Shown here: one piece after another, positions 1 through 64,000 of the stretch | Layout: each line of letters starts with the position of its first letter | How positions within the stretch are numbered: the first letter of the stretch is position 1 | DNA from: Tetmemena sp. SeJ-2015 | Lineage: Eukaryota > Ciliophora > Spirotrichea > Sporadotrichida > Oxytrichidae | DNA length: 64,000 nt | Reading direction: 5' to 3' | NCBI GenBank assembly: GCA_027382625.1 | Contig: JAJKFJ010022058.1 | Span: 1 to 64,000, forward strand | Position numbers and translations under genes: made by a program | The notes under the pieces: generated by a model | What the model saw: only the letters and a program-made list of their open reading frames with translations | Told to the model about the DNA's origin: nothing | The model's database searches: none

Positions 1-443
1 AATGCGAGTAGATAATAAGAAAAGGATTTTAAGGTGACAGTCAATGAGGTCTTGAAAAGCGGGACGGGACTTTCTACAAGCATTGCTTTTTCAAGGGATG
101 AAAATCGTTTAAACCTATTTGGGGAGACCACGGGACGGGCATGCTGGGCCATAAGAAAAAAGCTTTTCCCAAGAGAATTGTGTCAAGATATGTTATAGAC
201 TCGTGCACGACAGCTCAGACAGTAATTCTCCCAAATTTATTAAATTTCCTTATTTTAGCCAAAAAATTGAAATTTTTAAAAATTGGTGCAAATGGGGGGG
301 TCGCAGGGTGCGAATTGGCGGGGTAAAAAATTTATCTACCGAATTCCCAGGATTATTGCCTCATCCACCTAATTAAATACAGACATCTTCTTCCAGAGCT
401 GAACTTATAGTACCTATAGACCTATAAAAAGGGCAGAGTCGCC
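1..443. other. upstream region, no gene seen
   Basis: No convincing reading frame was found. The stretch is AT-rich with a few GC-rich patches such as around 60-140 and 290-325. A TATAAAAA sequence at 423-430 lies about 15 bases before the first plausible ATG of unit 1 and could be a core promoter, but nothing else supports this. Confidence 0.3.
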
Positions 444-874
444 ATGGAAAGCATAAGCAATTGGAGTGTGAATTATGTCTCGCTACAAAAACATCAGAGA
501 GCTTTGCAAAAGGATTTCATATTCAAATGTGCTAATAGTGCTGAACTAATTGTTTGAAGAAAAGTGAGATTGATGGGCAGGAAGGGAACCAACTCAAGGT
601 TGAGCAATGCAGATACTTTAAATATAAGCAAGGAAAGAGCTTGAGTTCAAAAGTTATACCTGATTGTAATTGTCTTTAAATAATTAATTAAGCGTTAAAA
701 TTAATCAAATTAAGAGTTCAAACCCCGATTACAGAAGGAGGAAATTATTTTCAGTTATTTATTTAATTTTTAAATTTTTGTATTTATCGCTGATTTTCTC
801 AATATTAATAAATGATCTTGTAGTGACTCTGCTATTCTACCTCTAAAATTACAAAGTGTTCCTGTCCAAAGCTT

Positions 875-909
875 GTCTTATTTTTATAACTCTTTCATAT
901 TTACAGCTT
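875..909. other. IES, pointer AGCTT (unit 1)
   Basis: The repeat AGCTT stands at 870-874 and 905-909. Removing 35 bases joins FLSKA to SQQLVDTLQ in frame. The segment also happens to start GT and end AG, but unit 3 has GA at the same place with the same AGCTT pair, which favours an IES over an intron. Confidence 0.75.
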
Positions 910-2496
910 AGTAATTAGTAGATACGCTACAAAATGAGTAAGATAACTGGAAGCAAAGAGTAAATATCTTGCTTAAGATCAGCCATGTGCTTTGTTTTTT
1001 GAAACAACACAAGGAGGCCATTTCATTTCTCTAAAGAGCAGAAAATATTATCCTAAGCAAGAGTTTAAGCTAAGAACAAAGTGGGAAGATAGAGCTTGTA
1101 TATTCAGAACTGGCTTATATTACTTTTATTAAAGAAAATATTTAATACTCATGAGAGGATAATTTAAAAAATAATCACTTGTGTAATTGGGATATTGTCA
1201 TTTTATTTATTCAAAGCCTTATCCTACAAAGAGAAAGCTGAATCTATTTTAGAAAAGAAAGAGAACTACTATAAATTGATGAACCTAGTGGGGAGGTTTT
1301 AAAGCTCTTAAGGAGAGCAAATGTGCGAATAAAGCAGCTTGACCACACAGCTTGCTATTTGGACTTAAAAATACAACCAGTCAATTGATATATTTAGTTA
1401 AATAAATAACTTAAAATAATTACAATATTATAAAATGAAATACTCTTTTATTAATAACCAACTTTATCAATAAAAATTAACTAAAAGAAAATTAAAAATG
1501 TTTAGTAAAAGAAAACTTATGAAATTTTTTAATTTTATTGATAAGCATGGTTCTCTCTAAACTTTGGCAACTATGTTCGAAAATTTTTAGGACTCTTTTC
1601 AATCCTCCTAAATTGTCAGATTACCCCTCAGTGATTTTGAACTTATTCTCTCAGATTATGTGCAAAGACTTTAGAAAGCATTTGATGTTGAAGACGTTGC
1701 TGCTTTAGAAAAAGAATGCCATCCTTATATTGCCCCTTTTTTAAATTTAAAAACCTTTTTTTAAAAAGATTTGAAACAAACTTTTTTTAATAATTTCTTT
1801 TTTAATTGAATATATCCAATAAAATTCTTAAGAAAAATAAAAATTTTTTTGTAAACTTTCTAATGAAGTCACTAAAAAATTTGCATTGCTTTAATCCTGT
1901 TGAGCTAAGGAACTACCTTAAATAAGCATATCAAACTATGCTAGATTTCACATCTCAAAAAAAGCCAATGATCTTGGCTGAATTCTGCATAGCTTTACTT
2001 TCAATTTTCAAACTAATTTAAAATACTGAAGAAATAACCTTCTTGTAAGGATAAGCGTCTTAACTCATTCTAAATTACTATTCCAAAACTATAATTCAGT
2101 TTATTATATATACCTCAAATCTAATTTTAAATATGACGAGGATAGCATATACTACTACTTGAAGATGTTTCCTTTTATAGAATATGATATTTAAAGGGGC
2201 TAAATGAGCATGGAGTAGCTCCTCAAATACTTTAAAGGTGCACAGCTTGCTGCAGAAATGGACATTGGATTCGATAGACAAAATTATTAATTTATAGTAC
2301 TCTAGCAGAAGATTATAAGAGAGGAATTATCCATTTAAAGATGACTTCCCCCCATACATTTACTGAAGGCTTCGAATAGAGATACAATTATTTATATTGA
2401 ATAGGCTGTGGATATACTCGAAACTAAACTAGATGTCAAAGACAAGATGAGCTTATTGAAGTATAAGCTACAAATTACCATAGTGGCTGAAAAGTA

Positions 2497-2552
2497 AAAC
2501 ACTTAAAATTTTGAACATATTTTAAACATCTTTTTGATATTTACTATGAGTA
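2497..2552. other. IES candidate, pointer AGTA (unit 1)
   Basis: AGTA at 2493-2496 and 2549-2552. Excision of 56 bases gives AEKYLQRKQQYGPED in frame. Units 2 and 3 carry the same pointer and the same 56-base length. Caution: in units 2 and 3 part of the segment reads like coding sequence in another frame. Confidence 0.55.
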
Positions 2553-2616
2553 TTTACAAAGAAAGCAGTAATATGGTCCAGAGGATATCATAAAGATGAT
2601 GAAGTATATTGACATC

Positions 2617-2667
2617 TTGGTGGAGCGGCTTATCCTATTAATCTTAATTTAGATTTTATTTTTTATC
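2617..2667. other. IES, pointer ATC (unit 1)
   Basis: ATC at 2614-2616 and 2665-2667; removal joins MMKYIDI to EENNFQVY in frame. The same junction works in units 2 and 3 although their T-runs differ in length by one base, so the interval itself is not under frame constraint. Confidence 0.65.
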
Positions 2668-3408
2668 GAGGAGAACAACTTTCAGGTGTATAGCGTGATA
2701 TTGAAGATCTAACTGTTTTGCAAGTAAAAAGGAATGAGAGAAAATGAGATCAGATACATCATTAAACAGAGAGATACAGATGTTTCAGGAGGAATCACTT
2801 AGTTAAGCCCTAAGCTGTTATAGATGAAATTTGATAAAAAAGAGAATTAATTAATCAATTAAAATGGAATAAAAAAGAAGAAATTAATATTACGCCAATT
2901 TGAATAATTATCACACTATTCTATTCAGCATAAATTAATATCCTTTCAACTTTTGTTTGGGAGTTCTCAGTTTAGATAAATATTTTAATCGAAACAAGTC
3001 CAGATGAAGATTATAAGTAATGAACTTGAAATATCTCGCTGCAGAGTAGTACTATGAAAATATTTTAAGAAGAAACTCATGAATAGCATTGAATAAGAAA
3101 CATATCTCAGGAGAGGGAAGAGGGGGTGATGGATCTATCAAATAATTGCCACTATACTGCTTCCATCGACACATCATTTTTAACTGATGATCGATTTTAA
3201 AAAAATTCTTCTCCATATCTGATAAGAAAGTATTTTTTTTAAGTAACCCTTAAGATCTTTAATAAATAAGAAAGATTGTTTTTTAAAAAATTAGATTGTT
3301 AAAGATCAATGCAAAGTTTAAAATTGCAATGTATGATCTCAAAAATGAGAAGATTACTGCCGAATAAACTTTGAAGTATTTTGATGAACTAGAGAAAGAA
3401 GTGAAAGA

Positions 3409-3442
3409 GTCTGCATATAAATATTTTTGATAATTTTTAAGA
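3409..3442. other. IES, pointer AAGA (unit 1)
   Basis: AAGA at 3405-3408 and 3439-3442. Removing 34 bases gives EKEVKDQKIEENENLLL in frame. The same pointer is used at this site in units 2 and 3. Confidence 0.7.
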
Positions 3443-3508
3443 CTAAAAGATAGAAGAGAATGAGAATCTTCTTTTAAGAGAAATAGATAGATTTAAAGCT
3501 AAAGTATG

Positions 3509-3540
3509 TCTTATATTTTTATTTCAAGTATTAATTTATG
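3509..3540. other. IES, pointer TATG (unit 1)
   Basis: TATG at 3505-3508 and 3537-3540; removal gives FKAKVWLRIGEKEKALALL in frame. Units 2 and 3 use ATG here. Confidence 0.7.
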
Positions 3541-3673
3541 GCTAAGAATAGGTGAAAAAGAAAAAGCTTTAGCACTATTATCAGAAATAGAAAAGCATTT
3601 TTTGTAACTAAAACAAATTAATCAACTCAATGAAGTTAAAGAGGTTTCTTTAGTCAGTCTCTGGGTTAAGATG

Positions 3674-3738
3674 ATATGTTTTAGCAATTATTTTTAACGC
3701 TTTTTAATAAAGCATTATTTTATAGAAATTTTAAGATG
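3674..3738. other. IES, pointer AAGATG (unit 1)
   Basis: AAGATG at 3668-3673 and 3733-3738; excision of 65 bases gives LWVKMAEIEFELIVL in frame. The six-base pointer is identical in units 1-3, while the IES lengths are 65, about 3571 and 73 bases. Confidence 0.8.
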
Positions 3739-3770
3739 GCCGAAATTGAATTTGAACTTATAGTCTTAAT

Positions 3771-3847
3771 ATTTTAATTTATAATATTTAAAATCCAATA
3801 TAACAATTATAAAAAATGACTCAATGCTATGAAATTGAATACTTAAT
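3771..3847. other. IES, pointer CTTAAT (unit 1)
   Basis: CTTAAT at 3765-3770 and 3842-3847; removal of 77 bases gives ELIVLIFNKDEEAILHLQ in frame. Unit 3 uses CTTAA and also loses 77 bases. Confidence 0.75.
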
Positions 3848-4074
3848 CTTTAATAAAGATGAAGAAGCAATTTTGCACCTCTAGAAGGTTAAGGAAACTC
3901 GTCTTCTCAATAATTTGCATCCTAAGACTTTAGCTATTTTTCACATTTTTAAATATATAAGCCAGATTGGAGCTGTTGACTGTTAAAGAGGCTGAGTTGC
4001 AATCAATGTCCACTTTGGATAAGCTTAAAACGAGAAGACCCACTCTATTTTATTCTGCAGCAGCTGCTCTTGGA

Positions 4075-4110
4075 TTTTAATTATTTTTTTATTTACCGCA
4101 GTTTGTGGAG
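4075..4110. other. IES, pointer TGGA, inside the membrane anchor (unit 1)
   Basis: TGGA at 4071-4074 and 4107-4110. Excision creates the hydrophobic C-terminus FYSAAAALGVAAIIIL followed by QKRR and TGA. Without excision the frame runs past this stop and the anchor is lost. Confidence 0.8.
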
Positions 4111-4146
4111 TAGCTGCAATCATTATCCTTCAAAAGAGAAGATGAG

Positions 4147-5448
4147 TGCTTGAGGAAATAAAATAGAAGATTTCAAGTTTAATTTCAATTGCTATTTTTT
4201 TAAAGATTAAATTTTAAACAAATGTTACCTGTAATATTAAGCTTTAAGATTTATCAAGTTAGTGCATTGCTTAAATTTCTATTTATAAAATTTTGAAAAT
4301 TTTTTGATTATTTTGATATTTGAGTTGCCAATATATTTTAGTTTTTTTGGGAATAAATTTATTATGTTAGCTTATTTGTGTTATTTCATCTTTCCATAAG
4401 CTAATGAGAGATTAAATAAGTAATGCAAAGTTCGATTATCATAAAATTTATACCTGATGTTATCTTTCGAAAGAATTACATCTTTTATTGTTTAAATTGT
4501 GATTATGATTTTAATCTCTAATTATATCTATTACCTCTAATTACTCATTCTAGTGATTGAATAATGTAAAATAAATTTAGGCCGTTTTATAAAATAATAT
4601 TTACTAAATGAAAAAACTATTATAGAGAAAGAAAGTTTTAAATCAATAAATCAATAATATAATGTTCATAAACTAATTTACACTAAATAGACTAATTATG
4701 CAAAGAGAATTTATAAAAAGTTTAGGCAATCATTCAATTATTTATGACCAAATTATGAATGATACAGAAAATTTTATAAATTAATTTCATTCACTCATTT
4801 AAATTGAACATTGAATCTGAATCTTTAAACTTATTTTATATTCAGATAAATCTTTGAAAGAATATCAAAAGTTTAAAATTAATTGTTTCGTGTTGCTATA
4901 ATTTATAAAATTTGTCAAAATTAGCAAAAAGCGAAAAATTACAGCAAAGATAACCTTAACAGACAATGTATTTAAGTTTACTCAAACTAATTATAGGTAA
5001 AATACGAATAGATGATATCTGGTTTTTAAATTACTTATTGACTTCTAATTGCAAGACAAAGTTAAATAAGTTTACTAAAATAATTAAATCAGATAATTAA
5101 TGGCACTCTAAAAGTCATCGCTTTTCTAATAAACATTGAGAAACATGAGATCCACTTTTCCTCATCCCCGAAAACTCAATCTCAAATCGCAGGAATAAAA
5201 TTAGATGGTGATAAATACAAACTATTATATCATGAGGATGAATTTCAGCCATTCAAAGAAATACTATGCCAAGTAAAGGAAGATATTTATTGAAAATAAA
5301 GACATGCATGTATATGAGAAATATATCAGTTGCACTCCGGAAATAAAATGAGGATAACAAATACTTACATATATTCACGTTCTATGTTTTGTTCGTATTT
5401 CATCTTGTAATTAAATAGATCTTCTTTTCCCACAGTTGTATTTACATA
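4147..5448. other. spacer between unit 1 and unit 2
   Basis: AT-rich spacer without a supported gene. The part from about 4780 to 5448 is repeated at about 26630-27290 upstream of unit 3, so it belongs to the duplicated unit as 5' flank. Confidence 0.6.
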
Positions 5449-6195
5449 TTAAGACAATAGAATTGCAATTGCAAAATTTATATCGTAAAATAATCTTTGA
5501 TACATGTCGCTTTGTTCAGTGTCTGTTGGTGAAGAGAGTTCTACTTTCTAATTATAATTGCTTTAATTACTTATCCAATTTAGTAGCTGATGGCAGTTTT
5601 AATTAAAGTTTAAGAATTGATTGGATTGTAATCAAATTGAACACATTGTCATCTACTACTAATATCTGAAAATCTAAAAAGGGTTTTTGAAAAGTTTGAA
5701 ATTAATAGATAAAAGACAATAAGTTTGACATTAAAAATTAGGTATAAACACCTAAGATGAAGTAAAACTCCATCTTTAAAAATTTTGAAACTAGCCAATC
5801 AGAGACTTAATAAATAGAAATTATTAAGCAAAGACAGAGTCTCTGATTGGCTAGTTTCAAAATTTTTAAAGATGGAGTTTTACTTCATCTTAGGTGTTTA
5901 TACCTAATTTTTAATGTCAAACTTATTGTCTTTTATCTATTAATTTCAAACTTTTCAAAAACCCTTTTTAGATTTCAGATATTAGTAGTAGATGACAATG
6001 TGTTCAATTTGATTACAATCCAATCAATTCTTAAACTTTAATTAAAACTGCCATCAGCTACTAAATTGGATAAGTAATTAAAGCAATTATAATTAGAAAG
6101 TAGAACTCTCTTCACCAACAGACACTGAACAAAGCGACATGTATCAAAGATTATTTTACGATATAAATTTTGCAATTGCAATTCTATTGTCTTAA
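5449..6195. mobile_element. near-perfect palindromic foldback element, TA target duplication
   Basis: Two arms of about 360 bases are reverse complements around a centre near 5822; I noticed only a one-base T-run difference (around 5970 against its mirror). The ends are TTAAGACAATAGAATTGC and its complement, flanked by TA at 5447-5448 and 6196-6197. The unit 3 flank (about 27275-27300) has a single TA and no insert, so the insertion is real relative to a paralogous empty site. A TA duplication fits Tc1/mariner-type or ciliate TA-bounded elements; no transposase is present. Confidence 0.85.
5847..6128 (+). pseudogene. response-regulator receiver-domain fragment inside the palindrome
   Basis: Within the right arm, read with TAA/TAG as Gln, residues FQILVVDDNVFNLITIQSIL form the first strand, acidic pocket (DD) and first helix of a two-component receiver domain, as seen in ciliate hybrid histidine kinases. 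After about 45 more residues the frame meets TGA at 6126. The phospho-acceptor Asp strand and the rest of the domain are missing. Upstream of FQILVV the frame is AT-rich and not recognisable. The left arm carries the same fragment inverted (about 5516-5797, minus strand). I infer a captured cellular gene piece. Confidence 0.6.
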
Positions 6196-6392
6196 TATTA
6201 GAAATTCACAATTACCTAATTCTTTTTGTCCCATATTTATGTATATTAATATATAAGATAAGAAAATGTAATTTCTAAAAGAATAGATTAGATTAATTTT
6301 TATATCAGAACAAATTAAAATTATTTGAGATACTCTTTTTAAGATTCATCCCTTTTAAGAAAAATCCTTTTATATAATAAATTACAACCAGA

Positions 6393-9300
6393 ATGGAATA
6401 AAATAATTAGGAGAGTGATGTTCCATAGAATACCAATTTGAAATAGAAAGTAAAGCAAATCCTTTCAGAGACTACTAATTAAAATATAATTATTCTACTT
6501 CACTTAAGAAGGCAATTAAATTGGCAGACGAAGAAGTCGATCAGTTCATCAGCAAACATCAAGCAGAATCTAAATGTATAAATGTTATGTTTAAATAATC
6601 AGCTGACTACCTTATTGAAGCGGAAATAATTAGACTAGAAGTTTACAACAAGTTTTAAATGGCTTTCAAGATAGAAGGCAAAATTTTTGCTATTGTAAAA
6701 GATTTTAAGGATAAAAAATTTAACCTTACTAAGAATGGAGAATTTCAACTCTAGTATCTTTATAAATATATTTTCTTATATGTTTTACAATTCTTTTATT
6801 ATACCCATTGAATTATTACATAAGAAATAAAGTAAAATAAAAATAACTTTACTGAAATAAAAATGACATTTGAGAATATTTTAAGGTATTTCATTAATTT
6901 TTTCTTCAAATAAGATGATATATTTTAATTAAGTTCAATTTTTAAATAAAATCTTAATTCTTCATACTTTAACAGTTAATAAATGATCTTGTAGTGATTC
7001 TGCTATTCTACCTCTTAAATTACAAAGTGTTCCTATCCAAAGCTTGTCTTATTTTTATAACTCTTTCATATTTACAGCTTAGTAATTAGTAGATACGCTA
7101 CAAAATGAGTAAGAAAACTGGAAGCAAATAGTAAACATCTTGCTTAAGATCAGTCATGTGCTTTGTTTTTTGAAACAACACAAGGAGGCCATTTCTTTAC
7201 TCGAAAGAGCGGAAAATATTATCCTAAACAAGAGTTTAAACTAAGAATAAAGTGGGAAGATAGCACTTGTATATTCAGAACTGGCTTATATTGCTTTTAT
7301 TAAAAAATGAAACAATACTCTTGATAGTATAATTTTAAAAATAATCACTTGTGTAATTGGGATATTGTCATTTTATTTATTCAAAGCCTTATCCTACAAA
7401 GAGAAAGCTGAAACTATTTTCGAAAAGAAAGAGAATTACTATCAATTGATATTTTTATATCTTTATTGATGTGGCTACCTCCAGCTGGTAGATGTGACCA
7501 ACGCGAGGTCTGCTGAAAAACCTACTGGTAATGCCTCTAGAGTCAAATGTTAATAAAATTAAGGAGCAAGTTTACCTCTTATAAGCGCATGCCTTGTTCC
7601 ACTACTGGTGTCTCAAACTTATCTGCTTCGAATTATGTCTTGCCAACCCAGAGACCTTCAGATAATCCACTCTGCTATGGAGGCCTTGAACGGCAGGGAT
7701 TTTTAGCCGCTCCTAAGTGCAATGAGTGGCAACGCCGAATTCTCTTGCTAATAGAGTCATCCTGTCACTTAGAGCAGGAACTAGACTAGAGAGTATAGAG
7801 TCGGAAACAAAAGTATCTGCAGTTTCATAAGGACTATGCCATTATTTAATATGGCAGGTAGGCATATTTAATAACCAAACTAATATAATCGAGTGGGTTT
7901 AATAATCTCAGCTCTTACTAATCCCAAATGTCTTTTCACGGATTAATTAATTTATACCCTAAAATTATAATTCTTATTTCACTATCAATTGATGAAACTC
8001 GTATGGAGATTCCAAACTTCTTAGGGATAGCTCATGTGTGAATAGACTAGCTTGACCACTCAGATTGCAATTTGGACTAAAAAATATTACGAGTCAATTG
8101 ATTTATTCAGTTAAACAAATAATATTATTTAAAATTTAAAATAAATACTAACTTTAAAAACTATTTTTTATTCTCTCTGGATATGATAATCAAACTTTTC
8201 ATTTTAAATGGACAAATCATTAAGAAAAGGTATTCAAAAGGAATTATAAATAGGTAAAAATTATTATATACTTAAACTTTATTTGATAAGCAGAGTTCTC
8301 TCAAATTTTTTGAATCATTTTTCGAAAAGTTGAAGTACTCCTTTTAATCATCCTTAATTATCAGAACGCCCCTCAATGATTTTGAAGTTATTCTCTAAGA
8401 CTATGTGCAAAGACTTTAGAAAGCATTTGATGTTGAAGATGTTGCTGCTTTAGAAAAAGAATGCCATCCTTATATTGCTCTCTACTTTCAAATTAATCAA
8501 CACATTATAGATTAGCCTTGATTAGATGATCAATATAAATATCTAAGTGGATTTCTTCTGTATATTCAGAGCTTAGAATAACAAACTAGAGATAGATTTC
8601 ATTTTCATCGTCACAACATGATCTCTAAAGCAAGGAAAGATCAAAATGGGAGATTGATTAAGCACATCCTTTGTAAATAACCTTATTTACTGCAAGCATC
8701 TAAAAACTTAGAGGTAAGTAATCCTTGAAAATTATCATCTTATTTTTATATTATTTTGAGTTTAGCTCTAATTATCACACGTTAACCGACAAACTGAAAA
8801 TTAATCCCACTTTATAGTTTGAGTGAAGGTAGATTGGGAACTCATTTATAAAATGAGATTCTTCCTACGGAGCTTCGTAAATGAGAATAGCACATAGAAT
8901 AAGACACAAGAAGATTTAAAACCCCAAAACCCCATAATATGATAAGAAAGTGAAAATAAGTTTTGTATAATTAATTACTTTATTAATACTTAAAATCATG
9001 CTAAATTTTAACCCTAAACAGGCACTCTAAAGTCTTCTAGGAAGGTGACCTTGACGTCTGTCTCATATTCTCTGAATTTTATATCTGCTTCCTCTATCAT
9101 ATAAAAATGAGTGTTAGGTTTCATAGGTTGCTTGATTATTACTTTGTTTACTAACTTTTTTTCAAAGGTTCTGAAACCTTGTCTATCTTACAGTGTCTTG
9201 TTGCGAATTATATGCATCATCTTCACTTTTCACACTAGTAGTATTCCTCGGTTTCATATCGCATTCAAGTATGATTGCAACTATAGACCAAATGTCCCCC

Positions 9301-12300
9301 TTCACTTAACCGTTGAGCCAAGTCTGTCTCTATGGGAAGTAGCCTGCAGTTCTTGCACCGATGCTTCCTCAATGTTTTCTCTTCTTACAACTCTGTTGAA
9401 GTCTATGACAGTTGCTCTGACTGGTTCAAAGTTTATCATGATGTTCTCTGGCTTGAGATCTCTGTGCACGAATCCCAACTCATGCAACTCTAACTCCATC
9501 ACTCCTCTAACGAGTCAGTGAGAATAGCAGGAAGCTAGCACTTGTTGCGCCTCGTGCTGAGAAATTCTCTTTAGTGTGATCTCCCATTAGGAAGGCGAAT
9601 GGCGATGTAATCATGATCGATAAGAACACGAGCAAGATGAAGAACGTACTAGCTCAAGTTTTTGTCCCTCGATTCTCTCAACACTGTCAGTTCGTTCGCG
9701 AACTAAGGACCTCTCTCTTCCTTCTTTTCAAATGTTTTCGTAAGGGAAGATCTTGTAAGCATCTCTTCTTGTATGATGGTGTCTCTTCGCTTCGCATCAG
9801 CAAGGTGGAGGTAATTTTGAACACTCCTCCAAAGTTACAACTCTCTCAAGCATGGAGTCTTGCTTCGAGCTAGCTGAAACTTTACTGAACCATACACTAA
9901 GGCTTCTGATTCAATGAACTCAATCTTCCTCTTCTTCTCTTCTTGCTTCCTCTTTAGTTGAAAAACCTTGTCAAGGTATCGTGAGCTTGGCCCTCTTAGC
10001 TGGCCCATTTTAAGTTTCTTTAATCCTCAAATTACGAAACTCGCCAATGTGCTTCCTTGTTGTAACTTGTTTCTTAGCTTAGGTGGTTGCCATCCCTTAA
10101 ATTCAAATTTTTTTTTTTTTTTAAATTATGAAGAGCCGCCACTTATTATTATGTATGCTGTTGCTTAGGTGCAGAGCACTCACGAGAACTTCAGAGGGCA
10201 AAAGATGTCAGTTATTGATGTTCTTCCTCTTTCTTAATTATTAGATTGCTCCATATTTATCTCTTATTTCTCTTGATTTGCTACGAATTAAGTTCAAACG
10301 CAGTTAGTAGTGCTACTAATTCCGTTGGGCAACCATGTTAGTTATATCGACATCACGAAAGGCTTGAAATAGCTTCTATTAATTTCATTGCAACGCGATT
10401 GAACTGCTATTAATTAAGTTGCAACATATTGCTACTAATTAAATTTTAAGTATAACTAGTATTAATTTAATGGAGCCACCACATATAAAAAGGAGCTCCA
10501 TCTTCACAACTTGCATCTGATTCGCTTAGTTCTCTAGCTCTATCTATTTCAGCTTGTAATCCTATAGGATCTCATTATTAAATAGTAAACGCTCTTCCGA
10601 TCTGTTCGGATCTAGATCAATAACAATAACTTTGATTTTCAAATAGGAAATCGAGTACTCGAGCAAGAATTAGTGGGAAAACTTGGAATGTTAAGCGATT
10701 AAGAGTGGAAGCGAAGAGTTTAGCAACAGGTTCCGAAGCTCTTCCGATCTAGGTACCTCACTTAGCAAGGTAAGAGGCTCTCATCCTATGGAGTAACAAT
10801 AATCTTAGTTGGTTTGTTCCTTCCGACAATGTATGGAACAAAGATCTCGTTCCTCAAAGCAATTCTTGCTGATGAGAAGAAAGCTCTCAAAAACAATCGA
10901 TGTCAACATGATGGAGAGATCCCAAACTATCCTGAGATCTCAGTCACTATATGTATGACGATGCGATTGGGAGATCGGAGGTTGCTCCTATTTCCTATCC
11001 TAACAAGGACACTTCTCACAACATAGTTGCCAGAACGAAGGGTTTTCTTTGGCGTCCCTTGCTACTGTACGTGCGAGTAACTCAAGAGATCATTGAAGAT
11101 GCAAACACCACACAGAAAGAGATTCTAAGTAGAGGAGAACGACCAAAAGAAGCAAGGAATAGTTTATCAGCGACGAATGTTTTGAGCAGCTTCAGAAGTA
11201 TCCCTACTTCTCTAGTAGTTAGAGTTTAACTGTGTAGAAGAAACCTGGCACTGCATCTACTTATTGAAGGAAGACAAGGTATTCAGGAAGCACGGAAGCA
11301 AAATACAAGCATCGAAGTGAGCAAGCGTCTATCACTATAAAAACTTAGGGACGACGAGTGCACATAGATGCGGGAGCAAGTTCGAAGATGAGGAAGCTAG
11401 GTCCATCTGGCCGCCACAACAGAAGAGAGAAGGAACCTCTTAAGAATCCCTTCTTCCAGATAAGCAAAAGTGACTTAAGTCAGTTATTAAAGTTAAGCTT
11501 AAATACTTTTTCCTAAAATATTCACTCTACCTTATCTCGCACATAACTTTGTCTTCTCTTGTTCACTCTCTTACAACTACTCACTAATAAATCCTCTGTA
11601 TCGATAGCTTAATCATGCATCAACTGATAGAGCTGCAGGTGCGGGTCCCTTAACTAAGTTCCAGCAGTAAAACTCATGCCCGTTGAACTCTGGCGAGTAT
11701 GGAACATTAAAAACAGGAGTGTGTGTTCAACTCAGCGTATGCCTTCTTCGCTTCCTCTTTGTCTTGTGTACGCTAAGGTTGTCAACGAGTAGAACGATCT
11801 TACCGTCTGTGATCTCTGTGCTCTTCCGATCTAGGAACGCAACATACTGCTCTCGCTTGATAAGATCGGAAGAGCTAAGCTTCTAATCCTGAGTCTTCGC
11901 TGATCCTGCAAGTAACGAACTTGTAGTTATATTTACTTTCTACTCGTAACTTCTATGTTATCGTGCTTCTTGTACCAACTCTTCTGCCATGAGGTGTTTT
12001 GTGTGTGAAACAGCTTCGTCAGCAACATACAACTTCAACGCATCCCTCCCACCTGAGCAGCTAGTCGTAAATATATTTCAGATTATTATAATAAAATGGC
12101 TTAGTGAAGTCTATAACGCGCTTAACTCGATTCACAGTTTTGTACGTTATGCCATTTCAACGATAGATGTTTGCTATTGTCTACGGAGAGATCTTGAGAT
12201 AAGGAAACTATTTATGGAAGATCTTCGCGCGCTACTCCAAACTGAAGTGCGCTTAGTGGCGAAGAGTTTGAGGATCAAATAAATAATTGATGTGCACATT

Positions 12301-15300
12301 TTGAAACTTAGAAGTGCGATGGAACAGCTGCCACTCCTAACTTTCTCATCTGCAAAGCAACTTTCAAATGCGAGATTTAGTGCGCGCTGGCACTCTTCAC
12401 ATTTTGCGATAGAGTTGAATGTGTTGAGAACTGGCTATTACAACTGATAAGGGTGACTACATCCATACTTTAGAGTCAAAATGGAAACTGAGATATAATA
12501 TCAGTTAGTTAATACAACAAAATAAGAAGATCAAATATTATAAATAGCCAATAGCAAATCTTTTAATGAGGATGAGAATAAATTTACTAGAAATTATGTA
12601 TTTTTAATTAAAATTTGATCATATTGATTCGAAATAGAAAATTTTTAGATTCTCTGATTTTGAAAAGAAAGTACGGTTTCCTTTACAAGGGCTACAAGAT
12701 TAATCCCATATTCAAATTAACTCTTATAATCATCCACTCAACTTTATTAAAAATTAGGAATATATTTCAATTTATAATTTAAAACTCATAATGGCTGAGT
12801 GAGGAATTCAGAACTACCCTCTCATCAAGCAAGTTATTCTCTACTAATATCTAAAGCATAAAGAGGTAAGTAAACCTTCAAGCTTATTTTCTTATTATGG
12901 ATACATTGTTTAGGTTTAGCCCATAAATAATTTCATCTATCCATTAAATTCTCGAATAAATGAGATTTTATATTAGTGCAATTCGACATTTTGGAACTCT
13001 TCATGACCTTATACTTTTAGGATAGTACATGAAGTCAGTCAAATGAGAATGCTATTACCTTTCTAAAATGTAAGATATTGAATAGTTTTGTTAAAGATGG
13101 ACTTTAGACCAAAGCGAGGGCAAGTAGGAAAGATTAAAGATAATGCAAATATTCCAGAAAGTATTGAATGAAATAAAATGTCTAACACGAAAAGAGTAGG
13201 CTTCTAAGCTAAACAAATGCAAAATCTAATAAGTTGCAAATAGAGCTTCAAACGAATAAATGAGTGTATTTATTTTCTCAATGACCTAGTCGTATTTATC
13301 CCATATTTCCAAACTGCAACTGATATATTCCTTCTATTCATGTATGGCATTATTTGAATTGAATCTCTTTCTTTTCTTGACATAGTAGTTATTTTATTGG
13401 CTAAAATTCTTCCTCATTATTAAAGTGTCTGCATTTATCACCATCCACTTTATTTCCTCCGATTTGATGATAGAGTTTTCTAGAATGATCAAAAATGAAG
13501 ATCATTTGCCTCAATTATTTTTAAGAATGAGGTGACTTAAAGTTTGCCATTACTTCTTTTATTTAATTATTTATGTGAACTAATTAAGCTCTGTCTTGTA
13601 ATTAAGAGTCGCTACATTTTAAACTAATTAAATTAGTAATAAACTATTCGTATTTGACCTATAATAAAGGAATTAATTATACACAACTTATTTTCACCTA
13701 CTTATCATATTATGGGGTTTTTATTCTCACGTCTTTAAACTCATGTACGATTATCAATGACTTAATTTATATAGGACTGATGATCTGAGTGAGGGTAGCT
13801 AAACATAACATAACACAGATCAATAATTTCCTAAAGACATAAAAGAAGGTAAATATCAGGGATAGAGACAGGAAAACCTAAATCAGGGTCAAATTAATAT
13901 ATTCAGCAGTATATAAGCATAATTTCGAACTAATTTTGTGTATTTGTTTTTAATTACATAATCGTATTTTATCCATAATTTTAGAAATATTATCATTAAA
14001 AAACCTTATTTTTCTTTCTATTGATTTCTTTTGAAATTTAGTCGGATTTATACTATTAAATTTAAGCAGGATTTTCAAAATTTTTAACTGATAGAGTGAC
14101 TGTTGACCTACGTTAGCTGTGAGCAGGCTGGGTTTCCTGATGGAGAGATCCTGATATAGTGGCCTTTTTTAAAGTTCTATATTCTCGCCGAAATTTAATT
14201 GAAAACCCGAATTTTAATAAAATAATTAAGAACATCTCTAAACTTTTAACTTTACCGGATTCGTTTATTCGTTTATATTAAGGCGTGACCATCTCTACTA
14301 CGGCACCTGAATTTCCACTAATCCACCGCAGCTAAACTTAGAGATCAGGTCTGTCAGGGTGTCACCGCGGTCCAACATGAACGATCTCGCCTCTGAGCGC
14401 CAACAATATCAGGAAGCCGGAGTGATACATGGCCAGTGCGGAGTGCCCCCCAGGGGATGAGGATTCGAACCTTGCCGGTGACCAGTGACTGTGTGCATAT
14501 GTGAGACGGTGTTTGCAGTGAGGACTTGGTAAGGATGAGTAGAGCAGCAGGAACAGTGAAGGACGATTCTAAGAGGTCACCCTCATCCCCTTGGGGGCAC
14601 TCCGCACTGGCCATGTATCACTCCGGCTTCCTGATATTGTTGGCGCTCAGAGGCGAGATCGTTCATGTTGGACCGCGGTGACACCCTGACAGACCTGATC
14701 TCTAAGTTTAGCTGCGGTGGATTAGTGGAAATTCAGGTGCCGTAGTAGAGATGGTCACGCCTTAATATAAACGAATAAACGAATCCGGTAAAGTTAAAAG
14801 TTTAGAGATGTTCTTAATTATTTTATTAAAATTCGGGTTTTCAATTAAATTTCGGCGAGAATATAGAACTTTAAAAAAGGCCACTATATCAGGATCTCTC
14901 CATCAGGAAACCCAGCCTGCTCACAGCTAACGTAGGTCAACAGTCACTCTATCAGTTAAAAATTTTGAAAATCCTGCTTAAATCTATAATATTAAAAACT
15001 CATTTTTGTAAACTTTCTAATGAAATCACTTAAGACTCTGCATAGCTTTAATCCTGTTGAGCTAAGGAACTACCTTAGATAAGCATAACAGACCATGATC
15101 GAATTTATTTCTCCCAAAAATCCTATGATCATGGCCGAATTTTACTTATCCTTCCTTTCAATAGTCGAGCTAGTTTAAAATGCTCAAGAAATTGCCGTCT
15201 TGTAAATAGAAATGTCTTAAGTCATTATAAATTACTATTCCTTTATAAATACTTCAGCTTATTTTGAATCTTTGATCAATCTTATTTTTAAATACGATGA

Positions 15301-18300
15301 GGATAGCATCTACTACTAATAGAAGATGTATCCTTTCATAGAATATGCTGTTGAAAAGGGCTAAATGAGCATGGAGTAGCTTTACAAATACTTTAAAAGA
15401 GCTCAGCTTGCAGCAGAAATGGACATTGGATTTGATAGACAATATTATTAATTTATAGTACTCTAGCTACAGAATATAAGAAAGGAATTATCAATTTAAA
15501 GATCATGTAACCGCACACATTTATTGAGGGCTTTGAATAGAAAGACAATTATTTGTATTGAATAGGCTGTGGACATATTAGAAACTGAATTAGATGTCAA
15601 AGACAAGATGAGCTTGTTGAAGCATAAGCTGCAGATTACCATAGTGGCCGAAAAGTAAAGCACTTAAACCTATAAAAAGATTATAAGGATTTTGTTGATG
15701 TTTACGACGAGTATTTGCAAAGAAAGTAGTAATATGGTCCAGAGGATATCATAAAGATGATGAAGTATATTGACATCTTCGTAGAACTTCTTATCCTATT
15801 AATCTTACTCCAGTTTTTATTTTTATCGAGGAGAACAACTTTCAGGTTTATACCGTGTTAGTGAAGATGTAATTTTTTTGCAAGTCTATAGGAATGAAAG
15901 AAAATGAGTTAAAGTACACCATTAAATTAAGAGATACAGATGTTTCAGGAGGAACTTTTTAGCTAAGCCCTAAACAATTATACTTGATAATTTAATAAAA
16001 AAAGAGAATTACATTAATTAAATAGAGCAAAAAAGAGGCAATTCATGTGCGACCATTTACAATAATTATTACACCATTATATTAATCATAAATTTATATC
16101 AATGCAACTTGTGCGTGGGAGATCTCATCTAAAAATTTATAACCGACACAAGTTAAGATGGTGGAGAAGATGATGATGAGGATGAAGGTGAAGTGTGCAT
16201 GGCAAGTTTCGATGTAGAATCGAGCTATGAAGATATTTTAAGAGGAACCTCATATTAATTTTGGAATAGCAATTAAACAATCAGCATTTCTAAGGGGCGA
16301 GGGTTCATGGATTTGCAAATTTAAATGCCACCATTTTAAGGCACTCTACTTATCATTTTAATTAATGATTGATTTTAATAAATTCTTCTCTATATCAAAT
16401 AAGAAAGTATTTTTTATAAGTTAATCTCAAGATCTTAAAAAGAAATATGGGATGAATAGAAATAGATGATCACATAAATAACTCTTTAAATACAATTGTT
16501 CAAATATGCATAAGCAAACTGACTAGTATTTAAGCATTAGTGAATGTCATCTCTATGTTTTAGTTCATATTTTGAATTCCTGGTCAAAATTTATGAAGCT
16601 AGTTTAATGGATATAAGTCTTTCCATTTCACTTTAAGTTTCCTCATTACTTGTAAATTGTCTTACATGCCATTTCTAAAATTATTTTTACTATTAAGAAT
16701 ATTATCTTACCTTAACTCATTGTTTAGATAAGAAGTGCTTCAAGTGTTAGTATTTACAAAAAGGTTTTTGCATTCTGAATACTGTTTTGAATTGCAAGAG
16801 CTGTTTCAGCTCATCTCTTTCAAAACCCATTTTATTTAATCATATACCTAATTAATTAATTTTATTTTTAATCAGCTATATTAATAAAAAAAATCACTTT
16901 TGTATTTCTAGAGTTATTTATGTGATAATCTATTTCTATTCATCCCATAATTAACAAATAAATTCCTTCGATATCATTTAATTTTAAAAGATGAATGCAA
17001 AGATTAAAATTGCAAATTACGATTTCAAAAATGAGAAGATTACCGTTCAAGAAGCTTTAAAATAGTTTGATGAACTCGAGAAAGAAGTGAAAGAGTAAAT
17101 ATGTATTTTTAGATTTTTTTTAAGACTAAAAGTTAGAAGAGAATGAGGATCTGCTGTTAAGAGAAATAGATAAAATGAGAGCTAAAGCATGTCTAGTTTT
17201 AATATTTTTATTTCAAGTATTAATTTAAATGGCTCAAGATAGGTGAGAAACAAAAAGCACTCACTCTATTATCAGAAATAGAGAAGCAATATCTGCAGCT
17301 CAAACAAAGCAATCAACTCAATAAAGTCAAAGAGATTTCTTTAGCCAGTCTATGGGTTAAGATGATTGTAAATAACATTTATTTTGGGTGGTGGGTCCCC
17401 CACCGCACGTGCGGTCCCGGACCGCACAGGGTTTGCCCACACCGCACGTGCGGTCCCGGACCGCACAGGGGTTTCCCCACACCGCACATATGCCCCAGAC
17501 CGCACGTGCGGTCTGGGGAAGTATGTGCGGTCCCGGCACCGCACGTGCGGCTTTCCCTACCGCACATATATTGACCCGACCGTACATATATTTCAAGTCA
17601 TCATAAATGTTCTCTGTATCTTAATCAACATGTTTCACACATGAATTTTAATAGGCTAGATTGGTGTTCTTATCTTAGCAGATATTATTACAAATTTAAT
17701 AGGTATAACAGCTTTATGTAACATTGGTATATTGTCATAAATTTATTTGTCAATATACAAATGTTAGGAAAAGCAGTTTACCAAAAAAAAAATTTTAAAA
17801 TAATATCAAATAATAGTTTTTTAATCAGATTTTTAAAACCATTTTAGTATTAAAATTTAATTTAGAAAAAGGTGTAAAAATATCTGTTTTAATAAACCCC
17901 ATCAAGATAAGCAGAAAACCCAAAAAGCCAAAAATCTGGAAAAATTTTCCCTTCTAATTTTTAATGATAACTTTAACTATATCGCCCCTTTCACATCCCA
18001 AAGACCTAGACCTCATAACCTTTTTGATAGGCTTTGGGTAGTCCGATTTCTTCAAAGTCCACCAAAGAGGTGGAGTCCACCGAAGTGAGAATCGGGGCCA
18101 AGCAAAACAGCCGAAAAGTAGTTATTTGCCATGGGGCGGGCGCAAGGGGGACCCAAACAATAAACCATAAAATCCCCTGCTCAGCTACAATAAAGTGGCC
18201 AAATTCAGGGGCCCAAAAAAAACCACCTGGGGTTGATGACTTCCAAAAAGGAAAACCCCAAAACCCGTTTTCATCCTGAATCGAGGAGACCCAATTTTAA

Positions 18301-21300
18301 AAGGAGTGCGGAAGTCCCCTGTGAGTTTTCAAGGCGCCCCATCACCTTTTTCCCAAAGCCCCCCTGCTAAGAAAGGGCACACCCCGAGCCTCAAATTGGG
18401 CGCAATGACAAATTTACTCCTTACTAAGTGCGATTAAAAAGGCCCCCCAGGGTCGGGCCCGGGGGCCACGCTACCCCAAGCTCTTCCTTAGGAACGAGAT
18501 ATATTTCCCGCCCCTTTCAGCTGTTTACGCTTTACATTCGCAACGGCGAGGGGGCCCCCGGGTACATCTAAGGGAGTCGGGCGGGACCGGCCCCCTTTTC
18601 CCCTTGGAAAATTTGACCCCTTTCGTTCCTTTTCCCTCTACTCTTTTAAAACATCTTTTGATTTCTCCTTTCTCAAGGCCAAGCTTGACCCTCTGGCCCT
18701 TTGGGGGCGTAGGAGCCTTTTACAAACTTTTTGCTCTAGCTGGGGAAGAAAAACCCGCTGTCCCTTTCGAATTCCCCCCTTGGGGGATAGGCTCCCCTTT
18801 CGGGGAAAGGGCCCCCCATTTACAGATCCACAGTCTTCTGGCCTCCCTGTGAAAACCTTGAACAGAAAAATTTTGTACCCCTTCTTGAAGTTTTTCGTCG
18901 ACTGGTTTGTACATGGAAACCCATGGTCAGGAGCCACACTCTATCAGCCATTTGCTACTCATCCATCAAGACCCCACTTTTTTCCCCCCCTGAAAATTTC
19001 CCTTTAGGGTTGGGAAAATAAGATACCAAATGAGGGAAAAAGGGGAAACAAGTCAGTAGTTTTATCTTTTCATACGGGGTACACCAGACTACGCCTACAA
19101 TCACGTGCAAGGGAGAATTGCCTCTCTTCTTTTCCCCCCGGGGGGCCTTGTTTGGAAATTTGAAGTTTTAAACCCTTCTTTAAGCAGAGCTTAGGGCAAA
19201 ATTTTTGGCATTGCAACCATCCCCAAAAATGGGGGTCGACATAATGGTACTCAACGATCAAATGCAACCAAAAAATCTGTGTACTCCCTCACGCCATCGA
19301 AAAAATTTTGGATACAATGCTTTGACATCTACATCTCTCAAGCTTTCTTCAAGAGCTCGGATGGACTTGCATTTTTTATATTGGTTATTTGAGGCCCTTT
19401 AAGGCGGCAATTTAATCATCATTAAAAGACCTCCTTAAATAAGAGAAAAGGTTTTAGCTTTTTTAAGTTATACAAATTTCCCCCAGGTTTTAGAGCCTTT
19501 TCTGTAGCGAGTTTTATCTCGTCTTGACTTTTGATAGGGCCCCCTTCGAACCTAATTAAGCTATTCCCCAAAACGTTTATGGAGAACTTTGGGGAAACCC
19601 TACAAAAGGTTTTTTGAGCGGGATCTTTGAACCCGGGGGGGGTTTAGGTAAAAATTGCGGCCATCGACCAAAACCCTTTTTATAGCAGATGGTAGGGGGA
19701 GGTTAGGGGGTAATTTTGGGTTGAGAAATTAAAGACTATTGGAAAATCCCAGGACTCGACCATTCCCCGCCCGGGCCCCTCGAAAGAGCCCCGATTACCT
19801 TTCCCAGAGACAATGAGGGGTCTGCTCAAGAAACCACAGACTCGAGTCCCCCTATTTTGGGGGAGGGTTTGAGAATTTTCAACGAAAAGGGCGGGGACCT
19901 TGCCAAAAATGGAATTTGGAGGGGGACGGGGGAAAAAAGTAGCGCTAGTATTGCAAATAACCATCTAGGAGGAGCCTGGGGGTTTCTTGGGAAAAGCTTG
20001 TTTAAAATAAGAAATTTGGGAGGTGGCGAAAATAGGTTTATCTCTGAATGCTTTCTGGGACTAGCTGCTGCAGAATACATATGAATCCTCCTAGCTCTAT
20101 TGAGTGGGGAGGTAAGCGAAGCGTCGATATCCAAGAGGTTGGCTTGCTTTCTCGCTTCGGATCGGTATATATTTGCCCTTTGCAGGTAATCTTGACTTGA
20201 TCTCTTGCTAGCTATAGGATGTATCGGAGAGTGGGCACGGGTGGAGGTCAATATCAACGTGAATTGTCGGCAAGTCAAGCTCTGAATCATATCCATTTAG
20301 GGTAATCATGAGGCCCGGGAGATTTTAGTGTTTAGGCTCTGGAGTAGCCATAGTGGCTGTGATCAAATATATTTAAACTAGTAAAACTTCATCCAATCAA
20401 CTCACTTTAATGATCCGAGGACTTTACTAACTGAAAAAGCTAACTGAAGTAATTGATTACTACTACTACTGCTAGGCCTTTTACCAGTGGTAGTAGTTGG
20501 GGACCTCAAACCGATCAGAAAAAAGGTAAGTCATCCATCTTGATTTCATTTTATATTCTTCTCATTAAACATAAAAACCAGCAATAAGGTAAGAACACCA
20601 ATCTAGCCAATTGAAATTCATGTGTGAAACATGTTGATTAAGATACAGAGAACATTTATGATGACTTGAAATATATGTGCGGTCTGGAGCAATATATGTG
20701 CGGTACGGAGCCGCACGTGCGGTGCCGGAACCGCACCTACTTCCCCACACCGCACATATGTCCCAGACCGCACGTGCGGTGTGGGGAGACCCCTGTGCGG
20801 TCCGGGACCGCACGTGCGGTGTGGGCAAACCCTGTGCGGTCCGGGACCGCACGTGCGGTGGGGGACCCACCACCCTTTATTTTTAACAATTGTTTATTTA
20901 AAATGAAGCATTATATTTAATGAAATTTTAAGATGGCCGAAATTGAATTTGAACTTATAGTCTTAAAATTGTAAGGTTTATAAAATCTAAAATATTATTT
21001 AATATTTTTTTTATCAAAATGACTGAATGTATTTACATTAATCATTAATCTTTATCAAAGATGAAGAAGGTATTTAGCACATCTAAAAGTTAAAGAGAAC
21101 TTCTGTCCTCAACCATTTACATGCTAAGACTCTAGCTATTTTTCACATTTTATATAAAAGCTAGACTGGAGCAATTGACTAGAAAGGAGGCTGAGTTGCG
21201 ATCAATGTCAGCTTTGGCTAGGCTTAAAAAGAGAAGACCCACTCTATTTTATTCTGCAGCTCTTGGATTTTTATTTATTTTAATTATTTACCGCAGTTTG

Positions 21301-21340
21301 TGGAATAGCTGCAATCATTATCCTTTAAAAGAGAAAATGA
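6393..21340 (+). CDS. array unit 2: TPR-like tail-anchored protein gene, IES-interrupted, with nested transposons
   Basis: ATG at 6393 begins MEQNNQESDVPQNTNLKQK, and MDS1 ends at the CTACT pointer. Later blocks: LIEAEIIRLEVYNKFQ (6495-6760), TPR-like helices (6983-7310), YKEKAETIFEKKENYY (7386-7460), DYVQRLQKAFDVEDVAALEK (8360-8510), a separate piece QPYLLQASKNL (8600-8712), a long open block of 212 codons (15020-15657) with AAEMDIGFDR, RDTDVSGG (15825-16010), an acidic stretch GGEDDDEDEGEV (16150-16250), coiled segments (16991-17364) and the anchor (20930-21340, ending LQKRK, TGA at 21338). A TBE and a TTAA palindrome sit between 8.9 and 15.0 kb, a MITE at 16.4 kb and a 3.5-kb element in the AAGATG IES. 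The block order matches units 1 and 3. Function unknown. Confidence 0.6.
6477..6499. other. IES, pointer CTACT (unit 2)
   Basis: CTACT at 6472-6476 and 6495-6499; removal of 23 bases gives QILSETTSLKKAIKLADEE in frame. The interval contains no GT, so it cannot be a GT-AG intron. The same site carries an IES in units 3, 4 and 5 with pointers ACTT, ACTT and TTCAC. Confidence 0.8.
7046..7080. other. IES, pointer AGCTT (unit 2)
   Basis: AGCTT at 7041-7045 and 7076-7080, the same site and length as in unit 1. Confidence 0.75.
7461..8300. other. germline spacer between coding blocks of unit 2
   Basis: No conserved protein block is seen between the YKEKAE helix and the DYVQRL block. A run of about 80 codons (7547-7789) stays open, and the region is also conserved in unit 3 (about 29200-30050) at nucleotide level. 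I could not relate it to the protein family; it may be an IES or a block in another frame. Confidence 0.4.
9030..10008 (-). pseudogene. TBE protein kinase, broken
   Basis: From ATG at 10008 (minus) the frame runs MGQLRGPSSRYLDKVFQLK, with TAA/TAG as Gln, to a TGA near 9503. A frame change around 9550 then continues in the frame of 9302-9502, with HELGFVHRDLKPENIMI (catalytic loop, HRDxxxxN) and VIDFNRV at the place of the DFG motif (DFN, a degenerate Mg-binding motif), followed by a second TGA near 9300. A further TGA in the catalytic frame at about 9518 confirms decay or errors. A kinase is one of the three known TBE1 proteins. The second TBE copy carries the same region in worse condition. 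Confidence 0.6.
10590..10603 (+). other. Illumina adapter core embedded in TBE
   Basis: CGCTCTTCCGATCT, the 3' end of the standard Illumina adapter. The second TBE copy (about 24615-24635) has different bases at the aligned place. Confidence 0.85.
10738..10750 (+). other. Illumina adapter core embedded in TBE
   Basis: GCTCTTCCGATCT again; the aligned part of the second TBE copy (about 24765) lacks it. Confidence 0.85.
10814..11400 (+). pseudogene. TBE middle ORF, frames broken, unidentified
   Basis: Several overlapping plus-strand frames look partly coding: one contains YGTKISFLKAILADEKKALK, another VYDDAIGRSEVAPISYPNK and, further on, DECFEQLQKYPYFSSSQS. No single frame carries all of them, so indels interrupt the gene. 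By position it could be the remaining TBE protein (22-kDa class), but I see no recognisable domain. Confidence 0.35.
11820..11832 (+). other. Illumina adapter core embedded in TBE transposase
   Basis: GCTCTTCCGATCT, inside the transposase pseudogene. Confidence 0.85.
11863..11875 (-). other. Illumina adapter core (reverse orientation) in TBE transposase
   Basis: AGATCGGAAGAGC, the reverse complement of the same adapter core, 30 bases after the previous one and pointing toward it, as at the two ends of a short adapter-flanked insert. Confidence 0.85.
14066..14977. mobile_element. 912-bp palindromic element with TTAA target duplication
   Basis: Arms of about 395 bases (14066-14461 and about 14580-14977) are reverse complements around a loop of about 120 bases. 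The ends are GCAGGATTTTCAAAATTTTT and its complement. TTAA occurs at 14062-14065 and 14978-14981, while the matching place in unit 3 (about 30975) has a single TTAA and no insert. TTAA duplication is typical of piggyBac-type elements; no transposase is present. GC content is well above the surroundings. Confidence 0.8.
15658..15713. other. IES candidate, pointer AGTA (unit 2)
   Basis: AGTA at 15654-15657 and 15710-15713; removal gives AEKYLQRKQQYGPED in frame, as in units 1 and 3. The interval also contains DYKDFVDVYDEY in another frame, so an alternative structure is possible. Confidence 0.5.
15777..15827. other. IES, pointer ATC (unit 2)
   Basis: ATC at 15774-15776 and 15825-15827; excision gives KYIDIEENNFQVY in frame. 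Confidence 0.65.
16447..16948. mobile_element. 502-bp MITE, AAT target duplication
   Basis: Terminal inverted repeats of about 45 bases start ATGGGATGAATAGAAATAGA and end with the complement. AAT flanks both sides (16444-16446, 16949-16951). Unit 3 (about 32390-32400) lacks the insert. No coding capacity. The 3-bp A-N-T duplication is the same type as for TBE. Confidence 0.8.
17095..17125. other. IES, pointer AAGA (unit 2)
   Basis: AAGA at 17091-17094 and 17122-17125; removal gives EVKDQKLEENEDLLLREI in frame. Confidence 0.7.
17192..17231. other. IES, pointer ATG (unit 2)
   Basis: ATG at 17189-17191 and 17229-17231; removal gives KMRAKAWLKIGEKQKALTLL in frame. Confidence 0.7.
17386..17580. 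repeat. ACCGCACGTGCGGT tandem array, left terminal repeat
   Basis: Perfect 14-base palindromes ACCGCACGTGCGGT recur at roughly 45-base spacing with CCCGGACCGCACAGGG-like spacers, then decay to CCGCACATATA. The array could fold or bind a dimeric protein; no function is known to me. Confidence 0.75.
17890..20300. other. homopolymer-smeared block, no reliable gene
   Basis: Interior of the 3.5-kb element. The sequence is dominated by short runs such as cccc, gggg, aaaa and tttt with GC content far above the surroundings. The open frames here are short, overlap on both strands and look like nothing recognisable. The texture matches the second TBE copy, where comparison with the first shows it is degraded relative to a cleaner relative. 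Treat all ORFs here as unsupported. Confidence 0.6.
20690..20875. repeat. ACCGCACGTGCGGT tandem array, right terminal repeat
   Basis: Inverted copy of the left array with the same palindromes and spacers. Confidence 0.75.
20967..21048. other. IES, pointer TTAA (unit 2)
   Basis: TTAA at 20963-20966 and 21045-21048; removal gives ELIVLIFIKDEEGIQHI in frame. Confidence 0.6.
21268..21304. other. IES, pointer TGGA, inside the membrane anchor (unit 2)
   Basis: TGGA at 21264-21267 and 21301-21304; excision gives FYSAALGIAAIIILQKRK then TGA. Confidence 0.8.
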
Positions 21341-21882
21341 GAACTTGATAATAAAGCATAAAGGATTATAAGATGCAAGTTCAAGTTATATTTTATTTAA
21401 AAACGAATTTTAGAAAAAATTAAACCTTGAATATTAAATCTAAAGATTTAGCAGGATTCTTCCTTAATGTGATATCTATTTATAAAATTTTGATATTTTT
21501 TTGCTTTTTTAAATTTGAATTGTAAAAATATTTTATTTTTCGGGAATAATTCAATGATTTTATTGATTTGTATTAGAAATATATTTGTGCTATTCTTATC
21601 TTTCCAATGATATAATGAGAGTAGTAAATAAGTAATAGAAAGTTCTATTGCCATAACAAATTAAATCTACTGCTCACTTTAGAATGAATCACAACTTCTA
21701 TTGTTTATATCAAGTTTATTTATTCTCCAATCAAAACTATAAACTCTAATTACTCATTCTAGTTTAAATATTAAAAAAGATTTAAAAAAATCAAATAATT
21801 AAACTTCAATCATTTTATAAAATAATAATAGTTGCTAATTAAAATATTAATAAACAGAAGGGATATTAAATCAGAAAGTTAA

Positions 21883-22196
21883 AATTCAGGACGCACACGA
21901 CCGGCACTAGGCACCAGTCGCCCTTTCCCTGAAGGCTTTCTGGTTTGGTAATCCATTGGCTGGTGGGTGAATGCTTAAAAGAGGCAAGGGATAATGACAG
22001 CCGAAGCCCTGGTGAAGGTGGTTTGGCTGCTCACTGGAGAGATAATCGAAGGTGAGTGGTTCCCACTCAACCTCCTAATCCTGTTAAGCGTGGAGGGATG
22101 TGATTATGGGCAAACACTCAATCATGCAGCTGGACAGCGAAGCCAGACGCTACGGAGCAGCAACTTGCTCTCGGTCCGAAGCTATCGGATTTTTTT
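21883..22196 (-). repeat. dispersed GC-rich repeat, truncated copy
   Basis: Minus-strand copy of the repeat at 52921-53450. The shared end is the sequence running from CTTTCTGATTTAATATCC inwards through GTCCTGAATTTTAA and a GTGCCGGTCGTGTG-like segment. It stops at a T-run (22186-22195), where the longer copy continues with an A-run. One fixed end and one truncated end are what retroposed copies often show. Confidence 0.6.
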
Positions 22197-22484
22197 TCTT
22201 AGAATTTGATGCTGAATCGAATGGTGCAATTATTATATAAATTGGGCACATTTCAACTGTCACTGATTTATTCCATTTTAATTTAATATCTCATTTAATT
22301 TTTTTTTATATTAAATTATCAGCTATAATAGGGGTATATATTATACTTAAGATGAATAGAGTAAATATTTGGGATAATTTATGACTCTAATATTTGTGAA
22401 CATTATCAATCGATGGGCCAAAAATTGAATGAACTTAAATATCTTATAAATTATTTGTTAAAAAATTTAAAATTTTAACTAAAT

Positions 22485-25400
22485 CCCCAAAACCCCAATT
22501 TTATAAGAAATTTGAAAATAAGTTGGGTAAAATTAAATTTTCTTTATAAATACTTAAAATCATGCAAAATTTTTAACCCCTAAACAGGCAACCTAAAGTC
22601 TTCTAGGAAGGTGCCCTTGACGTCTGTCTCATTTTTCTCTGAATTTTTTTACCTTTAAGTGTTTCCCTCTACCCTCAGTTTAACTGAGTGTTTGGTTTCA
22701 TAGGTTGTTTTGATTATTATTTGTTTAAACTTTTCAAAGGTTCTGATCCCTTTTCTATCTTACAATGTCTTTTTGCGAATTATATTGCATCATCTTCACT
22801 TTCCCACTAGTAGTTTTCCCTCTGGTTTCATATCGCATTAAAAGTATGATTCAACTATAGACCAAATCCCCCATTTGCACGGAACCGTTGACCCAAAGTC
22901 TGTCCTAGGGGAAAGTAGCCTGCATTTCCCTTTTGCACCAAATGTTTCCCCCCAATGTTTTCTTTCTTCAACTCTTGTTAAAATTTCTATGACATTGCTC
23001 TGACGGGGGTTCAAAGTTTACATGATTTCTCTGGCTTGAAATCTTCTGTGAACAAATCCCAACTAGGGAAAACCCCATCCACTCCTCAAAACGAGGTCAT
23101 GAAAAATAGCAGTAAGCTAGTACTTTTTTCCCCTTTCCGTCTGAAAATTCTTTTAGTGGGGATCCCCCTTTTAGGAAGGCAAAAAGGGGCGATTTAATCT
23201 GATCGATAAAAAACACCAGAAAGGGATGAAATCGAAAAAGTTAAAATTTTTTTGCCCCTTCGCTTCTCTCAACACTGTAAGTTCGTTCGCGAACTCAAGA
23301 CCTTTCTTTTCCCTTTTTTAAAAGGGTATTCGTAAGGGAAGATCTTGAAAGCACTCTTCTTGTATGATGGTTCTTTTTCGCTTCGATCAGCAAGGGGGAG
23401 GTAATTTTAAACACATTTCCTCCAAAGTTACAACTCTAAAAAGCAGGGGAGTCTTGTTTTGAGCTAGCTAAAACTTTACTAAACACCATACACTAAGGTT
23501 TTCTGTTTCATGAACTCAATTTCCTCTTCTTCTCCCCTTGTTTTCCTCTTTAGTTGAACCTTTTCAAGGTATCGGGCTTGCCTTTTAGCTGGCCCCATTT
23601 TAAAAGGGGTTTCTTTATCCTCAATTAAAAACCAGCCATGTGCTTTTTTTCCCAAATGTGTTTTTTGGGGGAAAAGCAGAGTGAGAGAATGTTCCCCCAA
23701 AGTTGGGGAAGGGTTAACCCTCCATTTTTTTTAATGTTCATTTAATTTTAAAGGTTTGTAAAGCTGAGGGGGAAATTTCCCTTTTTAATGGCCCGTTTAA
23801 AGGCTCTGAGGTTTATTAAAAATGTCGTTGACTTACTCGCTTTCCAAAAAGTTTCTTCTCCTCATTGATTCTGGAGCAGCAACAAGAGGAGCACAGGGGC
23901 GATATTTTAAAAGCCCCGATTTTTCTCAACTCTTGGCTTGCCCAATTTAAAGCAAGAATTTTTCTTGCTCGACCCAAAATTTTCAGGGGCTTTTCCCTTG
24001 CACTTATTTGCACACAGAAATCTTTTTTTGGGTTTGCTTTTCCCCGAAAAATTATTTTAAAGCGGGGTGTTTGCAAAAGGGTTGTATTTTGTCTTTAAAG
24101 GTTTTATTTTTTAAATTTTAAAATTTTTAAATTATGAAGACCCGCCATTTATTATTATGTTTTGCTTTTTTTTCTGGGTGCAGACCCCCCACGGGGAACA
24201 TACATTTGCAAAAATGTTAGTTATTGATGTTCTTATTTATTTTTTAATAGCTCCATATTTATCTTTACCCGTTTGTTTTTTGTTTAGGGTTTAATTTAAA
24301 AAACGCAGAAAGTAGTGTTTACAAATTTCCCGTTGGCAACCATATTAGTAATTTTCGACGTCACGAAAGGTTTAAAAAATAGCTGTTTACTAATTTCATT
24401 GAAAACGCGTTTGAAATGCTTCTTATTAAGTTGCGGGAAAACTTTAGTATTGCTATTAATTAAGTTTTAAGCAGTTTTAAATTAGTATTAATTTAAGGGA
24501 GCCACCACATAAAAAAAGGAGCCCCATTTTCACAACTTGCACCTGATTCGTTTAAGTTCTCTAGCTCTACCTTTTTCAGCTTGTCATCCTATAGGATCTC
24601 CTATTAAATAGTAAGATTTTAACCCGGGGGTTCGGATCTAGATAAATTTAAAAATAACTTTGATTTTAAAAATAGAACAACGAGAAACTCAAAGCAAAAT
24701 TTTGGAAAATTTGAATTTTAAAAGCGATTAAGAGGGCCGAAGAAAAGGAAAAAACCTCTACAGGTCCTAAACTTGGGCAAGGTAAGAAGTTCTCATGCTA
24801 GGGAGTAACAAAAATTTTTGGTTTGTTCCTTCCGACAATGTAGGGAAACCAAAGATCTCTTTCCTCAAAGCAATTCTTGCTGTGGGGAAAAAAGCTCTCA
24901 AAACAATCGATGTCAACATGATGGATATCCCAAACTAAAACCTGAGATCTCCCGTCACTAATTTTTATGACGAAAGCATGGGGGATGGAGGTTTCTCTTC
25001 CTTCCTAACAAGGGCAACTCTTTAAACAAGTTGCCAGAAAAAAGGGTTTTCCTTTAGGCGCCCTTTCTACTGTTTTCGCGCAGAGTAAAACCCCAAAGAG
25101 ATATTGAAATGCACACAGGAAACCTTCAAAGAAACAAGGAATAGTTATCAGCGGGCGAATGGTTTGGGGGCAGCTTCAGAAGTACCCTACTTTCTAGTAA
25201 TTTTAGAAATTTTAAAATGTGTAGAGGGAAAACCCGGTAAATGGGATTTACTTAATGAAGGGGGAAAAAACCCAAAGGGGATTTTAGAGCACGGAAGCAA
25301 AAAAACAAGCATCGAAGGGGGAGCAAGCGTCTATCACTATACAAAAATTAGGGACAGAAAGGAAAATAGATGCGGGGAAACAGGTTCAAGATGAGGGAAG

Positions 25401-25905
25401 CTAGGTCCATCTGGCCCAAAAAGAGAGGGGAAAGGGAACCCCTTTAAAAATCCCTTCTTCCCAAAATAAGAAAATGACTTAAATCATTAAGTTTTAAACT
25501 TAAAAAACTTTTTCCCAAAAAATTCCCCTCTACCTTATCTCCACTTTAAATTTGTCTTCTCTTTTTCCACTCTCTTACAAATACTCCTATTTAAAACCTC
25601 TGTATCGATAGCTTTAAACATGCTTTAAATTTATAGAGCAGGAGCTTCTTATAGTGTCCCCTTTAAATAAGTTCCAAAAAATCAATGCCGTTGAACTCTT
25701 TGGGGAGATGGAAGGCCCTTCGCTTCCTTTGTCTTTTGTAAGCTAGGTTGTCAACGAGTAGAAACGGGGAAAAGTCGTTGATTTTCTCTGAGCTTCTTAA
25801 GGAAAGCAACATTTCTGCTCACGCTTTTATAGGGGTTTAGGATGAGGGACTAAATTTTAAGCCCGAAAATCTTCACTGATTCCTGCAAGTAACGCACTTT
25901 TAGTA
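22485..25905. mobile_element. second TBE copy, right end missing, sequence degraded
   Basis: It begins CCCCAAAACCCC and then follows the first TBE closely in order: terminal repeat, kinase region (about 22.9-23.6 kb), middle region (about 24.8-25.4 kb) and transposase region (about 25.68-25.9 kb). It stops at about 25905, where the first copy still has about 1.8 kb to go; no right terminal repeat was found. Many differences from copy 1 are local replacements by base runs, suggesting poor consensus. Confidence 0.75.
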
Positions 25906-26460
25906 AATATATTATGATAATACTGGACAAAAAATGAGAAAATCTCAACATCTCTTACAATAACAACATTCACGAAGTTGCCTTAAGACAATATTGAGCC
26001 TAGGTCTAATAAATCTCCGATGGTTGCTATCAAGGAAGAAATAAATTTGATATCACAAAACTAAAACCAGACAACAATAACAATGCAGGTTATTACAATA
26101 TAAAGTGAATTATATCAGATGGAAATGACGACTGGGATGAGAAAAACATAAATGATATGCAGAGTTTTTTTTCAACGAGACCCCTTATAAACTTTACGTC
26201 ACTAAGCAATATTGTCACAACCTTCGACACTTAACTTCCTTTTCCTCCATTTCAAATTTAAAAATCATAAATATTAAAATAGCAGTAATTAAGTTAAGGT
26301 CTGTCGCTCTCAATCTCTACCTTATTTTTGAATTATACTTTTACAGCAACAATAATTAATTAATTTTATCTGCAATAACAAGGATTTATATTATAAAATC
26401 TTTACTTCTTTAAATTAGCTACATAAATGATTATATTTTAATTATGTAAGTTCCTTAAAA
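25906..26460. other. remnant-unit spacer, no clear gene
   Basis: AT-rich sequence to the right of the truncated TBE. No family block could be matched confidently. Confidence 0.3.
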
Positions 26461-27478
26461 AGATGATGGAGGAAGAGAAAAAGCTTTTGTCTCTCAAAGA
26501 TTTATCCTAGAGAAATTAAATTATGAAATTTAAAGCCAAGCTGTGTTTTATGGCTTGATTGGAGTTGCAATAATTTCTGCAACTCTTTTTATCATTAAAA
26601 GATTCATTAATCATAAATGAACAGATAATTTATATAAATCACTCATTTAAATTCAACTTTGAATCTCAATCTTTAAACTTATTTTATAAAAATAGATAAT
26701 CTTTGAAAGAATATCATAAGCTTAAAATTAATTGATTCCTAAAGCTATAATTTATAAAAATTCTCAAAAAAACAAAAAAAACAAAAAATCACAACAAAGA
26801 TAACCTTAACAAGTAATTAATTTAAGTTTAATCAAACTAATTAAAGGTAAAATGCGAACAGTTGATATCTGATTTGAAAATTAATTATTGACTTCTAATT
26901 ACAAGACAGAGATAAATAAGTTTACTAAAATAATTAAATCATATTATAAATGGCACACTCAAAGTCATCACGTTTTTAATAAACATTGAGAAACACGAGA
27001 TCCACTTTTTCTCATCCCAGAAAACTCAATCTCCAAATCGCATTAATAAAAGAAGATGGTGATAAATTCAAATCCTTAACCATGAGGATGAATTGCAGCC
27101 AATTAAGGATTTCCTATGCCAAGTAATGAAAATAAAGATATGTATGTGCTAGGAATATATCAGTAGCACTTCGTAAATAAAATTAGAATTACAAATAGTT
27201 ACATATATTCGTGTTCTATGTTTTTTTCGCATTTCATCTTTTAATTAAATAGATCGTCTTTTCCCACAGTTGTATATTTACATATTAGAAATTCACGATT
27301 ATCTAATTCTTTTAGTCCCATATTTATGTCTACTAATATAATAGATAAAAAAATAATTGCTTAAAGAATAGATTGGGTCAATTTTTATAATGGAACAAAT
27401 AAAAATATTTGAAATACACTTTTTAAGATTCGGCCCTTTTAAGGAAAAAATCCTTTTAAATAATAAATTTCAGCCACA

Positions 27479-30400
27479 ATGGAATAAAATAATTAGGAGA
27501 TTGATGTTTCATAGAATACCAATTTGAAATAGAAAGTAAAGCAAATCCTTTCTGAGACAACTTATTAGAATATAATTATTCTACTTCACTTAAGAAGACA
27601 ATTTAATTGGTAGATGAAGCAGTCGATCAGTCCATTAGCAGACATCAAACAGAATCAAAATGCTTAAATATTAGATTTAAATAATCCTCGAACTCTTTAT
27701 AATCAGCTGACAACGTTATCGAAGCGGAAATAATTAGACTAGAAGTTTATAACAAGTTTTAAATGGCTTTCAAGATAGAAGACAAAATTTTTGCTCTTGT
27801 AAAAGATTTTAAGCATAAAAAATTTAACCTTACTAAGAATGGAGAATTTCATATCTAGTATCTTTATAAATATATTTTCTTATATGTTTTACAATTTTTG
27901 GGGGGGGGCCTTTCCTCGTCATTCACTTTTTTCCATTAAAAATGAAAAAACATTATCTAGCCTAAAATCAGCCAAAAACGACAATTCATTAGTCTAAATT
28001 CAAATCCAAACAGTCTAACCTACTCATATTCTTAAATTAAAAGAATTATCTTAAAGATTTAGCAGGTAGAGAACAGAAAAATTAATCTTTATGACGACAT
28101 TATAAAAAAACTAAATATATTTTTTATTATTAGAGCATATTTAAATAAAAATACATCACATAACAACAAAGATAGATCAAGATGTTAATTTTTAAAGTAA
28201 TTAGGCTTTAATGCATGCTCTAGAATAAGAAGAGAATCCTAAATCGCTTATATATATATATATAAGTTTAGATATCTATGAGTTAATTTTATATTCATTA
28301 AGGCATTTAATTAATTTAAATTATCTTTCCATTTGTTTAAAATTACATTTTTTTTAAATAAAGTTTCTTTCTAGGCTCTTCCAAATTCTCTAAATATAAG
28401 AATAAGAGTAGCTTAGACTCTTTGGATTTGAATTTGGACGAAAGAATTGTCGGTTTTGGCTGATTTTAGGTTAGATGATGATTTTTCATTTTTTCATGAA
28501 AAAAGTGGATGACGAGGAAAGGCCCCCCCCCAATTTTTTTAGTATACCCATTAAATTATTACATAAGAAATAAAGCAAAATAAAAATAACTTTACTGAAA
28601 TAAAAATGGCATTTGAGATATTTAAAAATATTTCTACATATTTTTCTTCAAATTTGATAATATATTTTAATTAAGTTCAATTTTGAAATAAAATCTTAAT
28701 TCTTCATACTTTAACTGTAATAAATGATCTTGAAGTGAATTTGCTATTCTATCTCTAAAATTCCAAAGTGTTTCTGGCCGAAGCTTGACTTTTTTAACTC
28801 TATCTTATTTTATAGCTTAGAAATTAGTAGATACTCTACAAAATGAGTAAAATAACTGTAAGCAAATAGTAAATGTGTTGATTAAGATCAGTCAAGTGCT
28901 TTCCTAATTGAAACAACACAAGGAGGCTATTTCTTTACTCGAAAGAGCGGAGAATATTATCCTAAACAAGAGTTTAAACGAAGATTATAGTGGGAAGACA
29001 GCAATTGTATATTCAGAACTGGCTTATATTGCTTTTATTAAAAAATTAAACAATACTCTTGAGAGTATAATTATAAAAATAATCACTTGTGTAATTGGGA
29101 TCTTGTCATTTTTAATTTATTCAAAGCCTTATTCTACAAAGAGAAAGCTGAAACTATTTTTGAAAAGAAAGAGAATTACTATCAATTGATATTTTTATAT
29201 CTTTACTGTTGTGGATGACTCCAGCTGGTAGATATGAACAACGCAAGGTCTGCTGAAAACTCATCGGTGATGCCTACAGAGCCAAAGGTAAAAAAATCAA
29301 GGAGCAAGTTTACCTCTTATAAGCGCATGCCTTGTTCCACTACGGGAGGCGGAGAGGAAGCTGTCTCAGACTTATCTGCTTCGCCACCCCAGTGATCTTC
29401 AAATAATCCACTCTGCTATGGAGGCTTTGAACGGCAGGGATTGCTAGCCGCTGCTAAGTGTAATGCGTGGCAACTCCTGAATTCTCTTGCTAATAGAGTC
29501 ATCCTATCACTGAGAGCAGTAACCAGACTAGAGAGTAAAGAGTCTGAAACAAAAGTATCTGCAGTTTCATAAGGACTATGCCATTATTTAATATGGCAGG
29601 TAGGCATATTTAATAACCAAACTAATATAATCGAGTGGGTTTAATAATCTCAGCTCTTACTAATCCCAAATGTCTTTTCACAGATTAATTAATTTATACC
29701 CTAAAATATTATTCTTATTTCATTATCAATAGATGAAACTCGTAGGGAGATTCCAAACTTCTTAGGGATAGTTCATGTGTGAATAGACTAGCTTGACCAC
29801 TCAGATTGAGATTTGGGGAAAAAAATATTACGAGTCAATTGATTTATTCAGTTTATAATAATATTATTTAAAATTTAAAATAAATAATTACTTTAAGAAT
29901 TATTTTTTATTCTCTCTGGATATGATAATCGAACTTTTCATTTTAAATGGACAAAAACATTAAAAGCAGGTATTCTAAAAGGAATTATCAATAGGTAAAA
30001 ATTATTATATATTTAAATTTTATTTGATAAGCAGAGTTCTCTCAAATTTTTTGCATCATTTTTCGAAATTTTGAAGTACACCTTTTAATAATCCTCAATT
30101 ATCAGAATGCCCCACAATGATTTTGAAGCTATTTTCTAAGTGTATGTGTAAAGACTCTTAAAAGCATTTGATGTTGAAGACGTAGCTGCCTTAGAAAAGG
30201 AATGCCATCCTTACATTGCTCTCTACTTTCAAATTAATCAGCACATTTTAATTAGCCAAGATTAGATGATCAAAATTAAAATTAAAATTGAATTGTTCTA
30301 TATATTTAGAGCTTTAATGAAAGTTTACTTAGTCAGATTTTATTTATTATCTCATTTGAATATTAAAAATTCATAATAAGAAAGTGATTAAGTACATCCA

Positions 30401-33287
30401 TAGTCTCTAACCTTATTTACTGCAAGCATTTAAAACTATGTGGTAAGTAAACCTTGAAGATTATTATCTTATTTTTATATTATATTGAGTTTAGCTCTAA
30501 TAATCACACGTTCACCGACACACTGAAAATTAATCCCACTTTATAGTTTGAGTGAAGGTAGATTGGGAACTCATTTATAAAATGAGATTCTTCCTAAGGA
30601 GCTTCGTAAATGAGACTAACACCAAGAATAAGATACAAGTAGATTCTCTCTCTATTAAACTGATGTAAGATTATCAATGACTTAATATATAGAGGAATGA
30701 TTATCTGAGAGAGGGTAACTAAACATAACATAACACAGATCAATAATTCTAAAAGACATAAAAGAATGTAAATATCAGAGATAAAGGCAGGGAAATCCTA
30801 AATAATGGTCAAGTTACTATATTCAGTTGCATATAAGCCTGAATTCAAACTAATTTTTTGTATTTGTTTTCAATTTCATAATCGTATTTTATCCATAATT
30901 TATAATTAAAAAACCTAATTTATCTTTCTATTGATTTCTTTTAAAATTTAGTTGGATTTATACTATTAAATTTAAGAAAAATAGAAATTATTTTTGTAAA
31001 CTTTCTTATGAAATCACTTAAGACTCTGTTTAACTTTAATCCTGATGAGCTAAGGAACAACTTAAGATAAGCATAACAGACCATGATAGATTTCATTTCT
31101 CCCAAAAATCCTATGATCATGGCTGAATTCTACCTAGCCTTACTTTCAATAGTCAAGCTAGTTTAAAATGCTGAAGAAATTGCCGTCTTGTAAATAGAAA
31201 TGTCTTAAGTCATTATAAATTACTATTCCTTTATAAATACTTCAGCTTATTATGAATTTTTGATCAATCTTATTTTTAAATATGATGAGGATAGCATCTA
31301 CTACTATTAGAAGATGTATCCTTTCATAGAATGTGCTATTGAAAAGGGCTACATGAGCATGGAGTAGCTCCTCAAATACTTTAAAAGAGCTCAGCTTGCT
31401 GCAGAAATGGACATTGGATTCGATAGATAAAATTATTTTATAGTACTCTAGCTACAGAATATAAGAGAGGACTTATCAACTTAAAGATCATGTAACCGCA
31501 CTCATTTATTGAGGGCTTTGAATAGAAAGACAATTAATTTGTATTGAATAGACTGTGGATATGCTCGAAACTGAATTAGATGTCAATGATAAGATGAGCA
31601 TATAGAAGTGTAAGCTACAAATTACCATAGTGGCCGAAAAGTAAAGCACTTAAACCTATAAAAAGATTATAAGGATTTTGTTGATGTTTACGACGAGTAT
31701 TTGCAAAGAAAGTAGTAATATGGTCCAGAGGATATCATAAAGATGATGAAGTATATTGACATCTTCGTAGAACTTCTTATCCTATTAATCTTACTCCAGT
31801 TTTTATTTTTATCGAGGAGAACAACTTTCAGGTTTATAGCGTGTTAGTGAAGATCTAATTTTTTTGCAAGTCTATAGGGATGAGAGAAAATGAGATAAAG
31901 TACCACATTAAATAAAGAGATACAGATGTTTCAGGAGGAATCATGTAGTTAACCCCTAAACAATTATACTTGATAATTTAAGAAAAAAGAGAATTAAATT
32001 AATTAAATAATTTATTAAAGTAGAACAAAAATGAGGCAATTAATAAGTGACCATTTTCAATAATTATGGCACCATTAGATTAAGCATACATTTATATCAA
32101 TACAACTTGTGCGTGTGAGCTCTTATCTAAAAAAAATTATAACCGACGCAAGTTAGGTGCTGGAGAAGATGAGAATAAAGGAGGAGTGTGCCTAGCATGT
32201 TTCTCTGAAGATTCGAACTATGCAGATATTTTAAGAGGAACCCGTATTAATTTTGGAATAGAAATTGAGCAATCATCATTTTACAGAACTTCTACTTATT
32301 ATTTTAACTAATGATCGATTTTAATAAAATTCCTTCTCTATATAAGACAAGAAAGTTTTTTTTATAAGTTACTCTCAAGATCTTAAAAAAATAATTAACA
32401 AATAAATTTTTCCTTCGATATCATTTAATTGTAAAAGATGAATGCAAAGCTTAAAATTGCAATGTTTGATCTCAAAAATTAGAAGATTACTGCTCAAGAA
32501 GCTTTAAAATAGTTTGATGAACTCGAAAAAGAAGCGAAAGAGTCAATATATATATACAAATTTTTTAAGACTAAAAGTTAGAAGAGAATGAGGATCTGCT
32601 GTTCAGAGAAATAGATAGAATGAGAGCTAAAGCATGTCTAGTTTTAATAATTTAATATCTAAAATAAATTTAAATGGCTCAAGATAGGTGAGAAACAAAA
32701 AGCACTCGCTCTATTATCAGAAATAGAGAAGATTTATCTGCAAATCAAACAAAACAATCAACTCAATCAAGTAATAGAGGTTTCTTTAGCCAGTCTATGG
32801 GTTAAGATGGTTGTAAATAACATTTATGTTTAAAACTTGTTTATTTAAAATGAAGCATTATATTTAATGAAATTTTAAGATGGCCGAAATTGAATTTGAA
32901 CTTATAGTCTTAAAATTTTATGACTTATAATAGCTAAAATATCATTAATATTTTTCAAAATGACTCAATGTTTTAAAATTGAATACTTAATCTTTAATAA
33001 AGATAAAGAAGGTATTTAGCACATATAGTAAGTAAAGGGAAGTTCTGTCCTCATCCATTTACATGCTAAGACTCTAGCTATTTTTCACATTTTTAAATAT
33101 AAGCTAGACTAGAGCGGCTGACTAGAAAGGAGGTTGAGTTTCAATCAATGTCCACTTTGGATAAGCTTAAAATGAGAAGACCCACTCTATTTTATTCTGC
33201 AGCTGCTGCTCTTGGATTTTATTTATTTTTTTATTTACCGCAGTTTGTGGAGTAGCTGCAATCATTATCCTTCAAAAGAGAAAATGA
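27479..33287 (+). CDS. array unit 3: TPR-like tail-anchored protein gene, IES-interrupted
   Basis: ATG at 27479 (MEQNNQEIDVSQNTNLKQK). Blocks in order: VIEAEIIRLEVYNKFQ (27583-27860), TPR-like helices (28726-29040, LKQHKEAISLLERAENII), YKEKAETIFEKK (29129-29190), the KAFDVEDVAALEKECHPY block (30108-30300), a long block from 31009 with DEDSIYYYQKMYPFIE and AAEMDIGFDR, RDTDVSGG (about 31920), coiled segments (32437-32809) and the anchor (32877-33287, ending LQKRK, TGA at 33285). It lacks the TBE, the TA palindrome, the TTAA palindrome, the MITE and the 3.5-kb element found in unit 2, so it serves as the empty-site reference. One extra base near 31530 relative to unit 2 shifts the frame, and the acidic segment near 32160 is also out of frame; the copy may be decaying. 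Confidence 0.6.
27564..27586. other. IES, pointer ACTT (unit 3)
   Basis: ACTT at 27560-27563 and 27583-27586; removal of 23 bases gives ILSETTSLKKTI in frame. Same site as unit 2, different pointer. Confidence 0.75.
27900..28531. mobile_element. 632-bp G-capped inverted-repeat element
   Basis: Begins with a run of nine G then CCTTTCCTCGTCATTCACTT and ends with the inverted match and a C run. AATTTTT flanks both sides (27893-27899, 28532-28538); unit 2 has no insert at about 6792. The terminal repeats are roughly 130 bases and imperfect. The interior is AT-rich with a (TA) run near 28250. G-rich ends and a 7-8 bp duplication suggest kinship with the 3.5-kb element, which is inference. Confidence 0.75.
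28787..28818. other. IES, pointer AGCTT, non-GT start (unit 3)
   Basis: AGCTT at 28782-28786 and 28814-28818. The segment begins GA, not GT, yet the pointer pair and frame restoration are kept. This is the best single argument that these gaps are IESs rather than introns. Confidence 0.8.
31644..31699. other. IES candidate, pointer AGTA (unit 3)
   Basis: AGTA at 31640-31643 and 31696-31699, 56 bases as in units 1 and 2. Confidence 0.5.
31764..31813. other. IES, pointer ATC (unit 3)
   Basis: ATC at 31761-31763 and 31811-31813; removal gives KYIDIEENNFQVY in frame. Confidence 0.65.
32542..32570. other. IES, pointer AAGA (unit 3)
   Basis: AAGA at 32538-32541 and 32567-32570; frame restored into QKLEENEDLLF. 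Confidence 0.7.
32637..32676. other. IES, pointer ATG (unit 3)
   Basis: ATG at 32634-32636 and 32674-32676; removal gives RMRAKAWLKIGEKQKALALL in frame. Confidence 0.7.
32810..32882. other. IES, pointer AAGATG (unit 3)
   Basis: AAGATG at 32804-32809 and 32877-32882; 73 bases; frame restored as in units 1 and 2. Confidence 0.8.
32914..32990. other. IES, pointer CTTAA (unit 3)
   Basis: CTTAA at 32909-32913 and 32986-32990; 77 bases; removal gives LIVLIFNKDKEGI in frame. Confidence 0.7.
33078..33112. other. IES, pointer CTAG (unit 3)
   Basis: CTAG at 33074-33077 and 33109-33112; removal gives HAKTLERLTRKEVEFQSM in frame. Units 1 and 2 need only a 2-base pointer (TT, CT) at this site. Confidence 0.65.
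33217..33251. other. IES, pointer TGGA, inside the membrane anchor (unit 3)
   Basis: TGGA at 33213-33216 and 33248-33251; excision gives AAAALGVAAIIILQKRK then TGA. Confidence 0.8.
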
Positions 33288-33849
33288 AAACTTGATAATA
33301 AAACATATAAGATTATAATTTGCTTGCTAAAGTGATAATTTATTTAAATTGAAATTTTTGAAAAATTTAAAACTGGAGATTAAATTTTAAGAATTTACAG
33401 GTTCTTGCTTAAATTTCTATTAATATAATTTAGAGATTTATTTTTTACTCTTTTGAAATTTAAATTTTAAATATATTTTAAGTTTTGTGAATAATTAATG
33501 ATTTAATAATTGTATGTGAGCTCTTTATTATTTGTATTATTTAATCTTTCCATAAATTAATGAGAGATTAAATAAGTAATGTAAAATTCAATTGTCATAA
33601 AATTTATACCTGATGTTATCTTTCGAAAGAATTACATCTTTTATTGTTAATATCGTGATTATCTTTTCATCAGCCATTCATAATTAATTGCTCTAATCAC
33701 TCATTCTAATAAATATTGAAGAATTCAAAAGAAAATTAATCCATTTTATCAAATAAAATAATTGATAAATAAATTTTAATTAAAATTAAGAAATTTTCAA
33801 AGCAAAAAATAAAGTATAAAAATTTTATAAACTAAGCAATTAAGGGATT
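33288..33849. other. 3' flank of unit 3
   Basis: AT-rich, similar to the 3' flanks of units 1 (4147-4620) and 2 (21341-21860). No gene seen. Confidence 0.5.
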
Positions 33850-34575
33850 ATGTGAAATTTAGGAGTAACCCCAAAGGTCATAAAATAAAACGGTCATAGC
33901 AGGTGTAACCACGCCCAATAAACATTTGTCAGCCCATGACATCAGTTTTATCATTTATGACACACTTCTCTCATTTTTAGGACGAGAGAGGAACCACTGT
34001 GGAACTTTACTTCTTACTCCAACGTCAGCTCTCACTCTGAGTACATCTCAATCAGTCAGCCTAACCTGAGCACTAAAAAGCCTCTTATCTGTCGTTGGTT
34101 AAACATGCCAAAAGGAAAAATACACAACACGCTTACCAAATTGACTAAATCTTTATAACTATTTGGATGAAGGGGATAACATGGGTTGGGCATACAACTG
34201 TGGTTTACCTCATATACACACATTCACAGTCTTCCCAAGAGAGTACTATTGTAACATACTCTTACACCTAACCCTCTAGGATCCTTTGAGGATTTCTGCA
34301 GCAACAATTATACCTTTTTAGAGTCCCTTAACTCTGGGTCAATAAACTAGGGCCAGGAGGCTACAGTTTGAGAAGAAGTACAGTTTTCGCACTGCTTTTG
34401 GGTTTGCCACATTCCAGCCTCTCTATTAGACACACTACACCACTCAACATTGATTACTAAACTAGATCGCATAAACGCAACGTAGCAAGGCACTGAGTAA
34501 TGAACTGCCTACCACAGCCAAGAGATTTGGTGCCACGTCATGGGTCCTAGATTTTACCTTTCTAATTTAATAATT
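33850..34575 (+). repeat. dispersed repeat-like insertion, higher GC
   Basis: A GC-richer block without long reading frames. Its ends resemble the repeat at 52921-53450: an AATTAAGGGA-like start and an end GGTCCTAGATTTTACCTTTC followed by TAATTTAATAAT. The internal phrase CATGACATCAGTTTTATCAT corresponds to GTGACGTCAATGATATTGCT in the other copy. The exact borders and any target duplication could not be fixed. Confidence 0.45.
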
Positions 34576-35735
34576 TTAAACTTTATTCTTATAAATTTAA
34601 TAGGAAGTCATTTAATTTCAACTACCACTTCTTAAATTCATTTTAATTAAGTTTATAACTTGACTCCTTCAATTTATTCTCAAATATTAAACAGAAAAAA
34701 TAAATAATTTTCTAATGTAAAAAATACAGTTTTTAAGTAGGAGTATTTTTGTATTTCTTTTTTTATCAACTAAATTAAACAAATAAAGGCTTTGGGGTAC
34801 ATTGCTCAAATTCGTTTTAGATTAGAGCTTAATTTTAATAACTAAATAATTATTCTATCGTATATTGTTTAGAACAAAAAATAGTTATTTAAAAATCTTT
34901 TAATATCTAGACTTTAGCATGAATAAGTAGTATCTTGAATGTTACTCTAGTAATTTCAATGATTCAGATTGATTTATTATGGATATGTGGCATATATAAA
35001 CTCTTTTTTTATTTATTATCATTTGTATTTTTTACTTGTGCAATAAATTTATAAGTTAACTCTTATTTGTGTCCCTTCAGTAAATTCAATATCTGTGGTT
35101 GTTAAAAGTTATCGGCAGTTGTATAGAATATCTGCTTAGCCGATATTATTTCTATAGGAAGCATACTGAATAGTTATTTTGTTATCCTGGAATCTAGAAT
35201 TCCAACATCAACTTCTTTGCATCGTTAACAACACACTCTCTGATGTAGCTGTTGATTCTTGTGATTGCTTCTTCCTTCAATAGCATATTTTAAAAATTAA
35301 AATTTTCCTTTGATTCTCCGAATTCTTATCTTATTGCTAAGTTTTAAATCATTTTAAATTAAAAGTAATATTTTTGAATTTAATTCTAAAATAAAATGAA
35401 TATAAATATATAAAATTATATGATAATTAAAAAAATAGGATTAAGAATTCAATTTATAATCCAGAATAAAGATGCAAGGCAAGGGTAGATATAAATCTAA
35501 ATCTTATACAAATAGTGTGAAAACTTCATTAACTTGAATATTCTCAACAGTGACCCACATGTCGTTGTAAAATATTTTTCTTTATTAAAAGGTAAACTAT
35601 TTTTAAATAAAGATGCTTTAAATATAATCTACTTTAAATTAGTTTTTAAAATATAAAGAGAAGTAATGAAACTTTGTAGAAAAATTAATTTTGTTGATGA
35701 TATTAGATATTATTCACTAATTATATTTTAAATTT
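34576..35735. other. AT-rich spacer
   Basis: No supported gene or repeat border. A conserved-looking coding block was not found on either strand. Confidence 0.4.
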
Positions 35736-36283
35736 AAAGTCCCTACGACCTGACCGAGGGAAAGATTGAGGAATTTGAGATTAGCCATGTCGCACTTACA
35801 AACGACAGAAATTTGCGTTGTCATCTCTTCATTCTCCTTCATAAATATCTTCATCTGCATGATCTGTAGTCCTGGTCCATCTCAGAGTCAAGGCGTGCCA
35901 CATAGTTAGTAGGGAATTAATTCATCCAAGGGGGTTTGAACCCCTCAGGTGATTCCCTATCCGTCCCTCACTTTAAAAGTAGTAGCCCTCAGTCTCTCCT
36001 TGTCTAATCACCACTGTTCTTCTCCTCCTCCATGCCCCCATCACATGACGCACCAGTATACACGCTGCCTCCTGCCACCTGAGGGGCTCAAACCCCCTTG
36101 GATGGGTTAATTCCCTACTAACTATGGGGCACGCCTTGACTGTGAGATGGTCCAGGACTACAGATCGTGCAGATGAAGATATTTATGAAGGAGAATGGAG
36201 AGATGATAAAGCAAATTTCTGTGGTTTGTATGTGCGATACGGCTAATTTGAAACCTTCCCCTTGGGCAGGTCTTCAGGACTTT
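35736..36283. mobile_element. 548-bp MITE with long terminal inverted repeats
   Basis: The ends AAAGTCC and GGACTTT open inverted repeats of about 200 bases, including GATTAGCCATGTCGCAC against its mirror and AGTAGGGAATTAATTCATCC against its mirror. AATTT stands on both sides (35731-35735, 36284-36288). The centre is pyrimidine-rich. No coding capacity. No empty-site copy is in the window, so the 5-bp duplication is less certain. Confidence 0.7.
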
Positions 36284-37373
36284 AATTTTAAAACATAATT
36301 AGTTGCACTCTTTTACTTTGATTTCTATTTATTACATATTTAATTCAGGCAAGGGGGTATTTAATATATTTCAACTTTTTTAAGATATTTCTGATTTTCC
36401 TATTCAATTCTTAATCTTTAAATAATTATTTCTAAATTATTTCAATTTTTTAAGTTAAAAATTGCGATTAGAAGATATTAAATGAAATAGACAAAATTAA
36501 ACTTTAGTCTCTAAGAGTAATTTGATAAAAATAAATTGTAATTTATAATATATACTGAATTGTACCAATAAAATAAGCAGATTAATATTTTTTATATTTT
36601 TGTAGGAACGATTAAATGATAGTCTTCTCCTGAGTAAGAATGTGTGATGCAGTGCAAATGTGAAGTTAGAGGTTTGTAATGGTTTAAGAGTTCGTAATTT
36701 AAATTCATAAATACTCTAATGATCATCTTTGTTATAGCCAATTAATCCAATATATTTCTAACTCTCTTTTCCAAAAATTTAACTTACTCTAATAAAATAT
36801 TTCAATTGTCAAGCAATTAATTTACATTAATTATAATAGATCAAATTATATTCTCCAGGAATGAGTAAAATTAATAAATAGCGATCAATTTTAATTCTGA
36901 GTAATATGCTAAATTTAGGATTTAGTGTATTTTATATCCATATTTTTATGTATACTCGAAATGTTTCATATCAATTTAATTGAGGTTCCTATAGAAGTCT
37001 ACCTTGCTTAGAAATCTGCCGGCCAACTCTTGAGTTTCTTTCTTAGAATTTAAATTAATACTCATACTCAATAATTATTATAAATGCAGCAATTAAAATT
37101 TCTTGAATAATATCCACTGATACCCAAAGATGCAGCTTTGTGATTAAAATTTTGTTATAGATTTTCATTTATTCTGAAAAAGTGATTCACTTTCATATTC
37201 TTTTAATTTTCCTATTTTTTAATTTGTGTAAAGAGTATTTGTATGAGTTTAAAATTATAAAAAGAAATCGTCAGGAATTAGTGAAACGTCCAAACATTAT
37301 CCTTTGTCTTTTAACCTTTATGGCCATAAATATTACATTAAAATATAAATATCTTAAAATATTTGCAATAAAA
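36284..37373. other. spacer upstream of unit 4
   Basis: AT-rich; an open run near 37182-37370 precedes the unit 4 start but does not look like the family. It may hold the promoter of unit 4; no motif can be supported. Confidence 0.4.
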
Positions 37374-40300
37374 ATGGATAAACAACAAGATATTAATTTT
37401 GTGAAAGATACAGCCAGTCTAAGAACCAAAGTTAAATAAATCTTCAATGAAGCCACTTAAAATTAAATATTGTTCAATTTGTGATTAGAACTTCTCAAAA
37501 GACCTTCTTGAGTGAGATTGATGAGACTATTGACAAGTACTGTCAAAATCACTAAGAGGAAAAACAAAAGGACTTATCTTTGAATGACGACAGACTCATA
37601 GAGGCTGAGAATGTGAGGCTCTATGGCTACACTAAATACAAGATCCCTGAAAAGCTAGAGTCTAAAGTTTAATAGCTCTTTCAAAATTTTTAAAACAAGA
37701 AGATCAACCTTTCGAAATAGGGAGAACTCATCGTTATTATCATACTTATGCTTATTTATGATTCAAGTTAACTATTATTGATTGAATTATTTATTTATAT
37801 TTTATACTCAAAATGTATAATAAAATGATTAAATGAATTGTATTAACAATTATTTATAAATAAAAATCTTAGATATTAACAATGTTTCCATTTTATAAAT
37901 TATTATAAATTTTTGAAATCTATTTAGAGAATAGAGAGATGGAAATTATAATGCTATTTAGAGTATAAAAGAAGGATAAATTTCTGCTTAAGGCACAGAA
38001 TTAAATATTTATTAATTTTATTTAGTAATTACGTTGATGCTGAGAAGCCAGAATATTCCAATGAATGGAAAAACTCGTATCAAATTCTGCATATGATGTC
38101 ACTGACTCTAAACAGTTTGTTTGAATATGACAAAGCTCAATAGTATGCACTTAGAGCAAAGTCTATATTGAAATAAAATTAAGAAAACTACAAAGACAGC
38201 ACCAAGCTCGGCTTTACATACGAAAGACTTGCTTTTATCACGCTAAATTAATAGCTGACTTTAAATTAAAGTAGCTAATTTGAATAAAATTATAAATTTG
38301 AGTCTTCAACCATGGTGACAGTTTTAGCCTCCCGAATTGCAGTTTAATCAATAGATTATCCTCAATAAATATGAGTTTCTTATTTAAACAGCACCAATTC
38401 AGCGAGATAAGATCTGCTTAATCACGAACTTCCTCACTATATTTCAATGAACTTGTGTTGCTTAAACTCTTAATTAGGTCCCCAAAAAAGTTACAATATC
38501 ATATAGTATTATAACTTCATCCTCTTTTTAAATAAAAAATTATTATCTTCGCTTGAGATCGTTAAGTGACTCCTCTATAATTTAATTTTAGTCTTATTAA
38601 TTAGATTAGTACATTCCAATATATAGTCTTCTATAATTAAATTTAATTTGAATTTTACTTATTTACCTAGAATAATATAATATAGCTAAAGCTTTAATTA
38701 TTATAATGGATAAATATCAATAAATAATAAATTGTTAGAATTTAAATGCAATTCATTTTAATGAAATTATATTCTTAATAGGTCTTATTTATATTAACAA
38801 GCAAAACTGCGTGACTACTTTTTAATTTGATTAAATAATTACTGCAGCCCTAAAATATAAGGAGAAAGCAGAGGCTGTTTATAAGAAAAAGAATAAATAT
38901 ATTGCTATCTACAAATTGAGTATGGTCTTCGAGTAAATTATTCCTTTACAAAGTAATAACCCCTTTGACTATCTGGATTCCCAAGTTGTTTTGGATGATT
39001 AGAAAGATATCAAATTAGTTAATTTATATTTTATTTAAAACCAGCAAATAAGTAGTAAAATATATTTTAACTTATTATGAAGGTTTTGTATTAATTGAAG
39101 GAGTGTAATTTACACTTGGGGAACAATTTAATTTTCAAATATTCTCAAAATGTTTTACTATAATCACAACTATTTATTTTTTAATTTTTTTTGAGTGAGA
39201 ACTAAATTCTCTCTGAATATTTTAGTTTTCTCAAGTTAATTTTGTTAAGAGATCAGATTTGTTTTCAGTACTCTATGTGAAATTTAAAAGAAAACAAATC
39301 TTTTGTGAATTATCTTAAACTACATAATTGATTATATTAATTGCGTTCCTTCTCCTGGAATTTTTAAACTGACGTTCCTTTTCTTCTTAAGTGTTTTTTT
39401 TTTTAATTTTATTTGTTATAAATTTAATGCTATCAATAAAGTAAGCTCAATAAATTTAGGATAGCCAATAAACAATCAAAAATAGTTTATATTTACATAA
39501 AAATATGTTATAATGTTCAGAAGCAGATTATTCAATCAAGTAAAGCAAATTATTAATGCTTATTATTGAGAATAATTTCAATTTTTAATCAAGGTTGACT
39601 TTTTCAAAAAACTTGTTGTCAGAGCAGAATGTTTAGAGAATTACATAATTAGTGGAGAAGTAACCCCAAAGATAAAATAAATACATCTCTATTAACTTTA
39701 TTTATCAAACTTATTGAAAATAATTAAATCTTTCTCTTAACTTCATTAAATAGATTTTACCTTAAGAGTATTCCAATTTTTAATAAGTAAGTTAAATAAA
39801 TAGTTTTGAGTGTAGAATATGACAGAGAAGCAGAGACAATAAGTTATATAAGCAACAGATGATATCTATCTCGCTTGGTTTGAAGTTGAGAAAGCTGATT
39901 AACTGGAAACTGTTGGTCACCCATTCGTCTCTTTATACTTTTATTTTTAAAACTTTTTGTTTAAAGCACATTGTGCCCTCGCCTTCTCAGATATACCAGC
40001 TATAACTGAAGCCACTGACAAAGCAAGAACCAATTGCCTGAATTTAACCAATCAGTAGAGGAACATGATTTTCTTAGAACTAGACTAAAATTTAAATTTT
40101 ATTTATTTAAAGACAAATAGATTGTAAATATTTTCAGGAAAGCTAATAGAGAAGATGAGGAGGTACTTTTCCTCATTTCAGAAATTAAAGATATAATACA
40201 AGGCTTTAAAAATGCAATAAATTATAATTAAATTAAATTAATAATTCAAGTTTGCACTTCTATAAAATTAAGTAATTTTAAAGAACTGACTAGAAAATTA

Positions 40301-42431
40301 TTATTCTTAAAAGATAATAATTTATGATTAAACAATCCAATTATATTTTAATAAATAGATATAATCTACAATCACTACTCTGAGGACAGCATTTTTTACT
40401 ATTGGTATATAATGCAGTATAACAATAATGAACTAGCCCTGAATATAGAGAAAGGAATCAGATTCTATGAAGCAGCCTCACTTGCAGCTGAAGTAGATAT
40501 CGGTCCAAAAAGAGAATTTATTAAGAATTATTTATTAAAGTGTGCTCTCTATATAATTCAAAATTAGGATATGCACCTTCAAAATGAGCTAAATAGAAAC
40601 TTTTAAGCAAGGTTTCCATCAGCTTATATACTTCTAATTTATTTTAGCTAATTGAAATTTTGGAGAGAGAATATGATGATAAAGATCCCTAAGCTTATGA
40701 TCGATTTGTGTCAGCTATGGAAGAATTAGTGCAAAGGTAAAATTACTTATAAATCATATGAGATAATTACAAATTAATTTCGTTTTAGGATACTTACTTT
40801 AGGATAGATAGGAAAATTGTTAAGGAAATAGTTTAGAGGACTCAAAAGTTGTGGGACATTTTTAAACTTTTTAATTGAATGGTTAAATAGACATACTGAT
40901 AGAAGGTTACATAAATTAAGATATAATTTTACATCTAAGCTAGAAACGCTCAAGTATTTGGATTAATAACTAAAATGGCTCTTATTTAAGTGGCATTGTA
41001 AGACAAGGATGAGAGCGTCAAATACTTTTAAAAACTACTTGAGATCAACGCTGCTGAATGGGTAATTCATCCTGATCAACAATAAGGAATAGCTACTTAT
41101 AATTTAATTTATTTTTGCAAATCATTTAAATGAAGAGAGTTGCTGAATTAAATAATTCAATTTATCGAGTAAGAAATAAGACTCTCAATTTATTTATGAA
41201 ATAGAAAATTCATTGATAGATATTTCTTTAAGAGTATTTTGACTAACTGAGGCGTTTCTTGTCTTTATCTTTAGTAACTTATTTATTGTGGAGGTTGTTT
41301 TTTTTCATCCTCAAATTCTCTTATTAAATTAAGTTGAGGATTTTAGTTCCATTTCTAAAAAATCAAGTAACTTTTTCCTCAATAAAAAAGAAAAATAAAT
41401 CCACTTATTAATAAAATTTTAACCTGAGCAGGTTTTGGAGATTGGATTCAAATAGAAGTGCTTCAATAGAGTCGAATGAAGGGTAGAAGCCAACTTAATA
41501 AGTAATAGTAGACATTATTTCTTTGAAATTCTATTCTCCTAATCTACTTTAATAACATTTTAGCATACACTTACCTTCCTCCTCTTTAAAGTACAAACTT
41601 GTAAATACACAAATGTTAGAATTCATAAAGCTGTCCATAATTATTACTACCTCTTGCTATGTTTTCTCTTCTCTAAAGCTATTTCATAAAAAAGCCAAGT
41701 TCATAAAGCTTTAGTTATTAAAAAATCTCTATTGCCTAAGAGAACATTATATATCACATTCTAAATATAATGTTCTAAAAATTATATAGTTTGAAATTAA
41801 ACAGCATTAGAGTTTTGAGGTTTTAAAAGTTATCTTTTGAATTTTAAATAGCATTAATTAATTTAGCTACCAACTAGGATTTAATTATTTATAGGCTCTT
41901 GCCATTGTATAGGTAGCAACTCATCAAGTGAAAACAAAAACTATTAGCTTAGAGGATGCCATTCTCAAACTAAAATTATTTTATAGGATTTAAACTTGAG
42001 AAAGTGGAATCAGATTATAAGGTTGATTTTAGATATTACAAATAATATATTATATTTATGAGTTAAACGTGGAAAAAGGCTTAATTCTACAAAGAAGCAA
42101 ATTTAAGTATTAACTTGCTAGGCTTTAAACCTGAGGGACAAAATAATTAATTAAAATTTAAGCAAAAATATATTTTATTATATTTAAATATAGCAAAGAA
42201 TTTAATAAAAAAGTGAAATAAATTTGTCCTAAATTGAAATGGAAATAATGAGCGGCAATTGAAGTGTGTCAAATTTAATAATTATTGCAATAATCAATTT
42301 AGCATATTCTAATAGCTTATGTATAGAAACATTGAGGGAGATTGAATAATTAAATCCAAGATGGTGGAGACTTACCTTTAAGTCATTCTGATCTGTTCTG
42401 ATCGTGAAAAAGCTGAGTGTGGTATTAGGTC

Positions 42432-42469
<38 letters not shown>

Positions 42470-45400
42470 AGTAGTAGTAGTAGTAGTAACGATTAACCAC
42501 ACTTAGCCTTTCAGGGTCTATAAATAGAGAGATTTGATTGGCTGGTTGGTTTATAATATTTAATATATTAATCACAGCCACGATGGCCACCCCGAGCGCC
42601 AGACACTAGAGACCCCCGAGCTCGCGCTAAAGCCTCCTCAAGGTCAGTCACTGTTTGACACTCTGAACCCCGAGTCCATAGAGGAACTCAACCGCAGTCC
42701 TTGCGCCTATAGCAATGATTAGGAATGGATGCAAGACCTCAGCGAGCCCTCGCTGCACTTGGATATGTCTTACGCCAAGCCTCCCACAGCCAAGCCTCCT
42801 GGTTATAGACGCTTCGCCGATCTGCCAACGCGCGAGGGTTCCGAGCCCTCATGCTCTTACACATGCAGCCAGAGTGAGGCGACTCCACTAACTGCTCGCT
42901 CGGTCGATGCGTGCCCAAGGTTCTCCATTGTGTAGCACACCCTCCAGCCCTTCACCTCCAGGCTCCTCCTCGACGGCGACTTGCACTACCAGCGCTACCT
43001 TCAGTTCCCTGGCCCCTCCTACGCATTCATCTCCAAGCTCGGCAAGGTGCCTGACCTCTTGGACATTTTGAAAAAAGCATGAAGGCAGCGAGCTCTGCCC
43101 TTGAGATGATGATCATTACGCGGTGTAAGGATAAGGACCTGGAGGACCAGTGCGTTGAGGCTTACGCAGGGTATGAGGCAAGGCTTACGAGTGGATTTTC
43201 AATCGAGATCTGAATATTCAAACCGTAGCGCCGGAGTACTAAAGGTCGTCGATGCAGCTAATGACATAAATAAACAACTCACAATCACTCAAGAAATGCT
43301 TCCTCAGGCCCGATCAATCAGAGAGGCCGAACAGCTCGCAGCAGAGACGCTGAAAAGCTCACATTGGCTAGAACAAGAAGACAGGGCCAAGCTGAGAGAC
43401 AAGCTCATGTCAAGGTTGAGCCGCGATGACTGCTTCGTTGGCCCTCAAGCAGTACAGGACATGACAAGGCTTCACGAGAGACTCGCCAGCGAGTACGAGA
43501 TTATGAAGGGTGCGCCTGTGGAGCTTCTATTTCTCACGGACCTGGTGACCTCCTTCATCGCACATCCGGGCAACAACTTGAGATAGCCAGCTGAGGCACA
43601 GCAGGCAGAGGTGGGAAAACAGCCCTAATCAGCTAGGAAAGATGGCATGATCAACCAAGGTCAACCTCATGCGCAGATGAAGTTCTATCTCTAGGATGTT
43701 AAGCATACCGGACTGCTCCGGCAGTTGATCGCAGCCGCAGAGAAGGATCAGCAAGTGCCAGAAGTGAAGCGGCTGGAGAGGAGGGACCATCACCCGCTAT
43801 TCATCACACACTTGGGCTAGCCCAGAGTATTCAAGAAGAACGAGCTTGATAAGATCGCCAAGGAGGTCGAGGCAGTGGAGCAAGCAATCTAAGATGGTCC
43901 ACTCACGATCGTCCAGAAGAAATTCGATGGCCCCGTGTCGTGGAGCAACATGGCCTTCTAGATCAAAGCACCAGCTGGGTTGATCGAGCTGCGATTGGTC
44001 AGCATTCTAATTGGCTGGAGAGAGAGGGAGTCAGAGGTGCTCGAGCAAATCAAGAGCAAGGACATCTACCTGAGATTCGAAAATGAGGAAGAGGTGAACC
44101 GCTTCCCGCACTCCCTCGGACAACTCAGGAAGCAATCCTCAAAGTGGGCAAAACTAAATGGTCAACTAGCACAACAGGGGATTAGCTCAACCAGTGGAAG
44201 GTGGACTCGTCGATGTACACGACCTCGCGGCCAGCGTGCATCCACCTGGTGATTGCCATCAAGTAGATCTGCTGCTGCTCCTGGAGCTCGCGCTCCCTCT
44301 GGTCCTTGCGGATGTACCTGTACGCGCTGGATCGGTAGGAGACCTCGTTGCGACGGAAGAGCTTGGCCAGCGTGGCTGGGGAGGCAAGTGGGGCTCCGAA
44401 CTCCTCGTGATAGAAGTGGGTGCGCTCCTTGAGGCTCATGTGGGCCGCCTCGCTGAGATGCTAGGCCGTGGTGATGCGCTGCTCGATCGCGTGGGGGATC
44501 TTGCTCTCTGGCCCTTTTATGCGCCTCCCCGACTCGTAGATGAAATCGTTGCGGCGCCACCGCTGGACGCTCACGGCCACCGTGCTCGGCTTGATTCCTG
44601 TGACCTTGTCTACCAGAGTGTAGCTCATGAGTATGTGCTCGTCGTGGCTGAGCGTCCCGTAGCGCAGCAAGATCGCCAAGAGCTGCTGATCCAGCGAGTG
44701 TGTCATTCGGATCCTGAGCTTCGGCCGGGCTCACCTCTTCCCTTTGAGAATGCCATCGGCGCCACAGTAGCTCTCGAGGTAGGGGGCGAGGTTCTGATTC
44801 GGGATGTAGCGGGTTGCGCTCTGAGCCAATGCGGGGTCACCTCCTGGTCCAAGATATTCAGTGAGTGTCCTCAATAGCCTTCGTGCACAACCCCTGGCGT
44901 CCATTAAGTTTATTAAAGTTGCTAATGATTAATTCACACTTATGATTACCCCCCTCAATGTTTCTATACATAAGCTATAAGATTTTATATCAGAGTGAAT
45001 TTTATTTTGAAGAGCTCATTCATGAGTTACAAGCGATTCAAAAGTTATCAGAAAACAGAAATTATAAATTGTGTAAATCTAAATTATTTTTTTATTTATT
45101 GAAACCCAAGTGTTATAATAGAAGTTAGAAATTAAAATAGGTCAAATAGGAATAGTTTATTGCAAATTTAAACAATGTAAAATACTAGAGTAAAAAAATA
45201 AATGCCTTTTAAACTAAGCAGAGAAATTGTAAATTAATACATTATCACATATAATTTACGAAGTGCAACTGATCTTTTTCCTCCATCATATTTGGTATTA
45301 TTTTTTTAAGAATCACAGTTATTTCTATTAATTTTAGTTATTTTTCTGACTGAAATTTTTTATTATGATTTGATTTTTATCATCGACAATGTTTTTTTGA

Positions 45401-46783
45401 TGAGATGGTAGAGTTTTTGATATGAGGAAAGACGAAGTTCATCTATCTCATTGGCAATCACAATAAAGAAACTTAAAATTCACTTTCTATAAATAAGAAT
45501 TGCCTTACATCTTGAAATTTTGATTTAACTAGCTACTATTTTAATTGAGTGCACTCATAGAAACTTAAAGTAAAATAAAATTTGAGGAATATAATTAATA
45601 ATCAATTTCAAAACCAGCACTAATTACAGTTCTAGTTAAGAAACCGAAGTTATTATCCTATGTAAGTTTGCTTTGTTTATATTGTTTGTAAGGATATTTA
45701 TAGCTCAGTGGGTAACCACTATCATTATAATTTACCTACCATAGAAACTTAAATTTAAGAGGACCACTTTAAACATTAGAAAATAATTTTCCTGATTAAA
45801 ACTTGAATTAGTGCAACCTAAGTATGAGGTATATTCATTATAATTTTGAGTAAATATATAATTTTCATTTATTTAATCCATTATCTTAAATAATAAACGA
45901 ACATTATATAATAAAAGGTTTTACTTAAAAACCGGTTAAGTGATGAAGGGCTTGGATAAGCTATATGAGATAGAGACTATTTTAGGTTAAATGATTCCTG
46001 CTGAAATGGGATAAGAAGCTGCTGCCCTTCTAAGAGTTCAAGCTTTAATTAAGATTTAATATGTATTTAATTGCATGATATATTTTTAAATTAATAGATT
46101 ATAAAATTCATATAATTATAGATTGTTAACATAGAACTTGAACTTATCGCTCATTTATAAAATTTATATAAATAATTATTATTATTATTTTTAAATATAA
46201 ATTTAGCTTGGGAGTTATAAATCATTTTTCTATATCTATTTCTAAGAAATCTCCTTAAATTGTATTCGTAATGAGATTTTCTTAAAATAATTTTCTTCTC
46301 TAAAATGTTCTTAACTTTCATAATTTTAGTTGTTTAATAATTTCTTTTCAGTCAATGAATCATAAATTTTTTTATTTTATATTATTTTATCATTTAATCA
46401 TAACTTTTTTAAACTTAAATTTTATGAAAAAATTCCATTTGATTTCTATTTGAAATTGTTAGAGAAATCAAACAAATAAATATACTTATTTAATAACAGA
46501 GACTAGCAAGGGATCTAGAATTATAAAAAGGCTAAGAGCCTAGAGTCACAAACTATTGTTATGCCTAAGATGATTCTAATAATCTATTATTTCTTAATTG
46601 ATTACCCAGTTGGAGGAACTGCAGAAGAAAGTGGAGATTCTGGAATCTATGACTGCCATTCAGAAGCTGAGAAAGTACAATCCGAATGCATTCTACGGGG
46701 GGTTGGCTGCGATTGGATTCTATTTTATATTCTCTGCTTTGATGATCTCGAGTTTAGTCATCCTTAGAAAAACAAGATAGTGA
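37374..46783 (+). CDS. array unit 4: diverged TPR-like tail-anchored protein gene
   Basis: ATG at 37374 (MDKQQDINFVKDTASLRTKV). Blocks: RLIEAENVRLYGYTKYKIPE (37494-37720), TPR-like helices EYDKAQQYALRAKSILKQN (38027-38300), KYKEKAEAVYKKKNKYIAIY (38850-39050), DDIYLAWFEVEKADQLETVG (39810-39940), EDSIFYYWYIMQYN with AAEVDIGPKREF (40380-40560), LIEILEREYDDKDPQAYDRF (about 40650-40737, followed by a GT-AG gap of about 52 bases), KDESVKYFQKLLEINAAEW (about 41000-41060), TKTISLEDAILKLKLF (41885-42000), the coiled segment (45940-46056), then QLEELQKKVEILESMTAIQK and an anchor from about 46700 ending ILRKTRQ, TGA at 46781. Same block order as units 1-3 but far less similar. A GC-rich transposon splits it at 42.3-45.0 kb. 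Confidence 0.6.
37459..37493. other. IES, pointer ACTT (unit 4)
   Basis: ACTT at 37455-37458 and 37490-37493; removal of 35 bases gives QIFNEATSQKTFLSEIDE in frame, at the same protein position as in units 2, 3 and 5. Confidence 0.8.
38004..38031. other. IES, pointer AATTA (unit 4)
   Basis: AATTA at 37999-38003 and 38027-38031; removal gives LLKAQNYVDAEKPEYSNEW in frame. Unit 5 has pointer AATTAT at the matching site. Confidence 0.8.
40740..40790. other. intron or IES, GTAAAA...TTTTAG (unit 4)
   Basis: A segment of about 52 bases starting GTAAAATTAC and ending CGTTTTAG separates EELVQR from ILTLG. GT-AG removal keeps the frame. Whether it is an intron or an IES cannot be decided from sequence alone. 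Confidence 0.45.
42425..42488. repeat. TAG trinucleotide microsatellite
   Basis: About 20 TAG units with one interruption (GTAAGTAG), inside the left part of the GC-rich transposon. Confidence 0.9.
42583..44252 (+). pseudogene. unidentified transposon ORF, several frame changes
   Basis: GC-rich coding sequence read with TAA/TAG as Gln. The first frame (to TGA at 43080) contains SLFDTLNPESIEELNRS and LHLDMSYAKPPTAKPPGYR; it is one base off from the ATG at 42583. A shift at an A-run (about 43071) continues with MKAASSALEMMIITRCKDK, and a second shift near 43195 leads into the long frame ending at TGA 44250, with LEQEDRAKLRDKLMSRLSRD and PVELLFLTDLVTSFIAH. Mostly charged and helical, with no domain I recognise. 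Its 3' end overlaps the transposase tail to tail by about 130 bases. Confidence 0.5.
44125..44706 (-). CDS. partial DDE transposase (Tc1/mariner-IS630 group)
   Basis: 193 codons with one internal TAG and TAA read as Gln; TGA at 44125-44127. The N-terminal half holds two helix-turn-helix units (VTGIKPSTVAVSVQRWRRND and ASPATLAKLFRRNEVSYRSS), then REVVYIDESTFHWLS, the strand with the first catalytic Asp (about 44185-44215). The second Asp (DN..H) and third acidic motif (PYSPxxN) are absent; the frame runs about 19 more residues into sequence antisense to the neighbouring gene. The protein is thus truncated to DNA-binding domain plus the start of the catalytic fold. ATG at 44706 is the first in frame after a TGA. 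It could act as a repressor or be a deletion product; both are inference. Confidence 0.65.
44731..44904 (-). CDS. small ORF in the GC-rich transposon
   Basis: 57 residues beginning MDARGCARRLLRTLTEYLGP and ending YCGADGILKGKR before TGA at 44731. It lies just upstream of the transposase on the same strand, with 24 bases between them, and its codons match the GC-rich style of its neighbours. It may be a separate small protein or the frameshifted N-terminus of the transposase. No domain recognised. Confidence 0.4.
   Translation of the reverse strand: MDARGCARRLLRTLTEYLGPGGDPALAQSATRYIPNQNLAPYLESYCGADGILKGKR
44981..45935. other. germline spacer within unit 4
   Basis: AT-rich. The piece 45580-45660 recurs at about 59296-59390 in unit 6, so at least part is ancestral to the array. 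A tRNA-like TAGCTCAGTGG at 45703 is discussed under rejected items. Confidence 0.45.
46057..46124. other. IES, pointer AGATT (unit 4)
   Basis: AGATT at 46052-46056 and 46120-46124; removal gives QALIKIVNIELELIAHL in frame, at the protein position where units 1-3 use AAGATG and unit 5 uses GATT. Confidence 0.75.
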
Positions 46784-47130
46784 AACACTTAATCAATGTT
46801 AAGATCTACACTTCAGTTTTGTATAATTGCTCTTAGGCATTTATATTTTAATCAATCAACTTTAAAATCGTAAATTACTCCTTCTAGTTTTTATTTTTGT
46901 AGAGATTTGTAATCTCTATTATTCCTTGAAGTTTACACTGTCTAAAAGGAATCTTAATTCTTAATTGCAAAATCTTTTTCCTCAGAAAGCCATTATAATA
47001 ATAAACTATCTAAAATTTGATCCAAAAGTTTATATCTAAACAGATATAAATTTAATATAAAATAAATTTACTTATTTAAAAGAAGATGTTGAGTTGTGCT
47101 GATTTATAAAGATAAAATATTTATTTAATT

Positions 47131-50100
47131 ATGGAGGAATTACAAAATCAAAATATGCTTTTAGATACATAAGAACTGAAGGAAGAGGTTAAAAAGATTT
47201 TTAAAGGAACAACTTCACATATAAATAAAGTACAAGTAAATATAATTGATATATAATAGTTGGAATTTTAATTAAAATCGTTGATTGGTTAAAATAATAA
47301 ATGGAGAGTTGCAACTTCGTGTCATTTGAAATCGTAGATTCACCCCCTCATCTGCAGCTTGTTCGATAGCTTATCAAAAAATAATATGAGTTTCTTCTTT
47401 AATCATCTTCTTAGCACCTCTCAGCAGCAAGATATGATGTGCGCATTCCTCTTCATCGTAATACTCATCTTCATCAAAACTTATGTCACTTATAACTCTG
47501 TATTGAGCTCTCCCACACAAAAGTTATAGGATAAAAAGTTCTTAGAATTTCATGCTGAATCGAATGGTGTAATTATTATTTAAATTGGACACACTTCAAC
47601 TGCCACTGATTTATTCCATTTTAATTTAATGTCTAATTTAATTCTCTATTTTATTAAATTCTCAGCTAAATTCACTTAAGAGAGGTTTGAATGCAATTAA
47701 TGACACAATAGATAAATTCATACATATTTTAAAAGAAGAGAAATCAAGAGACCCAACTATAAATGAGGACAAATTGATTGAGGCAGAATTTATGAGATTT
47801 CAAGCTTATTTTAATTACTAAATAGTTCAAAAGATTCGGCCTAGAATATACCAATTACTTCAAGATTGGTAAAACAAAAAGTTAAACCTTTCAATAAACG
47901 GTGATTCTTTGATTATTATTTAAATATTTTCTTAACAATTTTATATATTTATAAGCTTTGAAAATTAATTCTTTTAAAAGAAACGGATCTTCTTTTTTAT
48001 AAAAAAAAAATATTTAATTTATTCATATGCTTTAAACATTTTTAGACATTCTAAATTCTTAATATTTGAAATTTATGTAAGTAATAGAGAGCTGGAAATA
48101 CTTTGCTTATTAACCTTGTCTGAAAATCACAAATTTCTCATTAAAGCTCGGAATTATAGATTTATTAAATAAAAATATATGATTTTTTATTGAGAATTAT
48201 GTGGATAAATAAAATCCAACGTTTTCAACACAGTGGAGGAACCTTTATAGGATTCTTTTTAAGTTAGCTTCCATAAATAATGAATTTTAAGAATATGAAA
48301 AGTCAAGAGAGTATTTATAAAGAGCCAAAGAAGTCTTAAAATAGAACAAAGAGAACTATAAAAGTAGCGTCAGACTTGCTTTAATTTATTAAAGTCTCTC
48401 AAATAATCCCAAATTTGTATTTGAACAAAAATATTTTACTTTTGATTTTATTTATTTTAATTCATAATGATCATCGTGGTTATCTTTTATTGTAAGATAA
48501 AGTAAAATTTATGGAGATCTATATCATATCGTATTTCTAAGGCATTAATTATTATAAAAAAAAGAATTTCCTTTTTCTTAAATTTGTAATAAATAATTAA
48601 TATTAGCAGAGATAGTGGAGACTTTATTTAAATATTTTATATCTCTGAATCAAGATTACAAGAAAAAGCTTTCTCTATTGCAACTTTAAAAATGAAACTT
48701 AAAAATTTACTTCCGAACAATGAAGAGCCTTAAGATAGCAGTAATAAAGAATCTAACTTAGTAGAGGAAGCTAAAACCTAAATAGAGAGCAATAAGCCTT
48801 TTTATTCAATAAGGGATTTATTTTATTTCTTAAAATTATTGCAATTCTATCTTAATAATCAAATTCTAAACTTTATAAAGCTTTTTGAAAGTTATAATTA
48901 ATCAAATTTATTTAAGAATTGATTTTTTATTTCTAAATATGTGTTATTTTAATAAAAATAAACTTATTTATAATTATGGGATTGATTAATTCTCTTGGGC
49001 CAATTATTTATAAATTTTATAATTTATTTGCAATTTTCTATATTTAGCATGCATTTCTTTTTTTAGCCTTGTGATTGTATAAAATTAAACTTAAAAATAG
49101 GAGAGATAGAAAGTCTATTATTTAGCGACGGAGGTAACAACATTTAAAAATATTTATTTAATTAAAAATATTTTTAATTATTTTTATTTAGACAAATTTA
49201 TTCAAAGCTATTATAAAAATTTAGCTGATCTGCTTAGATTTATGAATTTTTTTAAAAGAAAGTTTTAAATTTAGATCCAAGAATAATTCTAATCTTTCTA
49301 AAGCCTTTTTAAAATTTCATAATTCCTTATTATTTATAATTTGATTTGAGGTAAGGATTAACCTCAAGAGGAAGCAGAAAGGCTTTTAAAAGATTTAGAA
49401 GTAGTTTTATTTACATCTTTCGAGGTAACTAATTCCAGTGAGCTCAAAATTGAAGAGCACCCTTTGATCGCTCGGTACTTTCCAATTTAAAATAACCTCT
49501 TTTAATCTATCATACTTTATGATTAAGGCAAATTTAAGTTAGTCAAAATAAGATATAAGCTCAATGGAACAGAATATCAAAATTGCAAGAAGAGTTTTAC
49601 TCAAGTTTACTGATCAGAAAAATTCCTTCCTACTTTTTGAACTAGATTATAAATTCATTATGCAAGTTAATTTTCTCTTTTTAGATCTCAAACAGGTTTA
49701 AATATACCGCAAAGCATCACTAAGAATAGATATTGAACTATTGAACATGGAAATGCAAGATATAGTATCCGAGCACTATTCATTATACATTAAATACATT
49801 CATTAAAAATTATAAAATGACTACCCATCTGACAGCATATTCTATTTCTAGAGTTTGAGGTAGATTTAAGAATTCGATTTGGAAAACAATATTGAGAAGG
49901 CAATCAAAATTTATGATTAAGCTTCCTAAGCGGCTGCAATGGACTTAGGACCTAAGAGTAATTATTTTTTTTTGAGCACTCAAACTCCACTTCACACGAA
50001 AAGCGTGCGAATTGAGGATGCGGCAACAGCATACTTTCAGTCAGGGATACCATAAGCAAAAGAATTCAATTTAATTTTAAGCTCTTAGATTTCTTAGATA

Positions 50101-52776
50101 GGGAGTATGAGGAGAGCGATCCAAACGAAATTACTAAATTCAAAGTCTGCATTGATCTTGTTCTTGAGAAGTAAACTTTAAAAAATAAATTTCATCTAAC
50201 AACGTATCATAGAAAGAAAGTTTAAGACGATTTCTATTCGATACAAGGCAGAATAGATGATTTGATAGCTATGAGAGTTAAAAAGTATGCAGACTTATTT
50301 ATTTCATACAAAATGTTTTCAACTATGTAAGACTTTATGATAGATTACTACATCTTTTAAATTTAACATCAGAAATAAATCCACTAGCGTATTCAAATTG
50401 CTAAGGAGCTAGGCTACTCTATTTGAGACTCTTGAAATTAAAGATCACAGTCTTTAGTATTCTATAATTTGCTACAAAATTTGATAACTCATATGTATAT
50501 CGCTAATGATATTCTGAAAACTTTAATACTTAGAATTACAATTTTATATTAACATGGATATTATTAAAATTAAGTTTTGTAAATATTATATATAAAGTCT
50601 GATTCAATTTATAAAATTGTAATTTACTTTAATGCTGCTATTTTATCTGCATTAATTATTTTTTATTTATACTTTAGAATTAAATTAAAATTTAACCTCT
50701 ATTCTCAAGTTCTTTTCTAAATTTAAAAACAACTTTGTTCATTTGAATTTACTTAATTACTTGCTATACTATAGAAAAATGTACGAATTAGATTTTAATG
50801 GATGGTATATACCAGAAAAACTTGAGGTCAAATCAGTTTTCATTTTTTAGTGGCTATGAAGACAAATAATTTATATTTTAAGAAGGCTTTTGGAGCAGCT
50901 AAAGTTTTCGCAAAAGACAGCAAGTAAATTAGGATGACAAATGAAGATGCGATAGTCTAATTTAATAATTCTTTATCTTAAATGTATATTAATTAGAGCA
51001 ACTCGAGGTAGAGCTTCAAAGCGACTTATTATACTTAAAAATTTATTTTATTTTCTTGCTAAACCTTTAATTAAAATTAGAATTAGAATTAAATTTTTGC
51101 AACATGACTTTTGGGATCCAAGTAATTATTAAAATATAATTTTACGATTATTAAGAAGATATCTAATCTGTTTAGAATGTTTCTAATTGTTATATGAATT
51201 TGTAAATATTATAGACATGATGTGCATTCTTAAAGATATCTATCACATGTCTCTAAGCTAAAATTTGATATCTCTGATAACATAAATTAAAAATAGCCTC
51301 ATTTTATTTTCTCTTTAGATTTCTTATGGAAAGCATTTTTAAAATTAATAAATAGATTTTATTAGCATGAAATTCATTTATAAATAATGTAAAACCAAAA
51401 AAATAACCCTTATTTATTTGACCAAACTAAAGCTAAGAAATTCACGGTAGAGATAGATGAAGTTTAAACTGCCTTGGCCAAGATATAAACCCAATTACTA
51501 ACTTCAGATATCTAAAAAATGAATCTATATTTTTACACTAAAATACTGATTAAAATATTTAAATATATTTCTAGATAAAAAAGCATTTAAAATAAATATT
51601 AATTTCGAAAAGGACACTTTAAATTATTTTTCCCCATTTAATATAAAAGTCTATGAAAATAAATTCATATTTTTATCAAGAATATTTCTGGAGTTTATAA
51701 AAGAAAGGGTGACATACTCTCATCCCTGGAGAAATGGTACGATAACATTAAGCTTTTGGAACTCATGACTAGTTTTGGAATTGAATTAGAGACTATAAAC
51801 TATAAGAAGATCAAAGTACTGCTATCGATTCATGTTTTATTGAGGTTTATTATATATAATTTATAGATTGCAGATATTGAATTTGCACTTATTGCTTCAC
51901 TATAAATTTTTAAAGTTTAATCCCTTTTAAATTATTTTGAACATTATTTTTAAAGATAATAAAGAAAAAATAATGAGTTTTAAGTTAAAAAAATAACTTT
52001 ATTTATTTTAATTTACTTTATCAAAGAAAATAATTTAAAATTCCATATTTCATTTGAAGTTTAGAACTATGAAAGAATTTATAAATTTGAATAAATTAGA
52101 ATAAATATCTCTATATTATTTATATGTAAATTAATAATTGAATAACAGAGATGCAAGTGGTATTCGCAACTTGAAGGAAGCGATATTGTTAACATCCTCA
52201 GCATTCTATACTCCTAAGATGGTAGACTTAAATAATTTAAATGTCGATTATTATCTTAAATATTATTATATAAAACACTTTAAATTGCATTAAGATTCAC
52301 CTCTTAATTACTATATATTAACTAATTAAATTATTTTTATTGTCTTTTGATAAAAGTCTTGAAATTAATCTTATATTAGCTCCTTAATTTAAATTTTTTA
52401 TGTGAGAGTATTAGAGAATTATTTAATAAAATAAAAATAGTTCAAGAGATACAAAGGCAATATATTTAATTATGAAATTAAAATTCGATGATAAAAACAC
52501 CCCTTCTATTTAGAATTATTGTTTTGACTTTTTCTAAGATAATTTTATTCAACCACTCATGATTTAATTAATGAATAAATTATAATTTTAAGACAAAATG
52601 GAACAGCTAAAGAAGCATATGCTCAAACTTGATTCTATGTCAAGGATTTCAAAGCTACGAAAATACTAGCCAAGTATCTATTACGCTGGAATGGCTGTAG
52701 GATTTTAATTTATATAAAACTATTCTCATCCTTACTAGTAGCAGGAATTTACTTAGCAAAGTCACTTAAGAAGTGA
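47131..52776 (+). CDS. array unit 5: diverged TPR-like tail-anchored protein gene
   Basis: ATG at 47131 (MEELQNQNMLLDTQELKEEV) is a clear start after AT-rich sequence. Blocks: INDTIDKFIHILKEEKS and KLIEAEFMRFQAYFNYQ (47676-47920), ELEILCLLTLSENHKFLI (48090-48157), TPR-like EYEKSREYLQRAKEVLKQNK (48201-48400), an acidic Ser/Glu-rich block with EEPQDSSNKESN (48640-48830), DSIFYFQSLRQIQEFDLENN with AAMDLGPKSNY (49830-49970), KVQDDFYSIQGRIDD (50215-50330), FTVEIDEVQTALAKIQ (51435-51500), GDILSSLEKWYDNIKLLELM (51705-51830), IADIEFALIASLQ (51866-51910), KWYSQLEGSDIVNILSILY (52150-52220), then MEQLKKHMLKLDSMSRIS and the anchor ending YLAKSLKK, TGA at 52774. The best-preserved diverged copy. Confidence 0.65.
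47219..47675. other. 457-bp IES, pointer TTCAC (unit 5)
   Basis: TTCAC at 47214-47218 and 47671-47675. Removal gives IFKGTTSLKRGLNAINDTID in frame, the same site as the 23-base IES of unit 2. The interior 47537-47665 recurs at 22197-22325 in the remnant unit. Confidence 0.75.
48158..48200. other. IES, pointer AATTAT (unit 5)
   Basis: AATTAT at 48152-48157 and 48195-48200; removal of 43 bases gives LIKARNYVDKQNPTFSTQW in frame. Confidence 0.8.
50172..50212. other. intron or IES, GTAAAC...CATAG (unit 5)
   Basis: A GT-AG gap between DLVLEK and KKVQDDFYSI; splicing at CATAG keeps the frame. It is the counterpart of the 40.74-kb gap in unit 4 and close to the AGTA IES of units 1-3. Confidence 0.4.
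51831..51869. other. IES, pointer GATT (unit 5)
   Basis: GATT at 51827-51830 and 51866-51869; removal gives KVLLSIADIEFALIASL in frame. Confidence 0.65.
52703..52746. other. IES, pointer AGGA, inside the membrane anchor (unit 5)
   Basis: AGGA at 52699-52702 and 52743-52746; excision gives IYYAGMAVGIYLAKSLKK then TGA. The same protein position as the TGGA IES of units 1-3. Confidence 0.8.
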
Positions 52777-52887
52777 AGAATAAAGAGGCGATTTTATTGA
52801 AGAACTTGCAAATTTTTATCTTTAAATTACATTAATTAACTTTTTTTTCCAAGAAAAGGTTTTTAATTTCTTAATAATTCAAATATT

Positions 52888-52889
<2 letters not shown>

Positions 52890-52928
<39 letters not shown>
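52890..52928. repeat. AAT trinucleotide microsatellite
   Basis: About 13 AAT/ATA units directly before the dispersed repeat. Confidence 0.9.
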
Positions 52929-53450
52929 TAAGGGAATTAAAGGGCCCCCGGCATAAATAAGATAGGCCGTGACGTCAATGATATTGCTGTGACGCACTTA
53001 TCTGACGCACACAAACCTACCAGCCGAATAGGGATATTAAACACACCCCGGCCACCTCACATTCTGAGCAGAAGCCCCCGGCTTCTACAAACCATCCAAA
53101 AAAAACCTAAAAGGAGAAAAAAAATCCGGTAGCTTCGGACCGGGAACAAGTCGCTGCTCCGTAGCGTCTGGCTTCGCTGTCCAACTGTATGACTGAGTGT
53201 TTGCCCATAGATCACATCCCTCCACGCCTAACAGGATTAGGAGGGTGAGTGGGAACCACTCACCTTTGATTATCTCTCCAGTGAGCAGCTCACCACCTTC
53301 CCCAGGGCTTCGGCTGCCATTATCCCTTGCCTCTTTTAAGCACTCACCCACCAGCCAATGGATTACCAAACCAGAGAGCCTTCAGGGAAAGGGCGACCGG
53401 TGCCTAGTGCCGGTCGTGTGCGTCCTGAATTTTAACTTTCTAATTTAATA
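52921..53450 (+). repeat. dispersed GC-rich repeat, longest copy
   Basis: Starts AATTAAGGGAATTAAAGGGC and ends GTCCTGAATTTTAACTTTC followed by TAATTTAATAATCC. About 300 bases of its right side recur inverted and truncated at 21883-22196; a third, diverged relative is 33850-34575. Open frames here are shadows on both strands (about 83-94 codons) without a recognisable domain. It could be a SINE-like or non-autonomous element; borders uncertain. Confidence 0.6.
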
Positions 53451-54234
53451 ATCCAAATATTTTAAATAACATCTATTTATTAAATTTAAGCTTGCTATCT
53501 ATAATAGAATTATAGATTTCACTTTTCAATTAGAATTTTTAAAAATCTTAGCTAAGTTTAGATTCAATTTTATTTTATATACATAATTCTATTCAGTTTA
53601 AAATCAAATAAGAAACTTGAGGGAATAAATAATTTAAGTATAATAATTTTAAATGAAAAGAACTATTTTAGAAAATTTAATCGGCCTCACTCTGTTTTTC
53701 TCATTTATGGCTGCTTCTACTTTCCATTAAGAAACATCATAAAATTTTTTCTTTGATCTAGGAAGCTAACAAGTAAATTATTGTTTTTAATTCTGATTTT
53801 ACTCCTTAATTTCTCTAAGTAAATTAGAGTTTCTAATTTAGATTTTAATAAGAACTGCTTGTCCAGTTGTTCGCTAGAATTATAAAGTAAGTATCACTGA
53901 CTTAATTCTTCACATAAAGAAGAATTTATAATATAGTTTTGTTTTAATTTGACAATAGTCTATTCAAAAATGCAAAAATGGACAATCTTTTTTTTTAATT
54001 TTATTTTCTTCATACGGAAATAGATTTAAAAATATGCTTCCGTTAATTTTTTGCCAAATAATACTTAATTGATTGCCCACAAGTTATCATTTTTTTACTT
54101 TCAATTTTACAATAAACTCTTCATTCCAATTAAAATCTTTAATTATATTCTCTAAAATAAGAAATTATAGCATCGATTCTTTAATATAGATAAATATAAG
54201 TGGTAGAATAATTATATTCTGAAAATGGAATCTG
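53451..54234. other. spacer upstream of unit 6
   Basis: AT-rich, no gene seen. Confidence 0.4.
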
Positions 54235-57200
54235 ATAAATAGGAAGCGCAATAGTAGCTAGATATATAGCTTTTAAAAGCAGAAGTCAAGAGAATATTTA
54301 AAGAGACAACTGCAGTTTATAATAATTTTAACCTCATTCAATAGTGGCTTAGTAAAAATAAATGAAGTATTTGACGATTTCATTAAAAAGTTCAAAGCCG
54401 AAAAAGATTTAAATGAAGAAAAACTGATCGATTAAGTGATAATTCGACTAAAAGCTTATTCATAGTATAAAATAACTCCAAAAATAGCATAGAATATCTA
54501 GGAAATTTTATTGATAACTACGAATAAAAGAAAATTAAACTCTCTCATGAAGGAAAGACAAAACTTATTACTCAATTTAAATCAATAACAAAATGTACTT
54601 TTGATAACAAAAATTATTTGCACTTTCATAATTTTAAGATAGTGATTCTAAATATTTCATTTTTAAGTTTTTCCAAATTTCATTCTAAATACTCATTCTT
54701 TGTAACTTTTTTAATTTAAGTTTGCTGAATAATTATCTAGATATTTTACTTGACTTCTAACTGAAAAATTATGCTAAATCTTTCTCTAAGGCTTAGATTA
54801 TAAAATTATATTTTATTGTTTAAAAGGTTTATTGCATAAAATACGTAGCCCACGTAATAAACTTGGAAGTGTCATTTTTCTGTTTTGCTGATTTTGAGTG
54901 ACATACTCTACAACATATTAGGAATTGGATAAAGCAATGGAATAACTGAAGAATGCGGAAGATATCTTGAATAATTTTGTCCAAATTACTAAGGTACTTC
55001 AAAAGATGCGCAAATAAGTATGAGGTACGCACTTATTTCAGTATTAAAATATGAATGGAATTTAAAAAATATTACTTGTTAATAAATTCATTTATCTTCC
55101 TAATGGCTGAAAACAAATCTATAAAATATTATTTAGAAAAAAATTATAAACATTTTTCATAAACTATGAAAAAGGAAAATATAGAAAATGAATAATCCTT
55201 CTATTATAATCTTGTTGAAAAACAAGATAGCATCTTAATTTATTTATCAAGGCATAGATTTACAAAGAGAAGGCTGAGCAAATTTATCTCAGGAAATAGA
55301 ATTTTGAAGAATTATTCAAACTCAACTATGGCTTTTAAAAAATAAGTTAAAACAATGAAAACAAAAAAGAACCATAATCATAGTCCCTTTTGAAGGAAGC
55401 TATATAAGTTAAATCTTTAATTTTAAGTTATCTAACCTAATGGATACAACTATGAACAAAATTAAAATTAAAACTTGGAGTATTTATAAGTCAAATATTT
55501 ATTTAAAATTGATAATTTTTGTTATCTAAAATCAATTTAATGTAGATCCACACTTTTGAAATTTTTTGTATCATTTTTTAAGGGACTTATGTCTAATCTT
55601 ACTAAATTTTATGATATTTATGAAGTATAAATATGTTTCTCAATATAAGCTAACCACTTTTTAAAGAAAAGAATCTTCTAACAAACTTGTCTTTTATAAA
55701 TTATTCTAAAAATGGCAGCTTCTATCAAAGATTACTCCATTTTATTAAAAATTTAAGGTATAGAATTTATATTTCCTATCTAAGTTTATCTAATTAAATT
55801 TTCAAAATATCTGAAATTAATGGCTACTCAAATTGAAAGTCAGATATAGGATGGATCAGATCAAATCTCAAAAATTTCCTTAATTAGATTGAAAAAAATA
55901 ACTCATATTTTCATTCAAATTGTTTATTCTAGTAATCTTTTTAAATAAATAAAGTAAAAAACAAAGATAGATTTTTATGTATTCTATTTATACTTTTTAT
56001 TCCATTATTTTCCTTAAGTTATAAAAAGCAGTTAAAAATAAAATATTTTGGAGTATCTTATAATATGAATAAGAAAATATAATTGCAATTTAACTTAAAT
56101 CCATTTGCTTATTTTATATTTTTTTTTTGGGTTAAGTGCTTTAACTCTCATTTGAAAATTACTAAAAGATACATTAAGAATTCTAAGAAAGACTTAAACA
56201 ATTTTTCGAAATCGAAACTGCCTAAGATTTTGAGAGTCAAGAACACCCTTTCTTTTCTCTCTACTTTTTCAAATACTCAATTAATATATAAAAAATCTTC
56301 TTCAGAAAAAATTTAAACTTTGTTAAAGAAATGCATATTTTAATTTTAACTTTGTGCTTTGCGCAGTGACTAGCATAAAAGTTTAGAACATTTTATAGGC
56401 GGTGAGTTATTTTGAAATGGCTAGATAAATTGCTCGAAATATCCATTATGGTCTTATTTCCTGGGATCTATTAAGCATCGATACGCTACTGTGCTCTTTT
56501 TACAACTTTTTAAATTTCGAGAGAAGGCCAATTGAAATTCATTGAAGAGTTTATACAGATTTTATTTTGGCAGATTATATTTACGTAGTTATATAATAAT
56601 ACAAAACCTATCGCAATTTTTTTTGAAATTATGAATTTGAATTATAAAATGATTGCCAAGTCATAAAAAGTTAAATTCACTTTTAGAAGTTTACATAGTA
56701 AATATGAAATTGGTCATTTAAAATAAATATATTTTTTGCGTAAAAGCCCAATAGAAAGATATAAATTTAAAATAATTAACATTCCAGTAAAAAATTATTA
56801 ACTGATTTTAAAAAGTTAGTAAAATCTTCGCTTCTAAAAAACTCTCCCCAAAGATTATAAATAGCTACTTAAGATAATTTATTTTGTTACTACATTGAAC
56901 ATGACAGCGTATTTTACTATCTTAGTTATATACCAGTTATAACATTGAATTTCAAGTTTGATCTTTTACAGTTTGATCTTCAGTATAGGATAGAAGATTT
57001 TTATGAAAAAGCTGCAATAGCAGCTGAGTTAGATTTAGGCCCCAATAGTATTTAATTATTTTAAGTGTTGTTGCAACTCGTTTTTAAATAAGTTCTTGTT
57101 GCTAAAAACTCTATTAAGAAAAAACTTTTGATAGTGGATTCTCGAAGTCATTATAGAGAGAGAGTATTTACTAAAATGGAGATTAATTATCAAAATTAAA

Positions 57201-59300
57201 TGGAAGAAATTAATGGCATTTTATCTGTGTCGAATAGTTATTATACCATTTGATTCAGCTTTAAATTTTAAGAATTTATACCTCAGCTCATAGTATTAAA
57301 TGATGCAAGTTTTTGGAACTCAGATACCTAGAGTATCGCAATTTGATCATATCTCTCTGCTTAGCAGATCTGTGAAGATGTTGATAAAAGAAATTCAAAG
57401 TTAAATTTTTGATTAGCTACAGAAAAATCTACAAATTGGGGAGTGCAAGATTAATTTCAACAAAAATTGTTCATTTATTATTATAGCCAATGGCTTATTT
57501 TAATTGAATCTAAAAAATAATAATATGTAGTTTATAAGTTGCTGCAGATTTTAGATGCCGAATTAGATGAAAGGGATTCCTATACCATAAATAGACTTGA
57601 GAAAGCCTTAATGATGCTCTCTATTAATCAATTGCTTTATTTATAAGTTAAATAAATCTTTTAGGATTATTAGTTAAAGAGAAATTGTTGGATTTGAAGG
57701 AGATAGTTACTTTTGCTATAAATACAGAACAAACAAGGCTTCCTCAAGGCTCAACCTGCGAAGTGTTTCGGCTTTGAGCATACTTTCGATATTTCCCTGA
57801 TCCTCATTGTATTCACTCTCCCATTTGCTATTGTATTTATCACTATTGTTCAATTCGCTAGAATATTAGCTGCTCAATTCTGCTAGGTATTCAAGTTGCT
57901 GCCAGCTTTTGATATACTCCTCTCCGTAAGGTCTAAGATTGTTCCCAATTCTTTTACTTTATTTCTTCTCTGTGGTCGAAGGTTGCGAATATTCTTTTTT
58001 CCTTTTAATTTGCTGGGGTTATTAAAAAAACTTTTCCAATTTTAAGCTTAAAATTTTAAATTAAAATTTGAAAAACAATTAAATTTAAATTTAGAAGTTT
58101 TAAAAATTTCAAAAAATTTTTAAAACTCTAATAGTGAAATTTTTAAAAATTTTTATTCAAAGGTTTGCCATTAAAAGTGATTCACTTTTAAGAATTCTTA
58201 ATTAATTTTAAGGCTTAATAATTAAGTGTAATTAAGTTTTTCATTTTAATAATCATTTCAGCAATTAACAATGGAAACAAAGAATGGAGTTGACGCACCT
58301 CGACCACAGCATTGAAGAAGTAAAGTAAAGAATTCGCAACAATCTTACGAACTCACGGAGAGAAGAGTATATCAAAAGACTGGCAGCAACTTGAATGACC
58401 TAGCAGCAGTGAGCAGCTACACTATCTCTAGCGAATTGAACAATAGTGATGAGAATACAAGAGCAAATGGGAGAGTGAATGCAATGAGGATCAGGGAAAT
58501 ATCGAAAGTATGCTCAGAGCCGAAACACTTCGCAGGTTGAGCCTTGAGGAAGCCTTGTTTGTTCTGTATTTATAGCAAAAGTAACTACCTCCTTCAAATC
58601 CAACAATTTTTCTTTATTTAAATCATGAAAAATGGCTTTTGCTCAAATAGAATAAGCAGCCAGAAAACATTAAGAAGATATAAAAATACACAGATTTATT
58701 GATAGAAATAATCATTTAATTGGGAAAATTATTTTAAGAGCTTTGAAAAAAAATTCTTAAATAAAATACGTTTTGATAAATTGAAGCCTATAAGATTTAT
58801 GATTTTTTTACAGAGTAAATTAAAGGAATATTTATATTTAAGAAGATCCTAATACTTATAATTTAAAATTTGGTATACTATTCGTTTTTTTCCTCAAATT
58901 CTTTGAAGAAAAATGTATTTATAGTTTTTCAGATCCATTTTCTACTGCAAATAAATTTAAAATTATTTATTGTATTGAAATTATTTATATTTGACTATAA
59001 TTTTTAATATTAGTTGATAGACATGTTCATCAAACATGATATTATTTTTTTGTATAATCAAAAAACAGGATCTTCTTGCTTATACTTTAATGCTAAATTT
59101 GGCCACTATCTTCAAAGATGAGCACGACACGGAGCAATTTATGAAATATATGGACATGATCATTGAGACTGATATATAAGTGCAGCAAAACAACAATAGT
59201 CCTTCAAGTGAGAATATGCAAATTAATTTATTTTAAGGCTTGCGCTCAGAACTATGCCAAGATTTACTCAAAAAATAAAGTAAAGTAAAAGTAAAATTTA
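54235..59300 (+). pseudogene. array unit 6: diverged, apparently incomplete copy
   Basis: ATG at 54235 (MESDKQEAQQQLDIQLLKAE, then VKRIFKETT). Blocks: INEVFDDFIKKFKAEKDLNE and LIDQVIIRLKAYSQYKI (54365-54600), a TPR-like ELDKAMEQLKNAEDILNNF (54925-54985), a HDSVFYYLSYIP block with KAAIAAELDLGPNS (56900-57050), VYKLLQILDAELDERDSYT (about 57520-57590) and LNLATIFKDEHDTEQFMKYM (59090-59160). No later coiled block or membrane anchor was found. A 0.94-kb inverted repeat interrupts it at 57.68 kb. The first IES site may be present with only a 2-base pointer (TG). I regard it as 3'-truncated. Confidence 0.5.
57676..58615. mobile_element. 0.94-kb inverted-repeat element
   Basis: Arms of about 310 bases (57676-57985 and about 58285-58615) are reverse complements with scattered differences and small indels; the end sequence is AAAGAGAAATTGTTGGATTT against its mirror. 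The centre (about 300 bases) is AT-rich. One arm contains a short helical ORF (HSIEEVKQRIRNNLTNSRRE). No clear target duplication, and no empty copy in the window. Confidence 0.65.
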
Positions 59301-60369
59301 GGGAATATAAATAATAATAATAATAATAATCAATTTTTAGACCAGCACTTATTAGTTCTAGTTTGAAAATCGTATTACTATCCTATTAAATCAATCAATA
59401 AAAATGTTGTAATTTCATTTTATTCTTAACAATGTTAATTTTTATGAATGGTTTATGATATTTATTTACTAAAGAGTTGGAAAAAGTATAAACAAATTTT
59501 GATAAAAATAGAGATTTTTAGCTTGAAATAATCCATTGAAATATCTTAGAATTGATTCTACTATGATTTTATTATTATAAATTAAAATATTGCAAAAAAT
59601 AATGCTTTTTTGTACTTTATATATTTAAATAAGCTAACTACGTACCAAAGAATGAAAGAAAGGTAGGCGGCTTCCACTTGAAGATTCAATAATTATATTT
59701 TAGAATAAAGATAGGACTGCAAAAATTAAAAGAACTGGAGATGGAATATCAAAAGGAATAAATTAATTCGATGCCAAAAATGATACTAAGGGGAAAATGA
59801 GCTTCCTTTTGATTACGTCGGGAAATTAATATCTTCTCGAGTCAAAGGTTATTTATAAGGAAGACACAAAGTAGCGCACTGACCTTTTTGATAAAGGCTT
59901 CATGAGGAAATCTTGAATTCCGTAAAAACCAATTACCTGACAAAAAGTATCTACAAAAAAATGAGAATCCAGAAAAGATCTTGGTCATGATTTAAAAAAA
60001 GTGAAAGAATTAAATAGATATTTAAAACATTGAAAAAACTTTTTGACTAGCATTAATTATATTTAATGAAAAAAAAAACTATGTTTACATTAAATTGTTG
60101 ATCGCTTAGCTTTCATTCGAAATTATAAGTCAAATTTATGTGAAGAGGAAAATTAATTAAAACTAAATTTATTCATATGAGAAAAAGAAGATATTTTATT
60201 AAGGAAGCTAAAATTTAAACTTTAGCCATCTGTTTGACTCAATTTTAAGAAAAGAATATATTAGAATTTTTTAATCCAAATAAATTATAAGTAAATTGCT
60301 TAATTTGAGACCATGAAGCTTAAAATAAGGTAGGTTTAATTTTAAATTTTTATTTGGTTTGTAATAACG
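59300..60369 (+). pseudogene. short coding-like pieces, unassigned
   Basis: 59296-59390 matches 45580-45660 of unit 4. Beyond that, plus-strand pieces in different frames look coding: LQKLKELEMEYQKEQINSMP (about 59715-59780), ENELPFDYVGKLISSRVKGY (about 59790-59850) and RTDLFDKGFMRKS (about 59873-59915). A frame change at a GGGG run (about 59790) separates the first two. No domain recognised; a decayed gene or a gene with unrecognised IESs. Confidence 0.3.
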
Positions 60370-61101
60370 ATGACGAATAAGCTTTAGAAATCACGAATAG
60401 ACTAGTCTAAATTGAGAGAAGAAAGAGAAAATCCAAATGGTCCCAAAAATTTAAGGGCTCCGCATCGAGTTTTTGTATAAAAGCCATTAGATAGTTAAGT
60501 TGTTGACAAAATACTAAAAACTTGCCAAGAAGAATAACCTTTAACTACCTAAAAGATTCGAGAATTTTTTATGCTCATTAAAATAGAAGAATTTATAGGT
60601 ATAAATTCCAAATTCAAACCTCTACTTTTGAAATTTAAGTTCTTTAAAAATAAATATGGGATTAATACAATTATATTATCTGGAATTGACACTTTAGAAA
60701 TAAAAAGTTAGATTAGTTATTGTTTTGTGGATTAATTTTTTGAGATATCTCTATTTGTACTTGTCTTTAGAAGGCTCTCTCTCAAAAATATTTTTTAAAA
60801 ATTGTCAATAGCTATGTATTTTTGTTACCTGAACTCTATTGTAATACTTTGGCAGATGCTTTTTAGTCTTAAGCTCTTCTCACTTACATATTCACTTTAT
60901 CTATTTTGCTATAATGCTAAACTAAAGTAACTCCATTTTCACTTTTAGCTCGTTCATGCACACTCTATATCTTTAATCATTAATAGAGTTTAGCAAATAT
61001 TTTTGCTATAAATTTTTCAAATATCTTCATAAATATCATCAGCTTAAAAAGGTTTACTTAATGTGAGTATTGCTGAATTATAAGTCACTAAGATTGAATG
61101 A
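60370..61101 (+). CDS. unidentified ORF, 243 codons
   Basis: ATG at 60370 to TGA at 61099 with TAA/TAG as Gln. The first about 75 codons have coding-like composition (MTNKLQKSRIDQSKLREERE, then NPNGPKNLRAPHRVFVQKPL and VVDKILKTCQEEQPLTTQ). The rest is AT-rich and hydrophobic and may be an intron, IES or 3' region that happens to stay open; a GTATAAATT near 60598 could be a donor. No homology recognised. Probably a real N-terminal exon with uncertain 3' structure. Confidence 0.4.
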
Positions 61102-61547
61102 AAAAGACTAGTGGCCTCCACTATATACCATTTCAAGTTTATTTTAAATTAAATTTAAGGATTATAGTGAATTATCTATTATTACTGTTTTAATCAAGCT
61201 TAATTGATTTTACCAACAATTGATAATGTAATAAGACCTTTCCCTCTTTTGGCATAATTTTTAAATCATCTCCACATATTTCTAGTATTTAGAGCAGATA
61301 AAGAATGAACCTTGGACAATTATATCTGTATGGTTTCTTTCAAGAATAATCGACATATGCAATGTAAAAATAAGTAAAGAATGAATGCTTCGTAATTGAC
61401 TAGTGACGACTTACTTTATATGCCAATGTCAAAAATAAGTGCAAATCAATAGACTTACTGCTTCAAACTGATTGTTCTGCAACCTTAAATAACAAAATTA
61501 GTATAAAATTGAAATAAGATTAAAACTATTAAATTTTTGAGTTATGA
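61102..61547. other. spacer, possibly with the 5' end of the B-box gene
   Basis: AT-rich. A short ATG frame at 61436 (MSKISANQQTYCFKLIVLQP) could be the first exon of the next gene, but its splice phase does not fit. Confidence 0.3.
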
Positions 61548-62626
61548 AGAGATAAATCCAAATATCCATAGAATTTTATATAAAAGCAAGATTTGAAAGA
61601 AGAATCATTGAGGAAATTCGATGAGGAGAAAATTGAAGAGATAAATTACTTTTGCAAGATTCACTTAAAGGAAAAACTGAGGCATTTTTGTGCTGATTGT
61701 AAAGTACCGATATGCGCTGTGTGTGTCCTGATCCACTAATCTCATACCTTTATTAAAGGAAATAAGCAAAGTAAGTTCGTTATTTCTTGCCAATTAATTT
61801 AGTAAAGGACGCTAAGCTTGGCCAAATTGCAGAACTCACTTCCTTGCTTGCAAACAGAAAATCATACCTAGCCTCACAAGTTAATGTTCTCAACTAGCAT
61901 AAGCTACATCTCAGAGAAGAAGATCTTGACCACCATTTAAGACAACTAAAAGACTTTTTTGAAACCTACGAAAAAAGATGGAACAGCCTTTTGATGGATC
62001 AATTCTCAGAGCATGTAGTAAAGATAAGCAGCACTCTTGAAAATTACAAAACTCAGATAGTGGAAATAGATTAGCTAGAACAAGACATAAAGAAGTATCA
62101 ATTGAAAATCAGTAAAATAGTAGTAAGTTTAAATTAAATGATTATAGAGGGATGGTAGTACAATAAAATTCTAATTGAATCTATCGCAATTGTCAAGGAT
62201 CTAGAAAAGTATTAGCAACAATTTTAAAGCTTCGAGAAGAAGAAGCCAAATTTTATTTTTCCAATTATATAGGAGATGTTTTTCTTAGATAGTTTACATG
62301 AAAATTATCATATTTACCAAGAAAGACCTCTATCAATTATTAATATTGACAGTGGCAAAGTTATTCAATACCTGATTCCATACTTTGAGAAAGCAATATA
62401 AGAGGAGAATCCGAAAGAAAAGTTGAAGGCAGCTTTGGATTCTTAGATCAAGCAAGAAAAAGACATTTTGAGTCAGTATAAAAGCAGATCAAGTTAAAGC
62501 TTAAATGGGCATTAGCAAAATTAAGTAAGTCAATCACCAAATTCTGAAGTCCTGAACGAGAAGCTTTTGGAATTTAATCTTCGCAAAAATTTAAAGAAGT
62601 AGTATTCCTTTAATATTTCAGTGTGA
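61548..62626 (+). CDS. B-box zinc-finger / coiled-coil protein (TRIM-like without RING)
   Basis: Three exons: 61548-61770, 61803-62122, 62150-62626; the joined length is a multiple of three and ends at TGA 62624. The introns are 32 and 27 bases, both starting GTAAGTT, ending ATTTAG and TAGAG. The N-terminal part has CKIHLKEKLRHFCADCKVPI followed by CAVCVLIHQSHTF, the Cys/His ladder of a B-box zinc finger. Next come about 110 residues of heptad-like coiled coil (LHLREEDLDHHLRQLKDFFE), then a Lys/Glu-rich region and a Ser/Gln-rich tail. B-box plus coiled coil is typical of TRIM-type scaffold or ubiquitin-pathway proteins; no RING is seen, but the start lies upstream of the visible frame. Not related to the array. 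Confidence 0.75.
61771..61802 (+). other. GT-AG intron 1 of the B-box gene
   Basis: 32 bases, GTAAGTTCG...AATTTAG, phase 1. An AGTAA repeat also spans the borders, but removing one repeat copy puts the downstream codons out of frame, so splicing is the better explanation. Confidence 0.7.
62123..62149 (+). other. GT-AG intron 2 of the B-box gene
   Basis: 27 bases, GTAAGTTTAAA...TATAGAG, phase 0; the second AG of TAGAG is needed to keep the frame. Confidence 0.65.
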
Positions 62627-62676
62627 AAACTCTTCTATTTTTCAACTTGAGTTTTAATTTATAAGTTTGAAAGAAA

Positions 62677-62946
62677 TCAGTTTTGAAATCGAGGTAACGA
62701 GAACTTATCATTCTACTTGTGCTTATATTTATTATGATACTTGAAATTGAAAGATTTTAAATCGTGCTAAAAGCCAGTTTGTTCAATCTCCTAATATTAT
62801 GGTTGCTCAGAAAGAGGACCATGAGATAAATTGAAGCTGGGATCTTGCTTCTTATGGACGTTGAAGGTAGGAGCCTCATTCCTATTCATATAAGGTTGCG
62901 ATGTTCGGACACTATTACTTGCTTCTGAGAACAGGTTGCTCTGATA
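62677..62946 (-). CDS. C-terminal exon of an unidentified minus-strand gene
   Basis: Open frame entered through a TTTCAG acceptor and ending at TGA 62677. About 89 residues, polar and Asn/Gln/Ser-rich: YQSNLFSEASNSVRTSQPYM, HKKQDPSFNLSHGPLSEQ, FKYHNKYKHKQNDKFS. It is tail to tail with the B-box gene, stops about 50 bases apart. It may be the last exon of the gene at 63338-64000, or a separate gene; the join could not be phased. Confidence 0.5.
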
Positions 62947-63337
62947 CTGAAATAAATTATTTATTCTAATTATGTCTCACATTATAAATATATATAATTT
63001 TCATATAGAAATTTATGAATAAATCTTTTCATTTAGTTTTAAAATCTAAAATAAATTTAATTATAACTATCAATTGAAAGCTTGAGAATATGATAAATTA
63101 TACCAGAAATTAAAATTAGAAAAGAATGATAGGATTTTGGTATATTCTAAAAATAAGAATGTCTGTGTTATTCTGATATTGATAATTCGATCGTATAATT
63201 TTATTTTTAATTGAAAATAAATGCTGCTCATAAGAAAAATCATAATTGAAAAATATAAAAATGCATTTTGATACTTAGTTTCCATTCTCGATGCATATTT
63301 TATGATTGATTAATTTTGATTGTTTAACTAACTTTCA
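62947..63337. other. AT-rich interval between minus-strand coding parts
   Basis: No coding block recognised; may be an intron, IES or intergenic. Confidence 0.35.
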
Positions 63338-64000
63338 TCATTTTAATTTCCGCCTTAGCTTTAGACTCTTTGAGGCGATAGTAAAACCTTCTTGAAGAGC
63401 ATTTTGTTATGACTGTTATTTTATTTTTTATGGGCTGGGCTCCTGTTATAAGGAAGAAGGGAATCTTTCTCTGGAGGGTGATAAATTATAAACATGATTG
63501 TTTTAAGCTGACACTACTTCATTAATTCTGGGAATTTTGTCATTACTCATCTTTCTTTGAGGACTTAATGTGGATCGAATCCTCTTATAGTGAAGTTTTG
63601 TAGTAAACTTACTGCCTATTTTGGGTTAGTCTAGTCATCTACGAGTTTCTTTTTTGCTTGAGTGAAGATTTCCTCAACTAAGCTAGGTCATCCCTCGTGA
63701 CTTCTTAACTTTGATTGTGAAGGCTTAATATTTAAATTAAAGTATACTTACTCCTTCAATACAGTAGGAAGGATCAAGAGTGGCTTGAATAAACTGCGAG
63801 ACTGTAACTTATGAGCTGTTGTTTAAATCTCTAACAGCAGCTGCGCCTGTTTAAATAGACATGGCTGTGACATTTCTCGATTAATTTTCAGTGGCTCTGC
63901 TTACCACACTACTTCTTGGATGATTCTCGTTTAGTATTTACACATCTGCGATTCTCAAGTCTATGATTTGCTTACTCTATTTATTTTGGGCTTAGGTTGA
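63338..64000 (-). CDS. unidentified Gln/Ser-rich protein gene, 3' part, with one in-frame TGA
   Basis: Three minus-strand exons: 64000-63752 (SKQIIDLRIADVQILNENHP, then VTVSQFIQATLDPSYCIEG), 63708-63613 (PSLVEEIFTQAKKKLVDDQT) and 63583-63338 (MSNDKIPRINEVVSAQNNHV, LSPSRERFPSSLQQEPSPQK), stop TGA at 63338. The introns start GTAAGTA and GTAAGTT and end AAAG and ATAAG. Exon 2 contains an in-frame TGA at 63688-63690 just before PSLVEE. The gene continues beyond the window. No domain recognised; the tail looks disordered. Confidence 0.55.

What the first reader, a model, noticed from the sequence alone, without database searches (positions are those of the whole stretch)
6477..52746. Orthologous IES sites keep their place while pointers change between paralogs
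At one protein position (after E-T/A-T) the IES has pointers CTACT (unit 2), ACTT (units 3 and 4) and TTCAC (unit 5), with lengths 23, 23, 35 and 457. At another, units 1-3 share AAGATG, unit 4 has AGATT and unit 5 GATT. At the anchor, TGGA (units 1-3) against AGGA (unit 5). Each excision restores frame. This is a natural series showing pointer sliding and IES growth within one locus.
Basis: seen in the sequence. Interest (0 to 1): 0.92.

Follow-up and report, generated by a model that had tools for sequence, protein, structure and literature searches.

The report
Same excision sites, drifting excision signals
In this ciliate germline stretch, related copies of one gene are interrupted at the same places by segments that the cell would likely cut out, and the short repeats that would likely mark each cut differ from copy to copy, while some segments are longer because they hold mobile DNA.

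Summary
Observation confirmed with corrections. Units 1-5, a sixth copy at 54225 and three relatives on other contigs encode one ~760-aa protein family (TAA/TAG read as Gln, TGA stop), broken by repeat-bounded segments whose removal restores the frame. At the E-T site the pointers are CTACT, ACTT, ACTT and TTCAC as stated (23, 23, 35, 457 bp); relatives show ACTT and CTACTT, and unit 6 has a likely 22-bp case. TGGA/AGGA is right. 'AAGATG' is really TTAAGATG(G), 8-9 bp.

Sites are shared far beyond chance: between clades 8-14 shared, about 1.5-1.9 expected. The 'growth' to 457 bp is one copy of a ~416-bp high-copy repeat, not gradual; unit 2 was enlarged by a TBE-type transposon and a 3.5-kb inverted-repeat element. 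Most useful addition: a ~530-bp segment bounded by a 13-bp repeat is present in units 2 and 3 but absent from five other copies, a likely dated birth of an IES.

Limits: no macronuclear reads are available here; frame restoration alone is weak evidence; at the K-M/A-E-I-E-F site all five window units also allow an in-frame GT-AG intron. Pointer sliding, and conserved sites with changed pointers, are published for hypotrich orthologs. A good new example of a known kind.

The parts
755..4142 (+). Unit 1 (U1), N-terminal end not found in the window
   Evidence: self-BLAST and pointer-aware model, 707 codons, next codon TGA
6393..21337 (+). Unit 2 (U2), 762 codons in 19 pieces (18 modelled excisions)
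27479..33284 (+). Unit 3 (U3), 766 codons in 18 pieces (17 modelled excisions)
37374..46780 (+). Unit 4 (U4), middle third not resolved
47131..52776 (+). Unit 5 (U5), middle not resolved
54225..57650 (+).
6477..6499 (+). U2 E-T site IES, 23 bp, pointer CTACT
27564..27586 (+). U3 E-T site IES, 23 bp, pointer ACTT
37459..37493 (+). U4 E-T site IES, 35 bp, pointer ACTT
47219..47675 (+). U5 E-T site IES, 457 bp, pointer TTCAC
47252..47667 (-). R430 repeat copy inside the U5 IES (ends set by eye from the alignment)
54311..54332 (+). U6 E-T site IES, 22 bp, pointer AAC (weak, 3 bp)
3674..3738 (+). U1 K-M/A-E-I-E-F site, 65 bp, repeat TTAAGATG; GT-AG alternative exists
17365..20935 (+). U2 same site, 3571 bp, repeat TTAAGATG; holds an inverted-repeat element 17386-20875
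32811..32883 (+). U3 same site, 73 bp, repeat TTAAGATGG
46057..46124 (+). U4 same site, 68 bp, repeat AGATT; GT-AG alternative of 59 nt
51831..51869 (+). U5 same site, 39 bp, repeat GATT; GT-AG alternative of 33 nt
4075..4109 (+). U1 terminal site IES, TGGA, 35 bp
21268..21304 (+). U2 terminal site IES, TGGA, 37 bp
33217..33251 (+). U3 terminal site IES, TGGA, 35 bp
52703..52746 (+). U5 terminal site IES, AGGA, 44 bp
7451..7993 (+). U2 Y-Y-Q-L site IES, 543 bp, 13-bp repeat ACTATCAATTGAT at 7438-7450 and 7981-7993
29186..29729 (+). U3 Y-Y-Q-L site IES, 544 bp, repeat eroded to TATCAAT
1268..1280 (+). Empty counterpart of that site in U1 (single ACTATAAATTGAT)
8917..13722 (+). TBE-type element (name recalled) inside a U2 interruption modelled at 8509-15021; U3 has 760 bp there without it

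Best explanation
The window holds a tandem array of paralogous genes interrupted at orthologous sites by short repeat-bounded segments, which are likely IESs that would be cut out of the developing macronucleus with one repeat copy kept. The site of each interruption was inherited through the gene duplications. The repeat (pointer) at a site changes when substitutions, silent ones included, hit either copy or the bases beside it, so that the longest shared word slides by a few bases or shrinks: CTACTT, CTACT, ACTT and TTCAC at the E-T site; TTAAGATGG to ATGG, AGATT and GATT at the K-M/A-E-I-E-F site; TGGA to AGGA at the terminal site. Excision presumably tolerates this because the join is specified by more than the pointer; guidance by maternal template RNA is recalled for this group and was not tested here. 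Large length differences come from single insertions of mobile DNA into an existing segment (R430 in U5, an inverted-repeat element and a TBE-type element in U2). At least one IES was probably born by insertion: the ~530-bp segment at Y-Y-Q-L with a 13-bp duplication, present in U2 and U3 only. Shown: sequences, repeats, frames, site sharing, filled and empty copies, purifying selection on the joined reading frame. Inferred: that excision happens, its exact cut points, and the order of changes.
For: A pointer-aware spliced alignment rebuilds 762, 766, 769 and 778 codons from U2, U3, V1 and V2, and 707 from U1, each followed by TGA and with no TGA inside. V1 scores 1936 against 675-701 for three decoys of V1; U4, U5 and U6 score 412, 374 and 323 against 65-85 for five decoys. 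The joined frames are under purifying selection: dN/dS 0.31-0.47 in all ten pairs of U1, U2, U3, V1, V2, with most differences at codon position 3 in each. Site sharing within 6 nt: U2/V1 12 of 18 and 19, U3/V1 14 of 17 and 19, U1/V2 8 of 14 and 19; 0 of 2000 random placements reached the count in any of nine pairs. Best in-frame repeats at 90 modelled junctions average 4.93 bp against 3.86 after shuffling the segment (highest of 60 shuffles 4.09). Y-Y-Q-L: uninterrupted in U1, V1, V2, U4 and U6. A separate C-terminal fragment at 26541-26617 reads ATTGGAGTTGCA across the terminal site without an insert, like the predicted joined product CTTGGAGTAGCT. R430.
Against: No macronuclear or cDNA sequence was available, and the one protein search (composite unit 4 query) found nothing at E <= 0.001. 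Pointers of 3-5 bp are not unique: 2-15 in-frame joins exist at these sites. 17 of 90 modelled junctions have an in-frame GT-AG alternative within 9 nt, and all five window units have one at the K-M/A-E-I-E-F site. About one modelled junction in ten has only a 2-bp repeat. The middle parts of U4-U6 are not resolved (disagree there).
Confidence: 0.82

Rival explanations
1. The interruptions are spliceosomal introns, at least at the K-M/A-E-I-E-F site, removed from RNA and not from DNA.
For: An in-frame GT-AG reading exists at that site in all five window units tested (71, 3577, 79, 59 and 33 nt) with AG directly before the ATG/ATT; V1 has one too. Feng et al. report introns coinciding with pointers (PMC9797194 section 10, read).
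Against: At the E-T site no in-frame GT-AG of 20 nt or more exists in U2, U3, U4 or U6, one in U5; at the terminal site none in U1, U2, U3, U5. At the K-M site U1, U2, U3 and V1 carry 8-9 bp direct repeats, rare in the shuffled control; an intron needs none. Overall only 17 of 90 junctions have a near GT-AG alternative.
Confidence: 0.12
2. The units are decaying pseudogenes and the frame-restoring repeats are chance matches picked out by the aligner.
For: Many in-frame repeat joins are possible in such AT-rich DNA; U1 and U6 look incomplete.
Against: dN/dS 0.31-0.47 with third-position excess in ten of ten pairs; decoy scores a third or less of the real ones; shared sites; filled and empty copies at the same point.
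Confidence: 0.05
3. The segments grew gradually, by slippage or accretion.
For: Lengths at shared sites differ by a few bases between copies (for example 65-74 bp, 33-37 bp).
Against: The large steps coincide with identifiable inserts: R430 in U5 and V1, the 3.5-kb inverted-repeat element and the TBE-type element in U2, an inverted-repeat stretch 27898-28533 in U3.
Confidence: 0.05

Closest known systems
Pointer sliding / shifting MDS-IES boundaries in hypotrichs (DuBois and Prescott 1995, as cited in Feng et al. 2022, PMC9797194; passages and sections 5, 8, 9, 10 read)
   Same: Boundary repeats at a conserved interruption shift by a few bases through substitutions.
   Different: There between species; here between neighbouring paralogs in one germline array, with several states of one site side by side.
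Conserved pointer positions with different pointer sequences between Oxytricha and Tetmemena orthologs (PMC9797194 section 9)
   Same: [quoted passage not shown] Monte Carlo excess of shared sites.
   Different: Paralogs within one genome; includes filled versus empty copies of one site.
TBE insertions in IESs (PMC9797194 sections 5 and 9)
   Same: A TBE-type element sits in an interruption that a relative has without it.
   Different: That paper found few TBE pointers conserved with non-TBE pointers (27 in Oxytricha); here U2 against U3 shows one inside a single array, with weakly defined ends.
Intron-IES conversion (Chang et al. and Mollenbeck et al., as cited in PMC9797194 section 10)
   Same: The K-M/A-E-I-E-F site can be read either way.
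   Different: Not decided here; no RNA or macronuclear data.

Membership tests
Hypotrich IES with pointers | Segment bounded by a short direct repeat, one copy kept in the product | tested here: met
   repeats longer than shuffled control on average, not unique at single sites
Hypotrich IES with pointers | Removal restores a continuous conserved reading frame | tested here: met
Hypotrich IES with pointers | Segment absent from the macronuclear genome | not testable with these tools
   no macronuclear reads or assembly; protein search found no relatives
Hypotrich IES with pointers | Germline-type genome with TBE-type elements and TAA/TAG = Gln | tested here: met
   inverted ends with telomere-like C4A4 repeats (element name recalled); 34-47 TAA+TAG codons and 0 TGA per rebuilt frame
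Spliceosomal intron | GT-AG ends giving an in-frame product | tested here: inconclusive
   E-T site: absent in 4 of 5 units; terminal site: absent in 4 of 4; K-M/A-E-I-E-F site: present in 5 of 5
Pointer sliding | Repeats at one orthologous site overlap but are shifted or altered between copies | tested here: met
   E-T site; three sites
MITE-like repeat (R430) | High copy number, defined ends, terminal inverted repeats, target duplication | tested here: inconclusive
   4055 first-look candidates, 40 scored at 89-94% apart from itself, nearly all spanning query 17-433; ends similar in inverse by eye; target duplication not shown

The most novel reading that the evidence does not exclude
In the common ancestor of units 2 and 3 a retroposon-like repeat of about 530 bp landed in the coding frame, and its 13-bp target duplication served at once as the excision pointer: an IES born in one step, still 13 of 13 identical in unit 2 and already eroded to 7 bp in unit 3, with five empty paralogous sites as witnesses. 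The same array shows the later life of IESs (pointer erosion, sliding, nested mobile DNA) and possibly a switch between IES and intron at the K-M/A-E-I-E-F site.
Probability: 0.4. Interest if true: 0.72.

Novelty: new member of a known kind. Interest (0 to 1): 0.5.

Why it matters
How a cell keeps cutting at the same place while the letters that seem to guide the cut drift is a standing question in ciliate genome rearrangement. Tandem paralogs in one germline locus offer several states of the same site in one nucleus, so pointer choice, pointer erosion and IES birth can be tested with one set of macronuclear reads, without differences between species.

Tried and rejected
Rejected: unusually strong conservation inside short IESs. 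A first comparison gave IES identities above third-codon identity, but gapped alignment of shuffled AT-rich sequence gives 0.71-0.79 on its own; the high values at the E-T and last two sites go with equally high local third-position identity. Only part of the A-F-I/K-A site stays odd (see noticed). Rejected: C4268 as an independent allele; over 16740 columns it differs from the window at 37, 31 of them in 25736-25869, so it adds no independent evidence. Rejected: ARAGORN tRNA-Pro at 20767-20860, which lies in an inverted-repeat arm. Led nowhere: protein database search (7988 candidates scored, none at E <= 0.001), Pfam on the rebuilt protein (nothing above a curated cut-off), PDB sequences (none), Rfam (none). 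First linear-gap models of U4-U6 overfitted poorly conserved parts; the affine version is better, but their middles are not used. One search also misplaced the U5 E-T join; and direct enumeration give TTCAC.
Full report
What the window is. The window is contig C2988 of a 146-Mb assembly in 5213 contigs. It is AT-rich. It carries elements with inverted ends that begin with telomere-like C4A4 repeats; I recall these as TBE-type. Its genes read TAA and TAG as glutamine and end in TGA.

The family. Self-comparison shows three related units, 1-4.7 kb, 6.2-21.9 kb and 27.3-33.8 kb. Translated comparison adds units at 37.4-46.8, 47.1-52.8 and 54.2 kb onward. Genome searches found relatives on C1915 (V1), C2150 (V2) and C2143 (V3, N-terminal part only), a 100% duplicate of V1's 3' end on C4637, and a near duplicate of the window on C4268. 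A spliced alignment that allows jumps only between identical short repeats, or GT-AG introns, rebuilds 762 codons from U2, 766 from U3, 769 from V1, 778 from V2 and 707 from U1. V1, which did not supply the query, scores 1936 against 675, 687.5 and 700.5 for its reverse complement, reverse and local shuffle; U4, U5 and U6 score 412, 374 and 323 against 65-85 for five decoys. The protein has no Pfam, PDB or database relative that I could find. A repeat-rich helical protein with a hydrophobic C-terminus is my impression only.

The joined frame is real. In ten of ten pairs among U1, U2, U3, V1 and V2, differences are most frequent at codon position 3, and dN/dS is 0.31-0.47. Selection has therefore acted on the sequence with these segments removed.

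The three sites of the finding. At E-T the left copies read GACTACTTATT (V3), GACAACTTATT (U3, V1, V2) and GACTACTAATT (U2), and the right copy reads TTCTACTTCAC in all five. The shared words are CTACTT, ACTT and CTACT, and the segment is 23 bp in all five. U4 has ACTT and 35 bp, U5 TTCAC and 457 bp; U6 is best read as AAC and 22 bp. Two to eight in-frame joins exist per unit; the listed one gives the gapless family product (E-T-T-S-L-K-K and its kin). At K-M/A-E-I-E-F the repeats are TTAAGATG (U1, U2), TTAAGATGG (U3, V1), ATGG (V2), AGATT (U4) and GATT (U5). At the terminal site TGGA (U1, U2, U3, V1) becomes AGGA (U5) at the same bases; V2's model chose another join there. U4 and a stray C-terminal fragment at 26541-26617 run through that point without an insert.

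Chance. Within 6 nt, U2 and U3 share 14 sites, V1 and V2 12, and the six between-clade pairs 8-14, with 1.45-1.93 expected for those six; 0 of 2000 placements reached the count in any of the nine pairs. Repeats at the 90 modelled junctions are longer than after shuffling (mean 4.93 against 3.86, highest of 60 shuffles 4.09), but the aligner favours repeats, and single pointers of 3-5 bp are not beyond chance.

Introns. No in-frame GT-AG of at least 20 nt exists at the E-T site in U2, U3, U4 or U6 (U5 has one) or at the terminal site in U1, U2, U3 or U5. All five window units have one at K-M/A-E-I-E-F. Over all modelled junctions 17 of 90 have one within 9 nt. Feng et al. describe introns that coincide with pointers (PMC9797194 section 10). 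I therefore hold that site open, leaning to IES in U1-U3 and V1 because of the 8-9 bp repeats.

Growth is insertion. The U5 segment contains a copy of a repeat, R430 here, that matches 47256-47672 elsewhere at 89-94% (40 scored of 4055 first-look candidates). Related copies lie in segments of V1, U4 and U1-U3. Without it about 41 bp remain. U2's 3571-bp segment holds an inverted-repeat element at 17386-20875 where U1, U3, V1 and V2 have 65-74 bp. U2 also has a TBE-type element at 8917-13722 in an interruption that is 760 bp in U3 and 147-151 bp in V1 and V2, though the ends of that interruption rest on 2-bp repeats in U2 and U3.

Birth of a segment. At Y-Y-Q-L, U2 and U3 carry 543-544 bp. U2 has ACTATCAATTGAT at both ends; U3 has kept TATCAAT. 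U1, V1 and V2 are uninterrupted there (45-base span), as are U4 and U6. The U1 counterpart is ACTATAAATTGAT. Parts of the insert match other contigs at about 70-84% (57 matches listed, 96 first-look candidates). A 13-bp duplication recalls a retroposon target duplication; I could not fetch the other copies to test this. V1 alone has a 911-bp segment where U1, U2, U3 and V2 have none.

Sequence inside. Short IESs are not specially conserved once the bias of gapped alignment is allowed for. The site outlives its letters.

What is new. Pointer sliding and conserved sites with changed pointers are in print for hypotrich orthologs (PMC9797194: outline, sections 5, 8, 9, 10 and passages read). In six literature searches (listings only apart from that paper) I saw no report of a tandem paralog series of this kind, but the library lacks most subscription journals. 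I rate it a good new member of a known kind.

Noticed in passing
   Followed up: partly
26480-26617: Stray C-terminal fragment of the family between units 2 and 3, with no insert at the terminal site; a similar stretch lies upstream of V1 (26125-26986 match).
   Followed up: partly
1170-1200, 7340-7370, 29078-29108; V1, V2, V3: AATAATCACTTGTKTAATTGGGA is kept in six copies inside or beside the A-F-I/K-A interruption although local third-codon identity to V1 is only about 0.55-0.58. A conserved non-coding piece, or a mis-set boundary.
   Followed up: partly
14057-14986: Inverted repeat with 406-nt arms, 100% complementary, 118 nt apart, inside a unit 2 interruption.
   Followed up: no
5446-6198: Nested long palindromes (247-nt arms 97%, 138-nt arms 100%) between units 1 and 2.
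   Followed up: no
17386-20875 and 42472-44930: GC-rich stretches in AT-rich surroundings, weakly related to each other (19885-20474 to 43060-42472, 59%); their ORFs have no Pfam match.
   Followed up: partly
47252-47667 and kin: R430, an abundant repeat (4055 first-look candidates in 146 Mb); several copies in this gene family lie inside predicted IESs.
   Followed up: partly
61590-62626: An ORF whose start looks like a B-box zinc finger by eye (motif recalled); Pfam gave only a weak match below cut-off.
   Followed up: no
V2 1682-7912; V3 from 1450: V2 and V3 both carry TBE-type sequence near the A-F-I/K-A interruption, so an element may have been inherited by both.
   Followed up: no
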